64,000 nucleotides of DNA. It comes from Bacteroidota bacterium. Lineage in GTDB: Bacteria; Bacteroidota; Bacteroidia; UKL13-3. Position 1 is the stretch's first letter, and each line of letters opens with the position of its first letter. The translations under genes and the position numbers were made by a program. Location: the NCBI GenBank assembly GCA_027488905.1, contig JAIYAT010000019.1, forward strand, positions 1 through 64,000, in the 5' to 3' direction. Under the pieces are notes generated by a model that saw nothing but the letters and a program-made list of their open reading frames with translations, made no database searches and was not told the DNA's origin. This document shows positions 1 to 64,000 of the stretch, one piece after another.

Positions 1-9
1 ATTACGAAT

Positions 10-876
10 ATGAAAGGCACCGGTGTTGCTCTTGTTACTCCCTTTACCAAAACAGGTGAAGTTGATTTTAATTCTCTCTCAAAAATTATTGAACATGCCA
101 TTACAGGTGGTGTTGAATATCTTGTAGCACTTGGCACTACTGGAGAAAGTGTAACCTTAAACAAGGAAGAAAAAAAGCAAATCTATGCGCATATCGCTAA
201 ACAAGCGGCTGGTAGAGTAACTTGTGTGGCTGGAATGGGTGGTAACAATACCCAGGAAGTTTTAGAAGCCATAAAGCACTTTGAGATAGATGGATACGAC
301 GCCTTTTTATCTGTAAGCCCTTATTATAACAAGCCTAGTCAGGAAGGCATTTACCAACACTTTATGGCTATTGAAGCTGTAAGTGAACTGCCTATCATTT
401 TGTATAATGTTCCTGGCAGAACTGGGTCTAATATGAGTGCGGCCACAACCCTTCGTTTGGCAAATGCTTCAGAGAAATTTGTAGCCATTAAAGAAGCAAG
501 CGGCAATGTAGAACAATTTATGGACTTGCTCAATGAAAAGCCTGCTGATTTTGAAATTATCTCAGGTGACGATAACCTTACCTTACCCTTTCTAGCCATG
601 GGCATGAGTGGTGTAATTTCTGTGATTGGACAAGCTTATCCCAAAGAATTTACGAGCATGGTTAGACTTGGGCTAGATGGAAAATTTGTAGAAGCCCGCC
701 AATTGCATTATAAATTGTATAACCTCATGAAAGGGATTTTCTTAGATGGAAATCCAGGTGGGGTAAAATATATAATGCATAAAATGGGACTTTGCGAAAA
801 TGTGGTAAGGCTGCCGCTAGCACCCATTCACAAGGAACTTGCTACTAAGCTAGATACCTTGATGGAACAATTTTAG
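10..876 (+). CDS. dapA: 4-hydroxy-tetrahydrodipicolinate synthase
   Basis: Condenses pyruvate with aspartate semialdehyde, the first committed step of lysine and diaminopimelate synthesis; cytoplasmic TIM-barrel enzyme. At 288 residues it has normal family length and looks complete. The pyruvate-binding GTTGE loop lies at residues 42-46, the catalytic tyrosine at Y132 in LYNVPGRTG, and the Schiff-base lysine at K161 in IKEASGN. The YYNKPSQEG and ISGDD blocks are also present. The ATG at 10 is the only sensible start, and its upstream region lies outside the window. It ends 2 bp from the convergent subtilase gene with no terminator hairpin between them. Identity is secure from the catalytic motifs. 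Confidence 0.97.
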   Translation: MKGTGVALVTPFTKTGEVDFNSLSKIIEHAITGGVEYLVALGTTGESVTLNKEEKKQIYAHIAKQAAGRVTCVAGMGGNNTQEVLEAIKHFEIDGYDAFLSVSPYYNKPSQEGIYQHFMAIEAVSELPIILYNVPGRTGSNMSAATTLRLANASEKFVAIKEASGNVEQFMDLLNEKPADFEIISGDDNLTLPFLAMGMSGVISVIGQAYPKEFTSMVRLGLDGKFVEARQLHYKLYNLMKGIFLDGNPGGVKYIMHKMGLCENVVRLPLAPIHKELATKLDTLMEQF

Positions 877-878
877 GC

Positions 879-3056
879 TTATTGCACCTTCATTAACTTC
901 CGAGTATAGCTTTCACTGCCATGTTGCAAGGCCATAAAATAAAGACCAGCAGGTAAGTCTTTTAAATTCATTTTATGACTGCCATTTTTCATAGGAATTA
1001 GTTCTTCGCTAAGAATCAATTCGCCAGTTATTTTATGAAGGCTTACAATTGTTTTTTCGCTTGTGCTGTAGTAAATGGTAAACTCGCTATTAAAAGGATT
1101 TGGTGCTATAGTAAATAAGGCCACTTCAAATTTTGGTTCAAGACTTATTATTTTTGAATAGTTAGCCATTCCATCAAAGTCTATTTGCCTCAATTGAAAG
1201 TATTGTGTGCCGATGAATCCATTCCTATTTTGCACTGAAAATGCATAAGCATTCAGTCTGTTTGAATTCCCTTTTCCAGCAATTGTTCCAATGGGTCTTA
1301 ACATTTCAATTGAGGTTCCATGCCAAATTTCGAAAGCTTTGTTATTAATTTCTTGCGCGGTTGTCCAGCTTAACTGAATGTCTTGTGCATTCTTTTGTTC
1401 GGCTGAAAACTTAAGATAAGTCACTGGCAGCGCCAATAAGGTTTGGCCCCCACTGATTACCAAAGAAAACTTTTGTGCGATATTATTTTGAAGAATTCCT
1501 TTATGTTTTACTTTTACTTTATACCAACCTGCTGCAAGATTTGTTTTAATAATTTGCTCCACATTGTCCCTAAAATTATCGCCTGTTGTGGCAGCCAAGG
1601 CAGGATTTGAAGGGTTTAACACAAAAGGCATTCCCACCAAAGAATCGTTTTGGGTAAGCAAGCGCATGTCTAAATCATTTACCAATTTCAAAGTAGTGTC
1701 ATTGTAAATGGGCGCAGCAGTAACGCCTTTGGGGTCTGTCCATACCAAAGTGCTTTTAAACGTATCTGTTGGGTTCAAGTATACAAATAGTTGAAAAGAA
1801 TCTTGGTTCTGTAAATTAACTTCAACTACCCTATTTTTCAAAGAATCTTTAAGGCATAAGGCAGCTTTGTTTAAATCTGGAATGCCCCAACCACATTCAT
1901 AATCTGGGCCAGGTAAATTTAGTTTGCACCTTCTTGCACTATGAATGGCTAAGGCCTTAAGGGTTGAGTTTAATAGGTAACTACCTTTGAGTTGGTGGTT
2001 ATATTGTTGCAACAAAAGCAAAGAGCCTGTTACATTGGGTGCAGCAATGGAAGTACCACCAAGGCCAGCATATGCTGAATCAGTGGCTGATCCCACAGAG
2101 ATAATATTTCCACTGGCAGCCACTAAATCTGGTTTAATTCTCCCATCATCAGTTGGGCCCCAAGTGCTAAAACTTAAGGTATTGATATTGCCTGTTGGTC
2201 CATTAGGCTGAACGGGAATGGCGCCTACACAAAGGATATTCTTTGCATTTCCAAAAGTAGAAATGCAATCATAAGGACCCACAGAATCACGGGTAGTTGT
2301 GCTCAAAGCCCAAGCCGTTCCATTCCAATAATAATGGGGTGTTCCAGGTGCAATACCTGCGCCGCGGTCGTTGCCACTTGCTTTAACCATTAAATAATAA
2401 GGATTGGCATACATTACACTGTCCCAAATTCTGCTGCGATTATCATAATAACCAAATTTCCAATCGCGTGTAGGATGTAAACTGCTATCGCCATACCAGT
2501 ACCATTGCCCACTGATATTGGTCCATGCAGCGGTGGTGGCATAGGAATGGTTAGATAAAAATAAATCTGGAGCGGCCGCAATGATTTCTGCATTATCACT
2601 TGTGAAATTCCAGTTCTTTAATTGTGCAGCAAAGCTCATTCCTCTGGCATTTGGTAATAATCCAGCAGCAATCATATTTCCAACCACTGCGGTAGTATGT
2701 GCACTTAAGGTGCCTCCAGAATCCATAATAATCACACGGCCTCCAAATTCTATATGAGAAGTTCGGGCCCTTCCCCCATCCCAAACGCCAAGTTTATTTA
2801 AGCCTGCTCCGCTTAGGTTCAAACCTAAACTACCGCTTGGCCATAAGGCATTTGTTTGGATTGTTTTTGCTGCGTCCAGGTTATTGCAAGTACAAAGGTA
2901 TTCGGGGATGTTATTATACCCCCAAGCATCCCACTCGCAGTATTTACCAGTGGAGTCTGTAAAATAACGAGGTGTTTTTTCATTAAAAACCCTTTGCCCT
3001 GAAAGTAGTTCAAGACAAAGGGTTTGAATTAATAAGACTGCAAATAGTCTTTTCAT
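879..3056 (-). CDS. Secreted subtilisin-like serine protease (S8) with T9SS type A C-terminal domain
   Basis: 725 residues with a signal peptide (about 1-20, ending LLSG/Q). A subtilase domain has Asp93 (GVWDGG), His120 (SAHTTAVVGN), oxyanion Asn229 (ASGND) and Ser336 (GGTSIAAPN), so the catalytic set is intact. A pro-protein-convertase-like beta domain (about 400-545) and a fibronectin-like stretch follow. The last 80 residues form a T9SS type A sorting domain with PNPF and GLYFMAL blocks. It is probably exported through the Por secretin and anchored or released at the surface; the substrate is unknown. The start codon directly abuts the stop of the TlpA gene upstream, so co-transcription is very likely. 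The cysteine-rich segment at 40-60 could be a target for that thioredoxin (inference). Confidence 0.9.
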   Translation of the reverse strand: MKRLFAVLLIQTLCLELLSGQRVFNEKTPRYFTDSTGKYCEWDAWGYNNIPEYLCTCNNLDAAKTIQTNALWPSGSLGLNLSGAGLNKLGVWDGGRARTSHIEFGGRVIIMDSGGTLSAHTTAVVGNMIAAGLLPNARGMSFAAQLKNWNFTSDNAEIIAAAPDLFLSNHSYATTAAWTNISGQWYWYGDSSLHPTRDWKFGYYDNRSRIWDSVMYANPYYLMVKASGNDRGAGIAPGTPHYYWNGTAWALSTTTRDSVGPYDCISTFGNAKNILCVGAIPVQPNGPTGNINTLSFSTWGPTDDGRIKPDLVAASGNIISVGSATDSAYAGLGGTSIAAPNVTGSLLLLQQYNHQLKGSYLLNSTLKALAIHSARRCKLNLPGPDYECGWGIPDLNKAALCLKDSLKNRVVEVNLQNQDSFQLFVYLNPTDTFKSTLVWTDPKGVTAAPIYNDTTLKLVNDLDMRLLTQNDSLVGMPFVLNPSNPALAATTGDNFRDNVEQIIKTNLAAGWYKVKVKHKGILQNNIAQKFSLVISGGQTLLALPVTYLKFSAEQKNAQDIQLSWTTAQEINNKAFEIWHGTSIEMLRPIGTIAGKGNSNRLNAYAFSVQNRNGFIGTQYFQLRQIDFDGMANYSKIISLEPKFEVALFTIAPNPFNSEFTIYYSTSEKTIVSLHKITGELILSEELIPMKNGSHKMNLKDLPAGLYFMALQHGSESYTRKLMKVQ

Positions 3057-3563
3057 TTATTTTTTGGCCAACAAGGCTTTTATCTTTTCTTCAAGTGCAA
3101 GTTCATCACCTTCTACATAACCACTGTGTTGGTAAACTATTTGACCATTTTGATCTAAAAGAAAAGTATGTGGTATTTGAACAATGTTCAAGGCTCTTTG
3201 AAAATCTTGGTTTACGTCCATAATGATGTCGTACTCCCAACCTTGACCATCAACATAAGGTTTTACCTTTTGCGTGTTTCTGGCATTGTCTGTATTTACA
3301 GCCACTAACACAAGGTCATACTTGTTTTTCCAATCATCGTATAATTCATTAATATTGTTAAGTTCTTTTTTACAAGGTGAGCACCAAGTTGCCCAAAAAC
3401 TTATAATGGTTATTTTTCCCGATTTAGAATACTCAGACATGTTTTTAGGTTTTCCATTCATATCTTTCAAATCTATGGATGGCATGGTTTGCGATTCCTT
3501 TTGCGCATGAAGATTGTTTAAACAAATGGCGCTAATAAAAAGGATTAAGAATAACTTTTTCAT
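3057..3563 (-). CDS. TlpA/ResA-like periplasmic thioredoxin
   Basis: 168 residues when started at the ATG at 3563. The open frame runs to 3623, but the extra residues lack signal-peptide logic, while MKKLFLILF gives a clean signal peptide ending LHA/Q. The redoxin domain has WCSPC with Cys61 and Cys64, preceded by ISFWATW. The family's cis-proline lies in QIPHTFLLDQNG. Members reduce disulfides or act in cytochrome c or secreted-protein maturation in the periplasm. It is the first gene of a two-gene unit with the S8 protease: its stop codon at 3057-3059 touches the protease start. Its job may be keeping the protease cysteines in the right state (inference). Confidence 0.9.
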   Translation of the reverse strand: MKKLFLILFISAICLNNLHAQKESQTMPSIDLKDMNGKPKNMSEYSKSGKITIISFWATWCSPCKKELNNINELYDDWKNKYDLVLVAVNTDNARNTQKVKPYVDGQGWEYDIIMDVNQDFQRALNIVQIPHTFLLDQNGQIVYQHSGYVEGDELALEEKIKALLAKK

Positions 3564-3596
3564 GTTACTGTAATTGGTTTGTAAAAATAGACAAAA

Positions 3597-4583
3597 TTGG
3601 ATAAACAACATACAAAAGAACAAATAAACCTAATTGCGCTTTGGGCATTTTGCGAAAGTGGCCTTGGCGGCATTTTACATGCCATCAAACTTCCCTTTAC
3701 AGGATTTTTTGTGGGTGGGTTTGCTTGTATTATTCTCATGTTGCTGGCAGAGCAATTTAAACATAAACCATACCAAATACTCAAAGCCACTTTATTGGTG
3801 ATGTCTATAAAATTCATGGTAAGTCCGCAGGCCCCTTTACCAGCCTACATTGCTGTGGCTTTTCAGGGCTTATTTGCTTGGCTTGTGTTTGGTGTTTTGG
3901 GAAGAAATTTGCTCACTTGCATGCTGTTTGCGTCAATTGCTTTGCTAGAATCGGCCTTGCAAAAGTTTTTATTGGCAACTTTAATTTATGGCAAAAGTAT
4001 TTGGGAAGCTCTGGATTTATTTGTGATTGGGCTGCTAAAAGACTTTCACCTTAGTCAAAATTTTTCATTTAGCTATTGGCTATTTATTATTTACGCCTCG
4101 ATTTACTTTTTATGGGGATTATTTTTAGGGTATAAATCTTTTTTCCTCCCTCAAAGGCTTTTTAAGTTGGCAAGCATTTTACCTCGGTTTGAACCAAGCC
4201 CAGTTACAGCAAGCAAAAAGACAAAGAAGCTTTCTTTAAAATGGCTTAGCCTGCTGTTAACTATTGTATTCATTGGGATTACGTTTTGGCTTAGCGAGGG
4301 TACCATGCACAAAGGTTTATATGTATTTACTAGAACCCTTGTGGTGTTATTTGTACTACTTTTTATAGTGAATCCTTTATTGAGAATGTTGTTGCAGAAA
4401 ATGTCAAATAAGATGGCATCAGAAAGTCTTTTCGCTTTGGTGAGCGAGCAAATGCAGTATTTTACAGAAAGTGTTCAATCGGTTTGGCAATTTAGTGGAG
4501 GGAGCAAAAATCGCGTAGTAAGGGTTTGGTTTTTCATGGAACTGTTACTAGCCATCAGCCTTTATCCAACGGATGATAACTAA
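3597..4583 (+). CDS. Polytopic membrane protein of unknown function, paired with an NTPase/MobA-like fusion
   Basis: 328 residues, strongly hydrophobic, with about seven to eight predicted membrane segments: near 8-28, 32-52, 60-76, 85-105, 108-128, 155-176, 215-235 and 243-265. A soluble C-terminal tail follows. I do not recognise the family. The N-terminal half (GGILHAIKLP, FVGGFACIILML) has the feel of a small permease, such as the substrate-binding subunit of an ECF-type importer, but that is a guess. The start is a TTG at 3597; no in-frame ATG occurs for about 45 codons. It overlaps the downstream NTPase/MobA fusion by 11 bp, so the two are translationally coupled and probably act together. 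It is divergent from the TlpA gene with a 33 bp gap. Confidence 0.75.
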   Translation: MDKQHTKEQINLIALWAFCESGLGGILHAIKLPFTGFFVGGFACIILMLLAEQFKHKPYQILKATLLVMSIKFMVSPQAPLPAYIAVAFQGLFAWLVFGVLGRNLLTCMLFASIALLESALQKFLLATLIYGKSIWEALDLFVIGLLKDFHLSQNFSFSYWLFIIYASIYFLWGLFLGYKSFFLPQRLFKLASILPRFEPSPVTASKKTKKLSLKWLSLLLTIVFIGITFWLSEGTMHKGLYVFTRTLVVLFVLLFIVNPLLRMLLQKMSNKMASESLFALVSEQMQYFTESVQSVWQFSGGSKNRVVRVWFFMELLLAISLYPTDDN

Positions 4584-5667
4584 ATTTACCATCATTAGTG
4601 ACCCTATAAGGTCTGGTAAAACGAGTCGATTAATTCATTGGCTCAACCAACACCCGCAAGTGTTTGGGGTTTTAATGCCCGACTTAGCTGGAAAAAGGAA
4701 ATTATTCTTAAACACTTTAAACCTTGTTTTGCCTTTAGAGGTCTATGAGAAAGACTTTTCAGAATCAGAGTTGGTTCAAATAGGAAGATTTACTTTTCTA
4801 AAGCAGCCATTTCTATTGGCACAAGAACTGCTTTTAGATGCCATAAATCTTTCAACTAATGATATTGTAATCGATGAAATTGGGAAGTTAGAATTTAAAA
4901 ATAAGGCAGGGTTTGAACCTGGATTGAGCAAAGGTTTGATGACATTATCTTTAGAAAACAAGGATAGAAAATGTTATTTAGTGGTTAGAGATTATCTGCT
5001 GGAGGAAGCAATTTCATTTTACTCCTTACAAGAGTCTGAAGTAATTGGGAGTGAGCAATTGGTTGAGGTTATTCCTGCGCAGCCCATGGAAACTGTTGCG
5101 TTGGTTTTATGCGGCGGCGCAAGCCGCCGCATGAAGCAGCCCAAATCACTACTTTATTACCACGAGTTACCGCAGTACCTCTGGCTAAACCAGTTAATGC
5201 AACCCTTGGTAAATGACGTTTTTCTATCCTGCAAAAAAGAACAATCAGATTGGTTCGATACAAGCCTTAAACAAATTCATGATAATCCTAAGTATGCAGA
5301 TGCCGGTCCTTTAGCCGGTTTGTTATCCTTGTTAGAAACTAATATTACTTCTGCCATTTTAATCATTGGCTGCGACTATCCCCTATTGCCCAAAGAATAT
5401 ATGCAGCAACTTACAGAAGCTTGCCAATTATTTAATTGTACGGTAGCATTAAGCAAAAGTTTGGATGAGCCACTAGAACCCATGCTTTGCTGCATACATC
5501 CAAAAGATTTTAAAGCAATTCAAAATTTATACTTTGATAAAAAGGTAAACTCACTTAGTAAAGTACTTTTACAACTCAATGCTATTAAAATAGTTGTTGA
5601 GCATCCAAACAAGATTAAAAGCTTCGACACTCCAATGGAATTCAGCTCTTTCCAAACCTATCTCTAA
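4573..5667 (+). CDS. Fusion of THEP1-like NTPase and MobA-like nucleotidyltransferase
   Basis: 364 residues in two domains. Residues 1-165 resemble THEP1-type nucleotide triphosphatases, with a P-loop ending SGKT (14-17) and a Walker B-like DIVIDEIGKLE (97-107). The P-loop is degenerate, starting SDPIR rather than GxxG. Residues 175-364 resemble MobA, the molybdenum cofactor guanylyltransferase, with LCGGASRRM (179-187), GPLAG near 245 and GCDYPL with Asp268 as likely metal ligand. A P-loop domain joined to MobA recalls MobB-MobA fusions, but this P-loop domain reads as THEP1-like. No other cofactor genes are near, so the nucleotide acceptor is uncertain. The gene overlaps the membrane-protein gene upstream by 11 bp and the convergent protease gene by 4 bp. 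A perfect GC-rich hairpin lies inside the MobA glycine loop. Confidence 0.8.
   Translation: MITKFTIISDPIRSGKTSRLIHWLNQHPQVFGVLMPDLAGKRKLFLNTLNLVLPLEVYEKDFSESELVQIGRFTFLKQPFLLAQELLLDAINLSTNDIVIDEIGKLEFKNKAGFEPGLSKGLMTLSLENKDRKCYLVVRDYLLEEAISFYSLQESEVIGSEQLVEVIPAQPMETVALVLCGGASRRMKQPKSLLYYHELPQYLWLNQLMQPLVNDVFLSCKKEQSDWFDTSLKQIHDNPKYADAGPLAGLLSLLETNITSAILIIGCDYPLLPKEYMQQLTEACQLFNCTVALSKSLDEPLEPMLCCIHPKDFKAIQNLYFDKKVNSLSKVLLQLNAIKIVVEHPNKIKSFDTPMEFSSFQTYL
5109..5132. repeat. Perfect 10-bp inverted repeat with GCAA loop inside a CDS
   Basis: ATGCGGCGGC (5109-5118), loop GCAA (5119-5122), then the exact complement (5123-5132). It encodes the CGGASRRM nucleotide-binding loop of the MobA-like domain. 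It is far more GC-rich than its surroundings, and GCAA is a GNRA-type loop, so the mRNA would fold tightly here. It may be chance created by the coding constraint. Confidence 0.7.
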
Positions 5668-7049
5668 TCTACCAATAACTTTCTAACACTAACGCTTTCT
5701 GCCTGCTTGCAATAAACAAGGTATAATCCAGATTTATCAAACATTACCTGATGCAAACGTTTAGGTTCAAGCCGAAAACTTTGAATTAAGCTTCCTTGCA
5801 CATTCCTGATTTCAATTTCACAAGCTTCGTTGGCCTCCAAATTTACAAATTGGCTTCCCCCAGTAGGATTAGGAAATACCTTTAAAATATTTTGGGTTTC
5901 GGTTTGAACCAAACCGGAAGCGGTTTCTTTAGTATAAAAAGTATCAGAAGCACCAAAGCTTCCACAGGAATAGGCATTAGTAATTGCCTTTACACGCCAG
6001 GTGTATTCCCATGAGCCAAATAAATTTAAAACAGTAGTGGTATCATAAACCAGAACATCATGGTTTATAAAATTCCAATCGCCAAACCTTGCCACCTGCA
6101 AGTGATAAGCAAAAGCACCTGCCACTTTGCTCCAAGTAAAATTAACGGCGTTAGGGGAAATATTTGAGTCCAAATTTTGAGGAGAAACTAATTTAGGTGC
6201 AGGTAATTCTCTTATATCGGCAGTTAAGGTAGAAATACCTCTAGCAGCAACATTGGCTCGCATAGCAGCCATTTGCTCCTCACTAAACCTAGATTGACAT
6301 TGGTCTGAGGAATAGCTCATATAAATAGAACTATCGGGCTTAAAACTTGCTCCTGTTTGGTCTTTGAGTGTCCAAGGTAAAGGGCAACTCCAGCGCTGAC
6401 TTACATAATCTGCTTTGGTATCGCAAAACCCATCACCTGTATTCCTACAATTGGCGCCATCTAAGCGCTCCCAAACCCCAGGATCATTTCCACCCTCCCA
6501 ACCCGAAAAGGTATGTGGCAAACTAAAAAAATGCCCTAGTTCATGTGTTAAAGTGGTAGCAGTGCTTCCTTGACAAGAATTTTTAACAAAAACAACATCC
6601 ACCCCTGGAAAATATACACCACACCACTGCATGCCAGCGCCATGAAAGAATACATTAACAGCTCCATCTTTCTTATAATCTTCCGACCGAAACCAAATTG
6701 CATCGCTGTTTCCTGCATATAACTCATCATCATCTATATAGCTAATAGCCTCAGCAAAATAAAATTGCAGGCGAGCAGGAAGAAAATCCTCGTTTAAATC
6801 GCATAAAGCACGTAATAAAGAACTTACAGAATAATATCCTTTTCCTTCATTATTTCCAATAATGTGAAATTTAACAGGAACATAGGTAATCACCGCAGAT
6901 TGTGAAGGCAGTCCTTTAGTGTCAATTTCGCTTTGAAATTGGCGCAACCATTGCAATTGGTCTTGTGACAATTTTGTTGGACAATAGGTATTTTGGGCAT
7001 TTGCCCCAAAAGCTAATAAACTAAAAAGCAGTCCTATAAATGGTTTCAT
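5664..7049 (-). CDS. Secreted M43 (pappalysin/cytophagalysin-type) metalloprotease with T9SS type A domain
   Basis: 461 residues with a signal peptide (1-18, FGANA/Q). The zinc motif HELGHFFSLPH spans 169-179 (His169, Glu170, His173, His179), which fits the extended metzincin pattern. The downstream MSYSSDQC block would form the Met-turn and the M43 signature that includes RFSEEQMAAMR. A fibronectin type III-like domain (about 285-375) follows. A type A T9SS sorting domain starts at FPNPTGG and ends KLLVD. It is probably a secreted zinc endopeptidase that degrades extracellular protein. The gene stands alone, tail-to-tail with the NTPase/MobA fusion (4 bp overlap), and has its own probable promoter at 7061-7068. 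Confidence 0.9.
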   Translation of the reverse strand: MKPFIGLLFSLLAFGANAQNTYCPTKLSQDQLQWLRQFQSEIDTKGLPSQSAVITYVPVKFHIIGNNEGKGYYSVSSLLRALCDLNEDFLPARLQFYFAEAISYIDDDELYAGNSDAIWFRSEDYKKDGAVNVFFHGAGMQWCGVYFPGVDVVFVKNSCQGSTATTLTHELGHFFSLPHTFSGWEGGNDPGVWERLDGANCRNTGDGFCDTKADYVSQRWSCPLPWTLKDQTGASFKPDSSIYMSYSSDQCQSRFSEEQMAAMRANVAARGISTLTADIRELPAPKLVSPQNLDSNISPNAVNFTWSKVAGAFAYHLQVARFGDWNFINHDVLVYDTTTVLNLFGSWEYTWRVKAITNAYSCGSFGASDTFYTKETASGLVQTETQNILKVFPNPTGGSQFVNLEANEACEIEIRNVQGSLIQSFRLEPKRLHQVMFDKSGLYLVYCKQAESVSVRKLLVD

Positions 7050-7060
7050 AATTATTTAAT

Positions 7061-7068
7061 CAAACATA
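7061..7068 (-). promoter_or_regulatory. Probable Bacteroidota -7 element for the M43 protease
   Basis: On the minus strand this reads TATGTTTG, a full match to TAnnTTTG, with its 3' end 11 bp before the ATG. No convincing TTG lies at -33, so the call rests on the -7 box alone. Confidence 0.4.
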
Positions 7069-7099
7069 AGACAAAGATTTGTGGTTTTTAGTTCATTCA

Positions 7100-7133
7100 T
7101 TGCTTTTTTATCTAACATCCTTTTTTACATTTG
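7100..7133 (+). promoter_or_regulatory. Probable promoter of the 3-hydroxyacyl-CoA dehydrogenase gene
   Basis: TTG at 7100-7102 and TACATTTG at 7126-7133 match the Bacteroidota -33/-7 elements with a 23 bp spacer, slightly long. The ATG follows 33 bp downstream. Confidence 0.45.
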
Positions 7134-7166
7134 CGCAGCATTTTAAAATAAGAATATAATCAAATT

Positions 7167-8054
7167 ATGAAGAATATAACAGTTATAGGATCAGGCACCA
7201 TGGGAAATGGCATTGCCCATGTATTTGCACAAAACAACTATAAGGTAAACCTTATTGATGTGAATGAGGCTCAATTGAAGAAAGCCATTGAAACCATTGG
7301 TAAAAACCTAGACCGTATGGTTAGCAAAGGGAGTATTACCGAAGAAGTAAAAGCTTCAACCTTGGCAAACATCACAACTTTTACAAGTTTAAAAGAAGCA
7401 AGTGCAAATGCCGACTTAATAGTTGAAGCAGCTAGCGAAAACATCAACATCAAGTTAGATATTTTTAAGCAAATAGACGAATATGCGCCAGCGCATTGCA
7501 TTTTAGCTTCTAATACCTCTTCAATTTCTATTACTAAAATTGCAAGCGTAACCAAACGCCCAGAACAAGTAATTGGCATGCACTTTATGAATCCAGTGCC
7601 TGTGATGAAGTTAGTAGAAGTAATTAATGGCTATAAAACTTCAAAGGAAGTTAGCGAAGCAGTGGTAAACTTGTCAAAAGCCATTGGCAAAGTTCCTGCA
7701 GAGGCTAATGATTATGCTGGATTTATTGCAAACCGTATTTTAATGCCAATGATAAATGAGGCTATCATTTGTTTGCAAAGTGGCGTTGGAACGGTAGAAT
7801 CAATTGATACCGTAATGAAATTAGGTATGGCCCATCCAATGGGACCTTTGCAATTAGCCGACTTTATTGGTTTAGATGTTTGTCTTGCTATCATGAATGT
7901 ACTTTATGATGGATTGGGCGACACTAAATATGCACCAAGTCCATTATTAGTAAATATGGTAACCGCTGGTATTATGGGTGTAAAATCTGGAGAAGGATTT
8001 TATGTTTATACACCAGGTTCTAAGGAATTAGTAGTTTCTCCTAGGTTCAACTAA
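7167..8054 (+). CDS. hbd: 3-hydroxybutyryl-CoA dehydrogenase
   Basis: Oxidises or reduces 3-hydroxybutyryl-CoA/acetoacetyl-CoA with NAD(H); cytoplasmic, used in beta-oxidation, butyrate metabolism or phenylacetate breakdown. 295 residues, the usual length for the single-domain bacterial enzyme. The Rossmann loop GSGTMG is at 8-13. The catalytic pair is His139 in GMHFMNPVPVMK and Glu151 in LVEVI. The C-terminal dimerisation domain carries HPMGPLQLADFIGLD and GxKSGEGFYVY. It is monocistronic, with its own promoter-like box upstream and a strong terminator directly downstream. The thiolase at 19-20 kb catalyses the neighbouring step, but the genes are not linked in an operon. The homologue paaH cannot be excluded on sequence alone. 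Confidence 0.92.
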   Translation: MKNITVIGSGTMGNGIAHVFAQNNYKVNLIDVNEAQLKKAIETIGKNLDRMVSKGSITEEVKASTLANITTFTSLKEASANADLIVEAASENINIKLDIFKQIDEYAPAHCILASNTSSISITKIASVTKRPEQVIGMHFMNPVPVMKLVEVINGYKTSKEVSEAVVNLSKAIGKVPAEANDYAGFIANRILMPMINEAIICLQSGVGTVESIDTVMKLGMAHPMGPLQLADFIGLDVCLAIMNVLYDGLGDTKYAPSPLLVNMVTAGIMGVKSGEGFYVYTPGSKELVVSPRFN

Positions 8055-8071
8055 TTTAACTTTATATACAT

Positions 8072-8111
8072 AAAAGCCGTAAGAAATATTAATTTATTTC
8101 TTACGGCTTTT
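8072..8111 (+). terminator. Rho-independent terminator after hbd
   Basis: A 17-bp perfect stem: AAAAGCCGTAAGAAATA at 8072-8088, loop TTAATT, complement at 8095-8111, followed by a T-run. Confidence 0.9.
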
Positions 8112-8148
8112 TTTATCAGTTTTGAACCAAAACCAACAGTTTCGAAAA

Positions 8149-9108
8149 ATGATTACAAAAGACCTGCAATTGGCAATTGACCTTTTAATGGCTGGCAAAT
8201 TGGTTGCCATTCCAACCGAAACGGTATATGGCCTTGCAGCCAATGGGTTTAGTGGAGCAGCAGTTGCAGAAATTTTTCAGGCTAAAAATAGGCCACAGTT
8301 TAATCCATTAATTTTACACTCCAATTCCATAGCCCGATTTAAGGAATGGGGAATTGAAATCCCAGAAGAGGCCTTGTTATTGGCCGAAAAGTTTTCTCCG
8401 GGTCCAATTACCTTTGTTGTTCCAAAAAGCGAGTTGATTCCAGATCTCGTAACTGCTGGCCATAACAGTGTTGCCATAAGAATTCCTAATCATCCTTTAT
8501 CCTTAGAATTACTGCGCCAACTTCCCTTTCCATTGGCAGCGCCAAGTGCCAACAAATCGGGAAGTATTAGCCCAACCCAAGCAAAAGATGTAGAAGATCA
8601 ATTTGGAGATGAAATAGCAGCTGTTTTGGAGGGTGGACCTTGTGCGATAGGATTAGAATCTACCATAATTTCATTTATGGGAAATCACCCAAAACTATTG
8701 CGTTTAGGAGGCTTAAGTTTGGAAGCAATCGAAGAAATCCTAGGTAAGTCTTTGGATCAAACCAAACTCATAAATAATGAAAACCCAGAGGCACCAGGTA
8801 TGCTAAGTAGGCACTATGCTCCAATAACACCCTTGTATATTAACGCGGCTAGTTTGCATTTGACAGAGGCTAAGTTCTCCGAAATGGTTTATATAGGATT
8901 TAAGCTTCCGCATACTCAAATACCCTTAAGTAATCAGATTTTATTATCAAGTGCTGGCAATTATGCAGAGGCTGCGCAGAACTTATTTGGAGCGCTAAGG
9001 CAGGCCGATAAAATGCAACATAAAATAATTATAGCCGATTTATTACCCGAAGAAAATTTAGGTAGAGCAATTAATGACCGATTGAGAAGAGCAGCTGTAA
9101 AACAATAA
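8149..9108 (+). CDS. tsaC: Threonylcarbamoyl-AMP synthase, Sua5 type
   Basis: Makes threonylcarbamoyl-AMP from threonine, bicarbonate and ATP for the t6A37 modification of ANN-decoding tRNAs. With the ATG at 8149 it has 319 residues. The frame opens at a TTG at 8122, but the nine extra residues (NQNQQFRK) are not family-like. Residues about 5-195 form the YrdC/Sua5 core: PTETVYGLA, KNRPQFNPL and APSANKSGSISPT supply the ATP and substrate pocket. The remainder is the Sua5-specific C-terminal domain, joined by the APGMLSRHYAP linker. That makes it the long Sua5 form rather than short TsaC. The stop codon lies inside the stem of the downstream terminator. Confidence 0.92.
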   Translation: MITKDLQLAIDLLMAGKLVAIPTETVYGLAANGFSGAAVAEIFQAKNRPQFNPLILHSNSIARFKEWGIEIPEEALLLAEKFSPGPITFVVPKSELIPDLVTAGHNSVAIRIPNHPLSLELLRQLPFPLAAPSANKSGSISPTQAKDVEDQFGDEIAAVLEGGPCAIGLESTIISFMGNHPKLLRLGGLSLEAIEEILGKSLDQTKLINNENPEAPGMLSRHYAPITPLYINAASLHLTEAKFSEMVYIGFKLPHTQIPLSNQILLSSAGNYAEAAQNLFGALRQADKMQHKIIIADLLPEENLGRAINDRLRRAAVKQ

Positions 9109-9139
9109 AGGGGCGGCCTTCGGCCGCCCCTTTATTGTT
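9101..9139. terminator. Bidirectional terminator with an 18-bp perfect stem
   Basis: AACAATAAAGGGGCGGCC (9101-9118), loop TTC, exact complement 9122-9139. It has A and T runs on both sides and serves the convergent tsaC and giant beta-helix genes. The stem contains the tsaC stop codon TAA (9106-9108). Confidence 0.92.
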
Positions 9140-9159
9140 GTCATTAAAATACCTCTGTT

Positions 9160-12100
9160 CTATTCCTTAACCAATCTAAGCACTTTAAGTGTATCTCCCA
9201 TGCTTATCTTTATAAAGTACACACCACTTGCAAGTTCACTAAGTTCTGAAACATTTACAGTTGCTTGTGCAGCTTTTTCAATTTGCTTTAAAATTCTTCC
9301 ATTTACATCCAACACTTGAATTTCAATGGTTTCGGTTTGAACCGAACTCAAAGTAATTGTAAAGTTCGCAGTATATGGATTTGGATACAACCCTACAGCT
9401 AACGCTAATGCAGTTTCTTGCCCTACAATTCTAACTTCAGAGTAAGTAGTTGTACCATCAAAATCAACTTGGTTCAAACGGTAGAACAATTGGTCTGAAT
9501 TTGTATTTTCAAATGCGTTTCGGTCAGAGAAATTATAAGAAATAAGTGCTTTAGAATTTCCTTTTCCTTTAATAAAACCAATGGTCTCAAATTTCACTCC
9601 ATCTATTGAACGCTCAATATAGAATCCTTTATTGTTTGATTCACTAGCAGTCTTCCAGCTTAATTTTACATCTTCTTGTACCTTATTGGCAGTAAAAGCG
9701 AGCATCTCTACAGGTAAAGGATTAGAATTACCATCTGTTCCTGTGAATATTCCAAAAGCATTTTGAGAGGCAACGGTTGATAAGGTTCCATTGATACCAT
9801 TTCCAGTTGAGCTGGCTATCAAGTTCCAAGCTGTATCATAACGTGCTACCTTAGAAGTGCTTATGCTTGCTACAGTGCCAAGGGTAGCCGAATCTGCCAA
9901 AACATTCATTGTATAATTATACCCTGTTCCGCCAGTTGCAGAAACCTCATAATATGCATTGTAACGCGTTCTGCCTGCAATTAGATTTGGTGCATTTTCG
10001 CCACTGTAATACCTAATGGCAACTGCACTTGGAACAGTTCCAACATTACCCCAAGTAAGGCTAGCAATTTGTTTTCCACCAAAAGTATAAGTAGTAGTGT
10101 TGCCTAAGGTAGGCGCTGCATTTGCAGTTGCTAAAGGTGGCAAAGTTGAAGTTGTAAATTCATTGGAACCAATATCTGTTGCTCCATTTGCAATAGAAGT
10201 TGAACGGGTATTGTTGTTAAAGTCATTTGATACCGCTGTTAAAGCAAGACCTTTTCCGTTGACATACCATGCATTGGCGTTTGAGTTAACAATGTTTAAA
10301 TTAGAAACTAGCGTGTCATTAAAGATTGTTGCAGCAGGAATAGCAGAAGCTAACATATACCAATTTGAAGGATATGCACCAGCACCAGAATAAAGCGTAT
10401 TAAATAAACTAACACTATTGGTAAAGTTTATAGGAGCTTCTGCAATTCTATTGGTATCATTAACTACTATTAGATTATAATTTACGGTATTGGCGGCAAC
10501 CCCAGTAAGCGAGTTTGAACCAAATGCAAAGCCAGCACCAGTTCCTAAAGTTGAACGTTTATTATATAAAATATTGTTAAGACTAACCACATTGGCTAAG
10601 CCCGTGCGTTGAATGCAATATGAGTTGTTTGTGCCACCAGAAAGTAAACCGTTAATAAAAATTGAATTGTTATAATAAAGGTTGTTTCCAGAGCTAGCAA
10701 CATCTTGTATACCATAAACACGTGTTTCGCCGATAGTATTATTACCAATGCTTATTTGGTTGTTTCTCACATTTACCCCACCAGTACTTGAAACATACAT
10801 ACCAAAAACTTGGTTAGAACTTGTTCCAATTCCTGTACCAGTGCCATAAACAGTATGGATTCTATTACGTAAAACAGAAGTGTTTGTTCCACCGATAACA
10901 TTTATTCCAACGGCTGTATATGCTCCTGCACCTCCATTAATGTTAAAAATATTAAATACCGTGTTTTGTTCAATTACATGGTTGGCACCTCCACTAATAT
11001 GCATTCCAGTGATTAAAAAAGTAAAGGCAGTTCCACTAGAATTACCTTTAATATCTCTAATTGTATTACCGGTAATAGTGGCGGTTCCGCCAGAAACAGT
11101 GATGCCACTCGTTCTGTCTCCAAATCCATCGTAGTAAGAAATATTGCCAATGGTATTGTTAACAATAGAAACTGTTCCTCCTGTAACATTAATAATTCCA
11201 TTGTCAAAACCATTTTGTACAGTATCATATGGCATGGCACCACCGCCGATAGTGTTATTGGCAATGGTAACATTGCCTGCCGAAATATTAATTAAATGAA
11301 CGGCACTAATACTGGCAATATTAGAAAAAGTATTATTGATAATTTGAGCCGTTGTAGCTGCATTGTTAATTCTTATTGCAGTAATATTTGGATTGGTTGC
11401 ATTAGTTGTTGTTAATGCTGCTCCGCTTCTATTAGGAGCCGAACCACCCATGCTATTTCCATTAAAAACATGTCCTGTTCCACCATCAATTTGAAAAGCT
11501 ATAATAGGATTTGCTTTTACAATGATTTGATAGAAACTATTGTTAGAAAAATTCCAAAAATCACCAGCGGTAATGGCCAAATTAGCAAGAGCGAAGCCAT
11601 GGTTAAATACCTCATTATTGGCAAATGTATTATAATCATTGCCTATACCAGCAGTACCTTGGCTTTGAAGTGCAGTATTAGGAATCTGACCTGTAGAAGG
11701 GTTGCCTAATGTATCTCTTATAACACAATTGATAACCGCATTTGAATCGTTTCCAAAACCTCCAACCACATTTGTCGTGCCAAAAAGGACTGTACCTACA
11801 GCTTGATCTGTTCCTTCAATAAAACAGTTTCTAACCGTATCTAATTTTGCATCGTTTTGAAATCTAAATGTTGCGTTAGGGATAAAAGTGGTATTAAATG
11901 CTCTATTTCTAAATCTTAAAAATCTACCACTTCCTCCAAAGCTTCCATCTATTAATACTCTATCAGCACCATTTAGTCTTATTAAACCTCCTAAATCACC
12001 AGCACCCTGAACATTGCCTACAATCAATCTTTCAGTAGTTCCATCAGGTACAATCCTAAAGGTGTAATTTCCTGCGCCTGTTTCGTTAATTTGGTTAATA

Positions 12101-15100
12101 CCATTATTTCCAGTCTCCAATAAGTCACTAGTAATTACAGCTGTTAAATTACCGTTTAATGAACCATTATTTATTGCTTCAAATAAACCACCAGCTCCTG
12201 TTAGGGATGTATAGGTTTGACCTGCCCCAACATTAACAATTCCGCTTAAGCCAGGCACAACTCTATAAGAAAGCAAAGTAGCAGGAGGCGAAGTAATTAC
12301 GCTTACATTGGTAGCAACTGCGCCGCCAGGGAAAGAAGCAATATTTGAACTAGCTGCAGAGTCTTGAGCAACGACATACACATAAACAGAATCACCCAAA
12401 ATTAAACCACCTAAAGTGGCTTGTGGAATAGTAAAACTCCAAAACCCATTTTGCGCGGTACCACTAGTTCTTATAGCTGGAGTAGAATTCCATGTGCCAG
12501 AAGCAAATTTTCTAAAATATACTCTTGGTTCAGAACCAGCGGCAGTTGGAATTCCGGTTACATCTGTAATGCTTACACTAAATGTTCTATCACCTGTAGA
12601 AGAAGTGTTTGAAAGCGTAAAAGGTGTAATGTTAGGTGGGAAAATATCTAATGGAATAAAATTACCTGCATCGGCACCTATATCAGTAGGAGTTAAGCTA
12701 GTTCTAGTTTGCCCATCAAAATCATCAGTAAGTCCTGCAATTGCGGCGCCAGAAGATTCTATTGGTGTAGACAAGCTTGTAGTAATATGTAAATCTCCAT
12801 TGTTTGCATTACCAGAAGCATTAACAAATTGCGGATTAGCTACTCCACTTGCATTGTCTGTAGCAACCCAGCCAGAAGAATATGCTGTTACATCACTAAC
12901 GCCATTGTTTATGGTTCCAAAAATAGAACCTGTTCCATTGCCAAAATAAATGTTGTTATTAAGATTTAAAGTGGTCGTATTTACTAAAAACACTTGGTAA
13001 TGTTTTCCTGTTCCAGCAGCATTTGAGCGGTTATTTACAAAAATATTGTTTCTAACAATTTCTGTACCTGCACTATTTCTTGCAAAAGCAAATGTATTTG
13101 AAGCACCAGTTGTTACGCCATTACCACCAATAAATACGGAGTTGAAGTAAAAGTTGAAACTGCCAGCAAATTTTGTAATACCTCTAAAGGTAGAAGGCGA
13201 GGTAACATCGACACCTAAAGAGTCATAACCCAATCGAATCATATTGTTTTGAACATTGGCAATACCTCCAGAAACATCAAATCCAGTGATAAAAGCGGCT
13301 GGGTTGCTAGCATTAATAGACAAGCTATGAACCGAATTTCTGCTGATAACATTTGTTCCTGTAGATGCTCCGCTAAAAGAAATACCAGTCGCTTGAACCG
13401 CTGCTGTTGTGGATGGGCCTGTTAAAACCAAAGAACTAACGGTATTTCCTGTAATATTTGCTGGCGCAGTAGTTGAAGTATAAACAATCCCTGTAACAGC
13501 TGCATTAGGCACACCAGCGGTAGTTTGGGTAGCAGTAGTTAGATTTCTAACGATGTTACCAGAAACGGTACTTGCCCCATTTGTTACTGCAATTCCAGCT
13601 AATGTTGTGGCTTGTGCGCCAGCTGCTGAATAATTTAAATTTATATTTGAAACAATATTATTCGTTACTGTATTTACAGCTCCTGCAGTTAAACTATTGC
13701 AAATAATGCCTCTAAAAGCACATGCCCCAGTTGCAGTTGATGAGGTAGAAACTCCATTGATGCTATTTGCTAAGGTAGTGCTTCCAACAGTATTGTTGTT
13801 GATGGTTATATTTAAACCTCCCGAGGCTGCTATCCCATTAAAGCCAGCAAAAAGAGTGGTATTGTTACTAATTAAATCAACACCTGAAATAATATTGTTT
13901 GAAAAATTGAGCGTTCCACCTGCACCTGACCTTAAAGGAATTAAACTACCATTAGCAACGGTTGTAGTGAAAGAGAAAGCACCATTGGTAGTTGTTGATC
14001 CAAATAAATTGCTGAAAACATTTACATTTCCATTGGCAATATTTATACCGTAAGTACCATTGCCTGCAAAACCACTGGTAAATGAAAAATTAGTTATGGT
14101 ATTGTTTTGAACCAAGGTTGTTGCTCCCAAACCAACAGAAATATCCATTCCAAAAAATTGGTATCCCGAGGTTCCAGCCATGGTATAAACACCACTGCCA
14201 TTTGAAGCGTTTCCGCCAATAAAGTTATTGGTAATAACAAACCCACTTGCCGAAGTTAATGAGGCAACATTTGGGGTAACCCACATCACACGATGTGTTG
14301 GCGTTCCAGTTGTTGTAACGGTTGATGTTTGGTAAAATCTATTGGCATTAATTGTCCAAGCACTATTGTTTGCACCAATATAAATACCGGCAGTAGCAAT
14401 TGTTGGACTAAAGAAATTATATATATTACAGCTATCAACAAGGTTATTATCATTATTTGCAGCAATACTAGACGCAGAGCCGATTGATGATATTGCAATA
14501 GTTGGATTGCCTCCTGTAACTTCATGAATATCGCAGAATTTTATGGTATTGTTATCATTTCCATTTAATCCAGCACTTGCTCCAAAATTAACTACGCCTG
14601 CATTAATTGCCCCTGGAGCTGTGCTATTATTTGATCGTAAATCGCAATATAAAATTCTATTAAAGGATGACTCATTATTTAATCTTATAGCCATACCTGC
14701 AACATTTGAATTAGAGATGATTAAGTTATTTGCAGTAACAAAACCTCCAACTCCGCCTGGTCTTCCATCAATAATAAAGTTGTTGATTCCATTCAAATCA
14801 AAAATAGGAGTAGCACTTGTGTTTTCTATAGCAGAAAAAACACCAGTACCAGGTCTAAGCGTTACCGTATTAGTTGCCGATGAGCCAGTGAATGGGTTCA
14901 TTACAATAGGGAAAACTTCACCAGAAGCTGCATTATATAAAATGTCCGTTAATATAAAAGTAACAGGACCAGTAACACCTAAAGTTCCAAGATCTGCTGC
15001 AGCAGCTGTAATGGTTGGGTAGGTTTGACCCGAGCCCACGTTATAGTTTCCATTCAATGGAGCAAGGATTCTTCTTGAACCAACAGGGTTTCCATCAATT

Positions 15101-18100
15101 GGCGCTGTATTAATACCACCAATCACCAAACTATCTACCCTTGCATCAATAAAATTATTGACTACTGAGGTGGCTTTTGTATCATAAGTAACCCAGAAAT
15201 AGCTAATACCTGCTGGAAGGGTTAAGCTTCCATTTGCATAGAAAACCCCATTCGGATTGGCAACGGTGCTTCCAAATTGATTGGTAGCTGCAAAAACAGT
15301 GCTAGAGCCTGTGTAAAACACTTTGGCATTTTGAATATCCGTAACGTTTGTAGTGCCAGCAGTATTAAGTTTTAGGGAGCTTAAGGTTAAGGGATTAAAA
15401 TTATTAGAAGTATAAACGCGTATTCTTAACACCTGTTGGTTAGCCAAATTGATTGGTACTGCCGCAGAGTTTTGGTCCACATTACTTGAATCTAGCACCA
15501 TTCCAATTCCTGTAAACTCGCCTTCATCAGCGCCAATATCTGGCGCAGAACCTGTTCCTAAATATCCAGTGCTTCCTTGTCTAATTAAGTTGTCTGCATC
15601 AAAAGTGATTCCAGTAATTATAGAGCCACCACTTTCTGCACGGGTTGGAACTGTAGCATCTAAATGCAAATAATTAGGGTCTGAACCTATATTACTTAAA
15701 AAAGTAGGTTGCTCTGTAACCGAAGCTTGTTCCAAAGTGAGTAACCTTGCTTTGAAATCAGCCAAAGTTGAATCTCCAACAGCTCCATCGAAATAAATCA
15801 AACGATTTGCAGCAGGTGTACCTGCATGTAACATGTTTCTATTTGAAGTTGCAGCATAGTTTGCAGTTGTTGCTGCCGACCTTCTTATGGCAACTGCATT
15901 ACCCGTACCGTTTGGCGTAGCGTTATTAATTAAAATATTATTGCGTAAGTCAAGTGTTGCAGTTGTGGCGGTGGCATTTGCGGTATGCAAAATACATGCA
16001 GTAGAAAAATTAGTACCTGAAGAAATAGCATTTAAACTTACTGTGTTATGGTAAACACCTAATGCTGTGGATGCCGTTACTGTTGTTAGATTAATACCAA
16101 TTACGGTTGGTGTAGTTGAATTGGATAATGGTGCAAAAATTCTTGAAATAAGGTTATTAAAAATTTGTGGAGAACCTGCTGAAGTTGAACTTATGGTAAT
16201 TCCAGAAACAATAGACGCAGTTCCATTTGTTGTTAAATCATATAACCTATTATTAAAAATTCTTGGCACACTAGATGACATTAGAATTCCAGTTACAGTA
16301 GAAAAACCACTTAAATTATATATATTATTATAAGAAACATTCCTTGTTCCTGCTGCTGTAAAGGCGTATAAGCCATAAACAATCCCAGTACCGATATGTG
16401 TCAGATTGTATATATTGTTATACCTAAAATTTTCATTGTTAGGGGATGAAATATCATAAATACCATAAAGTGCTCCTGTTGCAGTAGCTTTGGCAACATT
16501 TAAATTATAAACATTATTGCTATCACACACTATGGTAGTTCCAGTCATCTGAATCCCATACATAGTAGATGCTGTTCCAGCACCTGTGATATAAAAATTA
16601 CGAATAATATTATTTTTAACATTTTGGTTTGTGCCACTTGCTATATATAAACCAATTGTTGTTCCACCTGTAGACCCATTTCTGGTTAAACTGTCTATGA
16701 GATTGCCATTAGCATTTACAGTTGTAGCTGCGCCACTATTAAAAATTGGGTAAAAGGTTCCTGCTCCTGTGGTAGAAGAATTATATATGGTTCTGGTAAT
16801 CGTATTATTGTTAATATTTAGATTGGTTGCAGTTGCAGTTACTCCAATTCCATATTGGTTAGTAAATATTCCAGAGATAGACGTTGAATCAATAATATTG
16901 TTGTTGATATTTAAAGTGCCTATACCAGCCAACTGACTAAAGATTATACACTGAGTTCCTGTAGTTGCGTTTTTTGAATAACCATAAACAAGGTTATTGT
17001 TAATATTCACTGTACTTGCAGCTGAATTTACCCAAACAGCAGTGAATTGAACTGAGGTATTGGGCGAACTGGTACAATTTAAAAAATTATTATTATTTAT
17101 ATTAAGTACATTTCCATTGGCGCCTGTTTGCGCCATTTCCATATCAACGCACCAATTGATGGCACCAGCATTGGCTCCTCCTATAATGGTAATTTTATTA
17201 TTGTTTACATTACAACTGGCTCCAGGAGAATTTGCAAATAACCAAACTCCCCTATTTGAGGTAGGATGATTTACCCCAGTTCCATTGTTGTTATTGATTG
17301 TATTATAGGAAATATTTGAACCATATTGATTGCTTATGTAGGCAGCAGCACAAGCATTTCCTGCCCCTGTACCTCCGCCAAAATTTATAATTGTATTTCC
17401 TGTTAAAAGAGAGTTCCCACCAATATCATTATTCAAATCGGCCAGGGTATACGGCGATGCAACAGCCCCGCCAGCTAAAGCTATCCCAATGTTGACATTT
17501 TGAATGGTATTACCATAAAATTTATTGTTTGAACTTGCTCCTGAAATACTGGTTTGAACCAAAGCTGTACCTACTGCAGTCCTTAAACAGTTAATGAGCT
17601 CAATAGCTGTTGACCCAGCAATATTGTTTCTTGGACCCGCACCATTGGTTATATTATTTCTGTTTAATGTAATAACACAGTTTTTAATGGTAACATTATT
17701 TACCCCATCTGTCACACTTGTCTTGTACAATCCATACCCTACTTCCATCCAAGTAACGCTGGTGGTGTTAGTGCTAGACTCTATTAAGTCAATACCATCA
17801 AGGGTAACCCAATCTGTTCCAGCAATTGCCCACATTACATCTATTGAGTCTATTGAACTGCTAATTTTTGTTCCAACATAGGCAGTAATTTGTGGGTTAG
17901 CTGTAGCTGTAGCTGCCTTTTGGAAAGTTATGGTATTAGTTGAAGATACACTGGCATTTAAAGCTGGACTACCTAAAACAATTGTTCCAGCTAGCGTTTC
18001 AGTGTATGCAGCACCTGCACCAATATTAAAGGTTACAGGCCCACTCACCCCATAGGTATTTAAGGAATCTACTGCATCTTTAATAGTGCTGTAGTTGCCA

Positions 18101-18216
18101 GGAATGGAATAAGTACCTGAAAGCGCTTGGGCGCTTACCTCTGAAAAAAATGTTGCGCTTAAAATTATAAAGGTCAAAAAGCGCTTGACCATTTTAGTAG
18201 AATTATTCATAAACAT
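9160..18216 (-). CDS. Giant secreted parallel beta-helix protein, three modules, T9SS type A domain
   Basis: 3018 residues. The start is at 18216, although in-frame Met9 (MVKRFLTFIIL) also gives a good signal peptide ending VSA/Q. The body is Asn/Thr/Ser/Gly-rich with endless NNxI-type rungs typical of right-handed parallel beta-helices. Three modules each open with a related block (near 33, 1055 and 1994): TIKDAVDSLNTYGVSGPVTF, then TITAAAADLGTLGVTGPVTF, then a weaker third. They close near DIGADEGEF (about 895), DIGADAGNF (about 1848) and DIGSNEF (about 2683). Non-helical linker domains lie between. The end carries a fibronectin-like LPVEMLAFTA domain and a type A sorting domain (YPNPYTANF, GVYFIKI). 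It is probably a surface adhesin or polysaccharide-binding filament. No enzyme residues are recognised. The giant at 57.9 kb shares the module-opening pattern. Confidence 0.88.
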   Translation of the reverse strand: MFMNNSTKMVKRFLTFIILSATFFSEVSAQALSGTYSIPGNYSTIKDAVDSLNTYGVSGPVTFNIGAGAAYTETLAGTIVLGSPALNASVSSTNTITFQKAATATANPQITAYVGTKISSSIDSIDVMWAIAGTDWVTLDGIDLIESSTNTTSVTWMEVGYGLYKTSVTDGVNNVTIKNCVITLNRNNITNGAGPRNNIAGSTAIELINCLRTAVGTALVQTSISGASSNNKFYGNTIQNVNIGIALAGGAVASPYTLADLNNDIGGNSLLTGNTIINFGGGTGAGNACAAAYISNQYGSNISYNTINNNNGTGVNHPTSNRGVWLFANSPGASCNVNNNKITIIGGANAGAINWCVDMEMAQTGANGNVLNINNNNFLNCTSSPNTSVQFTAVWVNSAASTVNINNNLVYGYSKNATTGTQCIIFSQLAGIGTLNINNNIIDSTSISGIFTNQYGIGVTATATNLNINNNTITRTIYNSSTTGAGTFYPIFNSGAATTVNANGNLIDSLTRNGSTGGTTIGLYIASGTNQNVKNNIIRNFYITGAGTASTMYGIQMTGTTIVCDSNNVYNLNVAKATATGALYGIYDISSPNNENFRYNNIYNLTHIGTGIVYGLYAFTAAGTRNVSYNNIYNLSGFSTVTGILMSSSVPRIFNNRLYDLTTNGTASIVSGITISSTSAGSPQIFNNLISRIFAPLSNSTTPTVIGINLTTVTASTALGVYHNTVSLNAISSGTNFSTACILHTANATATTATLDLRNNILINNATPNGTGNAVAIRRSAATTANYAATSNRNMLHAGTPAANRLIYFDGAVGDSTLADFKARLLTLEQASVTEQPTFLSNIGSDPNYLHLDATVPTRAESGGSIITGITFDADNLIRQGSTGYLGTGSAPDIGADEGEFTGIGMVLDSSNVDQNSAAVPINLANQQVLRIRVYTSNNFNPLTLSSLKLNTAGTTNVTDIQNAKVFYTGSSTVFAATNQFGSTVANPNGVFYANGSLTLPAGISYFWVTYDTKATSVVNNFIDARVDSLVIGGINTAPIDGNPVGSRRILAPLNGNYNVGSGQTYPTITAAAADLGTLGVTGPVTFILTDILYNAASGEVFPIVMNPFTGSSATNTVTLRPGTGVFSAIENTSATPIFDLNGINNFIIDGRPGGVGGFVTANNLIISNSNVAGMAIRLNNESSFNRILYCDLRSNNSTAPGAINAGVVNFGASAGLNGNDNNTIKFCDIHEVTGGNPTIAISSIGSASSIAANNDNNLVDSCNIYNFFSPTIATAGIYIGANNSAWTINANRFYQTSTVTTTGTPTHRVMWVTPNVASLTSASGFVITNNFIGGNASNGSGVYTMAGTSGYQFFGMDISVGLGATTLVQNNTITNFSFTSGFAGNGTYGINIANGNVNVFSNLFGSTTTNGAFSFTTTVANGSLIPLRSGAGGTLNFSNNIISGVDLISNNTTLFAGFNGIAASGGLNITINNNTVGSTTLANSINGVSTSSTATGACAFRGIICNSLTAGAVNTVTNNIVSNINLNYSAAGAQATTLAGIAVTNGASTVSGNIVRNLTTATQTTAGVPNAAVTGIVYTSTTAPANITGNTVSSLVLTGPSTTAAVQATGISFSGASTGTNVISRNSVHSLSINASNPAAFITGFDVSGGIANVQNNMIRLGYDSLGVDVTSPSTFRGITKFAGSFNFYFNSVFIGGNGVTTGASNTFAFARNSAGTEIVRNNIFVNNRSNAAGTGKHYQVFLVNTTTLNLNNNIYFGNGTGSIFGTINNGVSDVTAYSSGWVATDNASGVANPQFVNASGNANNGDLHITTSLSTPIESSGAAIAGLTDDFDGQTRTSLTPTDIGADAGNFIPLDIFPPNITPFTLSNTSSTGDRTFSVSITDVTGIPTAAGSEPRVYFRKFASGTWNSTPAIRTSGTAQNGFWSFTIPQATLGGLILGDSVYVYVVAQDSAASSNIASFPGGAVATNVSVITSPPATLLSYRVVPGLSGIVNVGAGQTYTSLTGAGGLFEAINNGSLNGNLTAVITSDLLETGNNGINQINETGAGNYTFRIVPDGTTERLIVGNVQGAGDLGGLIRLNGADRVLIDGSFGGSGRFLRFRNRAFNTTFIPNATFRFQNDAKLDTVRNCFIEGTDQAVGTVLFGTTNVVGGFGNDSNAVINCVIRDTLGNPSTGQIPNTALQSQGTAGIGNDYNTFANNEVFNHGFALANLAITAGDFWNFSNNSFYQIIVKANPIIAFQIDGGTGHVFNGNSMGGSAPNRSGAALTTTNATNPNITAIRINNAATTAQIINNTFSNIASISAVHLINISAGNVTIANNTIGGGAMPYDTVQNGFDNGIINVTGGTVSIVNNTIGNISYYDGFGDRTSGITVSGGTATITGNTIRDIKGNSSGTAFTFLITGMHISGGANHVIEQNTVFNIFNINGGAGAYTAVGINVIGGTNTSVLRNRIHTVYGTGTGIGTSSNQVFGMYVSSTGGVNVRNNQISIGNNTIGETRVYGIQDVASSGNNLYYNNSIFINGLLSGGTNNSYCIQRTGLANVVSLNNILYNKRSTLGTGAGFAFGSNSLTGVAANTVNYNLIVVNDTNRIAEAPINFTNSVSLFNTLYSGAGAYPSNWYMLASAIPAATIFNDTLVSNLNIVNSNANAWYVNGKGLALTAVSNDFNNNTRSTSIANGATDIGSNEFTTSTLPPLATANAAPTLGNTTTYTFGGKQIASLTWGNVGTVPSAVAIRYYSGENAPNLIAGRTRYNAYYEVSATGGTGYNYTMNVLADSATLGTVASISTSKVARYDTAWNLIASSTGNGINGTLSTVASQNAFGIFTGTDGNSNPLPVEMLAFTANKVQEDVKLSWKTASESNNKGFYIERSIDGVKFETIGFIKGKGNSKALISYNFSDRNAFENTNSDQLFYRLNQVDFDGTTTYSEVRIVGQETALALAVGLYPNPYTANFTITLSSVQTETIEIQVLDVNGRILKQIEKAAQATVNVSELSELASGVYFIKISMGDTLKVLRLVKE

Positions 18217-18225
18217 AGCTAAATT

Positions 18226-19095
18226 TTATTTTTCAAATACTTCAAGCATTTTGGGTTGCTTTTCCCATTGCCCCTTTTTGTTCCAAATCATATAATCAAA
18301 AGAACCATCTGGGTAATAATGCTCTGCGAAAGCAGCGTTCTCTGGCTTATCAGGAACAATGTTTTCATAGATCAGGTATTTTCGTTTTTCATCATATCTC
18401 AAGGCCATGGTAGCCTCATCATTAAATTCAAATACCATTCTATAAAAAACTGTTTTACGCTTCAAATCAAAGATAGGTGCTCCGAATCTAGGTTTGCCCT
18501 CTTTGAAATGTAAAACATCTGCAATCTTTTTGGTAATCAAACTGTCAGCGCCATCCCACCCTAATAAAGTATAATAATCTTTTTTGTTAAGTGAGGTCTT
18601 TATTATTTTGTAATAATTTGCCCCATACCAATGATTCGCGCCAGTTTCAACAAATAAATAACTCTTTAAACTATCACTTCTATCTATTAAAGGGTAAAAA
18701 GACTCATACATTGGTTCAACACTATTTAGCTCTTCTAGCTTTTTGGGGTTCATTTGAACAACCCCAAAATACCTAAAATGCTCATCATTAGTGGCAACAT
18801 TCCAAGTCAACATTCTAAACAACCCATCTGGAGAAGTTAGTTTCATGACGTTTTTCAACGAATCAAAGGGATAATAAAAAGAGCCCTCTACGCGGAGGGC
18901 TCTTGATAATTGCATGATAAAATTTTTTCCAGAAGTAATGCGAGTCGCTTCGTCATAATTACGAACCATATTTTCGCCTAATCCACTTAGTCTAATTTCA
19001 TAATCTCTAAGCACCTCAAGGTTGGCTGAATCAATCTTTTGGGCCTTTAAATTAAAAACAGAAAAGAGTAAAAATAGAATACTAAAATACTTCAT
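18226..19095 (-). CDS. Small secreted protein of unknown function
   Basis: 289 residues with a clear signal peptide (MKYFSILFLLFSVFNLKA/Q) and no sorting domain at the C-terminus, so it probably stays periplasmic. It is rich in Tyr, Trp and Phe, with blocks such as NHWYGANYYKI, YYTLLGWDG and HYYPDGSFDYMIWNKKGQW. I do not recognise the family, though such proteins recur in Bacteroidota. It lies 9 bp upstream of the giant beta-helix gene on the same strand, so the two are probably co-transcribed. It could help the giant fold or pass the periplasm (inference from position only). Odd feature: a terminator-like hairpin inside the coding sequence near codon 64. Confidence 0.75.
   Translation of the reverse strand: MKYFSILFLLFSVFNLKAQKIDSANLEVLRDYEIRLSGLGENMVRNYDEATRITSGKNFIMQLSRALRVEGSFYYPFDSLKNVMKLTSPDGLFRMLTWNVATNDEHFRYFGVVQMNPKKLEELNSVEPMYESFYPLIDRSDSLKSYLFVETGANHWYGANYYKIIKTSLNKKDYYTLLGWDGADSLITKKIADVLHFKEGKPRFGAPIFDLKRKTVFYRMVFEFNDEATMALRYDEKRKYLIYENIVPDKPENAAFAEHYYPDGSFDYMIWNKKGQWEKQPKMLEVFEK
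18879..18904 (-). other. Terminator-like hairpin inside a coding sequence
   Basis: A 10-bp perfect stem (AAGAGCCCTC 18879-18888, loop of 6, complement 18895-18904). On the coding (minus) strand it is followed by TTTTTATTAT, just as in an intrinsic terminator. It sits about 64 codons into the small secreted protein and upstream of the 9-kb giant gene. It could be an attenuator or chance. Confidence 0.5.
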
Positions 19096-19127
19096 AGTTT
19101 GCTAACGTTTCTCTTTTCATTTTCTTA

Positions 19128-20306
19128 TTAAACTGCTTCTAGCACAATTGCAGAAGCACCACCACCGCCATTACAAATGCCAGTTACGCCATACTTGCCA
19201 CCTTCTTGCTTCAAAACACTTGTTAAGGTTGCCACAATTCTAGAACCAGAACTTCCTAATGGATGTCCTAATGAAACTGCCCCACCATAAACATTTACTT
19301 TCTTGTCATTTAAACCTAGTATTTGATTATTTACCATTCCTACCACAGAGAAGGCTTCATTTAATTCAAAATAATCAATGTCTTTTATCTCTAATCCCGC
19401 CCATTTCAATGCCTTTGGAATGGCTAAGGAAGGCGCTGTCGTAAACCACTCAGGCGCTTGAGCGGCATCAGCAAAAGCAATGATTTTTGCCAAAGGCTTT
19501 AATCCCAATTCTTTTACTTTCTCTTCACTCATCAATACCAATGCACTCGCACCATCATTTAATTTCGAAGCATTTGCGGCCGTAATCGTACCGTCTTTCT
19601 CAAAAGCAGGCTTTAATGTTTTTAACTTATCAAAATTCACCTTCAAATATTCCTCATCTTCAGTTATTCTGATAGGATCTTTACCTCTAACTGGAACCTC
19701 AACAGCAACTAATTCAGAATCAAAAGCATTTTTCTTGTAAGCATTTTGTGCCCTAGTATAACTTTCAATGGCAAATGCATCTTGGTCTTCACGCGAAAAT
19801 TTATAGTCTCTAGCACACATCTCGGCCGCGTTACCCATATGAAAATCTTTATAAACGTCCCACAAGCCATCTTTTATCATCCCATCAATAATGGTTCCAT
19901 GACCCAAACGGTAGCCGTTTCTAGCCTTATCTAGGTAATAAGGAATATTACTCATGCTTTCCATTCCACCTGCTACTACAACATCATTGATTCCCATCAT
20001 AATGCTCTGAGCTGCAACCATAATGGCTTTTGAGCCAGAAGCACAAACCTTGTTAATTACGGTAGCTGGAACTGTATTTGGAATTCCAGCATAAATCATA
20101 GCTTGGGTTGCAGGAGCCTGTCCTAAGCCTGCCGAAATTACATTTCCCATAAATACTTCATTCACCATTTCAGGTGCAACTCCAGCCTTTTCTAAGGCTC
20201 CTTTAATTGCAATTGCGCCCAATTGTGTAGCACTTAAAGGTGCTAAAACACCATTAAATGCACCAATTGGTGTACGAGCAACAGAAACAATATAAACTGT
20301 TTTCAT
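19128..20306 (-). CDS. Acetyl-CoA C-acetyltransferase (thiolase)
   Basis: 392 residues, full length for the biosynthetic/acetoacetyl-CoA thiolase family. It condenses two acetyl-CoA to acetoacetyl-CoA or runs the reverse cleavage, in the cytoplasm. The nucleophile is Cys88 in NKVCASGSKA. The NEAF motif, the catalytic histidine in GHPLGSSGSR and the second cysteine in GICNGGGGASA are all present. It lies 33 bp upstream of the small secreted protein on the same strand, but a functional link is unlikely. It is divergent from the class IV aminotransferase with a 29 bp gap, so their promoters must overlap. Together with hbd at 7.2 kb it could supply butyrate, ketone-body or polyhydroxybutyrate steps. 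Family certain; the exact symbol (atoB, thlA, phaA) is not decidable here. Confidence 0.93.
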   Translation of the reverse strand: MKTVYIVSVARTPIGAFNGVLAPLSATQLGAIAIKGALEKAGVAPEMVNEVFMGNVISAGLGQAPATQAMIYAGIPNTVPATVINKVCASGSKAIMVAAQSIMMGINDVVVAGGMESMSNIPYYLDKARNGYRLGHGTIIDGMIKDGLWDVYKDFHMGNAAEMCARDYKFSREDQDAFAIESYTRAQNAYKKNAFDSELVAVEVPVRGKDPIRITEDEEYLKVNFDKLKTLKPAFEKDGTITAANASKLNDGASALVLMSEEKVKELGLKPLAKIIAFADAAQAPEWFTTAPSLAIPKALKWAGLEIKDIDYFELNEAFSVVGMVNNQILGLNDKKVNVYGGAVSLGHPLGSSGSRIVATLTSVLKQEGGKYGVTGICNGGGGASAIVLEAV

Positions 20307-20335
20307 ATAAATTTTAGATTTGGTGGGGCAAATCT

Positions 20336-21064
20336 ATGATTTTACCTTTACGAACAAATCATTTTATGGAAAGAGCCAATCAATATGGAGACCTTTTATT
20401 TGAAACCATGCTTTTTGAAGGCAACGAAATACGTTTTGCCAATTTTCATTTCGAGCGTTTAATCAAGGGTTTAGAAATTCTAAAAATGCCTAAACCCTTT
20501 TTATCATTTGAAGAATTCTTAGAAATAGCTAAGCAAGCAGCCATTTTCGGTTTGAACCAAAACCCAAATGAAAGTATGCTAAGAATTAGATTTACAGCTA
20601 AAAGAAATGGCTTAGGAAATTATCTTCCTATCAATCCTCAAATCATTTATGAAACCTCGGTTCAACCCATTTTACCAAAAAATAATAAATTCTTAACCCT
20701 TGGAATTTACCCAGAGCAAGTAAAAGCACCTGGAATAATCGCAAACTTAAAAACTGGAAATGCTCTAATTTACATAATGTCTGCCCTTTATGCCAAAGAG
20801 AACAATTGGGATGAAGCGCTCATCCTAAATACCTTTGGCAATATCATCGAAAGTACCAGCAGCAATATTTTTTGGTTCAAAAATAACCAATGGTTTACTC
20901 CCCCCCTATCAGAAGGTTGTATTGAAGGAGTTGGTAGAAGGGTTTTCATGGAATCTCATTCAGTCATTGAAATGCCTTGCGCATTATCAGATTTGCAAAC
21001 CGCCGAGCAACGCCTACTCACCAATGCACTATTCCTTCAAAGGGAATTTATTTTGAATCCTTAG
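20336..21064 (+). CDS. Class IV PLP-dependent aminotransferase (PabC/IlvE/Dat-like)
   Basis: 242 residues, short but complete for this fold. The PLP-binding lysine is K139 in ANLKTGNALIYIM. Glu172 in NIIESTSSNIFW is the family's pyridine-nitrogen contact, and the YGDLLFETMLFEG start is typical. The loops are shorter than in IlvE, closer to aminodeoxychorismate lyase (folate) or a D-amino-acid transaminase. No folate gene is beside it, so substrate is left open. The start is the ATG at 20336; Met11 (20366) is an alternative that would drop MILPLRTNHF. It is followed after 29 bp by rpe on the same strand. Confidence 0.82.
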   Translation: MILPLRTNHFMERANQYGDLLFETMLFEGNEIRFANFHFERLIKGLEILKMPKPFLSFEEFLEIAKQAAIFGLNQNPNESMLRIRFTAKRNGLGNYLPINPQIIYETSVQPILPKNNKFLTLGIYPEQVKAPGIIANLKTGNALIYIMSALYAKENNWDEALILNTFGNIIESTSSNIFWFKNNQWFTPPLSEGCIEGVGRRVFMESHSVIEMPCALSDLQTAEQRLLTNALFLQREFILNP

Positions 21065-21093
21065 CCTTTGCACATTTTGATTATCTTCGCCGC

Positions 21094-21771
21094 ATGAGTT
21101 TTCCTATAATCGCTCCCTCAGTGCTTTCAGCAGATTTTGCCAACCTAGGCAACGACATTGAAATGATAAATGCCAGCAAGGCAGATTGGTTTCATATAGA
21201 TGTAATGGATGGGGTTTTCGTACCCAATATTTCCTTTGGATTCCCAGTAATCAAGTCTATCCAAAAATTGGCAAAAAAACCTTTAGACGTGCACCTAATG
21301 ATTGTGCAACCTGAACGTTATATAAAAGATTTTAAGGCAGTTGGGGCAGAATATCTTTCTGTACACTATGAGGCTTGCACCCACCTTCATAGAACTATAT
21401 TTGCCATAAAAGAGGAAGGCATGAAAGCCGGAATCGCCATAAACCCACACACGCCAATCAGTTTGTTGAAGGATGTAATTAAGGATACCGATTTGGTTTG
21501 CATGATGAGTGTAAACCCTGGTTTTGGGGGACAAAAATTTATTGAACAAACCTACGAAAAGTGCCGAGAGCTCCGCACCTTAATCGAAAATTCAGGTTCA
21601 AAATGCCTAATTGAAATTGATGGCGGGGTCAACCAAAATACTGCACCTTTATTATTGGAAGCTGGCGCGGATGTGCTAGTAGCGGGTAATTATGTTTTTG
21701 GTTCAGAAAATCCTCTGGCAACCATCGAAAGTTTAAAAAATATTCATGGCAATACCACAAGTAAGGCCTAA
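21094..21771 (+). CDS. rpe: Ribulose-phosphate 3-epimerase
   Basis: Interconverts ribulose-5-phosphate and xylulose-5-phosphate in the pentose phosphate pathway. With the ATG at 21094 it has 225 residues, exactly family length. The frame is open further upstream, but that extension lies inside the aminotransferase gene. The metal site is visible: His34 and Asp36 in FHIDVMDG, His67 in VHLMI and the later aspartate in EIDGGVN. PSVLSADF at the N-terminus and VNPGFGGQKF for phosphate binding complete the pattern. It lies between the aminotransferase (29 bp) and the TonB receptor (15 bp), probably all one transcript. Confidence 0.96.
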   Translation: MSFPIIAPSVLSADFANLGNDIEMINASKADWFHIDVMDGVFVPNISFGFPVIKSIQKLAKKPLDVHLMIVQPERYIKDFKAVGAEYLSVHYEACTHLHRTIFAIKEEGMKAGIAINPHTPISLLKDVIKDTDLVCMMSVNPGFGGQKFIEQTYEKCRELRTLIENSGSKCLIEIDGGVNQNTAPLLLEAGADVLVAGNYVFGSENPLATIESLKNIHGNTTSKA

Positions 21772-21786
21772 TCGTTAAGCATAGCG

Positions 21787-24276
21787 TTGAGAAATTATAT
21801 AGCCTGTTTTTTGTTCGGTTTGACCCAACTCCTGATTGCCAATGTGAAGGCGCAGGATAAAGCCACCTTATTTGGCACCATAAGCGATTCCCTCAATCGG
21901 CCAATTGAAGATGTTAATATTCAGATCTTTCCAAGTAATGCTACTGGCAACAGTGATAAATTTGGATATTATTCTTTTCAAGTCCCAACAGAAACTGCCT
22001 TAACCTTGGTTTTCACGTATGTTGGTCGCCCACCCAGAAAAATAGATGTAGCACCACTCCAAAAAGGAGAAAAACACAAACTTGATGTTAAAATGGAATA
22101 TGGCGTTTCCTTGCGTGTTTTTGTGGTAAGTGAAGAAAAAGACAGAGACAAAGTTTCGATGTATACCATCGACCCAAAAAAGGCGAGTATTTTGGCTAAT
22201 GTGAGCGGCTCATTTGAACAAATTCTTAAAACCCTCCCCGGCGTTTCTTCAAACAATGAACTTAGCTCGCAGTACAATGTGAGAGGTGGAAATTATGATG
22301 AAAACCTTATTTATGTTAACGACATTGAAATCTACCGTCCATTTTTACCTCGCAGTGGTCAACAAGAAGGATTAAGTTTCATTCATACCGAATTGGTTCA
22401 AAACGTAAAATTCTCTGCGGGTGGTTTTGAAGCCAGGTATGGAGATAAAATGAGCAGTGTCCTCGATATCAAATACAAAGACCCTAAAAAATTTGGCGCC
22501 TCTGCAACTGTCAGTCTCCTTGGACTTCAAACCCATGTAGAAGGTGCTTCAAAAGATTTAAGATTTACTTGGTTATTGGGCGCAAGATATTGGAGCAATG
22601 CCTATGTGCTTGGCACATTTGATGTGCAAGGCGATTACCAACCAAAATTTTATGATGTACAAACCCTTCTCAATTGGCACCTCACAGATAAATTAACCCT
22701 TAGTGCTTTAGGAAGTTTTGCCAGCAATAAATACTACTTTGTACCCCAAAATAGGCAAACCACTTTCGGCACGGTAAATAGGGCGTATCAGCTTAATATA
22801 TTTTTTGAGGGTGCCGACTTAATGGAGTACCAAACTGGCATGGCTGCTGCTACTTTAGATTATAAACTCAACCATAAAACCCAGTTAAAATTAATCGGTT
22901 CAAGCTTTTATTCTAACGAAAATGAAATCTTTACAGTTGAAGGAGCCTACCGTTTAAGCGATATCGAAACCGACCTAGGATCTGATAATTTTGCTAGAGC
23001 AAGAAGTTTAAGAGGTGTTGGCTACTTTATAAATAATGCAAGAAATTCTGTGATTGCGAGGGTAAATAATATTGGCCACAGAGGTTTTCATAGCGCAGGA
23101 AAAAACACCTTGCAATGGGGCGCCTTTGTGCAAACAGAAGCAGTTAACGACAAACTGCATGAATGGTACTACGATGATTCTGCAGGATTCTCGAGACCTA
23201 AAATAGATACTAGCGGTAACTTTGAATTGAGCAATTATCTAAGTACAAGATTGCGTTTAGAAACCTACCGTTTAAACGGGTACTTTCAAAACACACAACT
23301 CCTAAATAAAAGCAACAACGCTAGTATTACGTATGGTATCAGAATGAACTATTGGAGTTTTAACCAACAAACAGTTGTAAGTCCAAGGGCACAGTTTTCG
23401 TTTGAACCAAATAAAAGATACAATAGGCTTGTGAAGGAGCAGAAATTGGATAAAAAAGTTCGGAAAGATTGGTTGTTGAAGTTTGCTTATGGTTGGTATT
23501 ATCAGCCGCCTTTTTACCGAGAATTAAGAAATTTTGATGGCGTTTTGAACCCAACCATCAAAGCACAAAGAGCCATACATTATGTAATGGGTGGTGACAT
23601 GAACTTTGTGGCTTGGAACAGACCATTTAAGTTTATTGGAGAATTATATTATAAGCAACTTGACTTTTTAGTTCCCTATGAAATTGATAATGTTAGGATA
23701 AGGTATTTTGCCAATAACAATTCTAGTGGATATGCGAGTGGAATTGACCTTAGGGTAAATGGCGAATTTGTGAAAGGAGCAGAAAGCTGGGCCAGCATAA
23801 GTGTAATGAAAACACAAGAAAAGATAACAGATGCAGTAGATGCTCAAGGAAATGCCATTACCCCTTCTTATATCCCTCGTCCAACTGACCAACGTGTAAA
23901 CTTCGCGATTTTCTTTCAAGATTATCTGCGTAAAAACCCAAAGTTAAGGATGAACTTAAACTTGGTTTATGGTAGTGGCTTACCATTTGGGGTGCCAGAT
24001 AGAAATCGTTACAATGATTTAAATAGAATTCCGAGTTATAGGCGAGTTGACCTTGGTATCAATAGGGTTATAATAGAAGAGGACTCTAAAAAGAGAGATA
24101 ATTTTTGGCGTAAAAATATTCAAAGTGCATGGATTGGTATCGAAGTGTTTAATTTACTAGGAGTAAACAATACCATCAGTTATATCTGGATTGAAGACGT
24201 AACTGCTGCAAGATATGCAGTACCAAACTATCTCACCAATAGAAGGGTTAATATAAAAATGCAGATGCGTTTCTAG
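21787..24276 (+). CDS. TonB-dependent outer-membrane receptor with N-terminal carboxypeptidase-regulatory-like domain
   Basis: 829 residues. A signal peptide (about 1-22) is followed by a CarboxypepD_reg-like/CNA-B-type domain (about 27-110, TLFGTISDSLNRPIEDVNI). The plug (about 120-235) includes LKTLPGVSSNNEL, YNVRGGNYDEN and GGFEARYGDKMSSVLDI. The rest is a 22-strand-type beta-barrel ending in an aromatic residue (MQMRF). It imports a ligand using the proton-motive force through TonB; the ligand is unknown. No SusD partner is adjacent, so it is not a classical polysaccharide-utilisation pair. The start is TTG at 21787: no in-frame ATG or GTG lies between the upstream in-frame stop and the signal peptide. 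An ABC exporter gene follows after 2 bp. Confidence 0.9.
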   Translation: MRNYIACFLFGLTQLLIANVKAQDKATLFGTISDSLNRPIEDVNIQIFPSNATGNSDKFGYYSFQVPTETALTLVFTYVGRPPRKIDVAPLQKGEKHKLDVKMEYGVSLRVFVVSEEKDRDKVSMYTIDPKKASILANVSGSFEQILKTLPGVSSNNELSSQYNVRGGNYDENLIYVNDIEIYRPFLPRSGQQEGLSFIHTELVQNVKFSAGGFEARYGDKMSSVLDIKYKDPKKFGASATVSLLGLQTHVEGASKDLRFTWLLGARYWSNAYVLGTFDVQGDYQPKFYDVQTLLNWHLTDKLTLSALGSFASNKYYFVPQNRQTTFGTVNRAYQLNIFFEGADLMEYQTGMAAATLDYKLNHKTQLKLIGSSFYSNENEIFTVEGAYRLSDIETDLGSDNFARARSLRGVGYFINNARNSVIARVNNIGHRGFHSAGKNTLQWGAFVQTEAVNDKLHEWYYDDSAGFSRPKIDTSGNFELSNYLSTRLRLETYRLNGYFQNTQLLNKSNNASITYGIRMNYWSFNQQTVVSPRAQFSFEPNKRYNRLVKEQKLDKKVRKDWLLKFAYGWYYQPPFYRELRNFDGVLNPTIKAQRAIHYVMGGDMNFVAWNRPFKFIGELYYKQLDFLVPYEIDNVRIRYFANNNSSGYASGIDLRVNGEFVKGAESWASISVMKTQEKITDAVDAQGNAITPSYIPRPTDQRVNFAIFFQDYLRKNPKLRMNLNLVYGSGLPFGVPDRNRYNDLNRIPSYRRVDLGINRVIIEEDSKKRDNFWRKNIQSAWIGIEVFNLLGVNNTISYIWIEDVTAARYAVPNYLTNRRVNIKMQMRF

Positions 24277-24278
24277 TC

Positions 24279-26039
24279 ATGACAAAAACAAAGAAAAAGG
24301 AATCCTTTGATTGGAAATTACTAGTAAGGGTTTTTTCTCTTGCATTACCCTATAAAGAAAAATTCTTTACTGCAGTTTTTTTAACGGTTAGCATTGCAAT
24401 TCTTGGCCCTCTCAGACCCTATTTAATTCAAGTTACCATTGATAAGTATATTGCTATTGGAGACGGAAATGGCTTATTAAATATGTCAGTTCTTTTATTG
24501 TTTTTACTTATCCTTGGTGCAGCAATGCAGTGGTGGGGAACCTTACTTTCTAACTTTTTAGGGCAACAAATTATTTATGATTTACGTAACAAGGTATACA
24601 AACACTTATTAAGTTTTAAACAATCCTATTTCGACAAAACTCCTGTAGGGAATTTAGTAACCAGAAGCATTAGCGATATTGAAGTAATTAGTGAAGTATT
24701 TAGTGAAGGCATGATCAATATTGTTGGCGATATCCTTCAAATTGCTGTTTTACTCATTCTCATGTTTGCAACCGATGTGAAATTATCATTGGTTTGTTTG
24801 TCGGTTTTGCCTTTGTTGTTTTACAGTGGTTACTTATTTAAAGAGGCGGTGAAATCTAGTTTCGAGGAAGTACGAAACAAAGTATCTCAAATAAACACTT
24901 TTGTTCAGGAACACTTAACTGGAATGCAAATTGTTCAAATTTTTAACAGAGAAGAACAGGAGTTCAAAAAGTTTAAGGAGATAAATGCTGAGCACCGCAA
25001 TGCAAATATTCAGAGTGTTTTTTATTACTCTGTTTTTTTTCCGGTGGTTGAGGTGTTAAGTGCCATAGCAATAGGACTAGTGGTTTGGTATGGTTCGAGT
25101 GGTGTTATAAATGGTGAGTTTTCTGCAGGTGTGCTGATTGCATTTATCATGTATTTGAATTTATTCTTTCGTCCAATTCGCCAACTGGCAGATAGGTTTA
25201 ACAATTTGCAAATGGGAATGGTGGCGTCAGAAAGAATATTCAATCTTTTAGATGATAATCAACCCAAAGAGGTGGATGGAAACTTAACTGCAAATGAGAT
25301 TCAAGGTAATATCCTTTTTGACAAAGTAAACTTTTCATATAATGAAGGTCAACCTGTACTAAAGGATATTTCATTTGCTCTAGAAAAAGGTAAAACTTTA
25401 GCTTTGGTAGGTGCAACAGGGGCAGGCAAATCAAGTATTATTAATTTATTGAGTAGATTTTACGAAATATCGAGTGGCCAAATAAGCATTGATGGAATAT
25501 CGGTTCAAACCTACACCTTGGAAAGTTTAAGAAGCAAAATTGCAGTGGTTTTGCAAGATGTGTTTCTTTTTAGCGGTACAATTATGGATAACATCAAGTT
25601 GTACAGTTCAGAAATCAGTGACGAAAAAGTTATTGAAACCGCAAAATTATTGGGCGCACATGATTTTATAAGCTTATTGCCAAAGGGTTACTTTCAACCT
25701 GTCATGGAAAGAGGTGCCACGTTAAGTGTAGGGCAAAGACAACTGATTTCATTTGTGCGCGCCATGGTGCATAACCCAGCTATTTTGGTTTTAGATGAAG
25801 CTACTTCCTCCATTGATCATGAAACAGAAGAAATTATTCAAAATGCCATTGAAAAAATGAGGCAAGGAAGAAGCAGCATCATGATAGCACATAGACTTAG
25901 TACCATTTCACATGCAGATGAAATCATTGTGCTAGAAAAAGGTGAAATAGTAGAAAGAGGGACGCATACTCAATTGCTACAAAATAGCAAATTCTACAAA
26001 GAATTGTATGAACATCAGTTTGCTTCTACAATTTCATAA
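24279..26039 (+). CDS. ABC exporter, MsbA/MdlB-like half-transporter
   Basis: 586 residues: six membrane helices in the first about 330 residues, then a nucleotide-binding domain. Walker A GATGAGKS is near 378-385, the Q-loop in VLQDVFLFSG, Walker B ILVLDEATSS near 500, and the H-loop in MIAHRLST. The signature reads LSVGQRQL rather than LSGGQ, a tolerated change. Such homodimers flip lipids, lipid A precursors or peptides outward across the inner membrane. The gene follows the TonB receptor by 2 bp, and fabG follows 31 bp later. The fatty-acid neighbour weakly favours a lipid substrate. Family certain, substrate unknown. Confidence 0.92.
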   Translation: MTKTKKKESFDWKLLVRVFSLALPYKEKFFTAVFLTVSIAILGPLRPYLIQVTIDKYIAIGDGNGLLNMSVLLLFLLILGAAMQWWGTLLSNFLGQQIIYDLRNKVYKHLLSFKQSYFDKTPVGNLVTRSISDIEVISEVFSEGMINIVGDILQIAVLLILMFATDVKLSLVCLSVLPLLFYSGYLFKEAVKSSFEEVRNKVSQINTFVQEHLTGMQIVQIFNREEQEFKKFKEINAEHRNANIQSVFYYSVFFPVVEVLSAIAIGLVVWYGSSGVINGEFSAGVLIAFIMYLNLFFRPIRQLADRFNNLQMGMVASERIFNLLDDNQPKEVDGNLTANEIQGNILFDKVNFSYNEGQPVLKDISFALEKGKTLALVGATGAGKSSIINLLSRFYEISSGQISIDGISVQTYTLESLRSKIAVVLQDVFLFSGTIMDNIKLYSSEISDEKVIETAKLLGAHDFISLLPKGYFQPVMERGATLSVGQRQLISFVRAMVHNPAILVLDEATSSIDHETEEIIQNAIEKMRQGRSSIMIAHRLSTISHADEIIVLEKGEIVERGTHTQLLQNSKFYKELYEHQFASTIS

Positions 26040-26053
26040 ATTGAGTATATTCG
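26019..26053 (+). promoter_or_regulatory. Possible promoter of fabG
   Basis: TTTG at 26019-26022 and TATATTCG at 26046-26053 with a 23 bp spacer. The -7 box has one mismatch to TAnnTTTG. The -33 element lies in the end of the ABC gene. Confidence 0.3.
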
Positions 26054-26070
26054 CATAAAACGTTAAGTAA

Positions 26071-26814
26071 ATGAATTTACAAGGAAAAACAGCTTTAGTA
26101 ACTGGCGCAACGCGCGGAATTGGAAAAGGAATAGCTTATAAACTGGCACAAGCAGGCGCTAATATTGCCTTCACTTTTGTGAGTTCGGTTGAAAAGGCAA
26201 AAGCATTTGAGGCAGAATTGCAAGCATTAGGGATTAAAGCCAAAGGATACCAAAGTAATGCAGCTGAGTTTGCAGAAGCAGAAAAATTAGTGGATGAAAT
26301 TCTAGTTGACTTTGGAAATTTGGATGTTTTAGTAAATAACGCAGGAATTACGCGCGACACTTTAATGATGCGTATGAGCGAACAGCAATGGGATGAAGTA
26401 ATGGATACCAATCTAAAATCTGCTTTTGCGATGACCAAAGCTGCTATGAAACCCATGATGAAAGCAAAAATGGGCTCCATCATCAATATTACTTCTATTG
26501 TTGGTATTACTGGAAATGCTGGACAAGCAAATTATGCTGCCTCAAAAGCAGGAATGATAGGTTTAACAAAAAGTGTGGCTAAAGAACTGGGTTCAAGAAA
26601 CATTCGTTGCAACGCCATTGCACCTGGTTTTATTGAAACAGAAATGACAGAAACCTTAACAGAAGAAGTAAAAGCGGAATGGATTAAAACGATTCCACTT
26701 AAAAGAGGAGGAAAACCAGAAGATGTTGCAAACTGTGTTTTGTTTTTAGCAAGTGATGCTTCTGCATACATTAGTGGGCAAACCATCAATGTTTGTGGCG
26801 GTATGGTAATGTAA
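26071..26814 (+). CDS. fabG: 3-oxoacyl-[acyl-carrier-protein] reductase
   Basis: NADPH-dependent short-chain dehydrogenase that reduces 3-oxoacyl-ACP in fatty-acid elongation; cytoplasmic tetramer. 247 residues, standard for FabG. The cofactor loop GATRGIG lies at 12-18 and NNAG near 89-92. The catalytic triad is Ser142, Tyr155 and Lys159 in NYAASKAG. FabG-specific features include DTNLKSAF, RCNAIAPGFIETEMT and the end YISGQTINVCGGMVM. The VWA-like membrane-protein gene follows 3 bp after its stop codon. FabG is firmly supported against other SDRs by the overall pattern. Confidence 0.94.
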   Translation: MNLQGKTALVTGATRGIGKGIAYKLAQAGANIAFTFVSSVEKAKAFEAELQALGIKAKGYQSNAAEFAEAEKLVDEILVDFGNLDVLVNNAGITRDTLMMRMSEQQWDEVMDTNLKSAFAMTKAAMKPMMKAKMGSIINITSIVGITGNAGQANYAASKAGMIGLTKSVAKELGSRNIRCNAIAPGFIETEMTETLTEEVKAEWIKTIPLKRGGKPEDVANCVLFLASDASAYISGQTINVCGGMVM

Positions 26815-26817
26815 AAA

Positions 26818-28902
26818 ATGAGTTTTAGTACTCCCTATCCATTTGCTTTTATTATAATTTGGCTACTGTTATCGGCCGGAATTAGTTATTTCTTATACCA
26901 AAATAATCCATTAACCTTAGCCAATGTTTGGCTGAGAAGGTTCCTTTATTTTTTAAGATTTAGTGCTATTTTCCTAATTCTCTTCCTAGTCTTAGGTCCA
27001 TTATTTCAACTTAAACTCCAAAGAACAGATAAGCCTATCATAGCTCTTTTAATAGACAATTCTAGCTCTATGGTACAGGAAGCTACTACTAAAACTTCTG
27101 TAAATACTGCGGTTTCAGAATTATTAAAACTTCAGCAAGAATTAGGTGAAGATTACTTGGTGAAAACTTATACCATTGGCGAAAAAACAAAGCAAAGCGA
27201 TAACATTAGCTTTAGCGAAAAACAAAGTAACCTTTCTGAGGGAATTAAAACTGTTAGCGAGGCGCATTATAACCTTAACCTTGCTGGAATCATTTTGGCA
27301 AGTGACGGAATTTACAATGTTGGAGAACAGCCCTTGTATGAGGCGATTCAACAAAAAGCAAGAATTTATACCATTGCTTTTGGGGATAGTTCGCGCAAAA
27401 AAGATGTTTGGATTAAACATATCAAACACAATGAAATTGTATTTGAAGGAAATAACTTCTTGGTTCAAGCCAATATCGCTGCAAATTATTTCAAAGGAAG
27501 TTTAATTGAGTATTCGATTAGCGAAAATTCAAAAACCATCCTAAATGGCCAACTCAGGCTTAACAGCGACCCAGCTAGTGAAATTTTAACACTCAATATG
27601 CCGGCGGCCTCAGAAGGATTGCATACCTATCAATTAAGACTTAAACCACTTTTCGGGGAAAAGAATTTATTGAATAATGTTTATTCATTTCAAATAGAAT
27701 CACTTAAATCCAAACAAAAAATTGTGCTACTTGCACAGAGTCCTCATCCCGACGTTAGCGCTTTGGTTCAAACCTTAAAAACGAACCAAAATTTTGATGT
27801 TTTTAGTTATCTTATACAAGATTATAAGGAAGAGCATTTAAACGATGCTTCCTTATTTATTTTGCACCAATTACCAGGATTGAATGGCACTGGAGAGACA
27901 TTAATAAAAACCTTAAAGCAAAGAAATAAACCCATATTTTTTGTGCTTGGTAAACAAAGTAACGCAAATGCACTTGCTAACCTTGGAATTGTAAATATTA
28001 TTGGCCCCCCACAAAATTTCAATGAAACCCAAGGTTGGATAAATGAAAATTTTTCTCAATTCATCATAGACGAACAGCTCAATGAATTCATAAAAAAGGC
28101 TCCTCCCCTTATTAGTTTATATGGAACTTACAAAGTTTCGACAGATGTTTCAACCTTGCTTAATCAACAATTGGGGTATGTTAAAACCAATAATCCATTG
28201 TTGTTTTTTAGTCAGGCCAAAGGAATGAAGTATGCAGTTTTAGCAGGAGAAGGATTTTGGAAATGGCGTTTACATGATTTCTTATTGAACCAAAACCAGT
28301 TAATTACTCAGAATTTTGTTTCGAAAATTGTGCAATGGACTGCTTCCAATACAGATCAAAGTAGGTTTAGAATTTACCCAATGAAAAAGCGCTTTGATGA
28401 AACAGAAGCAGTGTTATTTGAAGCTGAAATTTATAATGAGTCCTTTGAACTTATCCAAAACCAAGAAATTGATTTAAAAATACTTGGAGAAAATGGAAGA
28501 AGTTATCAATACAATTTATCAAAGAATGGCAAAGGTTATGAGTTAAACGCAGGCAGATTAGGACCAGGCATATATTCTTATGAGGCATCTGTATTGAATA
28601 ATAAATCATACCCTCCAAAAAAGGGGAAATTCATGGTTCAGGCCTTGCAAACAGAGTTGGTTCAAACCAAAGCCGACCATGGAATGCTCAATGCCTTAGC
28701 TAATGAAACAGGTGGAAGTATGTTTTTACCAAACGAAATAGAAAAGCTTAAAAAATCCTTACAAGAGAATGCACAAATAAAACCTATTATTTATGAAGAA
28801 GAAGATTTACAACTTCTTCTAAATGCTAAATGGTTATTTGCTTTGATCCTAATGATGATGACAGGTGAATGGCTCATTAGAAAATGGAATGGCCATATTT
28901 AA
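26818..28902 (+). CDS. Membrane protein with VWA-like domain, function unknown
   Basis: 694 residues. Two N-terminal membrane helices (about 8-27 and 40-62) are followed at once by ALLIDNSSSM, which fits the DxSxS metal-ion-dependent adhesion motif (Asp80, Ser82, Ser84) of von Willebrand A domains. GIILASDGIYNVG fits a later VWA strand. A long periplasmic region follows, and a final membrane helix (about 672-688) precedes a short RKWNGHI tail. The layout matches Bacteroidota membrane proteins related to BatA/BatB, often annotated as hypothetical. The chaperone ATPase (MoxR) and other Bat genes are not adjacent. It starts 3 bp after fabG and is probably its co-transcribed partner. Function not inferred. 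Confidence 0.75.
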   Translation: MSFSTPYPFAFIIIWLLLSAGISYFLYQNNPLTLANVWLRRFLYFLRFSAIFLILFLVLGPLFQLKLQRTDKPIIALLIDNSSSMVQEATTKTSVNTAVSELLKLQQELGEDYLVKTYTIGEKTKQSDNISFSEKQSNLSEGIKTVSEAHYNLNLAGIILASDGIYNVGEQPLYEAIQQKARIYTIAFGDSSRKKDVWIKHIKHNEIVFEGNNFLVQANIAANYFKGSLIEYSISENSKTILNGQLRLNSDPASEILTLNMPAASEGLHTYQLRLKPLFGEKNLLNNVYSFQIESLKSKQKIVLLAQSPHPDVSALVQTLKTNQNFDVFSYLIQDYKEEHLNDASLFILHQLPGLNGTGETLIKTLKQRNKPIFFVLGKQSNANALANLGIVNIIGPPQNFNETQGWINENFSQFIIDEQLNEFIKKAPPLISLYGTYKVSTDVSTLLNQQLGYVKTNNPLLFFSQAKGMKYAVLAGEGFWKWRLHDFLLNQNQLITQNFVSKIVQWTASNTDQSRFRIYPMKKRFDETEAVLFEAEIYNESFELIQNQEIDLKILGENGRSYQYNLSKNGKGYELNAGRLGPGIYSYEASVLNNKSYPPKKGKFMVQALQTELVQTKADHGMLNALANETGGSMFLPNEIEKLKKSLQENAQIKPIIYEEEDLQLLLNAKWLFALILMMMTGEWLIRKWNGHI

Positions 28903-28905
28903 AGC

Positions 28906-30126
28906 CTATTTGGCTAAAAAGGTTTCAATTAAAAGTTTAAATTGTTCAGCCCTTATTTCCCAAGTATTATGAGCAGCCACCTCTATTCTGCTATGTTGCA
29001 ATCCTGCGTGATCTTCAATGATGGCCAACTCAATTGAATTTAAAAAGTCTTCGTAATCATTTGCCACATAAACTACATCTTTAAATGCTTGCATATCTGG
29101 ACTAAAATTGGTTGAAACTACTGGTTTCCCCATGGCCAAATACTCATTAAGTTTTAGCGGGCATGAACCAATGTTTAATTCATTACATAAATAAGGAATC
29201 AGCGTTACGGAGGCAACTTTGAGGTAAGATGGAATAGACTCATAACGTCTATTACCAAGTATAATAAGATTAGGGATTTGATCTAGCTTATACCGGATTA
29301 AATCTACCTCATCATAAGTGCCTATTAGAACAACTAAATACTGAGGGAAATTCTCACATACAGCTCTCAACAATTGGTAATCTAACCTTATACTGCTAAT
29401 ATATCCGCAATACATTAACACTTTTGTATCTCCTATATTAAGTAAATCATAGGGTCTTGCAATTTCTTTGTTGCGAATACTTTCAAAGAATGGCAAATCA
29501 ACTGCATTTGGAAAGTAATGCATGTTTAATTTCTTTTTTAAAATTCTATCGTAATGAAACTTAGAATTTACCAAAACAAGGTCTGTCTCTTCGAGTGTTT
29601 TTTGCTCTGCTGCGGCGCCATGTTTTGATAAATATTTAGAGGTATTTATATCATTTGTGACATAATAAACATTAATCTTTGGCTTGTAGAAAATACTTTC
29701 AAAAACTGGAAGAATTACTGGATTAAAATAATTGAAGTAAATAAAATCTTTGACTTGGTACTTACGAATGGCTGATTTAATAGCCCTTGCCACCACCAAA
29801 TTGTTGTAGGCATTGAATAATTTATAAATAATTCCTTTGGGTAAAAAATTAACAGGCAAACATAAACCTGGTGTTACTACCACAAAGTTTGAAAACCCAG
29901 TATCTACCTCTAAATAAGGCTTGTGACGAAACAAGACTGCAAATTTTCTTTGCTTTAAGGCAAAGCTATCCCAACTCTTAATCAAATCCCAAATAGAATA
30001 GGGTCTTTCTATAAAAAAAACGCGATAATGCTTACTAAATTCTTTGAGTAAAGAAATAGATGAACCAGGATTAGATTGATTCCAACGGGTTACCGAAAAA
30101 AAGATAAGATCCTTTTTATCTATCAT
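28906..30126 (-). CDS. Glycosyltransferase, GT4-like family
   Basis: 406 residues with no signal peptide. The C-terminal half carries the GT-B pattern of group 1 transferases: VLMYCGYISS, LVVLIGTYDEVDL, NLIILGNRRYESIPSYL and CPLKLNEYLAMGKPVVST. The last holds the family's conserved glutamate in the sugar-nucleotide site. The N-terminal half (VTRWNQSNPGSSISLLKEF) resembles TuaH-type transferases of surface polysaccharides. It likely adds a sugar to a lipopolysaccharide or exopolysaccharide intermediate at the cytoplasmic face of the inner membrane. It overlaps tdk by the ATGA tetranucleotide at 30123-30126, so translation is coupled despite unrelated roles. Confidence 0.85.
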   Translation of the reverse strand: MIDKKDLIFFSVTRWNQSNPGSSISLLKEFSKHYRVFFIERPYSIWDLIKSWDSFALKQRKFAVLFRHKPYLEVDTGFSNFVVVTPGLCLPVNFLPKGIIYKLFNAYNNLVVARAIKSAIRKYQVKDFIYFNYFNPVILPVFESIFYKPKINVYYVTNDINTSKYLSKHGAAAEQKTLEETDLVLVNSKFHYDRILKKKLNMHYFPNAVDLPFFESIRNKEIARPYDLLNIGDTKVLMYCGYISSIRLDYQLLRAVCENFPQYLVVLIGTYDEVDLIRYKLDQIPNLIILGNRRYESIPSYLKVASVTLIPYLCNELNIGSCPLKLNEYLAMGKPVVSTNFSPDMQAFKDVVYVANDYEDFLNSIELAIIEDHAGLQHSRIEVAAHNTWEIRAEQFKLLIETFLAK

Positions 30127-30719
30127 ATTTGTTCACTCATTCCTTTATTAAAACAATGCCTGCAACGTGCTTCATATGACTCTGTTTCTCCGAGCATAAT
30201 TAATGCTTGATTGTTAACTTTACGAAAAGAGTGTGTTGCTAAATCACCACAAGAAACGCAAATAGCATGAACTTTCGTTACATATTCTGCAACAGCCATT
30301 AATTTAGGCATTGGTCCAAATGGTTTTCCCAAATAGTCCATATCAAGTCCAGCAATCATAACTCTAATTCCTTTGGAGGCTAAATTCTCTGCAACGTAAA
30401 TCAGTCCATCATCAAAAAATTGTGCTTCATCAATGGCAACAACAGTGGCAGTGTTAACCATTAAAAGAATATTCAATGGGCTGTCAACTGGCGTAGAAAT
30501 TACTTTGTTATCATTATGAGAAGTAACTTCAACTTCATGATATCTTCTATCGATAGTGGGTTTGAAGATTTCTACTTTTTGACCAGCGATTTTTGCCCGA
30601 TTAACCCTACGAATCAACTCTTCTGTCTTACCAGAAAACATAGAACCACATACAACCTCTATCCATCCTTTGCGATGATGAGGAAAATAACGGGGTTCTA
30701 TGAACATTTCTTCAGACAT
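30123..30719 (-). CDS. tdk: Thymidine kinase
   Basis: Phosphorylates thymidine to dTMP in pyrimidine salvage; cytoplasmic type II enzyme. 198 residues. The P-loop is GSMFSGKT at 25-32, the catalytic base is Glu98 in AIDEAQFFDD, and the structural zinc is held by Cys154, Cys157, Cys186 and Cys189 (two CxxC pairs). The lasso-domain tyrosine lies in ETESYEARC. The N-terminal extension of about 17 residues is common in this phylum. It is the first gene of a two-gene unit with the glycosyltransferase. Identity is secure. Confidence 0.97.
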   Translation of the reverse strand: MSEEMFIEPRYFPHHRKGWIEVVCGSMFSGKTEELIRRVNRAKIAGQKVEIFKPTIDRRYHEVEVTSHNDNKVISTPVDSPLNILLMVNTATVVAIDEAQFFDDGLIYVAENLASKGIRVMIAGLDMDYLGKPFGPMPKLMAVAEYVTKVHAICVSCGDLATHSFRKVNNQALIMLGETESYEARCRHCFNKGMSEQI

Positions 30720-30802
30720 GTTTAGTGTTTCAAATAGTATGCGATTACATTGTAGCCAAACAAAAATGTTAATTAATCTTTAATTCTAATCCTAAAATTT
30801 GC

Positions 30803-31687
30803 ATGAATAAACTAATTAAAATGAATTCACTGCAACTTATAAGCAAATTAAAGGGAAAAACTGAGGACCTGCATCAAAATATTAAACAAATATTATCAAA
30901 TGGAACAACTTTCTCAATTCTTGAAAAAGAACTACTTAAAAAACAGTGCATTGATTTGTTTGAACTCATTTTAAAATTGAAGACAGAGGATCAAGATCAA
31001 CAAACCCCAGCACAGAACTTGGTTCAAACCCTAAAACCAGAAGAAACCATTGAAATGCCAAAAATTGAAAAACCAATTGCACCATTGGTTGAAGTTCATG
31101 ATTTTAAGGACCTATTGAAAGACTTTTCTCCTGAAACTACCCTTGATGAAATTGAAATAAAAACAACGGAGCCCATTGAAGAATTGCCGCTACCAATTGA
31201 AAACCCAATTGAACCAGAATTTATAGCACTCCCAAAAGAACATGCAATTATTCCGAAAAATGAATTTCCTATAGAAATAAACATTGAAAAAGCAGTTGAG
31301 AATAAGAGAATTTTAAAAACTGTAATGCCAGAAATCTCTGAAAAACCAGCCACGCCACTCAATGAAATATATAAAGAAAGAGAGGCGAATTACAATGATA
31401 AAAATAGCAAAGAAAATATAAGTCCTATAGTAGAGAAAACACTTGAAGCCCCTATTGACAATATAAAAGGCGCAATAAGCTTAAACAAGAAAATTGCATT
31501 TGTAAATGAGCTATTTAATAAAAATGTTTTTGAGTATGCCAAATCAATTGATAGGTTGAACCAAGCCCTTGATTTAAATGATGCCTTAAGAATTCTTAGT
31601 GAGCTTAAACATCAAAACACTTGGACCAATAACAACGAATTAGTAGTAGAACTAGAAAGAATTGTTAAAAGAAGATTCGCTAAATAA
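30803..31687 (+). CDS. Acidic low-complexity protein of unknown function
   Basis: 294 residues with no signal peptide or membrane helix. Residues 1-60 form a Leu/Lys helical region. About 65-205 is Pro/Glu/Ile-rich and probably disordered (repeats of the type PIEELPLPIENPIEP). The final about 65 residues look folded and helical: KIAFVNELFNKNVFEYAKSI, then LNDALRILSELKHQN and RRFAK. That layout recalls a cytoplasmic adaptor with a flexible tether. I do not recognise the family. The start could be Met1 (30803) or Met7 (30821). It is convergent with the downstream lipoprotein gene. Confidence 0.7.
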   Translation: MNKLIKMNSLQLISKLKGKTEDLHQNIKQILSNGTTFSILEKELLKKQCIDLFELILKLKTEDQDQQTPAQNLVQTLKPEETIEMPKIEKPIAPLVEVHDFKDLLKDFSPETTLDEIEIKTTEPIEELPLPIENPIEPEFIALPKEHAIIPKNEFPIEINIEKAVENKRILKTVMPEISEKPATPLNEIYKEREANYNDKNSKENISPIVEKTLEAPIDNIKGAISLNKKIAFVNELFNKNVFEYAKSIDRLNQALDLNDALRILSELKHQNTWTNNNELVVELERIVKRRFAK

Positions 31688-31690
31688 AAT

Positions 31691-32164
31691 TTACTCAGGC
31701 AGAATAGGTAAGGAATTACTACTAGTTAGCTTTAAGGCATTTTCAACTTGAATATATAATGCTTTTAATTCATCTGGGTAATCTTTTGAACCACCGTAAG
31801 GCCATGTCCAGGTATACTCAATATCTTGAACACTTGATTTTAATGTAATATGTGCCATGTAGGCACCCTCTTCTCTAATTTTATATCCAGAACGTTTAAC
31901 CCGTTTGGCTTCAGCAAACAATGAAGAGGCTATGGCTTTTTTCAGGGGCTTTTGCTCAGATATAAACAAATTATTCTTATAAAAAACCTGTCCGTTCTCT
32001 AGAAAGATCCATGAAACTTTAACACCAGAAGTTGTATTATACGTACCAAATTCGAGATAGCTTGCAGGTAGGTTTGAAGCTTGGTATACCTGTTTACTTT
32101 TACAAGCTGCAAAGTTTAATATAAATAACACAAAGGCGGTTTGAACCAAATTTTTCACATTCAT
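31691..32164 (-). CDS. Small lipoprotein of unknown function
   Basis: 157 residues with a lipoprotein signal: hydrophobic TAFVLFILNFAA followed by Cys21 (lipobox FAAC), so the mature protein should be membrane-anchored in the envelope. The mature part includes ASYLEFGTYNTTSGVKVSWIF and YTWTWPYGGSKDYPDEL, with no known motif. It lies downstream of the 3' terminator of nothing on its own strand: the 32.18-kb hairpin separates it from the PKD giant whose gene ends at 32228 on the same strand. It is probably read separately. Function unknown. Confidence 0.75.
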   Translation of the reverse strand: MNVKNLVQTAFVLFILNFAACKSKQVYQASNLPASYLEFGTYNTTSGVKVSWIFLENGQVFYKNNLFISEQKPLKKAIASSLFAEAKRVKRSGYKIREEGAYMAHITLKSSVQDIEYTWTWPYGGSKDYPDELKALYIQVENALKLTSSNSLPILPE

Positions 32165-32182
32165 CTACATTAGGTATAAAAA

Positions 32183-32211
32183 AAAAGAGGCTGCCTTCGG
32201 CAGCCTCTTTT
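32183..32211 (-). terminator. Terminator after the PKD giant gene
   Basis: A 13-bp perfect stem: AAAAGAGGCTGCC (32183-32195), loop TTC, complement 32199-32211. A and T runs are on both sides. It closes the minus-strand PKD giant. It also lies just upstream of the start of the minus-strand lipoprotein. It shares the AAAGAGGCTG stem core with the terminator at 57.85 kb. Confidence 0.9.
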
Positions 32212-32227
32212 AAATAAACTCAAAATA

Positions 32228-35200
32228 TTAATCTCTAATAAGGGTTATTGAACCTCTAACTGTTTCTTCAGTCTGACCTCGTAAGGCGTACTTGAATACA
32301 AAGTAGTAGGTACCTTCTGGATTTTCTTCACCCACATTTTGGGTGCGTCCATTCCACATAATCTCTGAATTTGTACTTTCAAAAACTAGGCCACCCCAAC
32401 GGTTCCAAATTTTAAGGTCATACATTTCTTCACCATTGATGTCAATATTAAAGACATCATTCTTAGTATCCCCATTAGGTGTAAACACATTTGGAACTTT
32501 GATTTCTACTTTAAAGTCATTTACAACCTCCTTACAAGCACTGTCTATACAATACTCCAAACCTTTAGTAACAGCCCAAACACAAACTTTAAATACTCCA
32601 ATGTCGTTCTTAAAGTCGAGTTCACCTAAGTTGAAAAACTTATCACTATTACTAGGCACTTGTACTTCTGTACGAATACCGCCATCTGGGTTATACACAC
32701 GCCATACATAGGCATCTGCGCTAGTACTATCAGATTCATTCCAAACAATGTATTTAGGTACACCTATGCTATCTATCCTCAAGTCTGCTTTTGCTTTCAC
32801 AGCCTTTATTGTAACAGTATCTGTGCTAGAACATTTAGGTGTGTTCTCTATAAAGCTGGTTGATTGCATTACTAAATTGTAAGTACCAGCGTTTTGGAAG
32901 ATGTAACCAAACGAAGTATCTTGGAGGTAATTAGTCTTGAACATGGTATCAACTATCGCCGTGTAATTAGAATTATAAGCATACATTCTAAACTTGGTAA
33001 TGGTATCCATTGACGAACGGTTAGATATTATAAATGGTTCTCCCACACATACTAAGCTTTTAGAACTAGCAACCTCTACCTTATATGGATTCTTCACATA
33101 GATTTTTATTCGTTTTTCCCCTCCAGCAGTATCAGGAACTACAACTGGTGGACAGAGTGCATTTGTAATTGGATAAGTATCATACCCAACAGCAGTTAAC
33201 TCATATACCCCTTCATAGTCATATACAACTTCAACAGTATCTGGGTTATTTAATAGAATTGTTTCGTAAGCTCCATCTGGTCTACCTGGTCTAATAAAGG
33301 TAGCTGGAGTAACACTAAATATTCCTGAGTCATTTGGATACGATACAATTTTCAACCTATAAGGCGTACATCCTAAAGTATCACCAAGTAGCTTAATTCT
33401 AGGACGCGGACCTCTTAAGTATATGTCTTTACGAGCCGTATCATAACATCCTTGCTGTGTTTTAAGTACTTGCATTATCGAGTACCAGCCATTTTTCTTA
33501 TAAGCATAGGTTGGATTTGGCGCTTCAGACCTCCAAGCCAATGAATCAAATCCAGCATCACCAAACCACCAACGTCTCCAATCAACATTATCACATGGGA
33601 AACCTTGAGATGCAACACAGCCATCAACTATATAAGAAGAATCAAAGAACTGAACCGGATTATCACAATTGAATAAACTCGCACTAGAAATTCGAGCAAC
33701 TGGTTCAACAACATTTAATACTGTAAAACAAGTATCGTAGTAACCCACAGTATCTCTGGTAATCATAGAAACGGTGTATCTACCAGGCACTTTATAGGTG
33801 TGACGCGCATTTTTTCCTGCGAAATCAACTACCCCATCCGATTCAAAATCCCAATAGATTCTTTCAAAAAATGCAGTATCAATTTTATAACAAGTATTGT
33901 TGATAGTTCCAGCTTGTTGCACCCAACCAAATGGGCAAGTAGCAGCGGTAGTAACATAATACTTAGAATAATTAACAAAAGTTTTGATAGAATCATTAGG
34001 ATAACCATTCATTGCTCTGCCATGGTTGTCGTTGTAAATTTCAACTTCTCCACCAGGGAAGGTATAATCTGGTATATCCAATGGACGGCTAGGTCCAAAC
34101 ACATTGTTTGCTCCATAAGGTTTAGGGAACCAATAACGGATAGAATCTACAAACAATGCTTCTTGGCCAATACAAAATACACCATCTGAAAGTCCATTTT
34201 TTTCAAAAACAGTGAAAGTGTCTACCGTACCAACCACAAGTTGTCTTTGCTTAGAATTCAAACATTGTGTGGTAGTTACTAATATATGATCAACTGGTGT
34301 AATGGCACCTCTCTTTATAGTTGTTCCCGGACCAGCAGTCATCTCATACGATGATTTAAAGTATTGATGCGTAAGTGGCCACAAATGGAAAGCTGAATCG
34401 ATTAGCACATTTGTTACCTTAATACTTTGCGGAGGAAAAGCGCGCGTTGGGTCATCACATCTCCAAATTGTATCTCTCTTAATTCCTCTGAAAACTCTTA
34501 CACCCATAGGATGCGGCACAGTTGCACTCAACACCGTAAATGGAATCGTTTCAGTAGATAAAAAGAACCTTACACGATTAATTGGATAAGTATATCTTTC
34601 AAAGAAAACACTATCGTTAGGGAAATTTACAGGGTCTAATCTTACAAAAGTATCTTGCTTATTAGTATAAAATGAATCGATGGTTAAAGTACCATCACCC
34701 CAATCCCAAATGTCTGCTAAAACAAAATCCTGCTCTTTCACATAAGTTTCAAACTCAATGATATCTCCTTTACCATACAAACGATTCCATGGTTCTCTCC
34801 AGTTACCATTTGGCAACGGACCAGCAGTTGAAGGATAGAACTGAGCCGAGTCATACGTATAATCTTGACTAGGCAATCTGCTAGGAACACCATAAGCAAT
34901 GTTTCCACCTGCTTTACGGAAGGTAAAAGTTGCGTTTAAGGTAATCAAATGTAAAAATTTATGATACCAAACTGTATCTGATATACAATTAGGATCTGGG
35001 CCTGTACAACCACTATTATTACAACCAGAACCTAACATCAATCCTACTGTAACATAACCTTTAGGGTCAACAGGACTGTTTGTATAAGGCCATGGACCAG
35101 CTGGCAAATAATGGGTTATACTAGAGGTTCCCCCTGGGCCTGTCCAAGCTGTTAAAGGATTAAAGTTTGGCGCATTATTAAATGCAGGCCAAGTATTTCC

Positions 35201-38200
35201 ACCTGGTGTCATTGCATTCTGACCCGGAGGTGCTCCACCCCAACTACCATCAAAATGAACGAATCCATCCAAATCGCAAGGCGTTTGGTCTCTTCTATCA
35301 GCTAATGAGTCATAATTAAACAACATGAAAGTTCTTCCACCACAATCTGGGTAAGTTCCAGGAATGGTATCCACTCTTCCAAATTCGAATCTTATACGAC
35401 CTCCTGAAGCTCCACTAAATAAATCTGGGCAAATTTTTCCAGTTCTTCCCAAACCAAATGCATCTGCGCCTACCAATGGTAATTGTAAGGTTGATGTACC
35501 ACCACAATCCAATCCATCTACATGGAAATTGTCTTCAGGGAAAAGGATATAATATTGATTATTTGAAGAATCATATTGCAAATCATAAGAATAACTATTA
35601 TAGATTAATTTATACTTCCCAGATTTACAAAGAATATTATAATCAATAAAAGAATCTGCTGGAATAATTACTATACTTCCTCCATAAACAACGGTATCAG
35701 CTTTTTGATAAAAAGGTTCACCCCATCCACAAAATTTAGTTACAAACACACCATTCTCTAAAACTAATGAAGAGTCTGATGGGAAATAAAACTGATCCCA
35801 TACCCAGCTATATCTTAAAGAATCAAAACTGGCTGGATTTTTATACCTAACCTGTCGAATGGAATTAATTATATTACCCTTTTTAAAACTAAAGGTATCG
35901 GTATCTAGTATCAATTCCTTTCCTCCTACAGACATTTCATGTCTTTGATTAATGATTATGGTGCTATCAGACATATTCATGTTGATACGTCTTAAGGTTC
36001 TAATTGGGTCGGCACTTTGGTTATTGAAACTATCCTTCATCAACAGGGTTACAGTAGGACATCTTTGAACTACCCTATTGAAAATATACTCATACATAGT
36101 CATATTGGTTCCTGGAATTATCGTGTTTCCACGATATCTTCTGGAAATTCCATTTGGCATATTAGGCATATTCAAATTTGGGCCACCTGGACTTTGCCTT
36201 AAGAAACCACTGGTATCAGATGTTGTGCCATTTGGCAAGGTCAATTCCCAATAACCATAATAGTTAGCAATTGGATCAGGAATCACGCCATTTCTAACTG
36301 TAATAGGTCTGTTGGGCTGTATATCTTGTGGATACATATCCAAAGTATCTATTCTAGAAGGTGTTGGACCAGAAGAAAACATTGGTTTTCCCCAATCTGC
36401 AAGGTCTATAGCGGCTACAAGTTTTTTACCTCCTGGTGAAGCTTGGGCTGGGTCTTTTGTCCATCCTGTTGCAGAAGAATCATAAGGAGGATAATCGTGA
36501 CCATTCCTTTGCCATTGGTATATTCTGCTCCAACGCTCATATTTATGAATTGGTAAAGTATCATGAGAGAAGGCACAATTAACACCTCCTGGATAAATCA
36601 CACCTCCTGTAATAAACCTAGGCAAAGTTCTGTTTGCCAAATCAATGGCAGTAGTATAGGGTTGCATCCCTCCATTAGGCTTACTAGGATCAGGCACTGA
36701 AAAAGAAGTACATCTTGGCGCATATTGATCCCCAAATTCCCAACGTATGTATAAATTATGACTTTGATAAATACTACTAGCATTTACAAATTCAACTGGG
36801 AATGTTGGTGCACATTGCACTTTTAAATTTTGTTTAACTACTATTGGAATAATTGGATTCTCAATCGCAACCGTTGGACCAAGCACATTAACACCAAACC
36901 CTACAAGGTCTGCACGCGTTTTAAATTTAAATCTATCTAAAGTATCGTCAGTAAAGTACTTCCAATAACTAACAATACTATCTCTTGGCGCCCCGCCTGA
37001 AATAGGTATCCAACGATACTTAGAAATAATGTCATTTGCTGAGAAAATATATCCATTGATGGTATGCAATCTAGGATTGGGAATAGGAGGAACATTATAC
37101 AAGGTATCAGAAGGACTAGGCTCGCTAATTCTCGACCAAAAATCTACTCTTTTTAAAGGTTTACCAGGGCATTGTACATAAAGTTTTGGGAAATAGTGAC
37201 CTTGACCTTGGTATTTATAACAAGGACCTGTTTGGTTTAAAAACTTATCAGAACCAGGTGGGTTTGCATTTGGATCAGCAAAATCCCATAAAATTTGAAT
37301 AGGAGTATTTACACCTTGCAAAGGATACATATTGTATAAACAAACACCTCCTGCCATTAAATTAGCAATACAAACACTGTCTGCAATTGTATCATTCATA
37401 GAACCTCTGCGAGAGCGTAAATCATAACGAATGATGATATTTTCAGGCAATTGATTTCCAGACATACTGTACTGAAATGATTCTGTACAATTTAAAAATT
37501 TACCTTTAATGGTTAAGGTCGGGTTGAAAACACCATCTTTAATATAGAAATGGGTAAAATTACTCCACCAAGCTAAATCAGCTGGCTTTATAGGATCGGA
37601 TGAGGTATAAGTAGAGTCATCACCAAAATCCCATTTAAACCATTGTAGACTAGAAGGAGAAACTGGTGTTTGGTTAATAAAAACATACGGCGTTGTATCA
37701 CAACGAGGGTTTCCACTTACTGCGAATCTTGGCCTTAAATCGTTTCCTACATATATGGAACGGAAGGCTTGAGAAGCACAACCACCAATATCAGAAACTG
37801 AATAACCCACATTAAATGGAACGCCACCTTTTGAAAAAGAATGACACTTAGTTTCACTAACGGCTAATTGATCCTGATTACCATCTCCATAAGTTAAAGT
37901 TCTTAAAACTAATGGTAAACTTGGCGCTGGGCCTTGTGTTGCCGCTTCCTTAAAACAATAGCTATTCCCAGAGTAGCATTGAGAATCTAAGCTAGTTAAA
38001 GAAAATCCGGCTACTGGAAGATTATAAACTGTGTCTATGTAACTAGCAGTTAATGGACCACGGTTTGAAAATCTAGCGGTAACCGTAATTAAATAAACAC
38101 CAGCAGCTGCGTACTGCTTGGTTGCAAAATTTACAACTGGATTTCCAATAAAATTAACAGTTGAGTCTCCATTACCCCAATCAAAACGATAGGCAGTAAC

Positions 38201-38362
38201 ATCTGTAGGGCTTACCCCTGTTAGCACAGCTCTTATTTGAAGCGGCTTGCCAAAACAGATGATGTTTGGACCCACATCAAGGGAAAGCGTCTGCGCAAAT
38301 GAGGATGCAGATAGTAACACTGCAATCACCCAAAAGGCTAATCTGGTAAATAATCGATTCAT
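32228..38362 (-). CDS. Giant secreted PKD-repeat protein with T9SS type B (gliding-associated) C-terminal domain
   Basis: 2044 residues with a signal peptide (about 1-23, SASSFA/Q). Multiple PKD-like domains are marked by W/FxFGD or WDWGDG blocks: FDWGNGDSTV (near 66), FKWDFGDDSTY (near 245), WEFGDQY, IWDWGDGTLTI and IYWDFESDGVVDF, each followed by a 'TY..AGTY.V'-like strand. The last about 85 residues are the CHU_C/type B sorting domain: VFTPNGDTKNDVF, IWNRWGGLVFES and PEGTYYFVFKY. Type B cargo in Flavobacterium (SprB-like) needs a SprF partner, and two PorP/SprF genes lie at 44.4-46.5 kb. It is probably a surface adhesin. It sits 71 bp downstream of the anti-sigma-like gene and a terminator follows it. 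Confidence 0.88.
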   Translation of the reverse strand: MNRLFTRLAFWVIAVLLSASSFAQTLSLDVGPNIICFGKPLQIRAVLTGVSPTDVTAYRFDWGNGDSTVNFIGNPVVNFATKQYAAAGVYLITVTARFSNRGPLTASYIDTVYNLPVAGFSLTSLDSQCYSGNSYCFKEAATQGPAPSLPLVLRTLTYGDGNQDQLAVSETKCHSFSKGGVPFNVGYSVSDIGGCASQAFRSIYVGNDLRPRFAVSGNPRCDTTPYVFINQTPVSPSSLQWFKWDFGDDSTYTSSDPIKPADLAWWSNFTHFYIKDGVFNPTLTIKGKFLNCTESFQYSMSGNQLPENIIIRYDLRSRRGSMNDTIADSVCIANLMAGGVCLYNMYPLQGVNTPIQILWDFADPNANPPGSDKFLNQTGPCYKYQGQGHYFPKLYVQCPGKPLKRVDFWSRISEPSPSDTLYNVPPIPNPRLHTINGYIFSANDIISKYRWIPISGGAPRDSIVSYWKYFTDDTLDRFKFKTRADLVGFGVNVLGPTVAIENPIIPIVVKQNLKVQCAPTFPVEFVNASSIYQSHNLYIRWEFGDQYAPRCTSFSVPDPSKPNGGMQPYTTAIDLANRTLPRFITGGVIYPGGVNCAFSHDTLPIHKYERWSRIYQWQRNGHDYPPYDSSATGWTKDPAQASPGGKKLVAAIDLADWGKPMFSSGPTPSRIDTLDMYPQDIQPNRPITVRNGVIPDPIANYYGYWELTLPNGTTSDTSGFLRQSPGGPNLNMPNMPNGISRRYRGNTIIPGTNMTMYEYIFNRVVQRCPTVTLLMKDSFNNQSADPIRTLRRINMNMSDSTIIINQRHEMSVGGKELILDTDTFSFKKGNIINSIRQVRYKNPASFDSLRYSWVWDQFYFPSDSSLVLENGVFVTKFCGWGEPFYQKADTVVYGGSIVIIPADSFIDYNILCKSGKYKLIYNSYSYDLQYDSSNNQYYILFPEDNFHVDGLDCGGTSTLQLPLVGADAFGLGRTGKICPDLFSGASGGRIRFEFGRVDTIPGTYPDCGGRTFMLFNYDSLADRRDQTPCDLDGFVHFDGSWGGAPPGQNAMTPGGNTWPAFNNAPNFNPLTAWTGPGGTSSITHYLPAGPWPYTNSPVDPKGYVTVGLMLGSGCNNSGCTGPDPNCISDTVWYHKFLHLITLNATFTFRKAGGNIAYGVPSRLPSQDYTYDSAQFYPSTAGPLPNGNWREPWNRLYGKGDIIEFETYVKEQDFVLADIWDWGDGTLTIDSFYTNKQDTFVRLDPVNFPNDSVFFERYTYPINRVRFFLSTETIPFTVLSATVPHPMGVRVFRGIKRDTIWRCDDPTRAFPPQSIKVTNVLIDSAFHLWPLTHQYFKSSYEMTAGPGTTIKRGAITPVDHILVTTTQCLNSKQRQLVVGTVDTFTVFEKNGLSDGVFCIGQEALFVDSIRYWFPKPYGANNVFGPSRPLDIPDYTFPGGEVEIYNDNHGRAMNGYPNDSIKTFVNYSKYYVTTAATCPFGWVQQAGTINNTCYKIDTAFFERIYWDFESDGVVDFAGKNARHTYKVPGRYTVSMITRDTVGYYDTCFTVLNVVEPVARISSASLFNCDNPVQFFDSSYIVDGCVASQGFPCDNVDWRRWWFGDAGFDSLAWRSEAPNPTYAYKKNGWYSIMQVLKTQQGCYDTARKDIYLRGPRPRIKLLGDTLGCTPYRLKIVSYPNDSGIFSVTPATFIRPGRPDGAYETILLNNPDTVEVVYDYEGVYELTAVGYDTYPITNALCPPVVVPDTAGGEKRIKIYVKNPYKVEVASSKSLVCVGEPFIISNRSSMDTITKFRMYAYNSNYTAIVDTMFKTNYLQDTSFGYIFQNAGTYNLVMQSTSFIENTPKCSSTDTVTIKAVKAKADLRIDSIGVPKYIVWNESDSTSADAYVWRVYNPDGGIRTEVQVPSNSDKFFNLGELDFKNDIGVFKVCVWAVTKGLEYCIDSACKEVVNDFKVEIKVPNVFTPNGDTKNDVFNIDINGEEMYDLKIWNRWGGLVFESTNSEIMWNGRTQNVGEENPEGTYYFVFKYALRGQTEETVRGSITLIRD

Positions 38363-38433
38363 ATTATATAATTTAGTGTGTAGTTCTTTTTAAAATTGTT
38401 TGCCAATCTATTCATTTTATTTCAATTTTCAAA

Positions 38434-39354
38434 TTATCTAAATAGCATTATTAATCCCTGGTTGGTGTTCATCTTTGTTTCATTTTTATACCTATAGTTC
38501 AAAACAAAAGCAAATTTACCTGTTGAACATAATTCCCCAGTTCTTGTATTCTCGCCATTCCAATGCTCATTTACTTTATCTGATTCAAATACCAATTGGC
38601 CTTTAAAATCATATATACTTAAATGGTATTCAGCTATTTCCTCTATTTCTACAAACCAAGAGTCATTTTTTCCATCACCATTTGGTGAAATTACATTGTA
38701 AAACTTAGGTTGTCTATTTTCTGTAAAATCTGCATTATTTTGTACTTCATTTAACAATTCTAAGGACTCTTCAGTTTCGTTGGCTGGGCGACTCAATGCC
38801 TCATTTTCTTTTGAACCTGGTAACTGCTCATTTTTATTTGATTCTTTTGGACTTTCGAGCTTTGAAATTAAATCCTCAATAGTTCCCACATTAGTTTGAA
38901 CTGGAGCATGTTGAGTTTCTGATTCTATTGATGTAGGCTTAAGGTCTTGAGTAGTTTTGTTGCTTGATTCTAAAGCAATAGATTTATTTTGTGCTACTTC
39001 TTTCTTTTTATCCAAGCTTTGAACCTCCATTTCGTCCTTTTGGTTCAAACCTATACTTGCTGTTGTTGCTTCTTTAGTAATTTCTGTTATGGGTTGAACA
39101 ACAGTTTCTTCACTTAAAAAATAATAAGCAATTGACCCAACTGAGAGGGTGCCCGCTACCATTACCACTTTAGTAAAAGTTGAAATGGATTTTGCCGCAC
39201 TGATAATTGTATTGCTAGCTGGCTCGGCAACGTTAGAAAAGCCCGTTGTTTGCAAATCTGCTTGGATTGAATCCCAAACATTCGCCGGTGGCTCTGCCCT
39301 ATAACCGTCCATTTTAGCGGATAGCAATTGATCTATTTTATTTTCTATTTTCAA
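38434..39354 (-). CDS. Membrane-anchored anti-sigma-like protein carrying a T9SS type B domain
   Basis: 306 residues with unusual architecture. Residues 1-60 are cytoplasm-like and hydrophilic (IDQLLSAKMDGYRAEPPANVWDSIQADL), as in Bacteroidota anti-sigma-like proteins. A single membrane helix spans about 62-80. A Glu/Lys/Ser-rich linker (about 81-215) leads to a full CHU_C domain: SPNGDGKNDSW (223-233), SIYDFKGQLVFES and WNGENTRTG. No signal peptide precedes the helix and no zinc anti-sigma HxxxCxxC motif is seen. It starts 3 bp after the ECF sigma gene, so it is probably its regulator. The type B domain would sit in the periplasm, perhaps as a sensor of secretion (inference). Confidence 0.75.
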   Translation of the reverse strand: MKIENKIDQLLSAKMDGYRAEPPANVWDSIQADLQTTGFSNVAEPASNTIISAAKSISTFTKVVMVAGTLSVGSIAYYFLSEETVVQPITEITKEATTASIGLNQKDEMEVQSLDKKKEVAQNKSIALESSNKTTQDLKPTSIESETQHAPVQTNVGTIEDLISKLESPKESNKNEQLPGSKENEALSRPANETEESLELLNEVQNNADFTENRQPKFYNVISPNGDGKNDSWFVEIEEIAEYHLSIYDFKGQLVFESDKVNEHWNGENTRTGELCSTGKFAFVLNYRYKNETKMNTNQGLIMLFR

Positions 39355-39357
39355 AAC

Positions 39358-39903
39358 CTATTCTTTTTCTTTATTTAATGCCTTCCAAGTTTGAATGAAA
39401 ATCACACGTGCCCTAGACAACTGACTTTTTGAGGTGCCTTCATTTATGCCCAGCATTTCTGCAATTTCTGCATGAGAATAACCTTCAATTGCATACAAGT
39501 TGAGTATGGTTCGATAGCCAGTTGCCATGTTTTGCATTATCTCAAAAATCTCTTTTTGAGAAATTTTACCCATGGCATCTGCTTCTTGGCCTATGTTATA
39601 AGCCTCTTCCACATCACTTTGATTCATGTGGTTTTTATTTACGCGATAGTGCTCTAAAGCCGTATTAATAAAAACTCTTTTCATCCAACCTTCCAAAGAA
39701 CCCTTTCCTGTATACTGATTTAGCTTAGTAAATACTTTAACAAAACCTTCTTGTAAAATATCCTTCGCATCTTCCTTGGTATTACTATACCTAAGGCATA
39801 CTGCATACATAGTACTGCTAAAGTGTTGGTAAAATTCCTTTTGGCATTTTACCTCTTTCCTTAAACACCCCTGGAGAATTTTTTCATCAAGCTGTTTGTT
39901 CAC
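39358..39903 (-). CDS. ECF-family RNA polymerase sigma factor
   Basis: 181 residues with sigma region 2 (about 25-95: AKDILQEGFVKVFTKL, GSLEGWMKRVFINTALEHYR) and region 4 (about 125-175: GYSHAEIAEMLGINEGTSKS, with an LSRAR helix). No region 1.1 or 3 is present, so it is a group 4 sigma factor. The start is a GTG at 39903; no ATG lies near. It is the first gene of a unit with the anti-sigma-like protein and then the PKD giant. It is divergent from the SBBP-repeat protein across 144 bp. It probably directs transcription of surface or secretion genes nearby (inference from layout). Confidence 0.92.
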   Translation of the reverse strand: MNKQLDEKILQGCLRKEVKCQKEFYQHFSSTMYAVCLRYSNTKEDAKDILQEGFVKVFTKLNQYTGKGSLEGWMKRVFINTALEHYRVNKNHMNQSDVEEAYNIGQEADAMGKISQKEIFEIMQNMATGYRTILNLYAIEGYSHAEIAEMLGINEGTSKSQLSRARVIFIQTWKALNKEKE

Positions 39904-39995
39904 TTTAACTTACTTATTGTATCAGATTAAAAAGAAATACATTTGGTTGCAATGCTCTTATTTTTTTTCTTAATTAATCCATAATTGAGTTACCG

Positions 39996-40028
39996 TTTGT
40001 CTTTTACCATGCGAATTGCCTAATTTAG
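39996..40028 (+). promoter_or_regulatory. Possible promoter of the SBBP-repeat gene
   Basis: TTTG at 39996-39999 and TAATTTAG at 40021-40028 with a 21 bp spacer. The -7 box differs from TAnnTTTG at one position. It lies in the 144 bp gap between the divergent sigma-factor and SBBP-protein genes, which holds nothing else I can name. Confidence 0.4.
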
Positions 40029-40044
40029 TGGAGAAAATAAATAC

Positions 40045-40054
40045 GGTTTGAACC
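40045..40054 (+). repeat. Copy of the GGTTTGAACC motif overlapping a start codon
   Basis: The exact 10-mer straddles the inferred TTG start (40048-40050) of the SBBP-repeat gene. It is the only one of the 20 copies that reaches outside a coding sequence. It could affect initiation there, or be incidental. Confidence 0.6.
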
Positions 40055-42852
40055 AAAAACTTTTGATAATCCTTATCCTGCTTTTTCAAATCCTTGAAAT
40101 AAGCGCCAGAAACTCTTCAAATGATAAGCCTCAAAACAATGGTTTCCATTGGGTACAAAATAACGGCCAATGGGATAAGGCTATTTTATTTAGAAGCATT
40201 GCCGCAGCTCATGAAATTCAGCTTCAAGCCAATGGCATTCAATATTACTTTTTTGACCCAATTCAAACTAGCAGATTAGCTGGGCATCATGCTACAAAAT
40301 TGGCCTCAGATACAGCCTTATCAGTTCACGGTTTGAACCTAACCTATTTAAACGCAAAAGGAGGAAAACCACAAATAGAAATAGCTACTGGTTTTTACCA
40401 TAACTACTTTCTGGGGAATAATCCCGCGCAATGGCAAAGCAAAGTGCCAGTTGCCACAGCTGTTTCCTTACAAAATTTATATCAAGGTATCAGTTTGTAT
40501 CTTAAAAACGACCAAAACAAACTAAAATACGAATACCATATAGCGCCAAATGCAAAGCTTGCCGACCTACAAATAAAAATAGAGGGGGCACAAAAAATTT
40601 ACATACAATATGGCGAGTTATACATTCAAACAAGTTTTGAAACCCTCAAAGAAACTCGTCCAATAGCTTGGCAATACATAGATGGAAGAAAAGTTGAAGT
40701 TGAGGTAAACTTTAAATTAGAAGGGTCTATAATAAGTTTTGAACCAAACACATCTTATAATACTAATTATCCGCTTGTAATTGACCCTGAAATTGTCTTT
40801 CTAACCTATTCTGGCTCAACCGCAGATAATTTTGGTTGTTCTGCAACCTATGGAGAAAATGGAACTTTATATGCCGCGGGAATAACCACTGGACCAAGCA
40901 CCATTGCGAATGGAAAATACCCAACCACAGCAGGCGCTTTTCAATTAGACTTCGCAGGAGGTGGTTTTTCGGAAGGAGAAATTGGTCTTTCTCAATTTCC
41001 TTGCGATATCACCATTTCCAAATATAGTGCAGATGGCAGCCAACTACTTTATGCTACTTATTTAGGAGGAACCAACAATGAAATTCCACACAGCTTGGTA
41101 GTTGACAATAACAACAATTTAGTAGTTTTAGGAAACACCTATTCCGCTAACTTCCCAACTACTTCTGGCGTATTTGATAATAGCCATAATGGTAGGCATG
41201 ATATTATCCTTTCAAAGTTTAATGAAAATGGGCAACTAATTGCCTCAACCTATTTAGGTGGACCTGCCAATGATGGCATCAATTTTAATAATATTACCAA
41301 TTACTTTTTTGCAGATAGCTACCGAGGTGATGTTATTACCGATGCCGACAACAATATTTTCATTTGTACTTTTACGCAATCTGACACCTTCCCAACAAGC
41401 AGCGGTGTTATTCAAACCAAACTCAATGGCACTCAAGATGGTGTAGTGGCAAAGTTTAGTCCTGGTTTAAGTACAATAGAGTGGAGCACCTTGCTTGGTG
41501 GCTCTGGCGTGGATGCATTTTACAGCATTGATTTTGCAAAAAATGGAGATATCTTACTCTGTGGTGGCACCAATAGCATTGATTTTAAAACAGCGCCCAA
41601 TTCCTTTCAACCTTCCTTTGCTGGTGGAACATGTGATGGGCTCATAGCAAAAATTTCAAGCGATGGAAAGACACTTTTAGCTGCTACCTATTTTGGAACT
41701 GACCAATACGACCAAACCATTTCTTTGGAAGAAGACGCTGATAACAACATTTATGTGGTTGGGCAAAGTAAAGGAACTATCCCAGTTACATCGGGGAAAT
41801 ACAATAATCCTAATTCTCATCAATTTATTGCCTCTTTAACTGAAGACTTAAAATCAAAAAGATGGTCAACCGTTTTTGGTTCAGGCCGAAACCAAATTGA
41901 CCTAACCATAAATGCCTTTTTGGTGGATGACTGCAAACGAATTTATGTAAGTTCTTGGGGCGGCAGAACAGCTACTAAAATAGATGGAACAAATTCTTCA
42001 ACCGTTGGTTTACAAGTAACAGCAGATGCTTTCCAAACCAAAACAGATGGAAGTGATTTTTACTTGATGTTGCTGAACAAAGAAGCAAGTGACTTGCTCT
42101 ACGCCACCTTTTTAGGAGGTGATAACCCAAATAATACGGGCGACCATGTGGATGGAGGCACGAGCAGGTTTGATAAACGCGGCGTTGTATATCAAAGCAT
42201 GTGCGCAAGCTGTCCACTTGGGACTACTCCATTTACTGACTTAAAAACCACTCCAGCAAATGTGTTTGGACTGGTTAATGTTAGTCCACGTTGCAGCAAT
42301 GCGGCTCTAAAATTTGACTTTAGGATTTCAAAAACGCAATTTAGATATACTATAGACACTTGTTCATCAACCTTTAGTTTTTTCAATGAAACACCTGGTG
42401 CTGCAAACTTTTTTTGGCGCTTTCCAGATGGAGATTCCAGTTATGAAGAGAATCCAGTTAAACAATTAAGTAGCAAGTACTATAATCTTCCAATTGTGTT
42501 AATTACAGAATTCGGGACAAATTGTGCAGATACTGCGCCTGGTTCGGTAAATATATCCGACTCTTTGAGTAATATTAAAAGAGCAAATGTATTTACTCCG
42601 AATGGAGATGGCTTAAATGATGAGTATCGGTTGGATGGCGCAATTGGTCAATGCGAGGAAGGAGAAATATTTATATACAACAGATGGGGCCAATTAGTCT
42701 TTGAATCTAAGAGTATTAATTTCAGGTGGAATGGTAGAGACCAAGTTGGTAATGAAATGGCTGAAGGAGTTTATTATTACTTATTAAAGACCAAAAAGAG
42801 AACAGAGGAACAATGGAAAGATGCGCATGGCACCATAACTTTAATAAAATAA
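40048..42852 (+). CDS. Secreted SBBP-repeat beta-propeller protein with T9SS type B domain
   Basis: 934 residues. A signal peptide (KLLIILILLFQIL) leads to an N-terminal beta domain (about 30-250, with HWVQNNGQWDKAILF) of the kind common in Bacteroidota surface proteins. SBBP-type repeats (about 255-700) follow, each with a YATYLGG-like core: LLYATYLGG, IASTYLGG, IEWSTLLGG, LLAATYFG and LLYATFLGG. A PKD-like region (near 780-830, FFWRFPDGDSSY) precedes the CHU_C domain from about 847 (VFTPNGDGLNDEY, IYNRWGQLVFES). It is probably a surface adhesin secreted by the T9SS. The start is TTG at 40048, since no ATG follows the in-frame stop at 40021 until far inside. It is convergent with gldJ, with a terminator between. 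Confidence 0.85.
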   Translation: MNQKLLIILILLFQILEISARNSSNDKPQNNGFHWVQNNGQWDKAILFRSIAAAHEIQLQANGIQYYFFDPIQTSRLAGHHATKLASDTALSVHGLNLTYLNAKGGKPQIEIATGFYHNYFLGNNPAQWQSKVPVATAVSLQNLYQGISLYLKNDQNKLKYEYHIAPNAKLADLQIKIEGAQKIYIQYGELYIQTSFETLKETRPIAWQYIDGRKVEVEVNFKLEGSIISFEPNTSYNTNYPLVIDPEIVFLTYSGSTADNFGCSATYGENGTLYAAGITTGPSTIANGKYPTTAGAFQLDFAGGGFSEGEIGLSQFPCDITISKYSADGSQLLYATYLGGTNNEIPHSLVVDNNNNLVVLGNTYSANFPTTSGVFDNSHNGRHDIILSKFNENGQLIASTYLGGPANDGINFNNITNYFFADSYRGDVITDADNNIFICTFTQSDTFPTSSGVIQTKLNGTQDGVVAKFSPGLSTIEWSTLLGGSGVDAFYSIDFAKNGDILLCGGTNSIDFKTAPNSFQPSFAGGTCDGLIAKISSDGKTLLAATYFGTDQYDQTISLEEDADNNIYVVGQSKGTIPVTSGKYNNPNSHQFIASLTEDLKSKRWSTVFGSGRNQIDLTINAFLVDDCKRIYVSSWGGRTATKIDGTNSSTVGLQVTADAFQTKTDGSDFYLMLLNKEASDLLYATFLGGDNPNNTGDHVDGGTSRFDKRGVVYQSMCASCPLGTTPFTDLKTTPANVFGLVNVSPRCSNAALKFDFRISKTQFRYTIDTCSSTFSFFNETPGAANFFWRFPDGDSSYEENPVKQLSSKYYNLPIVLITEFGTNCADTAPGSVNISDSLSNIKRANVFTPNGDGLNDEYRLDGAIGQCEEGEIFIYNRWGQLVFESKSINFRWNGRDQVGNEMAEGVYYYLLKTKKRTEEQWKDAHGTITLIK

Positions 42853-42853
42853 A

Positions 42854-42880
42854 AAAGGCCCCCAAAATTGGGAGCCTTTT
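42854..42880. terminator. Bidirectional terminator between the SBBP gene and gldJ
   Basis: An imperfect stem, AAAGGCCCCC paired with GGGAGCCTTT (one C/A mismatch) around AAAATT, with A and T runs on both sides, between two convergent genes. Confidence 0.75.
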
Positions 42881-42897
42881 CATATAAGTTAAAAATC

Positions 42898-44343
42898 TTA
42901 TTTCTTTCCTTTTGTCATAGAACCAACTCTGTCCATTACACAACGGAAACCGATTGTTGCAGTAGCTTGTTCTTGATCCAAATAACGGCGAGTTCCTGGT
43001 ACTAACCAATATGCTTTATCAGCCCATGAACCACCTTTGTAAACTCTTGCTGCGTTATCAATTAATGAACTAACACCATACTCATATTTCATTTCGATGT
43101 CTGTATATTGTAGTTCATCTTTATAACCAATATTGTCTGCTTTTTTGTAGTTTCTACGTTTTGCATTATCCTCTTCGGTTACATCGATATAAATTAAGCG
43201 GCCCAATGAATCCTTTTCTGAAATATAACCATCAGCATCTGCTTGAATTTTCTTGTACTCATTACCACGATATGGGTTAAAACCAGTCATATCCTCTAAA
43301 GACAATGGACGGTAAACGTCATTAGTCCACTCACTTACATTACCAGCCATGTGGTATAAACCGAAATCGTTAGGTAAATACGTTTTGTCTTTAACCAAAG
43401 TAGTGTAAATAGCACCGTCATTTAAGTTACCAGCAATACCTGCTCCGTCGCCACGTCCACGAGTATAGTTGGCATACATACGACCACGAGTTTTTTCAGT
43501 ATCAGCTCTGCGCAAGGTTAAACCATTCCAAGGATAAATTCTTTTCACATCAACGTTTTCATTAAAACCTGCTGATTTGTATGCATTAGCTGCATATTCC
43601 CACTCAGCTTCTGTTGGTAAGCGGTAAGAAGGTAAAAGGATACCATCTTCCATACGAACTTGGCGTTGCTTTCCGCCTGGAGCGTAATCACGAAGTTCTT
43701 TTTTAATGGTAGGTGTATAAAGGCCAAGAAGGTAAGCCTCAGTATTAAAATTATTGTCACCTGTTTGCTTTTGTATATCAAGGGTAACAAATCCTTCTCT
43801 CACCATAATCATTTCATTTACCCTGTCTGTGCGCCATTTGCAGTATTCTGCAGCTTGCACCCAGTTAACACCAACTACAGGATAATCTCTGTAGGCAGGG
43901 TGACGAAGGTAATACAATACATAAGGCTCGTTGTAAGAAAGCTTATCTCTCCAAACTAAAGTATCTGGAAGTGCCTTTGTGAAAATAACAGGGTTATCAG
44001 AATATTGGCGCATTAACCAATGCAAATATTCTAAGTAGTGAAAGTTAGACACTTCTGTTTCGTCCATGTAAAAACTGCTCACAGAAATTCTACGTTTCAT
44101 ATTGTTATGATCGTAGGTAAGATCTTGTTCAGCCTGACCCATTGTGAAGGTACCACCTTCAACAAAAATTAAACCTGGCCCAGTTTCTTGCTCCTTAAAC
44201 TTATGTTTCTCGAAGCCACCCCACTTTGCGTCGTTGTACTTCCACCCAGTGGTGCTGGATTTCCCGGCCTTATTACATGAGGTGCCAGTTAAAATACCGG
44301 CTGCTGCTGTAGCAATAAGAAAGAATTTTGAGATACCTTTCAT
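42898..44343 (-). CDS. gldJ: Gliding motility / T9SS lipoprotein GldJ
   Basis: 481 residues. The lipoprotein signal ends at Cys23 (LTGTSC), so it should be lipid-anchored in the outer membrane. The rest is an FGE-sulfatase-like (SUMF1) fold without the oxidase function: GTFTMGQAEQD, SFYMDETEVSNFHYLEYLHW, YRLPTEAEWEYAANA, GNVSEWTNDVYRP and GGSWADKAYW with GFRCV near the end. GldJ and GldK share this fold. The position beside porU and porV, as in Flavobacterium johnsoniae, decides for GldJ. It stabilises the T9SS/gliding apparatus. The start is the ATG at 44343. Downstream of the two porP genes on the same strand, 81 bp after the nearer one. Confidence 0.87.
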   Translation of the reverse strand: MKGISKFFLIATAAAGILTGTSCNKAGKSSTTGWKYNDAKWGGFEKHKFKEQETGPGLIFVEGGTFTMGQAEQDLTYDHNNMKRRISVSSFYMDETEVSNFHYLEYLHWLMRQYSDNPVIFTKALPDTLVWRDKLSYNEPYVLYYLRHPAYRDYPVVGVNWVQAAEYCKWRTDRVNEMIMVREGFVTLDIQKQTGDNNFNTEAYLLGLYTPTIKKELRDYAPGGKQRQVRMEDGILLPSYRLPTEAEWEYAANAYKSAGFNENVDVKRIYPWNGLTLRRADTEKTRGRMYANYTRGRGDGAGIAGNLNDGAIYTTLVKDKTYLPNDFGLYHMAGNVSEWTNDVYRPLSLEDMTGFNPYRGNEYKKIQADADGYISEKDSLGRLIYIDVTEEDNAKRRNYKKADNIGYKDELQYTDIEMKYEYGVSSLIDNAARVYKGGSWADKAYWLVPGTRRYLDQEQATATIGFRCVMDRVGSMTKGKK

Positions 44344-44366
44344 AATTTGATAACTATTGGAATTTT

Positions 44367-44374
44367 CAAAACTA
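44367..44374 (-). promoter_or_regulatory. Possible -7 element for gldJ
   Basis: Minus strand reads TAGTTTTG, a full match to TAnnTTTG. It lies 23 bp upstream of the ATG. A TTTTG at 44388-44392 is only 13 bp away, too close for the usual -33 spacing. Confidence 0.35.
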
Positions 44375-44424
44375 ACGAATTTTTTAACAAAATCATGTAA
44401 TTGTCCACTTTTTTTTATAAAATT

Positions 44425-45417
44425 TTATAGTGCAGGACAAATTAATTTTTTATTATAACGCGCACCCGATTTGTTCTTAGGCTTTATTTCGAAGCCTAAA
44501 GAAATCTCATGAGAACCGATGGTGGCGGTTTTAGCAGAAGAAATTATGGCATCATAGCTATATCCTATTCTAATAGCAGGTAGTTTAAACCCTATCATAA
44601 AAATAGCTGCATCGCCATTTGTAGAGGTTTGTCTGTACCATCCGCCAATTGTAAGTGCCTTTTGCTTAATGTATAAACCTAAGTTCATTTGATAGAAATT
44701 TCTTTGCTGCATGAACAAAATATTAGGGGACAGAATCACCCTGTTTTCCTCATACCTAGATTTATTTAAATAAATATTCAAACCGCCATGTGCTGTATAT
44801 TTACGTGGGAGTTTGAGCGCTTCATTGTCTGCATCGGGTGTATAAAAGGACATGTTTGGCTCAAGCAAATTGTGAATTGCAGCGCCAAAGAAAACTCTGC
44901 TACTATAAACTAAACCTCCAAATCCAAAATTTGGAACTGCAATTTGCTCCAAACCTTTGGCTTCAGCAGTTGGTAATATTGGCCCCCTAGTTGGATCAAT
45001 CATGTCTCTAAAAACAAACTTGCTAAAGTCGTATCTTCTTTGAAGGATTCCTCCTTGAATTGCGGCATTAAATGCCCACTGTCTATTTATTTCTAAATTA
45101 TAAGAATAAATAGCACTAATACTGGTTGTTGTTAGATTCCCGTCACCTGCAATATCATACATGGAAACAACTCCAAGTCCACTTTTAATCTTAGGCAAAT
45201 AAGTATCTAGACCTACTACTGCAGTGCGATAATTATTATTAAGTGCTGTATATTGGTCTCTAGCATTAAGCGTGAAACGAATTTTTCTAGCAGCTCCAGC
45301 CATTGCGGGATTTGTATATAATGGAGATGCATAGTATTGTGTGAGCTGAGGGTCTTGTGCAAGAACATCCCCTAGCATAAACAATAACAACGTAAAGAAT
45401 AAAATAATTCTATTCAT
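44425..45417 (-). CDS. PorP/SprF-family outer-membrane protein (copy 1)
   Basis: 330 residues from the ATG at 45417; the frame extends five codons to 45432 (MSIYT) but the signal peptide is cleaner from MNRIILFF. After the signal (LGDVLA/Q) comes the family hallmark DPQLTQYYASPLYTNPAMAG. The rest is a beta-barrel with many alternating hydrophobic strands: GLGVVSMYD, AFNAAIQGGILQRRYDFSKF and the closing HEISLGFEI. In Flavobacterium, SprF is required for secretion and attachment of SprB, a type B cargo. PorP of Porphyromonas joins the PorKLMNP trans-envelope complex. It lies 86 bp downstream of copy 2 and 81 bp upstream of gldJ. Confidence 0.88.
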   Translation of the reverse strand: MNRIILFFTLLLFMLGDVLAQDPQLTQYYASPLYTNPAMAGAARKIRFTLNARDQYTALNNNYRTAVVGLDTYLPKIKSGLGVVSMYDIAGDGNLTTTSISAIYSYNLEINRQWAFNAAIQGGILQRRYDFSKFVFRDMIDPTRGPILPTAEAKGLEQIAVPNFGFGGLVYSSRVFFGAAIHNLLEPNMSFYTPDADNEALKLPRKYTAHGGLNIYLNKSRYEENRVILSPNILFMQQRNFYQMNLGLYIKQKALTIGGWYRQTSTNGDAAIFMIGFKLPAIRIGYSYDAIISSAKTATIGSHEISLGFEIKPKNKSGARYNKKLICPAL

Positions 45418-45503
45418 GGTATAAATCGACATCGGAATAATTAAGAAACTGATTAATTCTTAATAAAGTATATCGTATTGCAACTTAAGAAAAATTTACA
45501 AAA

Positions 45504-46499
45504 TTAAAAATCAGGACAAGTAACTTTTCTAATTTTTACGCGCGGATTTCTTTTTTTGATTTCATAAGCAAGTGAAACCTCGTGCGAATTTACAGCGCCC
45601 CTTCTAGCCTCACTAAGGGTTCCATCAAATGAATAACCAAATTTAAGTTTACCTGTTCTAACACCTGCCACAATAATAAAAGCATCCGCATTAATCGTAT
45701 TTTGACGGTAGTATGCACCAACTATATAAGGCCCGCGGCTGCCATACATACCAAGATTAACTTGGTTGAATTGCCTTTGTGACATTACAACTACATTTGG
45801 ATATAAGTTTACAGAACGTTTATTTGATCGATCTTCTATAATTGGGATAACTAAACCCATATTTCCTGTAAATCTTCTTGGAACTGGATTAGCTGCGCCT
45901 GAATAAAATTTTTGCGAAGGCTCTAACAAATTATGAACTGCAAATCCAGCATAAAAATTTCTAGAATACCCAATAATACCTGTTGCGAAATTCGGACTTA
46001 AGATAGATGGCGTACCTGGTGGCTCGCTAGTAGGTAAAACAAAACCCTGAGTTCTAACGATTTGATCATACCATAACAGTTTTGAAAAATCTATAGTTTT
46101 CTGAAAAAAACCGGCTTGAATAGCAGCTCTCATGGTAAAGTTCCTTGTAACTGGAATTTCATAAGCATAGGCAAAATTTACACCAACTGTTCTTAAAGTA
46201 CCTACCCCTTGCTCATCATAAACCGCTTGTATTGCTATACCACCATTGATATTATTAAAATGTTCATCATAACTTAATGAACCTGTAGTGAATGACCCTG
46301 AAATACTTGGCCACTGACTCCTAGAGTTAAGTACGAAACGCCCAACCTTTGAGCTACCTGCAAAAGCAGGATTGACGTAAACCGGATTCGCATAAAATTG
46401 CGAAAACTGCGGATCCTGCGCAGACACATGCCCCGCAAGGAGCAATGTAAATAGCAGAAATAATTTTAGCCTTGTAAGAAAGCTTTTCACCCGATTCAT
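45504..46499 (-). CDS. PorP/SprF-family outer-membrane protein (copy 2)
   Basis: 331 residues: signal peptide (LAGHVSA/Q), hallmark DPQFSQFYANPVYVNPAFAG and a beta-barrel matching copy 1 segment by segment (RFVLNSRSQWPSI, IDFSKLLWYDQIV, AVHNLLEPSQKFYSG, HEVSLAYEI). The two copies are clearly paralogues by tandem duplication, but they differ enough that it is not recent. Each likely serves a distinct cargo set (inference from known SprF-SprB pairing). It is divergent from porU over 153 bp. Confidence 0.88.
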   Translation of the reverse strand: MNRVKSFLTRLKLFLLFTLLLAGHVSAQDPQFSQFYANPVYVNPAFAGSSKVGRFVLNSRSQWPSISGSFTTGSLSYDEHFNNINGGIAIQAVYDEQGVGTLRTVGVNFAYAYEIPVTRNFTMRAAIQAGFFQKTIDFSKLLWYDQIVRTQGFVLPTSEPPGTPSILSPNFATGIIGYSRNFYAGFAVHNLLEPSQKFYSGAANPVPRRFTGNMGLVIPIIEDRSNKRSVNLYPNVVVMSQRQFNQVNLGMYGSRGPYIVGAYYRQNTINADAFIIVAGVRTGKLKFGYSFDGTLSEARRGAVNSHEVSLAYEIKKRNPRVKIRKVTCPDF

Positions 46500-46652
46500 T
46501 TGTTATTTTAATGGCCTTTATTGAAAAACACAGAAATGCAATTATAAGAATAGTTTTAATATGTTGTTACGTGTTCAAACAATTTACTTTAATTTGTTGT
46601 CGTTATTGTTTCGAAATAACGCAATTTGGTATTAAATATTTCGACCATAAAA

Positions 46653-49600
46653 ATGAAAAATAGCCAAGGTAATTTTTTAATTAAGTATTTAGTTTTCAGT
46701 TTTTTATTGTGTCTGAACCTAAAGAATGGTTCTGCTCAAAAAGTAAGTGAACAAAGTACTATTACGCAAAATAAGAAGAAACCCAATTTTGTTGCCAATT
46801 CAGTTTTGGCTTCAGGAAATTGGTTCAAAATTGCCACAACCCAAAATGGGATTTATCGAATTGACTATACTTTACTCAAATCAATGGGTTTTAACGTAGA
46901 TCAACTTAATCCAAAAAATCTTAAACTTTATGGCAGAGGTGCTGGCATGCAACCTGTGCCTAACAGCATTCCTAGAATTGATGATCTAAAAGAAATCGCA
47001 ATCAGTATAACTGGCGAAGAAGATGGGAAATTAAATCCTAGTGATTTTATTATTTTCTACGGGGAATCTCAGGTAAATCAATGGAAATATAATGAGCAAA
47101 CAAAAAATTATGCTTTCAATTCCAATTTATATTGTGACACGACTTATTACTTTTTAACCCTTTCAAACGCACCAGGAAAACGAGTTTCAAAAGTTGTTTC
47201 TCCTAGTAATACTGATACAACAATTTCTACCTATAGGCACTTGTATGTCTATAATAACGAAAAGTCTAATCTTGGCAAATCGGGTAAAGTATGGGTAGGC
47301 GAAGAATTTGATAAAGTTAACCAACAATCTTTTAATGTGAGTATTCCTAATTGGGAAATTGGGTCTTCCGTTACTTTAAAGTCTTCTGTAACCGCAAGGT
47401 CATTTTTTCCAAGTACGTTCGACTTAAAAATTGGAAACTTAAATATTCTAAGTCAAAATTGTTTACCAGTATCTCCAGGTTATGAGGCTCCTTATACTTG
47501 TGGTTTAGTTATCAATACTGGAACTTTTAAACCTACTTCTTCCAATTTTACCCTGACTTATGTTTATAACAAACCTGTTTCTGGCAGTGTAGGTTGGTTA
47601 GATTATTTTGAAATTCAAGCAAACGCGGTTCTAAGAAATATCAATGGTAATTTTGTATTCAAAGATGGTTCTCATATAGGGCTGGGAAACACTGCTAGCT
47701 ATGCAATTGGTTCAAACCGAAACCTAATTATTTGGGACGTTACAAGCCCGCTTGAACCTAGTTTAATTGAGGGAAATTTAAGCGCAGGCCTATATACTTT
47801 CAAAGCCAAAACCGATTCTTTAAAAACTTTTGCTGCCTTTGACGGGAGCAACTTTTTACAAATTTCTGGATGGCAATCAATGGCAAACCAAAACTTGCAT
47901 GCTTTAAACATTCCTGATGGTTTTATCATTACCCATCCTGCATTTACAAAAGAGGCAAATAGGTTAGCTGAGCATCATAAGAAAAGTCAAGGACTAAATA
48001 TTCTAGTAGTGAACATACAAGAAATTTACAATGAGTTTTCTGGCGGAGCCCAAGACATAACAGCTGTTAGAGATTTTCTGAGGATGTTTTATTTAAGGGC
48101 AAATACTCCTGCGCAGGCACCAAAGTATGCTTTACTTTTTGGAAGGGCTTCTTATGATTATAAGTATCGTCAAACTCCGAACACCAATTTTATTCCAACT
48201 TTTGAAAGTTTAGAGTCTTTTTCTCCAACGAGCACTTACTGCAGTGATGATTTTTTTGCACACTTGGAAGATAACGAAGGTTTATGGGATGCTCCAGAAG
48301 ATTTTCCAGCAGGTGTCAAAGAAACTTTAGATATTGGCATAGGCAGATTAATAGTTACTAATGAAGAGGAAGCTGCCAACATGGTAAATAAAGTTATTTC
48401 TTATTCCTCGGCGATTTCTTACGGAAACTGGAGAAATAAAATTGTTTTCTCTGCAGATGATGGAGATGGAAGTATGCATATTACCCAAGCAGATGGAATA
48501 GCTTCAAATATTCAAAGCAAATATTCTGAATACAATATTGAAAAAATTTACCTAGACGCCTATAAACTTGAGAGCACCGCTGGTGGCGCAAGATATCCTG
48601 ATGCCAAAAAAGCCATTAATAATAGTATTGAAAATGGATGTTTGATATTTAATTATACGGGCCATGGTGGCGAAGTAGGGTTGACTGCAGAACGCGTGAT
48701 GGGCATTGAAGATGTTACTTCTTGGACCAATGGGAAATTAGAAAACGGCGTTAAGTTGCCTATGTTTCTAACCGCTACCTGCGAGTTTAGTAGATTTGAT
48801 GACCCAGGTAGATATTCAGCTGGTGAACTAGTGCTTTTAAATCCTATTGGTGGAGCAATTGCACTTTTTACCACCGTTAGATTGGTTTTTAGTGGTCAAA
48901 ATCTCTCTCTTAACAATGCATTTTATCGACATATTGGTTTTGATTCCATTTCGCAATTAAATCCACCAAGGTTAGGTGACATTATTAGGGACACAAAAAA
49001 TGATTACAACGATAAAAACACAAGAAACTTCGCATTACTTGGCGACCCATTTGTGAGATTAGCTTATCCAAAATACACGATTAAAACTACACAAATAAAT
49101 GGAACTCCAATTAGCATATTTAATGATACTTTGAAGGCCTTAGAGAAATTTGAGGTAAAGGGAGAAGTATTGGGACAAAATGGTGAAAAGCTTACGAATT
49201 ATAATGGGGTAGTTTACCCAGTAGTGTTCGACAAATTTGCGAAATACCAAACCTTAGCAAATACAGTCGACAATAATATTATTCCATTTGTGATGCAAAA
49301 CAATGTGCTATATAGGGGAAAAGCTAGTGTTGTAAATGGAGAGTTTAGCTTTAACTTTATAGTGCCAAAAGACATTGCCTATGAATATGGTTTAGGAAAA
49401 ATTTCCTATTACGCAAATACAGAAACTGTTGATGCAAATGGATTTACAAATACAATCCTTATAGGTGGCACAAGCAATTCTATTGAACCAGACAATAAAG
49501 GACCTGAGATTAAGTTATTCCTAAACAATGAAAATTTTGCCAATGGAGGCCTCACCGGACCTAATCCAAAACTTATCGTGAAATTATTTGACCAAAACGG

Positions 49601-50153
49601 GATCAATACCACTGGAAAAGGCATTGGAAGAGACCTAAATTTTTACCTAAATGATAACCTTACCCAAAGTGTGGTAGTAAATGATTATTACCAAGCCACC
49701 TTAAATAGTTATCAAAGTGGACAAGTTACCTATGAATTAAAAGATCTTCCTCCTGGCAAACATGTCCTAAAATTCAAAGCATTTGATACTTACAATAATC
49801 CTTCTGAGGCAAGTTTAGATTTTGAAGTGAAAGACAATAAAAAAGCTGCAATTGCAAACTTGTTAAACTATCCAAATCCATTCACTACAAAAACTACTTT
49901 CCATTTTGATCATAATTTAAGAGGTGAAAACCTTCAAATTATGCTGCAAATTTTTACCATAAACGGAAAATTAATTAAAACTTTTCAAGACCAAATTCTT
50001 GCAGATGGTTCTCATTTCGAATCATTTGTATGGGATGGAAAAGATGAATATGGAGACAGGCTTGCAAATGGCGTGTATATCTACAAAGTAAAAGTGAAAG
50101 CAGAAGGACAATCATTTGTAGAGAAAATTGAAAAACTCTTACTTTTAAATTAA
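46653..50153 (+). CDS. porU: T9SS gingipain-type sortase PorU
   Basis: 1167 residues from the ATG at 46653. The frame begins 27 bp earlier at a TTG, but MKNSQGNFLIKYL gives the proper signal peptide (NGSA/Q). A C25 peptidase-like domain occupies the middle: His671 in NYTGHGGEVGL and Cys710 in TATCEFSRFDDPG are the catalytic pair. The C-terminus is itself a type A sorting domain (NYPNPFTTKT, GVYIYKVKVK). PorU removes sorting domains from cargo at the cell surface and links cargo to A-type LPS. porV follows at once with its own promoter. The upstream 153 bp is shared with the divergent porP copy 2 and shows no clear -33/-7 pair for porU. Confidence 0.93.
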   Translation: MKNSQGNFLIKYLVFSFLLCLNLKNGSAQKVSEQSTITQNKKKPNFVANSVLASGNWFKIATTQNGIYRIDYTLLKSMGFNVDQLNPKNLKLYGRGAGMQPVPNSIPRIDDLKEIAISITGEEDGKLNPSDFIIFYGESQVNQWKYNEQTKNYAFNSNLYCDTTYYFLTLSNAPGKRVSKVVSPSNTDTTISTYRHLYVYNNEKSNLGKSGKVWVGEEFDKVNQQSFNVSIPNWEIGSSVTLKSSVTARSFFPSTFDLKIGNLNILSQNCLPVSPGYEAPYTCGLVINTGTFKPTSSNFTLTYVYNKPVSGSVGWLDYFEIQANAVLRNINGNFVFKDGSHIGLGNTASYAIGSNRNLIIWDVTSPLEPSLIEGNLSAGLYTFKAKTDSLKTFAAFDGSNFLQISGWQSMANQNLHALNIPDGFIITHPAFTKEANRLAEHHKKSQGLNILVVNIQEIYNEFSGGAQDITAVRDFLRMFYLRANTPAQAPKYALLFGRASYDYKYRQTPNTNFIPTFESLESFSPTSTYCSDDFFAHLEDNEGLWDAPEDFPAGVKETLDIGIGRLIVTNEEEAANMVNKVISYSSAISYGNWRNKIVFSADDGDGSMHITQADGIASNIQSKYSEYNIEKIYLDAYKLESTAGGARYPDAKKAINNSIENGCLIFNYTGHGGEVGLTAERVMGIEDVTSWTNGKLENGVKLPMFLTATCEFSRFDDPGRYSAGELVLLNPIGGAIALFTTVRLVFSGQNLSLNNAFYRHIGFDSISQLNPPRLGDIIRDTKNDYNDKNTRNFALLGDPFVRLAYPKYTIKTTQINGTPISIFNDTLKALEKFEVKGEVLGQNGEKLTNYNGVVYPVVFDKFAKYQTLANTVDNNIIPFVMQNNVLYRGKASVVNGEFSFNFIVPKDIAYEYGLGKISYYANTETVDANGFTNTILIGGTSNSIEPDNKGPEIKLFLNNENFANGGLTGPNPKLIVKLFDQNGINTTGKGIGRDLNFYLNDNLTQSVVVNDYYQATLNSYQSGQVTYELKDLPPGKHVLKFKAFDTYNNPSEASLDFEVKDNKKAAIANLLNYPNPFTTKTTFHFDHNLRGENLQIMLQIFTINGKLIKTFQDQILADGSHFESFVWDGKDEYGDRLANGVYIYKVKVKAEGQSFVEKIEKLLLLN

Positions 50154-50154
50154 G

Positions 50155-50184
50155 TTGCCAAAGTTATTCCCTTTCTTATTTTTG
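50155..50184 (+). promoter_or_regulatory. Promoter of porV
   Basis: TTG at 50155-50157, a 19 bp spacer, then TATTTTTG at 50177-50184, a textbook Bacteroidota -33/-7 pair. The ATG at 50200 follows 15 bp later. It starts just after the porU stop codon, so porV can be expressed apart from porU. Confidence 0.65.
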
Positions 50185-50199
50185 CTTAGAGACGCGAAC

Positions 50200-51468
50200 A
50201 TGAAAAATAGATATTTTAGTTTTAAAACAATGCTTTTAGGTGCCCTATTTACGACACAGTGCCTTGAACAAAGTAATGCTCAAATTGCAGGATCCAATTC
50301 CCAGTTAGATGGAAGGCAAAATACCATAACTACAGCTGTTCCTTTTTTAATGATTACGCCTGAAGCTAGAGGCGGTGGAATGGGAGATGTAGGCGTGGCC
50401 ACACCAAACGACCCATATGCAATGCACTGGAACATTTCTAAGTTACCTTTTAATGACAAAAAAGGTTCTGTGGGTTTATCCTATACACCATGGCTAAGGA
50501 GCTTAGTTCCAGATATTTCATTGACTTATTTAACTGGTTATGCAAAAGTAAATGATCGCTCTGCTGTAGCTGGTTCATTGCGCTATTTTTCGATGGGTCA
50601 AATTAATTTTACAGACCAATTTGGCCAAGGAACAGGTGATTATACCCCAAATGAATTTGCCATAGATATTGGTTACGCCTCTAAACTTTCAGACTATTTT
50701 TCTTTAGGTATTGCTATGCGATACATTCGTTCTGACTTAGCTGGTGCCTTAAACCGCTCCCAAAATGATGTAAAGGCAGGTAATGCCTTTGCTGGTGATA
50801 TCACTGCATATTATAAAAATAAAACAAAAATTAAGTTAGAAGGAAAAAAGTATACGCTTAACTATGGCATTGGCGCTGCTGCCACAAATATTGGTTCAAA
50901 AATTAGCTACACTTCTAAAATAAATGAAAACTTTATTCCAATTAACCTAAGAGTAGGCGGGTATGCACAAGTAGAAATAGACCAATACAATACACTTGCA
51001 ATAGCTTTAGACTTTAACAAATTATTGGTGCCTTCAAATCCAGTTTATAAAAGAGATTCGCTTGGTGATTTTGTGTATGACAATGATGATAACCTAATCA
51101 TAGAAAGAGGTAAAGACCCAAATCCTCCAGTGATACAAGGAATGTTACAGTCTTTTAATGACGCGCCAAATGGCTTTAGAGAAGAAATGGAAGAAATAAA
51201 CATTTCTTTGGGTCTGGAATATTGGTACGACAAACAGTTTGCGTTAAGGTCTGGATTTTTTTATGAACCTGAATCTAAAGGGAACAGAAAATACTTAACC
51301 TTTGGTGCTGGATTCAGATTTAATGTCTTTGGTTTAGACCTTTCTTATCTAGTGCCAATTGAACAAAGAAATCCGCTTGAAAGAACGATAAGATTCTCGA
51401 TGTTATTCGACTTAGATGCATTTGTGACTCAGAATGAAGAGGACAAAAAAGCACCAATTAACAATTAA
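50200..51468 (+). CDS. porV: T9SS outer-membrane shuttle PorV
   Basis: 422 residues from the ATG at 50200; an open frame begins at 50155, but those codons overlap the promoter. Signal peptide (about 1-27, QSNA/Q). A beta-barrel of the FadL/OmpP1-like type follows: AVPFLMITPEARGGGMGDVG is the family hallmark, followed by AMHWNISKLPF, GSLRYFSMGQINFT, GIAMRYIRSDLAGAL and the ending LSYLVPIEQRNPLERTIRFS. PorV takes sorting-domain cargo from the SprA translocon to PorU. It is needed for type A cargo in particular. It follows porU by 46 bp, and ispF follows 2 bp after it. Confidence 0.93.
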   Translation: MKNRYFSFKTMLLGALFTTQCLEQSNAQIAGSNSQLDGRQNTITTAVPFLMITPEARGGGMGDVGVATPNDPYAMHWNISKLPFNDKKGSVGLSYTPWLRSLVPDISLTYLTGYAKVNDRSAVAGSLRYFSMGQINFTDQFGQGTGDYTPNEFAIDIGYASKLSDYFSLGIAMRYIRSDLAGALNRSQNDVKAGNAFAGDITAYYKNKTKIKLEGKKYTLNYGIGAAATNIGSKISYTSKINENFIPINLRVGGYAQVEIDQYNTLAIALDFNKLLVPSNPVYKRDSLGDFVYDNDDNLIIERGKDPNPPVIQGMLQSFNDAPNGFREEMEEINISLGLEYWYDKQFALRSGFFYEPESKGNRKYLTFGAGFRFNVFGLDLSYLVPIEQRNPLERTIRFSMLFDLDAFVTQNEEDKKAPINN

Positions 51469-51470
51469 TA

Positions 51471-51944
51471 ATGCGCATTGGATTTGGCTTTGATGTCCAT
51501 CAACTCGTTGAAGGAAGAGATTTTTGGTTAGGCGGAATTCAAATTCCTGCTCAGAAAGGAATTCTAGGTCACAGTGATGCAGATGTATTGTTACATGCAA
51601 TTAGTGATGCTGTTTTAGGAGCTTTGGCCTTAGGAGATATTGGCATCCATTTCCCAGATACTTCTGATGAAAACAAGGGCATTGATAGCAAAATAATTTT
51701 CAAAAAAACAATTGACCTTATAACTGAAAAGGGCTACAAAATTGGAAACATTGATAGTTCGGTAGTTTGTGAAAGTCCAAAAATAATGCCTCATGCCTTG
51801 GCCATGCGCAGTAAAATTGCAGCAATAGCTAATGTATCAATTGAAGATGTTTCAATTAAAGCGACCACTAACGAAAAGATGGGTTTTATTGGAAGAAGAG
51901 AAGGAATTGTAGCTTATGCCGTTGTTTTGTTAGTAAAAATTTAA
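51471..51944 (+). CDS. ispF: 2-C-methyl-D-erythritol 2,4-cyclodiphosphate synthase
   Basis: Fifth step of the MEP isoprenoid pathway; cytoplasmic zinc-dependent trimer. 157 residues, family length. Zinc ligands Asp8, His10 (GFDVHQL) and His42 (VLLHAISDA) are in place. The HSDADVLLHAISDAVLGA and KATTNEKMGFIGRREG blocks are diagnostic. It begins 2 bp after the porV stop and is probably co-transcribed with it. In many Bacteroidota porV and ispF sit near each other, without a known functional link. Confidence 0.97.
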   Translation: MRIGFGFDVHQLVEGRDFWLGGIQIPAQKGILGHSDADVLLHAISDAVLGALALGDIGIHFPDTSDENKGIDSKIIFKKTIDLITEKGYKIGNIDSSVVCESPKIMPHALAMRSKIAAIANVSIEDVSIKATTNEKMGFIGRREGIVAYAVVLLVKI

Positions 51945-51969
51945 CTGCATTGTTGTAATTTTAAGCCCT

Positions 51970-54900
51970 ATGTCGGGTAAAAATTACACAGAAAAATACA
52001 AAGAGATTTATCAAAATCTTAACCAACAACAAAAGTTAGCGGTTGACCAAATTGATGGACCTGTGATGGTGCTTGCAGGACCAGGAACGGGGAAAACACA
52101 AATTCTTGCTGCAAGAATTGCGAACATACTTTTGCAAACGGATAATAATCCAGAGAATATTCTTTGCTTAACCTATACAGAGGCAGGAACGGTTGCCATG
52201 CGCAAGCGTTTACAAAGCTTTATTGGACCAGATGCTTACAGGGTTCAAATTGCAACGTTTCATGCATTTTGCAACCTAGTTATACAAGAAAACTTAGACT
52301 ACTTTGGATACCGCAACTTAGACCCTATCAGTCAATTGGAAGAGGTGCAATTCTTAAGAGCACTTATAGATGGCTTGCCTAAAAATCATATTCTTAAAAG
52401 ATACACAGGTGAGGTATATTTTGAAATAAACAGACTTAAAGATTTGTTTAGTGTAATGAAAAAGGAGGATTGGGAGCCCGCATTCCTGCTAGAAAAAATA
52501 GAATTGTATTGCAAAGATTTGCCTTTAAGAGAGGAGTATTTTTATAAAAAGAAAACTACCAATAAAAAAGACGGAAAAACCTATGCACCTGGAGATTTAA
52601 AAACGGACAAGATAAATGAAGAACTTCGAAAAATGGAGTTGCTCAAAGCAGGTGTAAATTTATTTGAACCCTATCAAAACTTACTCCTCAAAAATTTCAG
52701 GTACGACTTTAGCGATATGATTTTATGGGTTTTAAAAGCCTTTAGAAAAGAACCAGCAATGCTTGCAAATTATCAAGAAAAGTACCAATACATTTTAGTG
52801 GATGAATTTCAAGATACGAGCGGTTCTCAAAATGACTTGTTGCAAGAATTGATATCTTATTGGGATTCGCCAAACATTTTTGCAGTGGGTGATGACGACC
52901 AAAGTATTTACAGGTTTCAAGGAGCAAGTGTGGCCAATATAGAATTATTCATAAAGCAGTTTGGTTCGAACCTAAACCTTGTGACACTTGAAGAAAATTA
53001 CAGGTCGACACCACACATTCTAACTGCTGCAGAAACCTTAATTCAAAATAACAGCCAAAGGATAAACCAAAGTAAACATTTAGTGGCCTCAAACCCGCAT
53101 AGATTGATTGGTTCAAACCGACCAAAAATAAAAAAATACTACCACCAAATACATGAAAGTGCTGCCATTTGCGATGAAATTGTAAAACATAGAGATGCAG
53201 GGCAAGCCATGAACGAAATTGCAATTATATATAGAAAACACAGCCAAGCCGACGAGATGTTGCAATATTTAAAATGGAAGCAAATTGAAGTGAATACACG
53301 AAAGAGAATCAATATTCTTGAGGAACCAATAATTAAAAAGCTTCTACTTTTGATGCGCTATCTGGTGGCAGAAAGTAAACATGCACATAGCGGAGAATCC
53401 TACCTTTTTGAAATTTTACATTTTCAGGAATTTAATTTAGACACACAAGAGATTGCAAAATTATCTTTAGCCATAGCAAGAACTAATTTTAATGAACGGC
53501 AAACTAATTGGCGAGAGGAATTGAAAATATTGGCTCGTCCAAAAAAAGCAGATTTATTTAGTCAAGGAGAACTTGGTAATAATTTCGGGAAATTTATTCA
53601 AACAATTGAGTATTTAATTTCATTTAGTTTGAACCAAACCGCCCAAGAAACATTACATACTGTAATTAGAGAATGTGGTTTATTGGGTTCTGCTTTAAGC
53701 AATAATGAACGCAACTGGCAAATGGAAGTACTTCAAACTTTCTTTGATTTCATTAAGCAAGAATGCAGCAAAAAACCTGGCCATAATCTAATGAGTTTAC
53801 TTGAACTTTTAGACCTTATGCTGCAAGACCATATAGATTTACCAGCAGAAAAAGTTTGGTATGCAAACAATGGTATAAATTTTATCACTGCGCATTCAGC
53901 AAAAGGGTTAGAATTTGATTATGTATATATGATTGGCTGTGATAGTAAATCATGGGACAAGGCACAAACAAATAGAGGATTTAAATTGCCAGATAATTTA
54001 TTTACCATTACAGCAGATGAAGCAGAAGAAGCAAGGCGCTTATTTTATGTGGGCATTACAAGGGCACGAAGGCAATTAGAGCTCAGTTACTGTGCATTTG
54101 AATTGAACCAAAAAGAGCTAGAACCTTCGCGTTTCTTAGCAGAATTGCTAGAAAAAGAATCGGTTGAAGAAACAAGCATTCCATTTGAGGAAAGCATAGT
54201 TGCAAACTATTTACAACATGCCTATCCAGAAGCAGAAGCTGGCATTCCGGCATCTATTATTGACAACGCTTTTACAGATTCTATTCTTGAAAAATATAGT
54301 TTAAGTGTTACCCATTTAAACACCTATTTAAAATGTCCAGTTAGTTTTTATTTCAATAATTTCATACGAGTTCCCGCTCCCAAAAGTGCAAGCATGACAT
54401 TTGGTTCAGCCATTCATTTTGCGCTTGAACAATTGTTTAAAAAGATGAATTTAGACCCAGAAAAATCATTTGGTGGAACAGAACAAATTGTGAATGATTT
54501 TAAATGGTATATGAAACGAAACAAAGACAGTTTTACAGAACCTGAATTCAAAAGAAGAATAGAATATGGTGAAACCATCTTACCTGCATATTATAATGAA
54601 TATGCTGCAAGTTGGAATAAAATCACTAGTGTTGAAAAGCCATACAGAAATGTAGTAGTAAAAGGAATACCACTCAATGGAAAACTAGATAAACTAGAGT
54701 TTACAGGGAATTTAGTGGATGTGATAGATTACAAAACAGGCTCTTATAAAAATGCAAAAGACAAATTTAAGCGTCCTAATCAAGAAGCCGTTGAAATAGC
54801 TATAGCAAAAGGAAAAGAACCTTCATTTGAAGATGTTCATGGAGGTGATTATTGGCGTCAGGCGGTATTCTATAAATTACTAATGGATTATGATGTTCAA

Positions 54901-55191
54901 AAGAACTGGGAAATGCAAAAAAGCATTTTTGATTTTGTTGAACCCATAGCAAGTGCAGGTGACAAAGGGGTAACAGCTTATACCTTTCATAAAGAAACAA
55001 TTACCATCTTACCAGAAGATTTAGAAATTGTTTCCAAGCAAATTCAAGACACCTTCCAAAGCATTCAAAACAAGGAGTTCAAAAATGGCTGTAATAAAGA
55101 CGATTGTCATTGGTGTAATTTTGTTAAAAACTACTATAATGGAAAAGTCTTAGATAGCAAAATTGGGTTGATAGAACAGGAAGAGGATTAG
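51970..55191 (+). CDS. UvrD/PcrA-like helicase fused to iron-sulfur PD-(D/E)XK nuclease
   Basis: 1073 residues. Helicase motifs: I, AGPGTGKT (near 37); II, LVDEFQDTS; III, GDDDQSIYRFQGA; IV, LEENYRS; V, TAHSAKGLEFDYVY; VI, YVGITRARR. The C-terminal third is a RecB/AddB-like nuclease, with DYKTG and the QAVFYKLLMDY helix. Cys789 (LKCPVS) together with Cys1041, Cys1046 and Cys1049 (C-x4-C-x2-C) fits the AddB-type iron-sulfur clasp. It probably processes double-strand DNA ends as a single-chain helicase-nuclease. A related protein family is known in this phylum. No AddA or RecC partner is adjacent. It overlaps the convergent coiled-coil gene by 4 bp. Confidence 0.9.
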   Translation: MSGKNYTEKYKEIYQNLNQQQKLAVDQIDGPVMVLAGPGTGKTQILAARIANILLQTDNNPENILCLTYTEAGTVAMRKRLQSFIGPDAYRVQIATFHAFCNLVIQENLDYFGYRNLDPISQLEEVQFLRALIDGLPKNHILKRYTGEVYFEINRLKDLFSVMKKEDWEPAFLLEKIELYCKDLPLREEYFYKKKTTNKKDGKTYAPGDLKTDKINEELRKMELLKAGVNLFEPYQNLLLKNFRYDFSDMILWVLKAFRKEPAMLANYQEKYQYILVDEFQDTSGSQNDLLQELISYWDSPNIFAVGDDDQSIYRFQGASVANIELFIKQFGSNLNLVTLEENYRSTPHILTAAETLIQNNSQRINQSKHLVASNPHRLIGSNRPKIKKYYHQIHESAAICDEIVKHRDAGQAMNEIAIIYRKHSQADEMLQYLKWKQIEVNTRKRINILEEPIIKKLLLLMRYLVAESKHAHSGESYLFEILHFQEFNLDTQEIAKLSLAIARTNFNERQTNWREELKILARPKKADLFSQGELGNNFGKFIQTIEYLISFSLNQTAQETLHTVIRECGLLGSALSNNERNWQMEVLQTFFDFIKQECSKKPGHNLMSLLELLDLMLQDHIDLPAEKVWYANNGINFITAHSAKGLEFDYVYMIGCDSKSWDKAQTNRGFKLPDNLFTITADEAEEARRLFYVGITRARRQLELSYCAFELNQKELEPSRFLAELLEKESVEETSIPFEESIVANYLQHAYPEAEAGIPASIIDNAFTDSILEKYSLSVTHLNTYLKCPVSFYFNNFIRVPAPKSASMTFGSAIHFALEQLFKKMNLDPEKSFGGTEQIVNDFKWYMKRNKDSFTEPEFKRRIEYGETILPAYYNEYAASWNKITSVEKPYRNVVVKGIPLNGKLDKLEFTGNLVDVIDYKTGSYKNAKDKFKRPNQEAVEIAIAKGKEPSFEDVHGGDYWRQAVFYKLLMDYDVQKNWEMQKSIFDFVEPIASAGDKGVTAYTFHKETITILPEDLEIVSKQIQDTFQSIQNKEFKNGCNKDDCHWCNFVKNYYNGKVLDSKIGLIEQEED
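52963..52972. repeat. Fully palindromic variant of the iterated 10-mer
   Basis: GGTTCGAACC, the only exactly palindromic copy, 147 bp from an exact GGTTCAAACC at 53110. It lies in the helicase-nuclease gene and encodes GSN. Confidence 0.7.
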
Positions 55192-55559
55192 GCAAGGAAC
55201 TCATCAAAATCTCTTTCCAACTCTACAAACAATTCAAGAAACCGATTGAATTGGTCTCTTAAATTTACATGTGTTAATAGCAATAAATGTGCGGGTTGAT
55301 CCAATTGTTGAAGATGGTTTTCATGTTGTTTGATTTCATGCCTTAACTCATCAATCACTTCTCTTTGACGGATGAACCTATTCTGAAAAGATTCAACTTG
55401 AGGCATTAACCTAGCTTTGGTAAACTCCTTTAAACCATCTTGCAATTGCAATTCTAGCGCTTTAAAATACATTTTGGTACTATCTAATTTAGCTAGCCAA
55501 CCAATGTGTTCTGTAAGAAATAAATCTTGGGTAATTTCAGTTGCCATAGTGGTAATCAT
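55188..55559 (-). CDS. Small coiled-coil protein of unknown function
   Basis: 123 residues, no signal peptide, Glu/Gln/Leu-rich and almost all helical: LEFQ-type heptads run from about 30 to 115 (FQNRFIRQREVIDELRHEIK, HENHLQQLDQ). Start is Met1 (55559), or Met5 (55547) with MATEITQDLF. It is convergent with the helicase-nuclease gene (4 bp overlap) and divergent from fumC. I do not recognise it. A cytoplasmic structural or adaptor role is possible. Confidence 0.65.
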   Translation of the reverse strand: MITTMATEITQDLFLTEHIGWLAKLDSTKMYFKALELQLQDGLKEFTKARLMPQVESFQNRFIRQREVIDELRHEIKQHENHLQQLDQPAHLLLLTHVNLRDQFNRFLELFVELERDFDEFLA

Positions 55560-55671
55560 TAAAAAACCAAGGTAAACAAATTATAACTAATTCAATACTT
55601 GACATTTAAGTTCTTTATTGCTAAATTGAAAAAATCTAGGATTAGATAATTTATTCTAATTGGTATTATCC

Positions 55672-55679
55672 TATTTTTG
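55672..55679 (+). promoter_or_regulatory. Possible -7 element of fumC
   Basis: TATTTTTG matches TAnnTTTG and its 3' end lies 17 bp before the ATG. A convincing -33 TTG at the right distance is not seen. Confidence 0.4.
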
Positions 55680-55696
55680 CCAAAACTATAAACACT

Positions 55697-57091
55697 ATGG
55701 AATTTAGAACAGAACATGATACCATGGGCGCAGTGCAGGTGCCTGCAAATAGGTATTGGGGAGCACAAACTGAGCGCTCAAGAAACAACTTTAAAATAGG
55801 GCCTGAAGCTAGCATGCCAAAAGAAATTATTTATGCCTTTGCTTACTTAAAAAAAGCAGCAGCGCATGCTAACAAAGATTTAGGTGTATTGAGTTCCGAA
55901 AAATGCGAATTAATTTCTGGTGTTTGTGATGAAATATTAACTGGAACTTTAGACAATGAATTTCCTTTGGTTATTTGGCAAACAGGTTCTGGAACGCAAA
56001 GCAACATGAATGTAAATGAAGTTGTAGCTTACAGAGCGCATGTTTTAAGTGGCGGAAGTTTAACAGACGAGAAAAAGGTTTTACATCCTAATGATGATGT
56101 AAACAAGTCGCAGAGTAGCAACGACACCTACCCTACTGCTATGCATATAGCAACTTATAAACTAGTGGTAGAAAACACCATTCCAGGTATAGAAAAATTA
56201 AAAAACACATTAGCACAAAAGGCAAATGAATTCAAAGACATCGTTAAAACTGGGCGTACCCATTTTATGGATGCAACACCTTTAACATTAGGACAAGAAT
56301 TTAGCGGATATGTGCAACAGTTAGAAAATGGAATTAAAGCATTAAAAAATGCATTAGTTATGGTTTCTGAATTAGCACTAGGTGGGACAGCAGTAGGCAC
56401 TGGACTTAATGCCCCAAAAGGATATGATGTTTTAGTAGCAAAAAAGATTGCAGACTTTACAAACTTACCATTTGTAACTGCTCCAAATAAGTTTGAAGCT
56501 TTAGCTGCCCATGATGCAATGGTAGAAATGAGTGGTGCGTTAAAACGCGTGGCAGTAAGCTTAATGAAAATTGCTAATGATATAAGAATGTTATCCTCTG
56601 GACCAAGAAGTGGTATTGGAGAGATTATCATTCCTGATAATGAACCTGGTTCATCAATTATGCCTGGAAAAGTAAATCCTACCCAACCAGAAGCCATAAC
56701 CATGGTTGCAGCACAAGTTATTGGCAATGATGTAGCAGTTTCAATTGGAGGTAGTAATGGTCACTTTGAGTTAAACGTTTTTAAGCCATTAATTGCAGCT
56801 AACGTGTTACAAAGTGCAAGGTTAATAGGAGACGCTTGTGTGTCTTTCAATGATAACTGTGCAGTAGGCATTTTACCAAACCATGATATCATCAATAGGC
56901 ATCTTGAGAACTCCTTGATGTTAGTTACAGCATTAAACCCTCATATTGGGTATGAAAATGCCGCTAAAATTGCTAAAAAGGCTCATAAAGAGAATTTGAC
57001 ACTTAGAGAAGCAGCAATTGCTTTAGGATTGGTTACCAATGAGCAATTCGACCAATGGGTAATTCCAGCCAATATGGTTGGAAACTTATAG
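55697..57091 (+). CDS. fumC: Class II fumarate hydratase
   Basis: Interconverts fumarate and malate in the TCA cycle; cytoplasmic homotetramer with no iron-sulfur cluster. 464 residues, standard length. The superfamily signature [16 protein letters not shown] lies near 318-333. [14 protein letters not shown] (substrate site), [15 protein letters not shown] and [20 protein letters not shown] (catalytic His) are all present. The closely related aspartase would show different residues in these loops; the FumC reading is firm. It is a single gene, and a LysE-family exporter gene follows 26 bp later. Confidence 0.96.
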
Positions 57092-57117
57092 TTTAAAAGA
57101 TTATAACTTGCGGTAGT

Positions 57118-57789
57118 ATGCATTTACCAAATTTATTTCTGCAAGGCGCAATTACAGGCCTGCTCTTAACCATGTCGTTTGGAGCAGGCTTTTTCGCATT
57201 GGTTCAAACCAGCATTACAAAAGGGCTACAAAAAGGCCTAATGATTGCACTTGGAGCAATTTTAAGTGACATCATTTTTATAGGAATCTCAATATTTGCT
57301 ACTTCAATTGTAAATGAAGAGCTTCCTAAGTATAGTGAAGCAATTCGCTGGATAGGTTTATTTACCTTCTTAGCTTTAGGTATAAGAACCATTATCAAAT
57401 CAAGTAAAATTGTATCTGGTTCAGAACAAGGAAATCGACCATTGTATTATTATATAACAAAGGGATTTTTATTAAATATCATCAATCCTCTAGTTTTGCT
57501 AACATGGCTAGGCATAAGTCTATACCTGCAATCTACACTTAGGTACAATAGCCAAGAAACACTCATTTTCTTTAGTGCAACCATGCTTGCAACCTTTGCT
57601 TCTCAGGCAGCTATTTGTATTTTTTCTAACAAGATTAAAGGCTATTTATCTGAGAAGTTTTTACATAAAATGAATATTGTTATTGGGGTATTATTTATAA
57701 TAATAGGAATTGGACTATTTATAGGAATTGGTGGTCAAACATCAGATAAGGTTCAAACTACAAAAAAAATATTTGACAGTTTGAATTAA
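57118..57789 (+). CDS. LysE/RhtB-family exporter
   Basis: 223 residues with six membrane helices: near 8-28, 40-62, 70-90, 112-138, 148-170 and 185-205. The N-terminal GFFALVQTSITKGLQKG region and GFLLNIINPLVLLTWLG (family motif NPK/L) mark a LysE-type amino-acid or small-metabolite exporter. The substrate is not predictable. It follows fumC by 26 bp on the same strand. It ends about 60 bp before a strong bidirectional terminator. Confidence 0.85.
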   Translation: MHLPNLFLQGAITGLLLTMSFGAGFFALVQTSITKGLQKGLMIALGAILSDIIFIGISIFATSIVNEELPKYSEAIRWIGLFTFLALGIRTIIKSSKIVSGSEQGNRPLYYYITKGFLLNIINPLVLLTWLGISLYLQSTLRYNSQETLIFFSATMLATFASQAAICIFSNKIKGYLSEKFLHKMNIVIGVLFIIIGIGLFIGIGGQTSDKVQTTKKIFDSLN

Positions 57790-57847
57790 AAAAATTAAGA
57801 GCAGATAGAATAAACTATACCAAAGACTCAGTTAAGCATTATACAAA

Positions 57848-57881
57848 AAAAAGAGGCTGTCCAAATGGACAGCCTCTTTTT
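57848..57881. terminator. Bidirectional terminator, AAAGAGGCTG family
   Basis: A 15-bp perfect stem (AAAAAGAGGCTGTCC 57848-57862, loop AAAT, complement 57867-57881) with A and T runs. It serves the LysE-type gene on the plus strand and the giant gene on the minus strand. Its core matches the 32.18-kb terminator. Confidence 0.92.
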
Positions 57882-57902
57882 GTATTAGCTATTTATTAAT
57901 AC

Positions 57903-60900
57903 CTATTGTTTTATCATTTGTTGGTAAACTGATTTACCATCAATTTCAACTTTAATCATATAGGCACCAGCAGCGCCAAAGTAGGTTTCATCTAGGTAAA
58001 CTTCACGCTGTCCAGCATTCACTTTTCCTAAATTATTTACTTTGATTGCTCTTCCTAACATATCAAGTGTAGTAATCTTAACTGTTGCACTACTTGGTAG
58101 TTCAAAGCCTAAGTTAGTTCCATTGTTAAATGGATTAGGATAAGCAGTTAAACTATAGTGAGAAGCAAGTGCATCTTCATTACCTACATTACAATAGATG
58201 TAAACACTGTAATTATCAACGGTAGAACATCCACTTTCATCTTTAATTGTGAGTTTAACATTATAGGTTGAACTATCTCTAAATACAAACTCTATTGGAT
58301 TACCAATTTTGATGGTATTTAACTTATCACCCATTTCCCACTTGTATTCTGCATTTAGTACAGAAGCGGTTAAACGTCTACTATTAAAGCAATAACCATA
58401 TTGGCTTGCATTTAAAGTATCCATGGTAATCGTGTTCTCTTGTGGTAGATTTATGATGATACTTTTTTCTACAGTATCCTTACATCCACTAGCTGTTGTG
58501 ATAACTAACTTAGGTGTATAACCACCATGAACAGTATAAACTCTTGTTGTTAAGTTACAAATGGTATCAGTTTTGCCATCACCCCAAATCCACTCACATT
58601 TAAACTGTTCGCCATCGATAGTATAAGAAGTGTTTACAAAATTAAGTGGATTGTTTTCACAACCAAAGTCTGGCATACCAAAACCTGCATTAGGTTTACG
58701 ATTAACATCAAGATTAATGCCTAATGAATCACGACAACCATTTACTTTATCTACAGCAAGCAAAGTAACACGCAATGGAGAGAAATCATCTGTTGGTGAA
58801 ACGTATTGGTAAGTTGGATTAATTTGGGTAGATGTTCCGAAGTTATCTCCAAAATTCCATGTGTAATTAACATTAGATTGACCACCTGTAAAGACTGTAG
58901 TATTGTTAAACTTGGTAGCATCACCTACACAAGGGTTTTCAATATTGAAACCTACATTTGGTTTATCGTAAACGGTTACAGCTCTAACAATTGAATCAAT
59001 ACATCCAAAAGCAGAACTTACGCGCAATTTAGCGTTGAACGTACCACTTTGAGGATATTTATAGGTAGGGTTTGCACTTAAACTTGTTTGACCATTACCC
59101 CAATCCCATGTATAACCCATTACACCTGTTGGAATAGTACTTGAGTTAGTTATTGGTACGTTAAGACCTCTACAATGTGCCAACGAACTAAATGAGGCAG
59201 CAGGTTTTGCGAATATGTAAACGTTTTTACTTGCATCAGTAAAGCAACCAGAAGAGTTGGTTACTCTTACTCTAACGTTATAGGCAGTGTCAAACTTAAC
59301 ATATCTAAACTTGGCTACCTCTCTACCTTGCGTTGTAAAATTATGGAAAGACCATACAAAATTAGAACCTGCAGGCTGAGTTGAAGGTGTGAAAACAGTT
59401 GAATCTGTAGCACAAGGATTAGTTACAGTGAAATCTACTATTGGCGAAGGCAAAATAGTTATTTGTTGCACTTGCTCTGAAGATAAGCCAAACCTATCAG
59501 TTATGGTGTATCTAACAGTGTAAGTTCCAGGATTTTGATATAACTTAGGTTGTGGAACTTCTTCTGTTGAGAAAGTACCATCACCATAATTAAAAGTAAA
59601 TGTAAAAGGAAATCCATTAGCAGGTTTAGGATTAGAACATAAACCAGAGAACTGAATTGGATTACGAGCACACTGGTTAGCAGATGGTGTTATTGTAAAA
59701 CAAGCATTTGCTTTTGTAACAATTCTTAAAACTCTTGTTACAGTGGTATCACAATTAGAACCATTCAATCTAAATCCAAAATTGAATACAATGTTACTGT
59801 CTAAATAAGCTGCTTGTGTAATGTATCTAACAAAACCATTTGAAGATGGTGTAGGTGGAACATAAACAAAATTGGTTAACGGTAATAAAGAACCCTCTCT
59901 GTAAGCATTGATTTGAGTAATAGACCAAAGTGAACCAAAGTTTGCATTGGTATAGAAAGAAGGAGGAATAATACTATAAGTAATTGTATCTCCAATTTTA
60001 GAACCATCAGGACCATTTGAAGTACCGCTATTAAATGAGCCATTAAAAGGCAATCCAGGCTGAATTAAAGGATTGGTATTATATCTATTGATAATGGCTA
60101 CAACTGTATCAGGCATAACGTTTCTACAAACAGTTAAACCACCGCCGAAACCTGTGAAATTAGCTGCAGAAGTAAGATTACTAGCTTCAACAGCAAACCT
60201 TAAAGTATCTGCATTCTGAGGCACATTAACTCCCATTTGTATGGTTTGATCCAATCCGCCCTTTTCTCCAAGTGTGAAACCTGTTCCTAATTGGAATGCA
60301 CGGTAAATATATCTGCTATCCGAATTATTCAAGGTTAATTGAATAGAGTCTCTATAGCAATGATTCAATAATTTTGGTGTAAAGTTCTGTGCTTGAACAT
60401 CATCATAAATTGTGATATCGTCAATTTGAATGTTTTGGCCAGTACCTGAAGAGAAACCTTCAAAAGAAATTCTAATACCATCTTGACGGTGCTCAGCTAA
60501 ACAAACTTCAATCATCCTGTAACCTGGAAGAGGGAATGCTGTATTAACGCGTTCAACACCTTTCAAAGGATTTGACCAAATATCATTTCCATAAGAAACA
60601 GAAATTTGAATTGAGTCACGCTTATTTGGTAAATCACTGTTTTGAGAAATATAGAAGCGCAAAGTAGGGCTCTTAAGATTGCTTAAATCCAAACAAGGTG
60701 AGATTAACCTAGCACTTGCACCTGCAGCCATTGTAGATGAACGGAACAATGCTGAACGAATTCCTCCTGGTCTTGCAGCTTGAGGTGGGTTAAGGTTTGA
60801 ACCAGCTACACCTATTTCCCAAGCTCCGTTTCCATTAGTTGTTTTGCTAGCCCAAATAGGATTATTTACACCTTCAAAACCATTTGTATAAGGGAACGTC

Positions 60901-63900
60901 TTGATACCAGTACTAACAGTATCCCATAATTTACCAGTTGGGTAAATACCTGTATTTGGAGGAGTTGGGTAATCTACCGCGGCCACCCTATACTCGATGA
61001 TTGTACCACTAGTTTGAGGTGGAATTGCATACTGACGGAAAGTTGTTCCTGAAACGCTTGCTTGGGTAGACTGAACAGCGCCTCCATTTATTCTATAATA
61101 CAATGTATCACCTACTAGGAAATTATCATAGATATTAAAGTTTAATAATATAGTACCTGCCTGACACAAAGTTGGATCAGTAACATTAAATACACGTGGA
61201 GCAATATCGTCAACATAAGTACCTGAAAATTCATGAGCACCCATTGAAGGGGTAAAGAAATTACGAGTTGAAAGATTTATGTCCAAATTGTTACCAAAGA
61301 TTGGCTTACCACTTTGATATAAATTGGTATTTGTATTTGCAGGAATAAACAAGTTATTATCATTGGTAAATGGCACCGGAGAAGTTAAAGATAAAGTATC
61401 TTGTCTTGTGAAATTCATAATCTCGAACCATTGATTATAATTTACAGGTGTAGCAGCACTTACATTTGAAGCAAAGTTTGCCGCAACTGAGGTACCTTGA
61501 TTAACTGCATAATAGTTGTTGAAGTTACTTATTACAAATGGCTCAACGGCTCCACCTACTGCAACCGCATAGTTATTGGCAGGTACAGTGGCAGCACCCA
61601 ATCTATTTTGGAACAAATTATTTTGCATGGTTATACCATTAGAAATAAAAGATGGTATACCAACACAAGCACTAATTGAATTTGAAACAGTTAAGCTATT
61701 AGCTTGTCCTAAATTAATTGAATTAAATAAAAGGCTAACACCTACATTGCTGTTAGGGCCTGTTCCAATATTTGAAGTTGCATTTAAGTAAACACCAAAT
61801 GGGTTACCTGCAAACGTAGCTCCTATGCGAGAAGAACCTCCAGAGAATACCCCAGAAATCATATTATTGTCTATCACAATACTGCGATCAACATTTGAAC
61901 TTGTGCCTCCAAAGTCTACGTAAACTCCATATGCGCCACCTGTCAAGGTAGTTCCAATATTCCTGATAATATTACGACTAATAGTTACATAGCTGCTTAA
62001 TGCAGGAGTGTTACCTGCAATTACAGCTAATTCAATACCACGTGGAGATGCAAATGATTGAATATTATTCTTAACAATATTTTTCTCAATGTTTACGTTT
62101 GCTTGGCTCAAAACATAAATACCAGCAGCATTTGTAATACCACCAAAATAATTTGTGTTAACTGAACCGCCTGGGGCAACATCTCCACCAATAGTATTAT
62201 TAATAATTGAGTTGTTAAAATCAAATTCTGCTACTTGTGTAGCACCTCTTAAATAAACACCATATTGCGTGGCTCCAATAAAGTTATTGTCAACCGTGTT
62301 ATAACCGTTTGAACCAACTGTTGCGCTAGATGGAGCAGAAACACCACCAAAATAAACACCAGCAAAAGTTTGAATGGCGGTAGTAGTAGAAATTCCAATA
62401 ATATTACAATTTCTAATAGCATTGTATTGAGTACTAGGATTAGTTGAAACAACTGTATTTACACCACTGATAAAATCTACTACACGATTGGTAGTTGCAG
62501 TGAAGTTAGATGGTAACACCATGGTAATTCCTTTTCCAGTGCCATTGTTACCATCAATGCTAAAGTATCTGCAACCAGCAAATCTGAATAAGCTATTATT
62601 CGCAGCGAAGGCTGCATTAACAGTACCAGTAACTTTAATAGTATCATTTCTGCCATTGGCAATACCTAAAACAACAGGACGAGTTAAAGCCATTCTTGGG
62701 TAGTCCAAAACGGTAATAGGCATGATGAATGAATCTGTTTCACCCACATATCCTTGTTGGATTTCCAAACGAATGGTTCTAGAACCTCCAAAATTAGGAT
62801 CGTCTACTCCCTGAGAATTTAAATAATTTACAGCAGCTCTTACGGTTTTGAATGAACCACTAGCAGGTCTGATTGGTGTAGGTGGATCATCAATACCATT
62901 AATTGGATACGTTACGTTTCCTTGTAAAGCTGGGAAAGGTAAACCACTTTCAAGAGCTCCAACCCAGCGTGTAACTGTGGTTGAACCACCAGAACACAAG
63001 TACCTTGGGTTACCATATAAATCTATACATAAGCCTGAAATAATTGATGCTCCTCCTGGTACTAAACCTCCATCAATCAAACTGATATGAGGGGTTGTAT
63101 CATTTAGGAAAACCGTTGGCCAACTGAAAGAATTTCCATCCATACCCGGGAAACCTGTTGAGGTAAATGTTCTCCAATTATTAATATTAGCATAGTTTAC
63201 AGTACCATTATTTGCACCACCAATAAAATTATTACCAACACCAAATACATAATAATTATTGCTATTAATGTTAAAAGGCAAAACAGCCGCTGTGGTAAAT
63301 GGTGTAGTTGTACTTCCCATCAAAACAGCATAACGATTTCCTGTTGGGCTGGTTCTGTTCATTCTATTAACTAGCAAATTATTTACTAATTCTATACCAC
63401 CTCTTACGTTTCCATTTAAGAAAACAGCAGAAGATGAACTGTTAGTTGCTCCTAAGCCTGTTCCTGATAAATGCACAGTATTGTGTGCAATAGCAACTCC
63501 AGCATTATTTAATGCTCCACCAGCCTCAATCATTATACCTGCTGGGTTTTGGTTACTGAAATTAGATGTAGTACCATTACCTAATATCTTACCAATAAAG
63601 TTATTTACTAATAAAATACTCCTAGCAGGTAGTGGTGCCGCAGGCACAACTCCTTGTAAGCCGACACGAATACCGGTACAAAATGTTCCAGTAGTAGTTA
63701 CCAAATTATAAATTAAATTCCTGCTAACTTCTACTGAACCTAAAGTGGTTCCTGCAGGTTCTTCTAGGAATATACCCATAAAACCATTTGAAACAGTTGT
63801 GGTAGGGATACAATTTCTAATTACGTTACTATCAATAATAGAATTTCTTAATCCTCTAACCAATATACCTGCTTGGTTTACTGAACCACCAATGAAGGTT

Positions 63901-64000
63901 GTAGGCAAAGCTCCACCAACAGGTATTTCACCTCCTATTATATTACTTTTTATTAAGTGGTCTGAAGCGCTGATTGTTCCAGTATTGGTCATTAAAACGG
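57903..64000 (-). CDS. Giant secreted beta-helix/PKD protein with T9SS type A domain (5' end outside window)
   Basis: At least 2031 residues visible. The frame stays open to the right edge (V-L before the Met at 63992), so that Met is internal and the true start lies outside. The N-terminal part is Asn-rich beta-helix (NNxI rungs). A module opening (SFKTVRAAVNYLNSQGV) resembles the openings in the 3018-residue giant. Then come a MAM/jelly-roll-like domain (ISPCLDLSNLKSPTLRFYIS) and about five PKD-like domains (FTFNYGDGTF, YTWDWGNGQTS, YTWNFGDNFG, CEWIWGDGKTD, YKWEMGDK). A type A sorting domain ends it (AYPNPFNNGT, GAYMIKVEID). Probably a surface adhesin. Confidence 0.88.
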   Translation of the reverse strand, partial: VLMTNTGTISASDHLIKSNIIGGEIPVGGALPTTFIGGSVNQAGILVRGLRNSIIDSNVIRNCIPTTTVSNGFMGIFLEEPAGTTLGSVEVSRNLIYNLVTTTGTFCTGIRVGLQGVVPAAPLPARSILLVNNFIGKILGNGTTSNFSNQNPAGIMIEAGGALNNAGVAIAHNTVHLSGTGLGATNSSSSAVFLNGNVRGGIELVNNLLVNRMNRTSPTGNRYAVLMGSTTTPFTTAAVLPFNINSNNYYVFGVGNNFIGGANNGTVNYANINNWRTFTSTGFPGMDGNSFSWPTVFLNDTTPHISLIDGGLVPGGASIISGLCIDLYGNPRYLCSGGSTTVTRWVGALESGLPFPALQGNVTYPINGIDDPPTPIRPASGSFKTVRAAVNYLNSQGVDDPNFGGSRTIRLEIQQGYVGETDSFIMPITVLDYPRMALTRPVVLGIANGRNDTIKVTGTVNAAFAANNSLFRFAGCRYFSIDGNNGTGKGITMVLPSNFTATTNRVVDFISGVNTVVSTNPSTQYNAIRNCNIIGISTTTAIQTFAGVYFGGVSAPSSATVGSNGYNTVDNNFIGATQYGVYLRGATQVAEFDFNNSIINNTIGGDVAPGGSVNTNYFGGITNAAGIYVLSQANVNIEKNIVKNNIQSFASPRGIELAVIAGNTPALSSYVTISRNIIRNIGTTLTGGAYGVYVDFGGTSSNVDRSIVIDNNMISGVFSGGSSRIGATFAGNPFGVYLNATSNIGTGPNSNVGVSLLFNSINLGQANSLTVSNSISACVGIPSFISNGITMQNNLFQNRLGAATVPANNYAVAVGGAVEPFVISNFNNYYAVNQGTSVAANFASNVSAATPVNYNQWFEIMNFTRQDTLSLTSPVPFTNDNNLFIPANTNTNLYQSGKPIFGNNLDINLSTRNFFTPSMGAHEFSGTYVDDIAPRVFNVTDPTLCQAGTILLNFNIYDNFLVGDTLYYRINGGAVQSTQASVSGTTFRQYAIPPQTSGTIIEYRVAAVDYPTPPNTGIYPTGKLWDTVSTGIKTFPYTNGFEGVNNPIWASKTTNGNGAWEIGVAGSNLNPPQAARPGGIRSALFRSSTMAAGASARLISPCLDLSNLKSPTLRFYISQNSDLPNKRDSIQISVSYGNDIWSNPLKGVERVNTAFPLPGYRMIEVCLAEHRQDGIRISFEGFSSGTGQNIQIDDITIYDDVQAQNFTPKLLNHCYRDSIQLTLNNSDSRYIYRAFQLGTGFTLGEKGGLDQTIQMGVNVPQNADTLRFAVEASNLTSAANFTGFGGGLTVCRNVMPDTVVAIINRYNTNPLIQPGLPFNGSFNSGTSNGPDGSKIGDTITYSIIPPSFYTNANFGSLWSITQINAYREGSLLPLTNFVYVPPTPSSNGFVRYITQAAYLDSNIVFNFGFRLNGSNCDTTVTRVLRIVTKANACFTITPSANQCARNPIQFSGLCSNPKPANGFPFTFTFNYGDGTFSTEEVPQPKLYQNPGTYTVRYTITDRFGLSSEQVQQITILPSPIVDFTVTNPCATDSTVFTPSTQPAGSNFVWSFHNFTTQGREVAKFRYVKFDTAYNVRVRVTNSSGCFTDASKNVYIFAKPAASFSSLAHCRGLNVPITNSSTIPTGVMGYTWDWGNGQTSLSANPTYKYPQSGTFNAKLRVSSAFGCIDSIVRAVTVYDKPNVGFNIENPCVGDATKFNNTTVFTGGQSNVNYTWNFGDNFGTSTQINPTYQYVSPTDDFSPLRVTLLAVDKVNGCRDSLGINLDVNRKPNAGFGMPDFGCENNPLNFVNTSYTIDGEQFKCEWIWGDGKTDTICNLTTRVYTVHGGYTPKLVITTASGCKDTVEKSIIINLPQENTITMDTLNASQYGYCFNSRRLTASVLNAEYKWEMGDKLNTIKIGNPIEFVFRDSSTYNVKLTIKDESGCSTVDNYSVYIYCNVGNEDALASHYSLTAYPNPFNNGTNLGFELPSSATVKITTLDMLGRAIKVNNLGKVNAGQREVYLDETYFGAAGAYMIKVEIDGKSVYQQMIKQ

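What the first reader, a model, noticed from the sequence alone, without database searches (positions are those of the whole stretch)
2816..60803. Highly iterated near-palindrome GGTTTGAACC/GGTTCAAACC, possible HIP1-like element
By hand I count 19 exact copies plus one GGTTCGAACC in 64 kb. With equal base use either orientation together is expected about 0.12 times. About a dozen one-mismatch sites were seen, fewer than exact ones, so the signal is sharp rather than a compositional smear. Orientation is even (10 versus 9), which argues against Chi- or KOPS-like polarity. Sites fall in unrelated genes and in different frames (LVQT, GLN, FEP, GSN), so selection is on DNA. HIP1 (GCGATCGC) in cyanobacteria is the known parallel; I know of no report of this motif.
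Basis: partly seen in the sequence, partly recalled or inferred. Interest (0 to 1): 0.8.

Follow-up and report, generated by a model that had tools for sequence, protein, structure and literature searches.

The report
Genus-specific repeated DNA recognition word
One genus of Bacteroidota carries about one copy per kilobase of a short, direction-bearing DNA word that evolution keeps intact even where the protein does not need it; it may be a tag by which the cells recognise their own DNA when taking it up, though that function is untested.

Summary
The counts are right: 19 GGTTCAAACC/GGTTTGAACC plus one GGTTCGAACC in 64 kb, against 0.15-1.6 expected from Markov models of order 1-5. The genome (3.55 Mb) holds 880 GGTTYRAACC against 61 for the reversed pattern. 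All 19 held genomes of the genus have 109-1,424 copies; 45 relatives in 13 other genera of the family have 6-67, and 284 genomes of other families of the class at most 51. It is not a palindrome but a longer asymmetric motif, about TTTGGTTCAAACCGAAA, with a strict half T.GG.TCA and a loose half, about 1 per kb, neutral to coding position and without clear strand bias. Copies are held at the DNA level: 54% of T.GG.TCA sites survive in a relative at 77% identity, against 20% for permuted controls (rank 1 of 179), and synonymous third positions inside sites are conserved (z 10.3). Versions differ between species. None of four methyltransferase families tested is found in all 19 genomes. Best reading: an uptake-signal-like self-DNA word in bacteria without a recognisable type IV pilus ATPase (inferred; about 0.5). 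HIP1-like, Chi-like and chromosome-protein readings stay open.

The parts
2813..2829 (+). motif copy, exact GGTTCAAACC core
   Evidence: 21.5 bits
4182..4198 (-). motif copy, exact core
   Evidence: 20.3 bits
4906..4922 (-). exact core but C at the strict -2 position; not among the sites of 13 bits or more
5897..5913 (-). motif copy, perfect consensus TTTGGTTCAAACCGAAA
   Evidence: 25.0 bits
9330..9346 (-). motif copy, exact core
17547..17563 (-). motif copy, exact core
20545..20561 (-). motif copy, perfect consensus
25499..25515 (+). motif copy, exact core
27762..27778 (+). motif copy, exact core
28656..28672 (+). motif copy, exact core
31018..31034 (+). motif copy, exact core
32134..32150 (-). 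motif copy, exact core
39039..39055 (+). motif copy, exact core
40041..40057 (-). motif copy, exact core
40326..40342 (-). motif copy, exact core
47706..47722 (+). motif copy, exact core
52960..52976 (+). motif copy with CG centre (GGTTCGAACC)
53107..53123 (+). motif copy, exact core
57198..57214 (+). motif copy, exact core
60790..60806 (-). motif copy, exact core
1132..1148 (+). variant copy: first of 36 further copies at 13 bits or more (reversed-sequence control: 3 in the whole window)
4637..4653 (+). variant copy
5761..5777 (+). variant copy
8115..8131 (-). variant copy
8751..8767 (+). variant copy
9468..9484 (+). variant copy
10508..10524 (-). variant copy
12524..12540 (+). variant copy
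14100..14116 (-). variant copy
15018..15034 (-). variant copy
15068..15084 (-). variant copy
15674..15690 (-). variant copy
18710..18726 (+). variant copy
20656..20672 (+). variant copy
20871..20887 (+). variant copy
21697..21713 (+). variant copy
21813..21829 (-). variant copy
22392..22408 (+). variant copy
23395..23411 (-). variant copy
23538..23554 (-). variant copy
27459..27475 (+). variant copy
28278..28294 (-). variant copy
28836..28852 (-). variant copy
31549..31565 (-). variant copy
40732..40748 (-). variant copy
41875..41891 (+). variant copy
44855..44871 (+). variant copy
46706..46722 (-). variant copy
50890..50906 (+). variant copy
53622..53638 (-). variant copy
54400..54416 (+). 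variant copy
54931..54947 (-). variant copy
55289..55305 (-). variant copy
60239..60255 (-). variant copy
62102..62118 (+). variant copy
62302..62318 (-). variant copy

Best explanation
Shown here: the element is an asymmetric recognition word of about 17 bp (consensus TTTGGTTCAAACCGAAA; strict half T.GG.TCA, looser half AAACCGAAA, weak A-richness a little further on). It occurs about once per kilobase on both strands, inside and outside genes, is enriched throughout one genus and not in its relatives, differs in version between species, and is gained and kept at the DNA level. Inferred: it works like an uptake signal sequence. A surface or periplasmic DNA receptor of this genus would bind the word and favour import of DNA that carries it. 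Imported kin DNA recombines into the chromosome, so copies accumulate and are repaired by molecular drive and/or selection, giving many near-perfect copies, no strand preference, and dialects that shift with the receptor. As no convincing type IV pilus ATPase is found, uptake would run through a pilus-independent route ending in ComEC, as proposed for Riemerella.
For: Genus-limited. TNGGTTCA 3,015 times in 3.55 Mb, of the order of the 'almost 1,500' DUS that PMC2346458 gives per Neisseria genome (about 2.2 Mb, recalled). Asymmetric motif with a strict core and degenerate periphery. No clear strand preference relative to GC skew and no coding avoidance (41 of 448 sites non-coding, 8.8% of the sequence non-coding, by simple ORF calling). 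Conservation: 131 of 241 T.GG.TCA sites kept in G007, mean 20% for 178 permuted controls (rank 1 of 179; one of 180 patterns dropped for too few sites), and 259 of 291 in G014 (controls mean 71%, rank 1 of 180). Synonymous third positions inside sites identical in 239 of 320 against 153.8 expected, z 10.3; 40 control patterns, max z 2.66. One-off words in G007 are exact in G000 2.7 times as often as for controls, and exact words are lost half as often. Versions: base after TNGGTTC is A 394, G 29 in G000 but A 19, G 27 in G011 and A 14, G 17 in G015; after TNGGTTCA, A 290, G 46 in G000 but A 64, G 58 in G001. ComEC in 19 of 19 genomes of the genus. Natural competence without pilus homologues is reported for Riemerella (passages of PMC8459023), and R. 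columbina prefers its own DNA with no uptake word established (one section of PMC7965970).
Against: No competence, uptake or receptor binding was shown for any member. ComEC is equally present in relatives without the word (44 of 45). The USS/DUS systems use type IV pilus parts (recalled; PMC12616744 abstract for the proposed USS receptor), and this genome has no match to the pilus ATPase family; 10 of 19 members have a match at E 0.001, nine of them below cut-off and one, in the contaminated assembly G001, a 54-residue match over it. Copies are not concentrated at gene ends, and close inverted pairs are few. A 9.1-kb segment with no match in the fetched G014 stretches carries 12 T.GG.TCA, as dense as shared DNA (1.35 per kb), and genes of atypical codon use have more sites, not fewer (1.33 per kb in the least typical fifth, 0.78 in the most typical), so depletion in acquired DNA was not shown. 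The two longest word-free stretches include an AAA_13/TIR-STING locus and a HipA gene, but the third holds ordinary genes and the second is cut by the end of the stretch read. No receptor gene was identified.
Confidence: 0.5

Rival explanations
1. HIP1-like element: a genus-wide orphan DNA methyltransferase modifies part of the word, and methyl-directed repair or another methylation-linked process creates and maintains the copies.
For: High density, no clear polarity, mostly in genes, genus-wide, with different versions, as for HIP1 and alternate HIPs (abstract and part 1 of 3 of the discussion of PMC4390886). In G011 and G015 the centre is mostly the true palindrome GGTTCGAACC (4 of 5 and 5 of 8 centres in 46 and 40 kb).
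Against: The motif is asymmetric in this genome. Over-cut-off matches in the genus: PF01555 6 of 19 genomes, PF00145 6 of 19, PF02086 7 of 19; PF07669 matches at E 0.001 in 18 of 19, several of them weak (its row list was cut). G018 (487 copies, 96% complete) has only one sub-threshold match among the four families.
Confidence: 0.17
2. Chi-like site: the word regulates the RecBCD/AddAB-type end-resection nuclease and is enriched to protect and recombine the cell's own DNA.
For: High density, conservation between species and lineage-specific versions fit Chi-type words (recalled). A UvrD-helicase/PDDEXK nuclease (AddA-like, name inferred) is encoded in the window (51970-55191). The pooled strand count leans slightly one way (442:386, p 0.056).
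Against: Well-studied Chi words are strand-biased (recalled). Here strand relative to GC skew is 199:190 in G000; GC skew of 20-kb stretches is only a proxy for replication direction. A near-palindromic word signals direction poorly.
Confidence: 0.12
3. Binding site of a genus-specific chromosome-organising or nucleoid protein (an asymmetric or dimeric binder) that needs about one site per kilobase.
For: Near-palindromic architecture with one strong and one weak half-site, near-random spread (spacing CV 0.95), DNA-level conservation.
Against: Known sequence-specific chromosome organisers such as ParB, Noc and MatP have far fewer sites (recalled). No candidate protein was found or sought systematically.
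Confidence: 0.13
4. By-product of codon-pair or protein-repeat preference, mutation bias, or a family of small dispersed mobile repeats.
For: Most sites lie in genes, with uneven use of reading frames.
Against: All six frame-orientation classes occur (116, 72, 35, 81, 95 and 8 sites). Flanks carry no information beyond the motif. Synonymous positions are conserved beyond the same codons elsewhere. The excess holds against Markov models up to order 5.
Confidence: 0.03

Closest known systems
DNA uptake sequence (DUS) of Neisseriaceae and its dialects (PMC3630211, abstract)
   Same: Thousands of copies of a 10-12 bp word, lineage-restricted, species-level dialects around a shared core.
   Different: Different sequence and phylum; uptake specificity not shown here; no convincing type IV pilus ATPase; few close inverted pairs.
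Uptake signal sequence (USS) of Pasteurellaceae (PMC2346458, part 1 of 3; PMC12616744, abstract)
   Same: Non-palindromic word, hundreds to thousands of copies, distribution reported as apparently random in H. influenzae.
   Different: Different sequence; the proposed USS receptor is a pilus component; no bias toward gene ends seen here.
HIP1 and alternate HIPs of cyanobacteria (PMC4390886, abstract and part of the discussion)
   Same: Highly iterated, near-palindromic core, replaced by other versions in some lineages.
   Different: Here asymmetric; no methyltransferase of four searched families found in all members.
Self-DNA preference of Riemerella columbina (PMC7965970, one section and passages)
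   Same: Bacteroidota, no pilus homologues reported, prefers its own DNA in competition.
   Different: No sharp word was found there; A-rich k-mers topped its table.
Chi sites (recalled)
   Same: Abundant, lineage-specific short words.
   Different: No clear strand polarity here.

Membership tests
USS/DUS | Short word over-represented many-fold genome-wide in one lineage | tested here: met
   880 against 61; 19 of 19 members have 109-1,424 copies, 5.3-25.9 times control; 45 family relatives 6-67; 284 genomes of other families at most 51, though in some the reversed control is lower still, e.g. 30 against 0 and 36 against 5
USS/DUS | Both orientations about equal along the chromosome | tested here: met
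   TNGGTTCA 1494 forward, 1521 reverse; 199:190 relative to GC skew in G000; pooled 442:386, p 0.056
USS/DUS | Related species carry dialects of one core | tested here: met
   Base after TNGGTTC and after TNGGTTCA differs between G000-like, G001/G009 and G011/G015 genomes (26-46 kb for G009, G011, G015)
USS/DUS | Word enhances uptake or transformation | not testable with these tools
   needs a cultured member
USS/DUS | Competence machinery with a type IV pilus | tested here: not met
   PF00437: no match in G000; in the genus only G001 has a match over cut-off, 54 residues, in an assembly with 8% contamination. ComEC present in 19 of 19
USS/DUS | Depleted in recently acquired DNA | tested here: inconclusive
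   two longest word-free stretches include defence and HipA genes, but density is not lower in a G014-absent segment or in atypical genes
HIP1/HIP | Palindromic word | tested here: not met
   asymmetric flanks and mismatch pattern; palindromic centre common only in some species
HIP1/HIP | Genome encodes a methyltransferase for part of the word | tested here: inconclusive
   four families, none in all 19; G000 itself has PF00145 and PF07669 matches of unknown specificity; PF02384 not searched, no methylation data
Chi | Strand bias relative to replication | tested here: not met
   GC skew of stretches used as proxy
KOPS | Strong polarity toward the terminus | tested here: not met
   same proxy

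The most novel reading that the evidence does not exclude
The first uptake-signal word of the phylum Bacteroidota: a self-DNA recognition system that evolved independently of the Neisseria and Haemophilus ones, works without type IV pili, and has split into species dialects within one genus.
Probability: 0.42. Interest if true: 0.92.

Novelty: new variant of a known kind. Interest (0 to 1): 0.8.

Why it matters
The classical sharp self-DNA uptake words belong to two bacterial families that use type IV pilus parts (recalled, and papers cited). A third, in a distant phylum without a recognisable pilus ATPase, would make the evolution of uptake specificity testable by comparison, point to an unknown DNA receptor, and give a ready tag for transforming these bacteria. 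If it is instead a methylation or chromosome-organising word, it is still a clean new case of DNA-level maintenance at thousands of sites, of the kind that has stayed unexplained for HIP1.

Tried and rejected
Codon-pair or compositional origin: rejected by Markov expectations, spread over frames and synonymous conservation. KOPS polarity: not met; Chi: lowered. RNA-level element: no strong gene-strand bias (223 same, 184 opposite, p 0.059), so unlikely. tRNA T-arm resemblance (recalled: GGTTCRANYCC): the strict positions differ, T at -2 being almost fixed and the T at +2 loose, so treated as coincidence. Phage origin: one viral-contig scan for TNGGTTCAAACCGAAA gave 52 stretches with a single match each, taken as chance; the expected number was not computed. 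Methyltransferase partner: four families, no candidate in all members. Density in G000-specific DNA: the first version (part c) was invalid because unfetched parts of G007 counted as unaligned; in the redone version the 5.9-kb piece at the start of C1 may also be merely unfetched in G014, so only the 9.1-kb segment is used. Motif fitting counted palindromic sites twice; redone with one strand per site. In one search one of 180 control patterns against G007 was dropped for fewer than 15 aligned sites. Coding and frame statements rest on a simple longest-ORF caller, not on annotation.

Literature: (listings; 15 of 110, 3 of 3, 0, 12 of 102, 12 of 57 and 0 papers shown) brought up no uptake word in Bacteroidota and no report of this word. 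Of the 31 and 27 papers holding the 10-mers as letters ten each were listed and none was opened. The library is open-access only.


Full report
OBSERVATION. Markov models fitted to the window itself expect 0.15 (order 1), 0.35 (order 3) and 1.62 (order 5) copies of the 10-mer in both orientations. The whole genome, 3.55 Mb in 40 contigs, has 880 GGTTYRAACC against 61 for the same pattern read backwards. The phylum is inferred from type IX secretion domains and from the best fumarase matches; the tools name no organism for the window.

WHAT THE MOTIF IS. In 426 kb of this genome, 104 exact sites oriented by their CA centre have asymmetric flanks: T at -2 in 94%, T at -1 in 59%, G at +10 in 57%, and A at +11 to +13 in 58-66%. 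Single-base variants are rare at G0, G1, T3, C4, A5 and A6 (3-11 each against 104 exact) and commoner at T2, A7, C8 and C9 (26-34 each). A weight matrix with one strand chosen per site gives 448 sites in 426 kb (60 on the reversed sequence): T(-2) 96%, G 100%, G 99%, T2 75%, T 99%, C 98%, A 98%, then a weaker AAACC, and A-rich positions to about +18. The word is thus about TTTGGTTCAAACCGAAA, with a strict half T.GG.TCA and a loose mirror half. TNGGTTCA occurs 3,015 times in the genome against 884 for the reversed pattern. The window holds 55 sites of 13 bits or more (reversed control 3).

DISTRIBUTION. All 19 held genomes of the genus are enriched for GGTTYRAACC (109-1,424 copies, 5.3 to 25.9 times the reversed pattern); the 45 other genomes of the family, in 13 genera, have 6-67. 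The order holds the same 64 genomes. Of 295 genomes drawn from the class, 284 belong to other families and have at most 51 copies; in a few of them the reversed control is lower still (for instance 30 against 0, 36 against 5). By TNGGTTCA three members (G011, G015, G016) are only 1.4-1.6-fold above control, overlapping some relatives. In G011 and G015 the reason is visible: the base after TNGGTTC is G at least as often as A (27:19 and 17:14), against 29:394 in G000. G001 and G009 show a second version, with G beside A after TNGGTTCA (58:64 and 18:13, against 46:290 in G000). The samples of G009, G011 and G015 are 26-46 kb. G005 is the MAG with contig JAIOYZ010000013.1, a Bacteroidia bacterium Tobar12.5m-G26. 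In 79 other public loci with record titles (1.15 Mb) the word is near background: TNGGTTCA 136 against 107, GGTTYRAACC 3.

PLACEMENT. Of 448 sites, 407 lie in predicted reading frames and 41 outside, as expected from 91% coding sequence. All six frame-orientation classes occur, unevenly. Spacing is near random (mean 871 bp, CV 0.95). Orientation relative to GC skew is 199:190 in G000 and 442:386 over four genomes (p 0.056). There is no concentration at gene ends.

CONSERVATION. Against G007 (77% identity over 178 kb), 131 of 241 T.GG.TCA sites are kept, compared with a mean of 20% for 178 patterns made by permuting the same letters (maximum 49%); against G014 (95%), 259 of 291, controls mean 71%, maximum 87%. 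Among codons whose amino acid is unchanged, third positions inside the strict word are identical to G007 in 239 of 320 cases against 153.8 expected from the same codons elsewhere (z 10.3); for the word TNGGTTCAAACC, 114 of 119 against 59.7 (z 10.7). Forty control patterns gave a maximum z of 2.66. Against G014, z is 5.0 with a control maximum of 1.8. One-off words in G007 are exact in G000 in 54 of 1,324 cases (4.1%; controls mean 1.5%, maximum 3.3%), and exact words in G007 are not exact in G000 in 78 of 209 (37%; controls mean 80%, minimum 48%). Copies are therefore both gained and kept by something that reads DNA.

MECHANISM. Three kinds of process are known or suspected to fill genomes with a word: biased DNA uptake, methylation-linked repair, and recombination or segregation signals. 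Segregation signals and Chi are disfavoured by the lack of clear strand polarity. For methylation, none of PF01555, PF00145, PF02086 and PF07669 is found in all 19 members (over cut-off in 6, 6 and 7; PF07669 at E 0.001 in 18); G018, with 487 copies, has only one sub-threshold match among the four; PF02384 was not searched. Biased uptake fits the asymmetric strict-core motif, density, absence of clear polarity, genus limits and versions. It meets one obstacle: the pilus ATPase family PF00437, found in all 14 control genomes, has no match in G000 and only weak or short ones in 10 of the other 18 members. Riemerella, another Bacteroidota genus, is naturally competent with no pilus homologues detected, and a novel machinery was proposed (passages of PMC8459023). 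R. columbina prefers its own DNA, yet A-rich k-mers topped the published table (section of PMC7965970). ComEC is present in 19 of 19 members, but also in 44 of 45 relatives. A pilus-independent uptake word is therefore possible, not shown.

RESULTS AGAINST. A 9.1-kb segment without a match in the fetched G014 stretches carries 12 T.GG.TCA, as dense as shared DNA at 1.35 per kb, and the genes of least typical codon use have the most sites, not the fewest. The two longest word-free stretches hold a HipA gene and a TIR-STING/AAA_13 locus, but the second is cut by the end of the stretch read, and the third and fourth longest hold ordinary genes such as a universal stress protein and an amidase. 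No receptor was found.

VERDICT. A real, strong, genus-limited, DNA-level recognition word; not a HIP1-type palindrome in this genome. Uptake signal is the best-supported mechanism at about 0.5.

Noticed in passing
window 9160-18216: A 3,018-codon reading frame on the minus strand without a match in the fetched stretches of the otherwise about 95% identical G014, yet carrying the word at normal density.
   Followed up: partly
L018 13616-18214: Defence-like locus with a TIR-STING effector and an AAA_13 protein, in the second-longest word-free stretch.
   Followed up: partly
L024 4259-11143: Longest word-free stretch (6.9 kb), with a HipA-like gene.
   Followed up: partly
L076, L079, L095: Fumarase encoded in Pasteurellaceae records (Rodentibacter, Nicoletella) is 72-74% identical to this Bacteroidota protein, suggesting gene transfer between the groups.
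   Followed up: no
L106-L115 (G001:C9): Another repeated word, around GACAGGTCGCGACC, ten times in 200 kb; possibly a local repeat array.
   Followed up: no
window 51970-55191: UvrD-helicase/PDDEXK (AddA-like) gene carrying five copies of the word, including the only GGTTCGAACC.
   Followed up: no
window 879-3056 and 40048-42852: Proteins with type IX secretion sorting domains (Por_Secre_tail, CHU_C).
   Followed up: no
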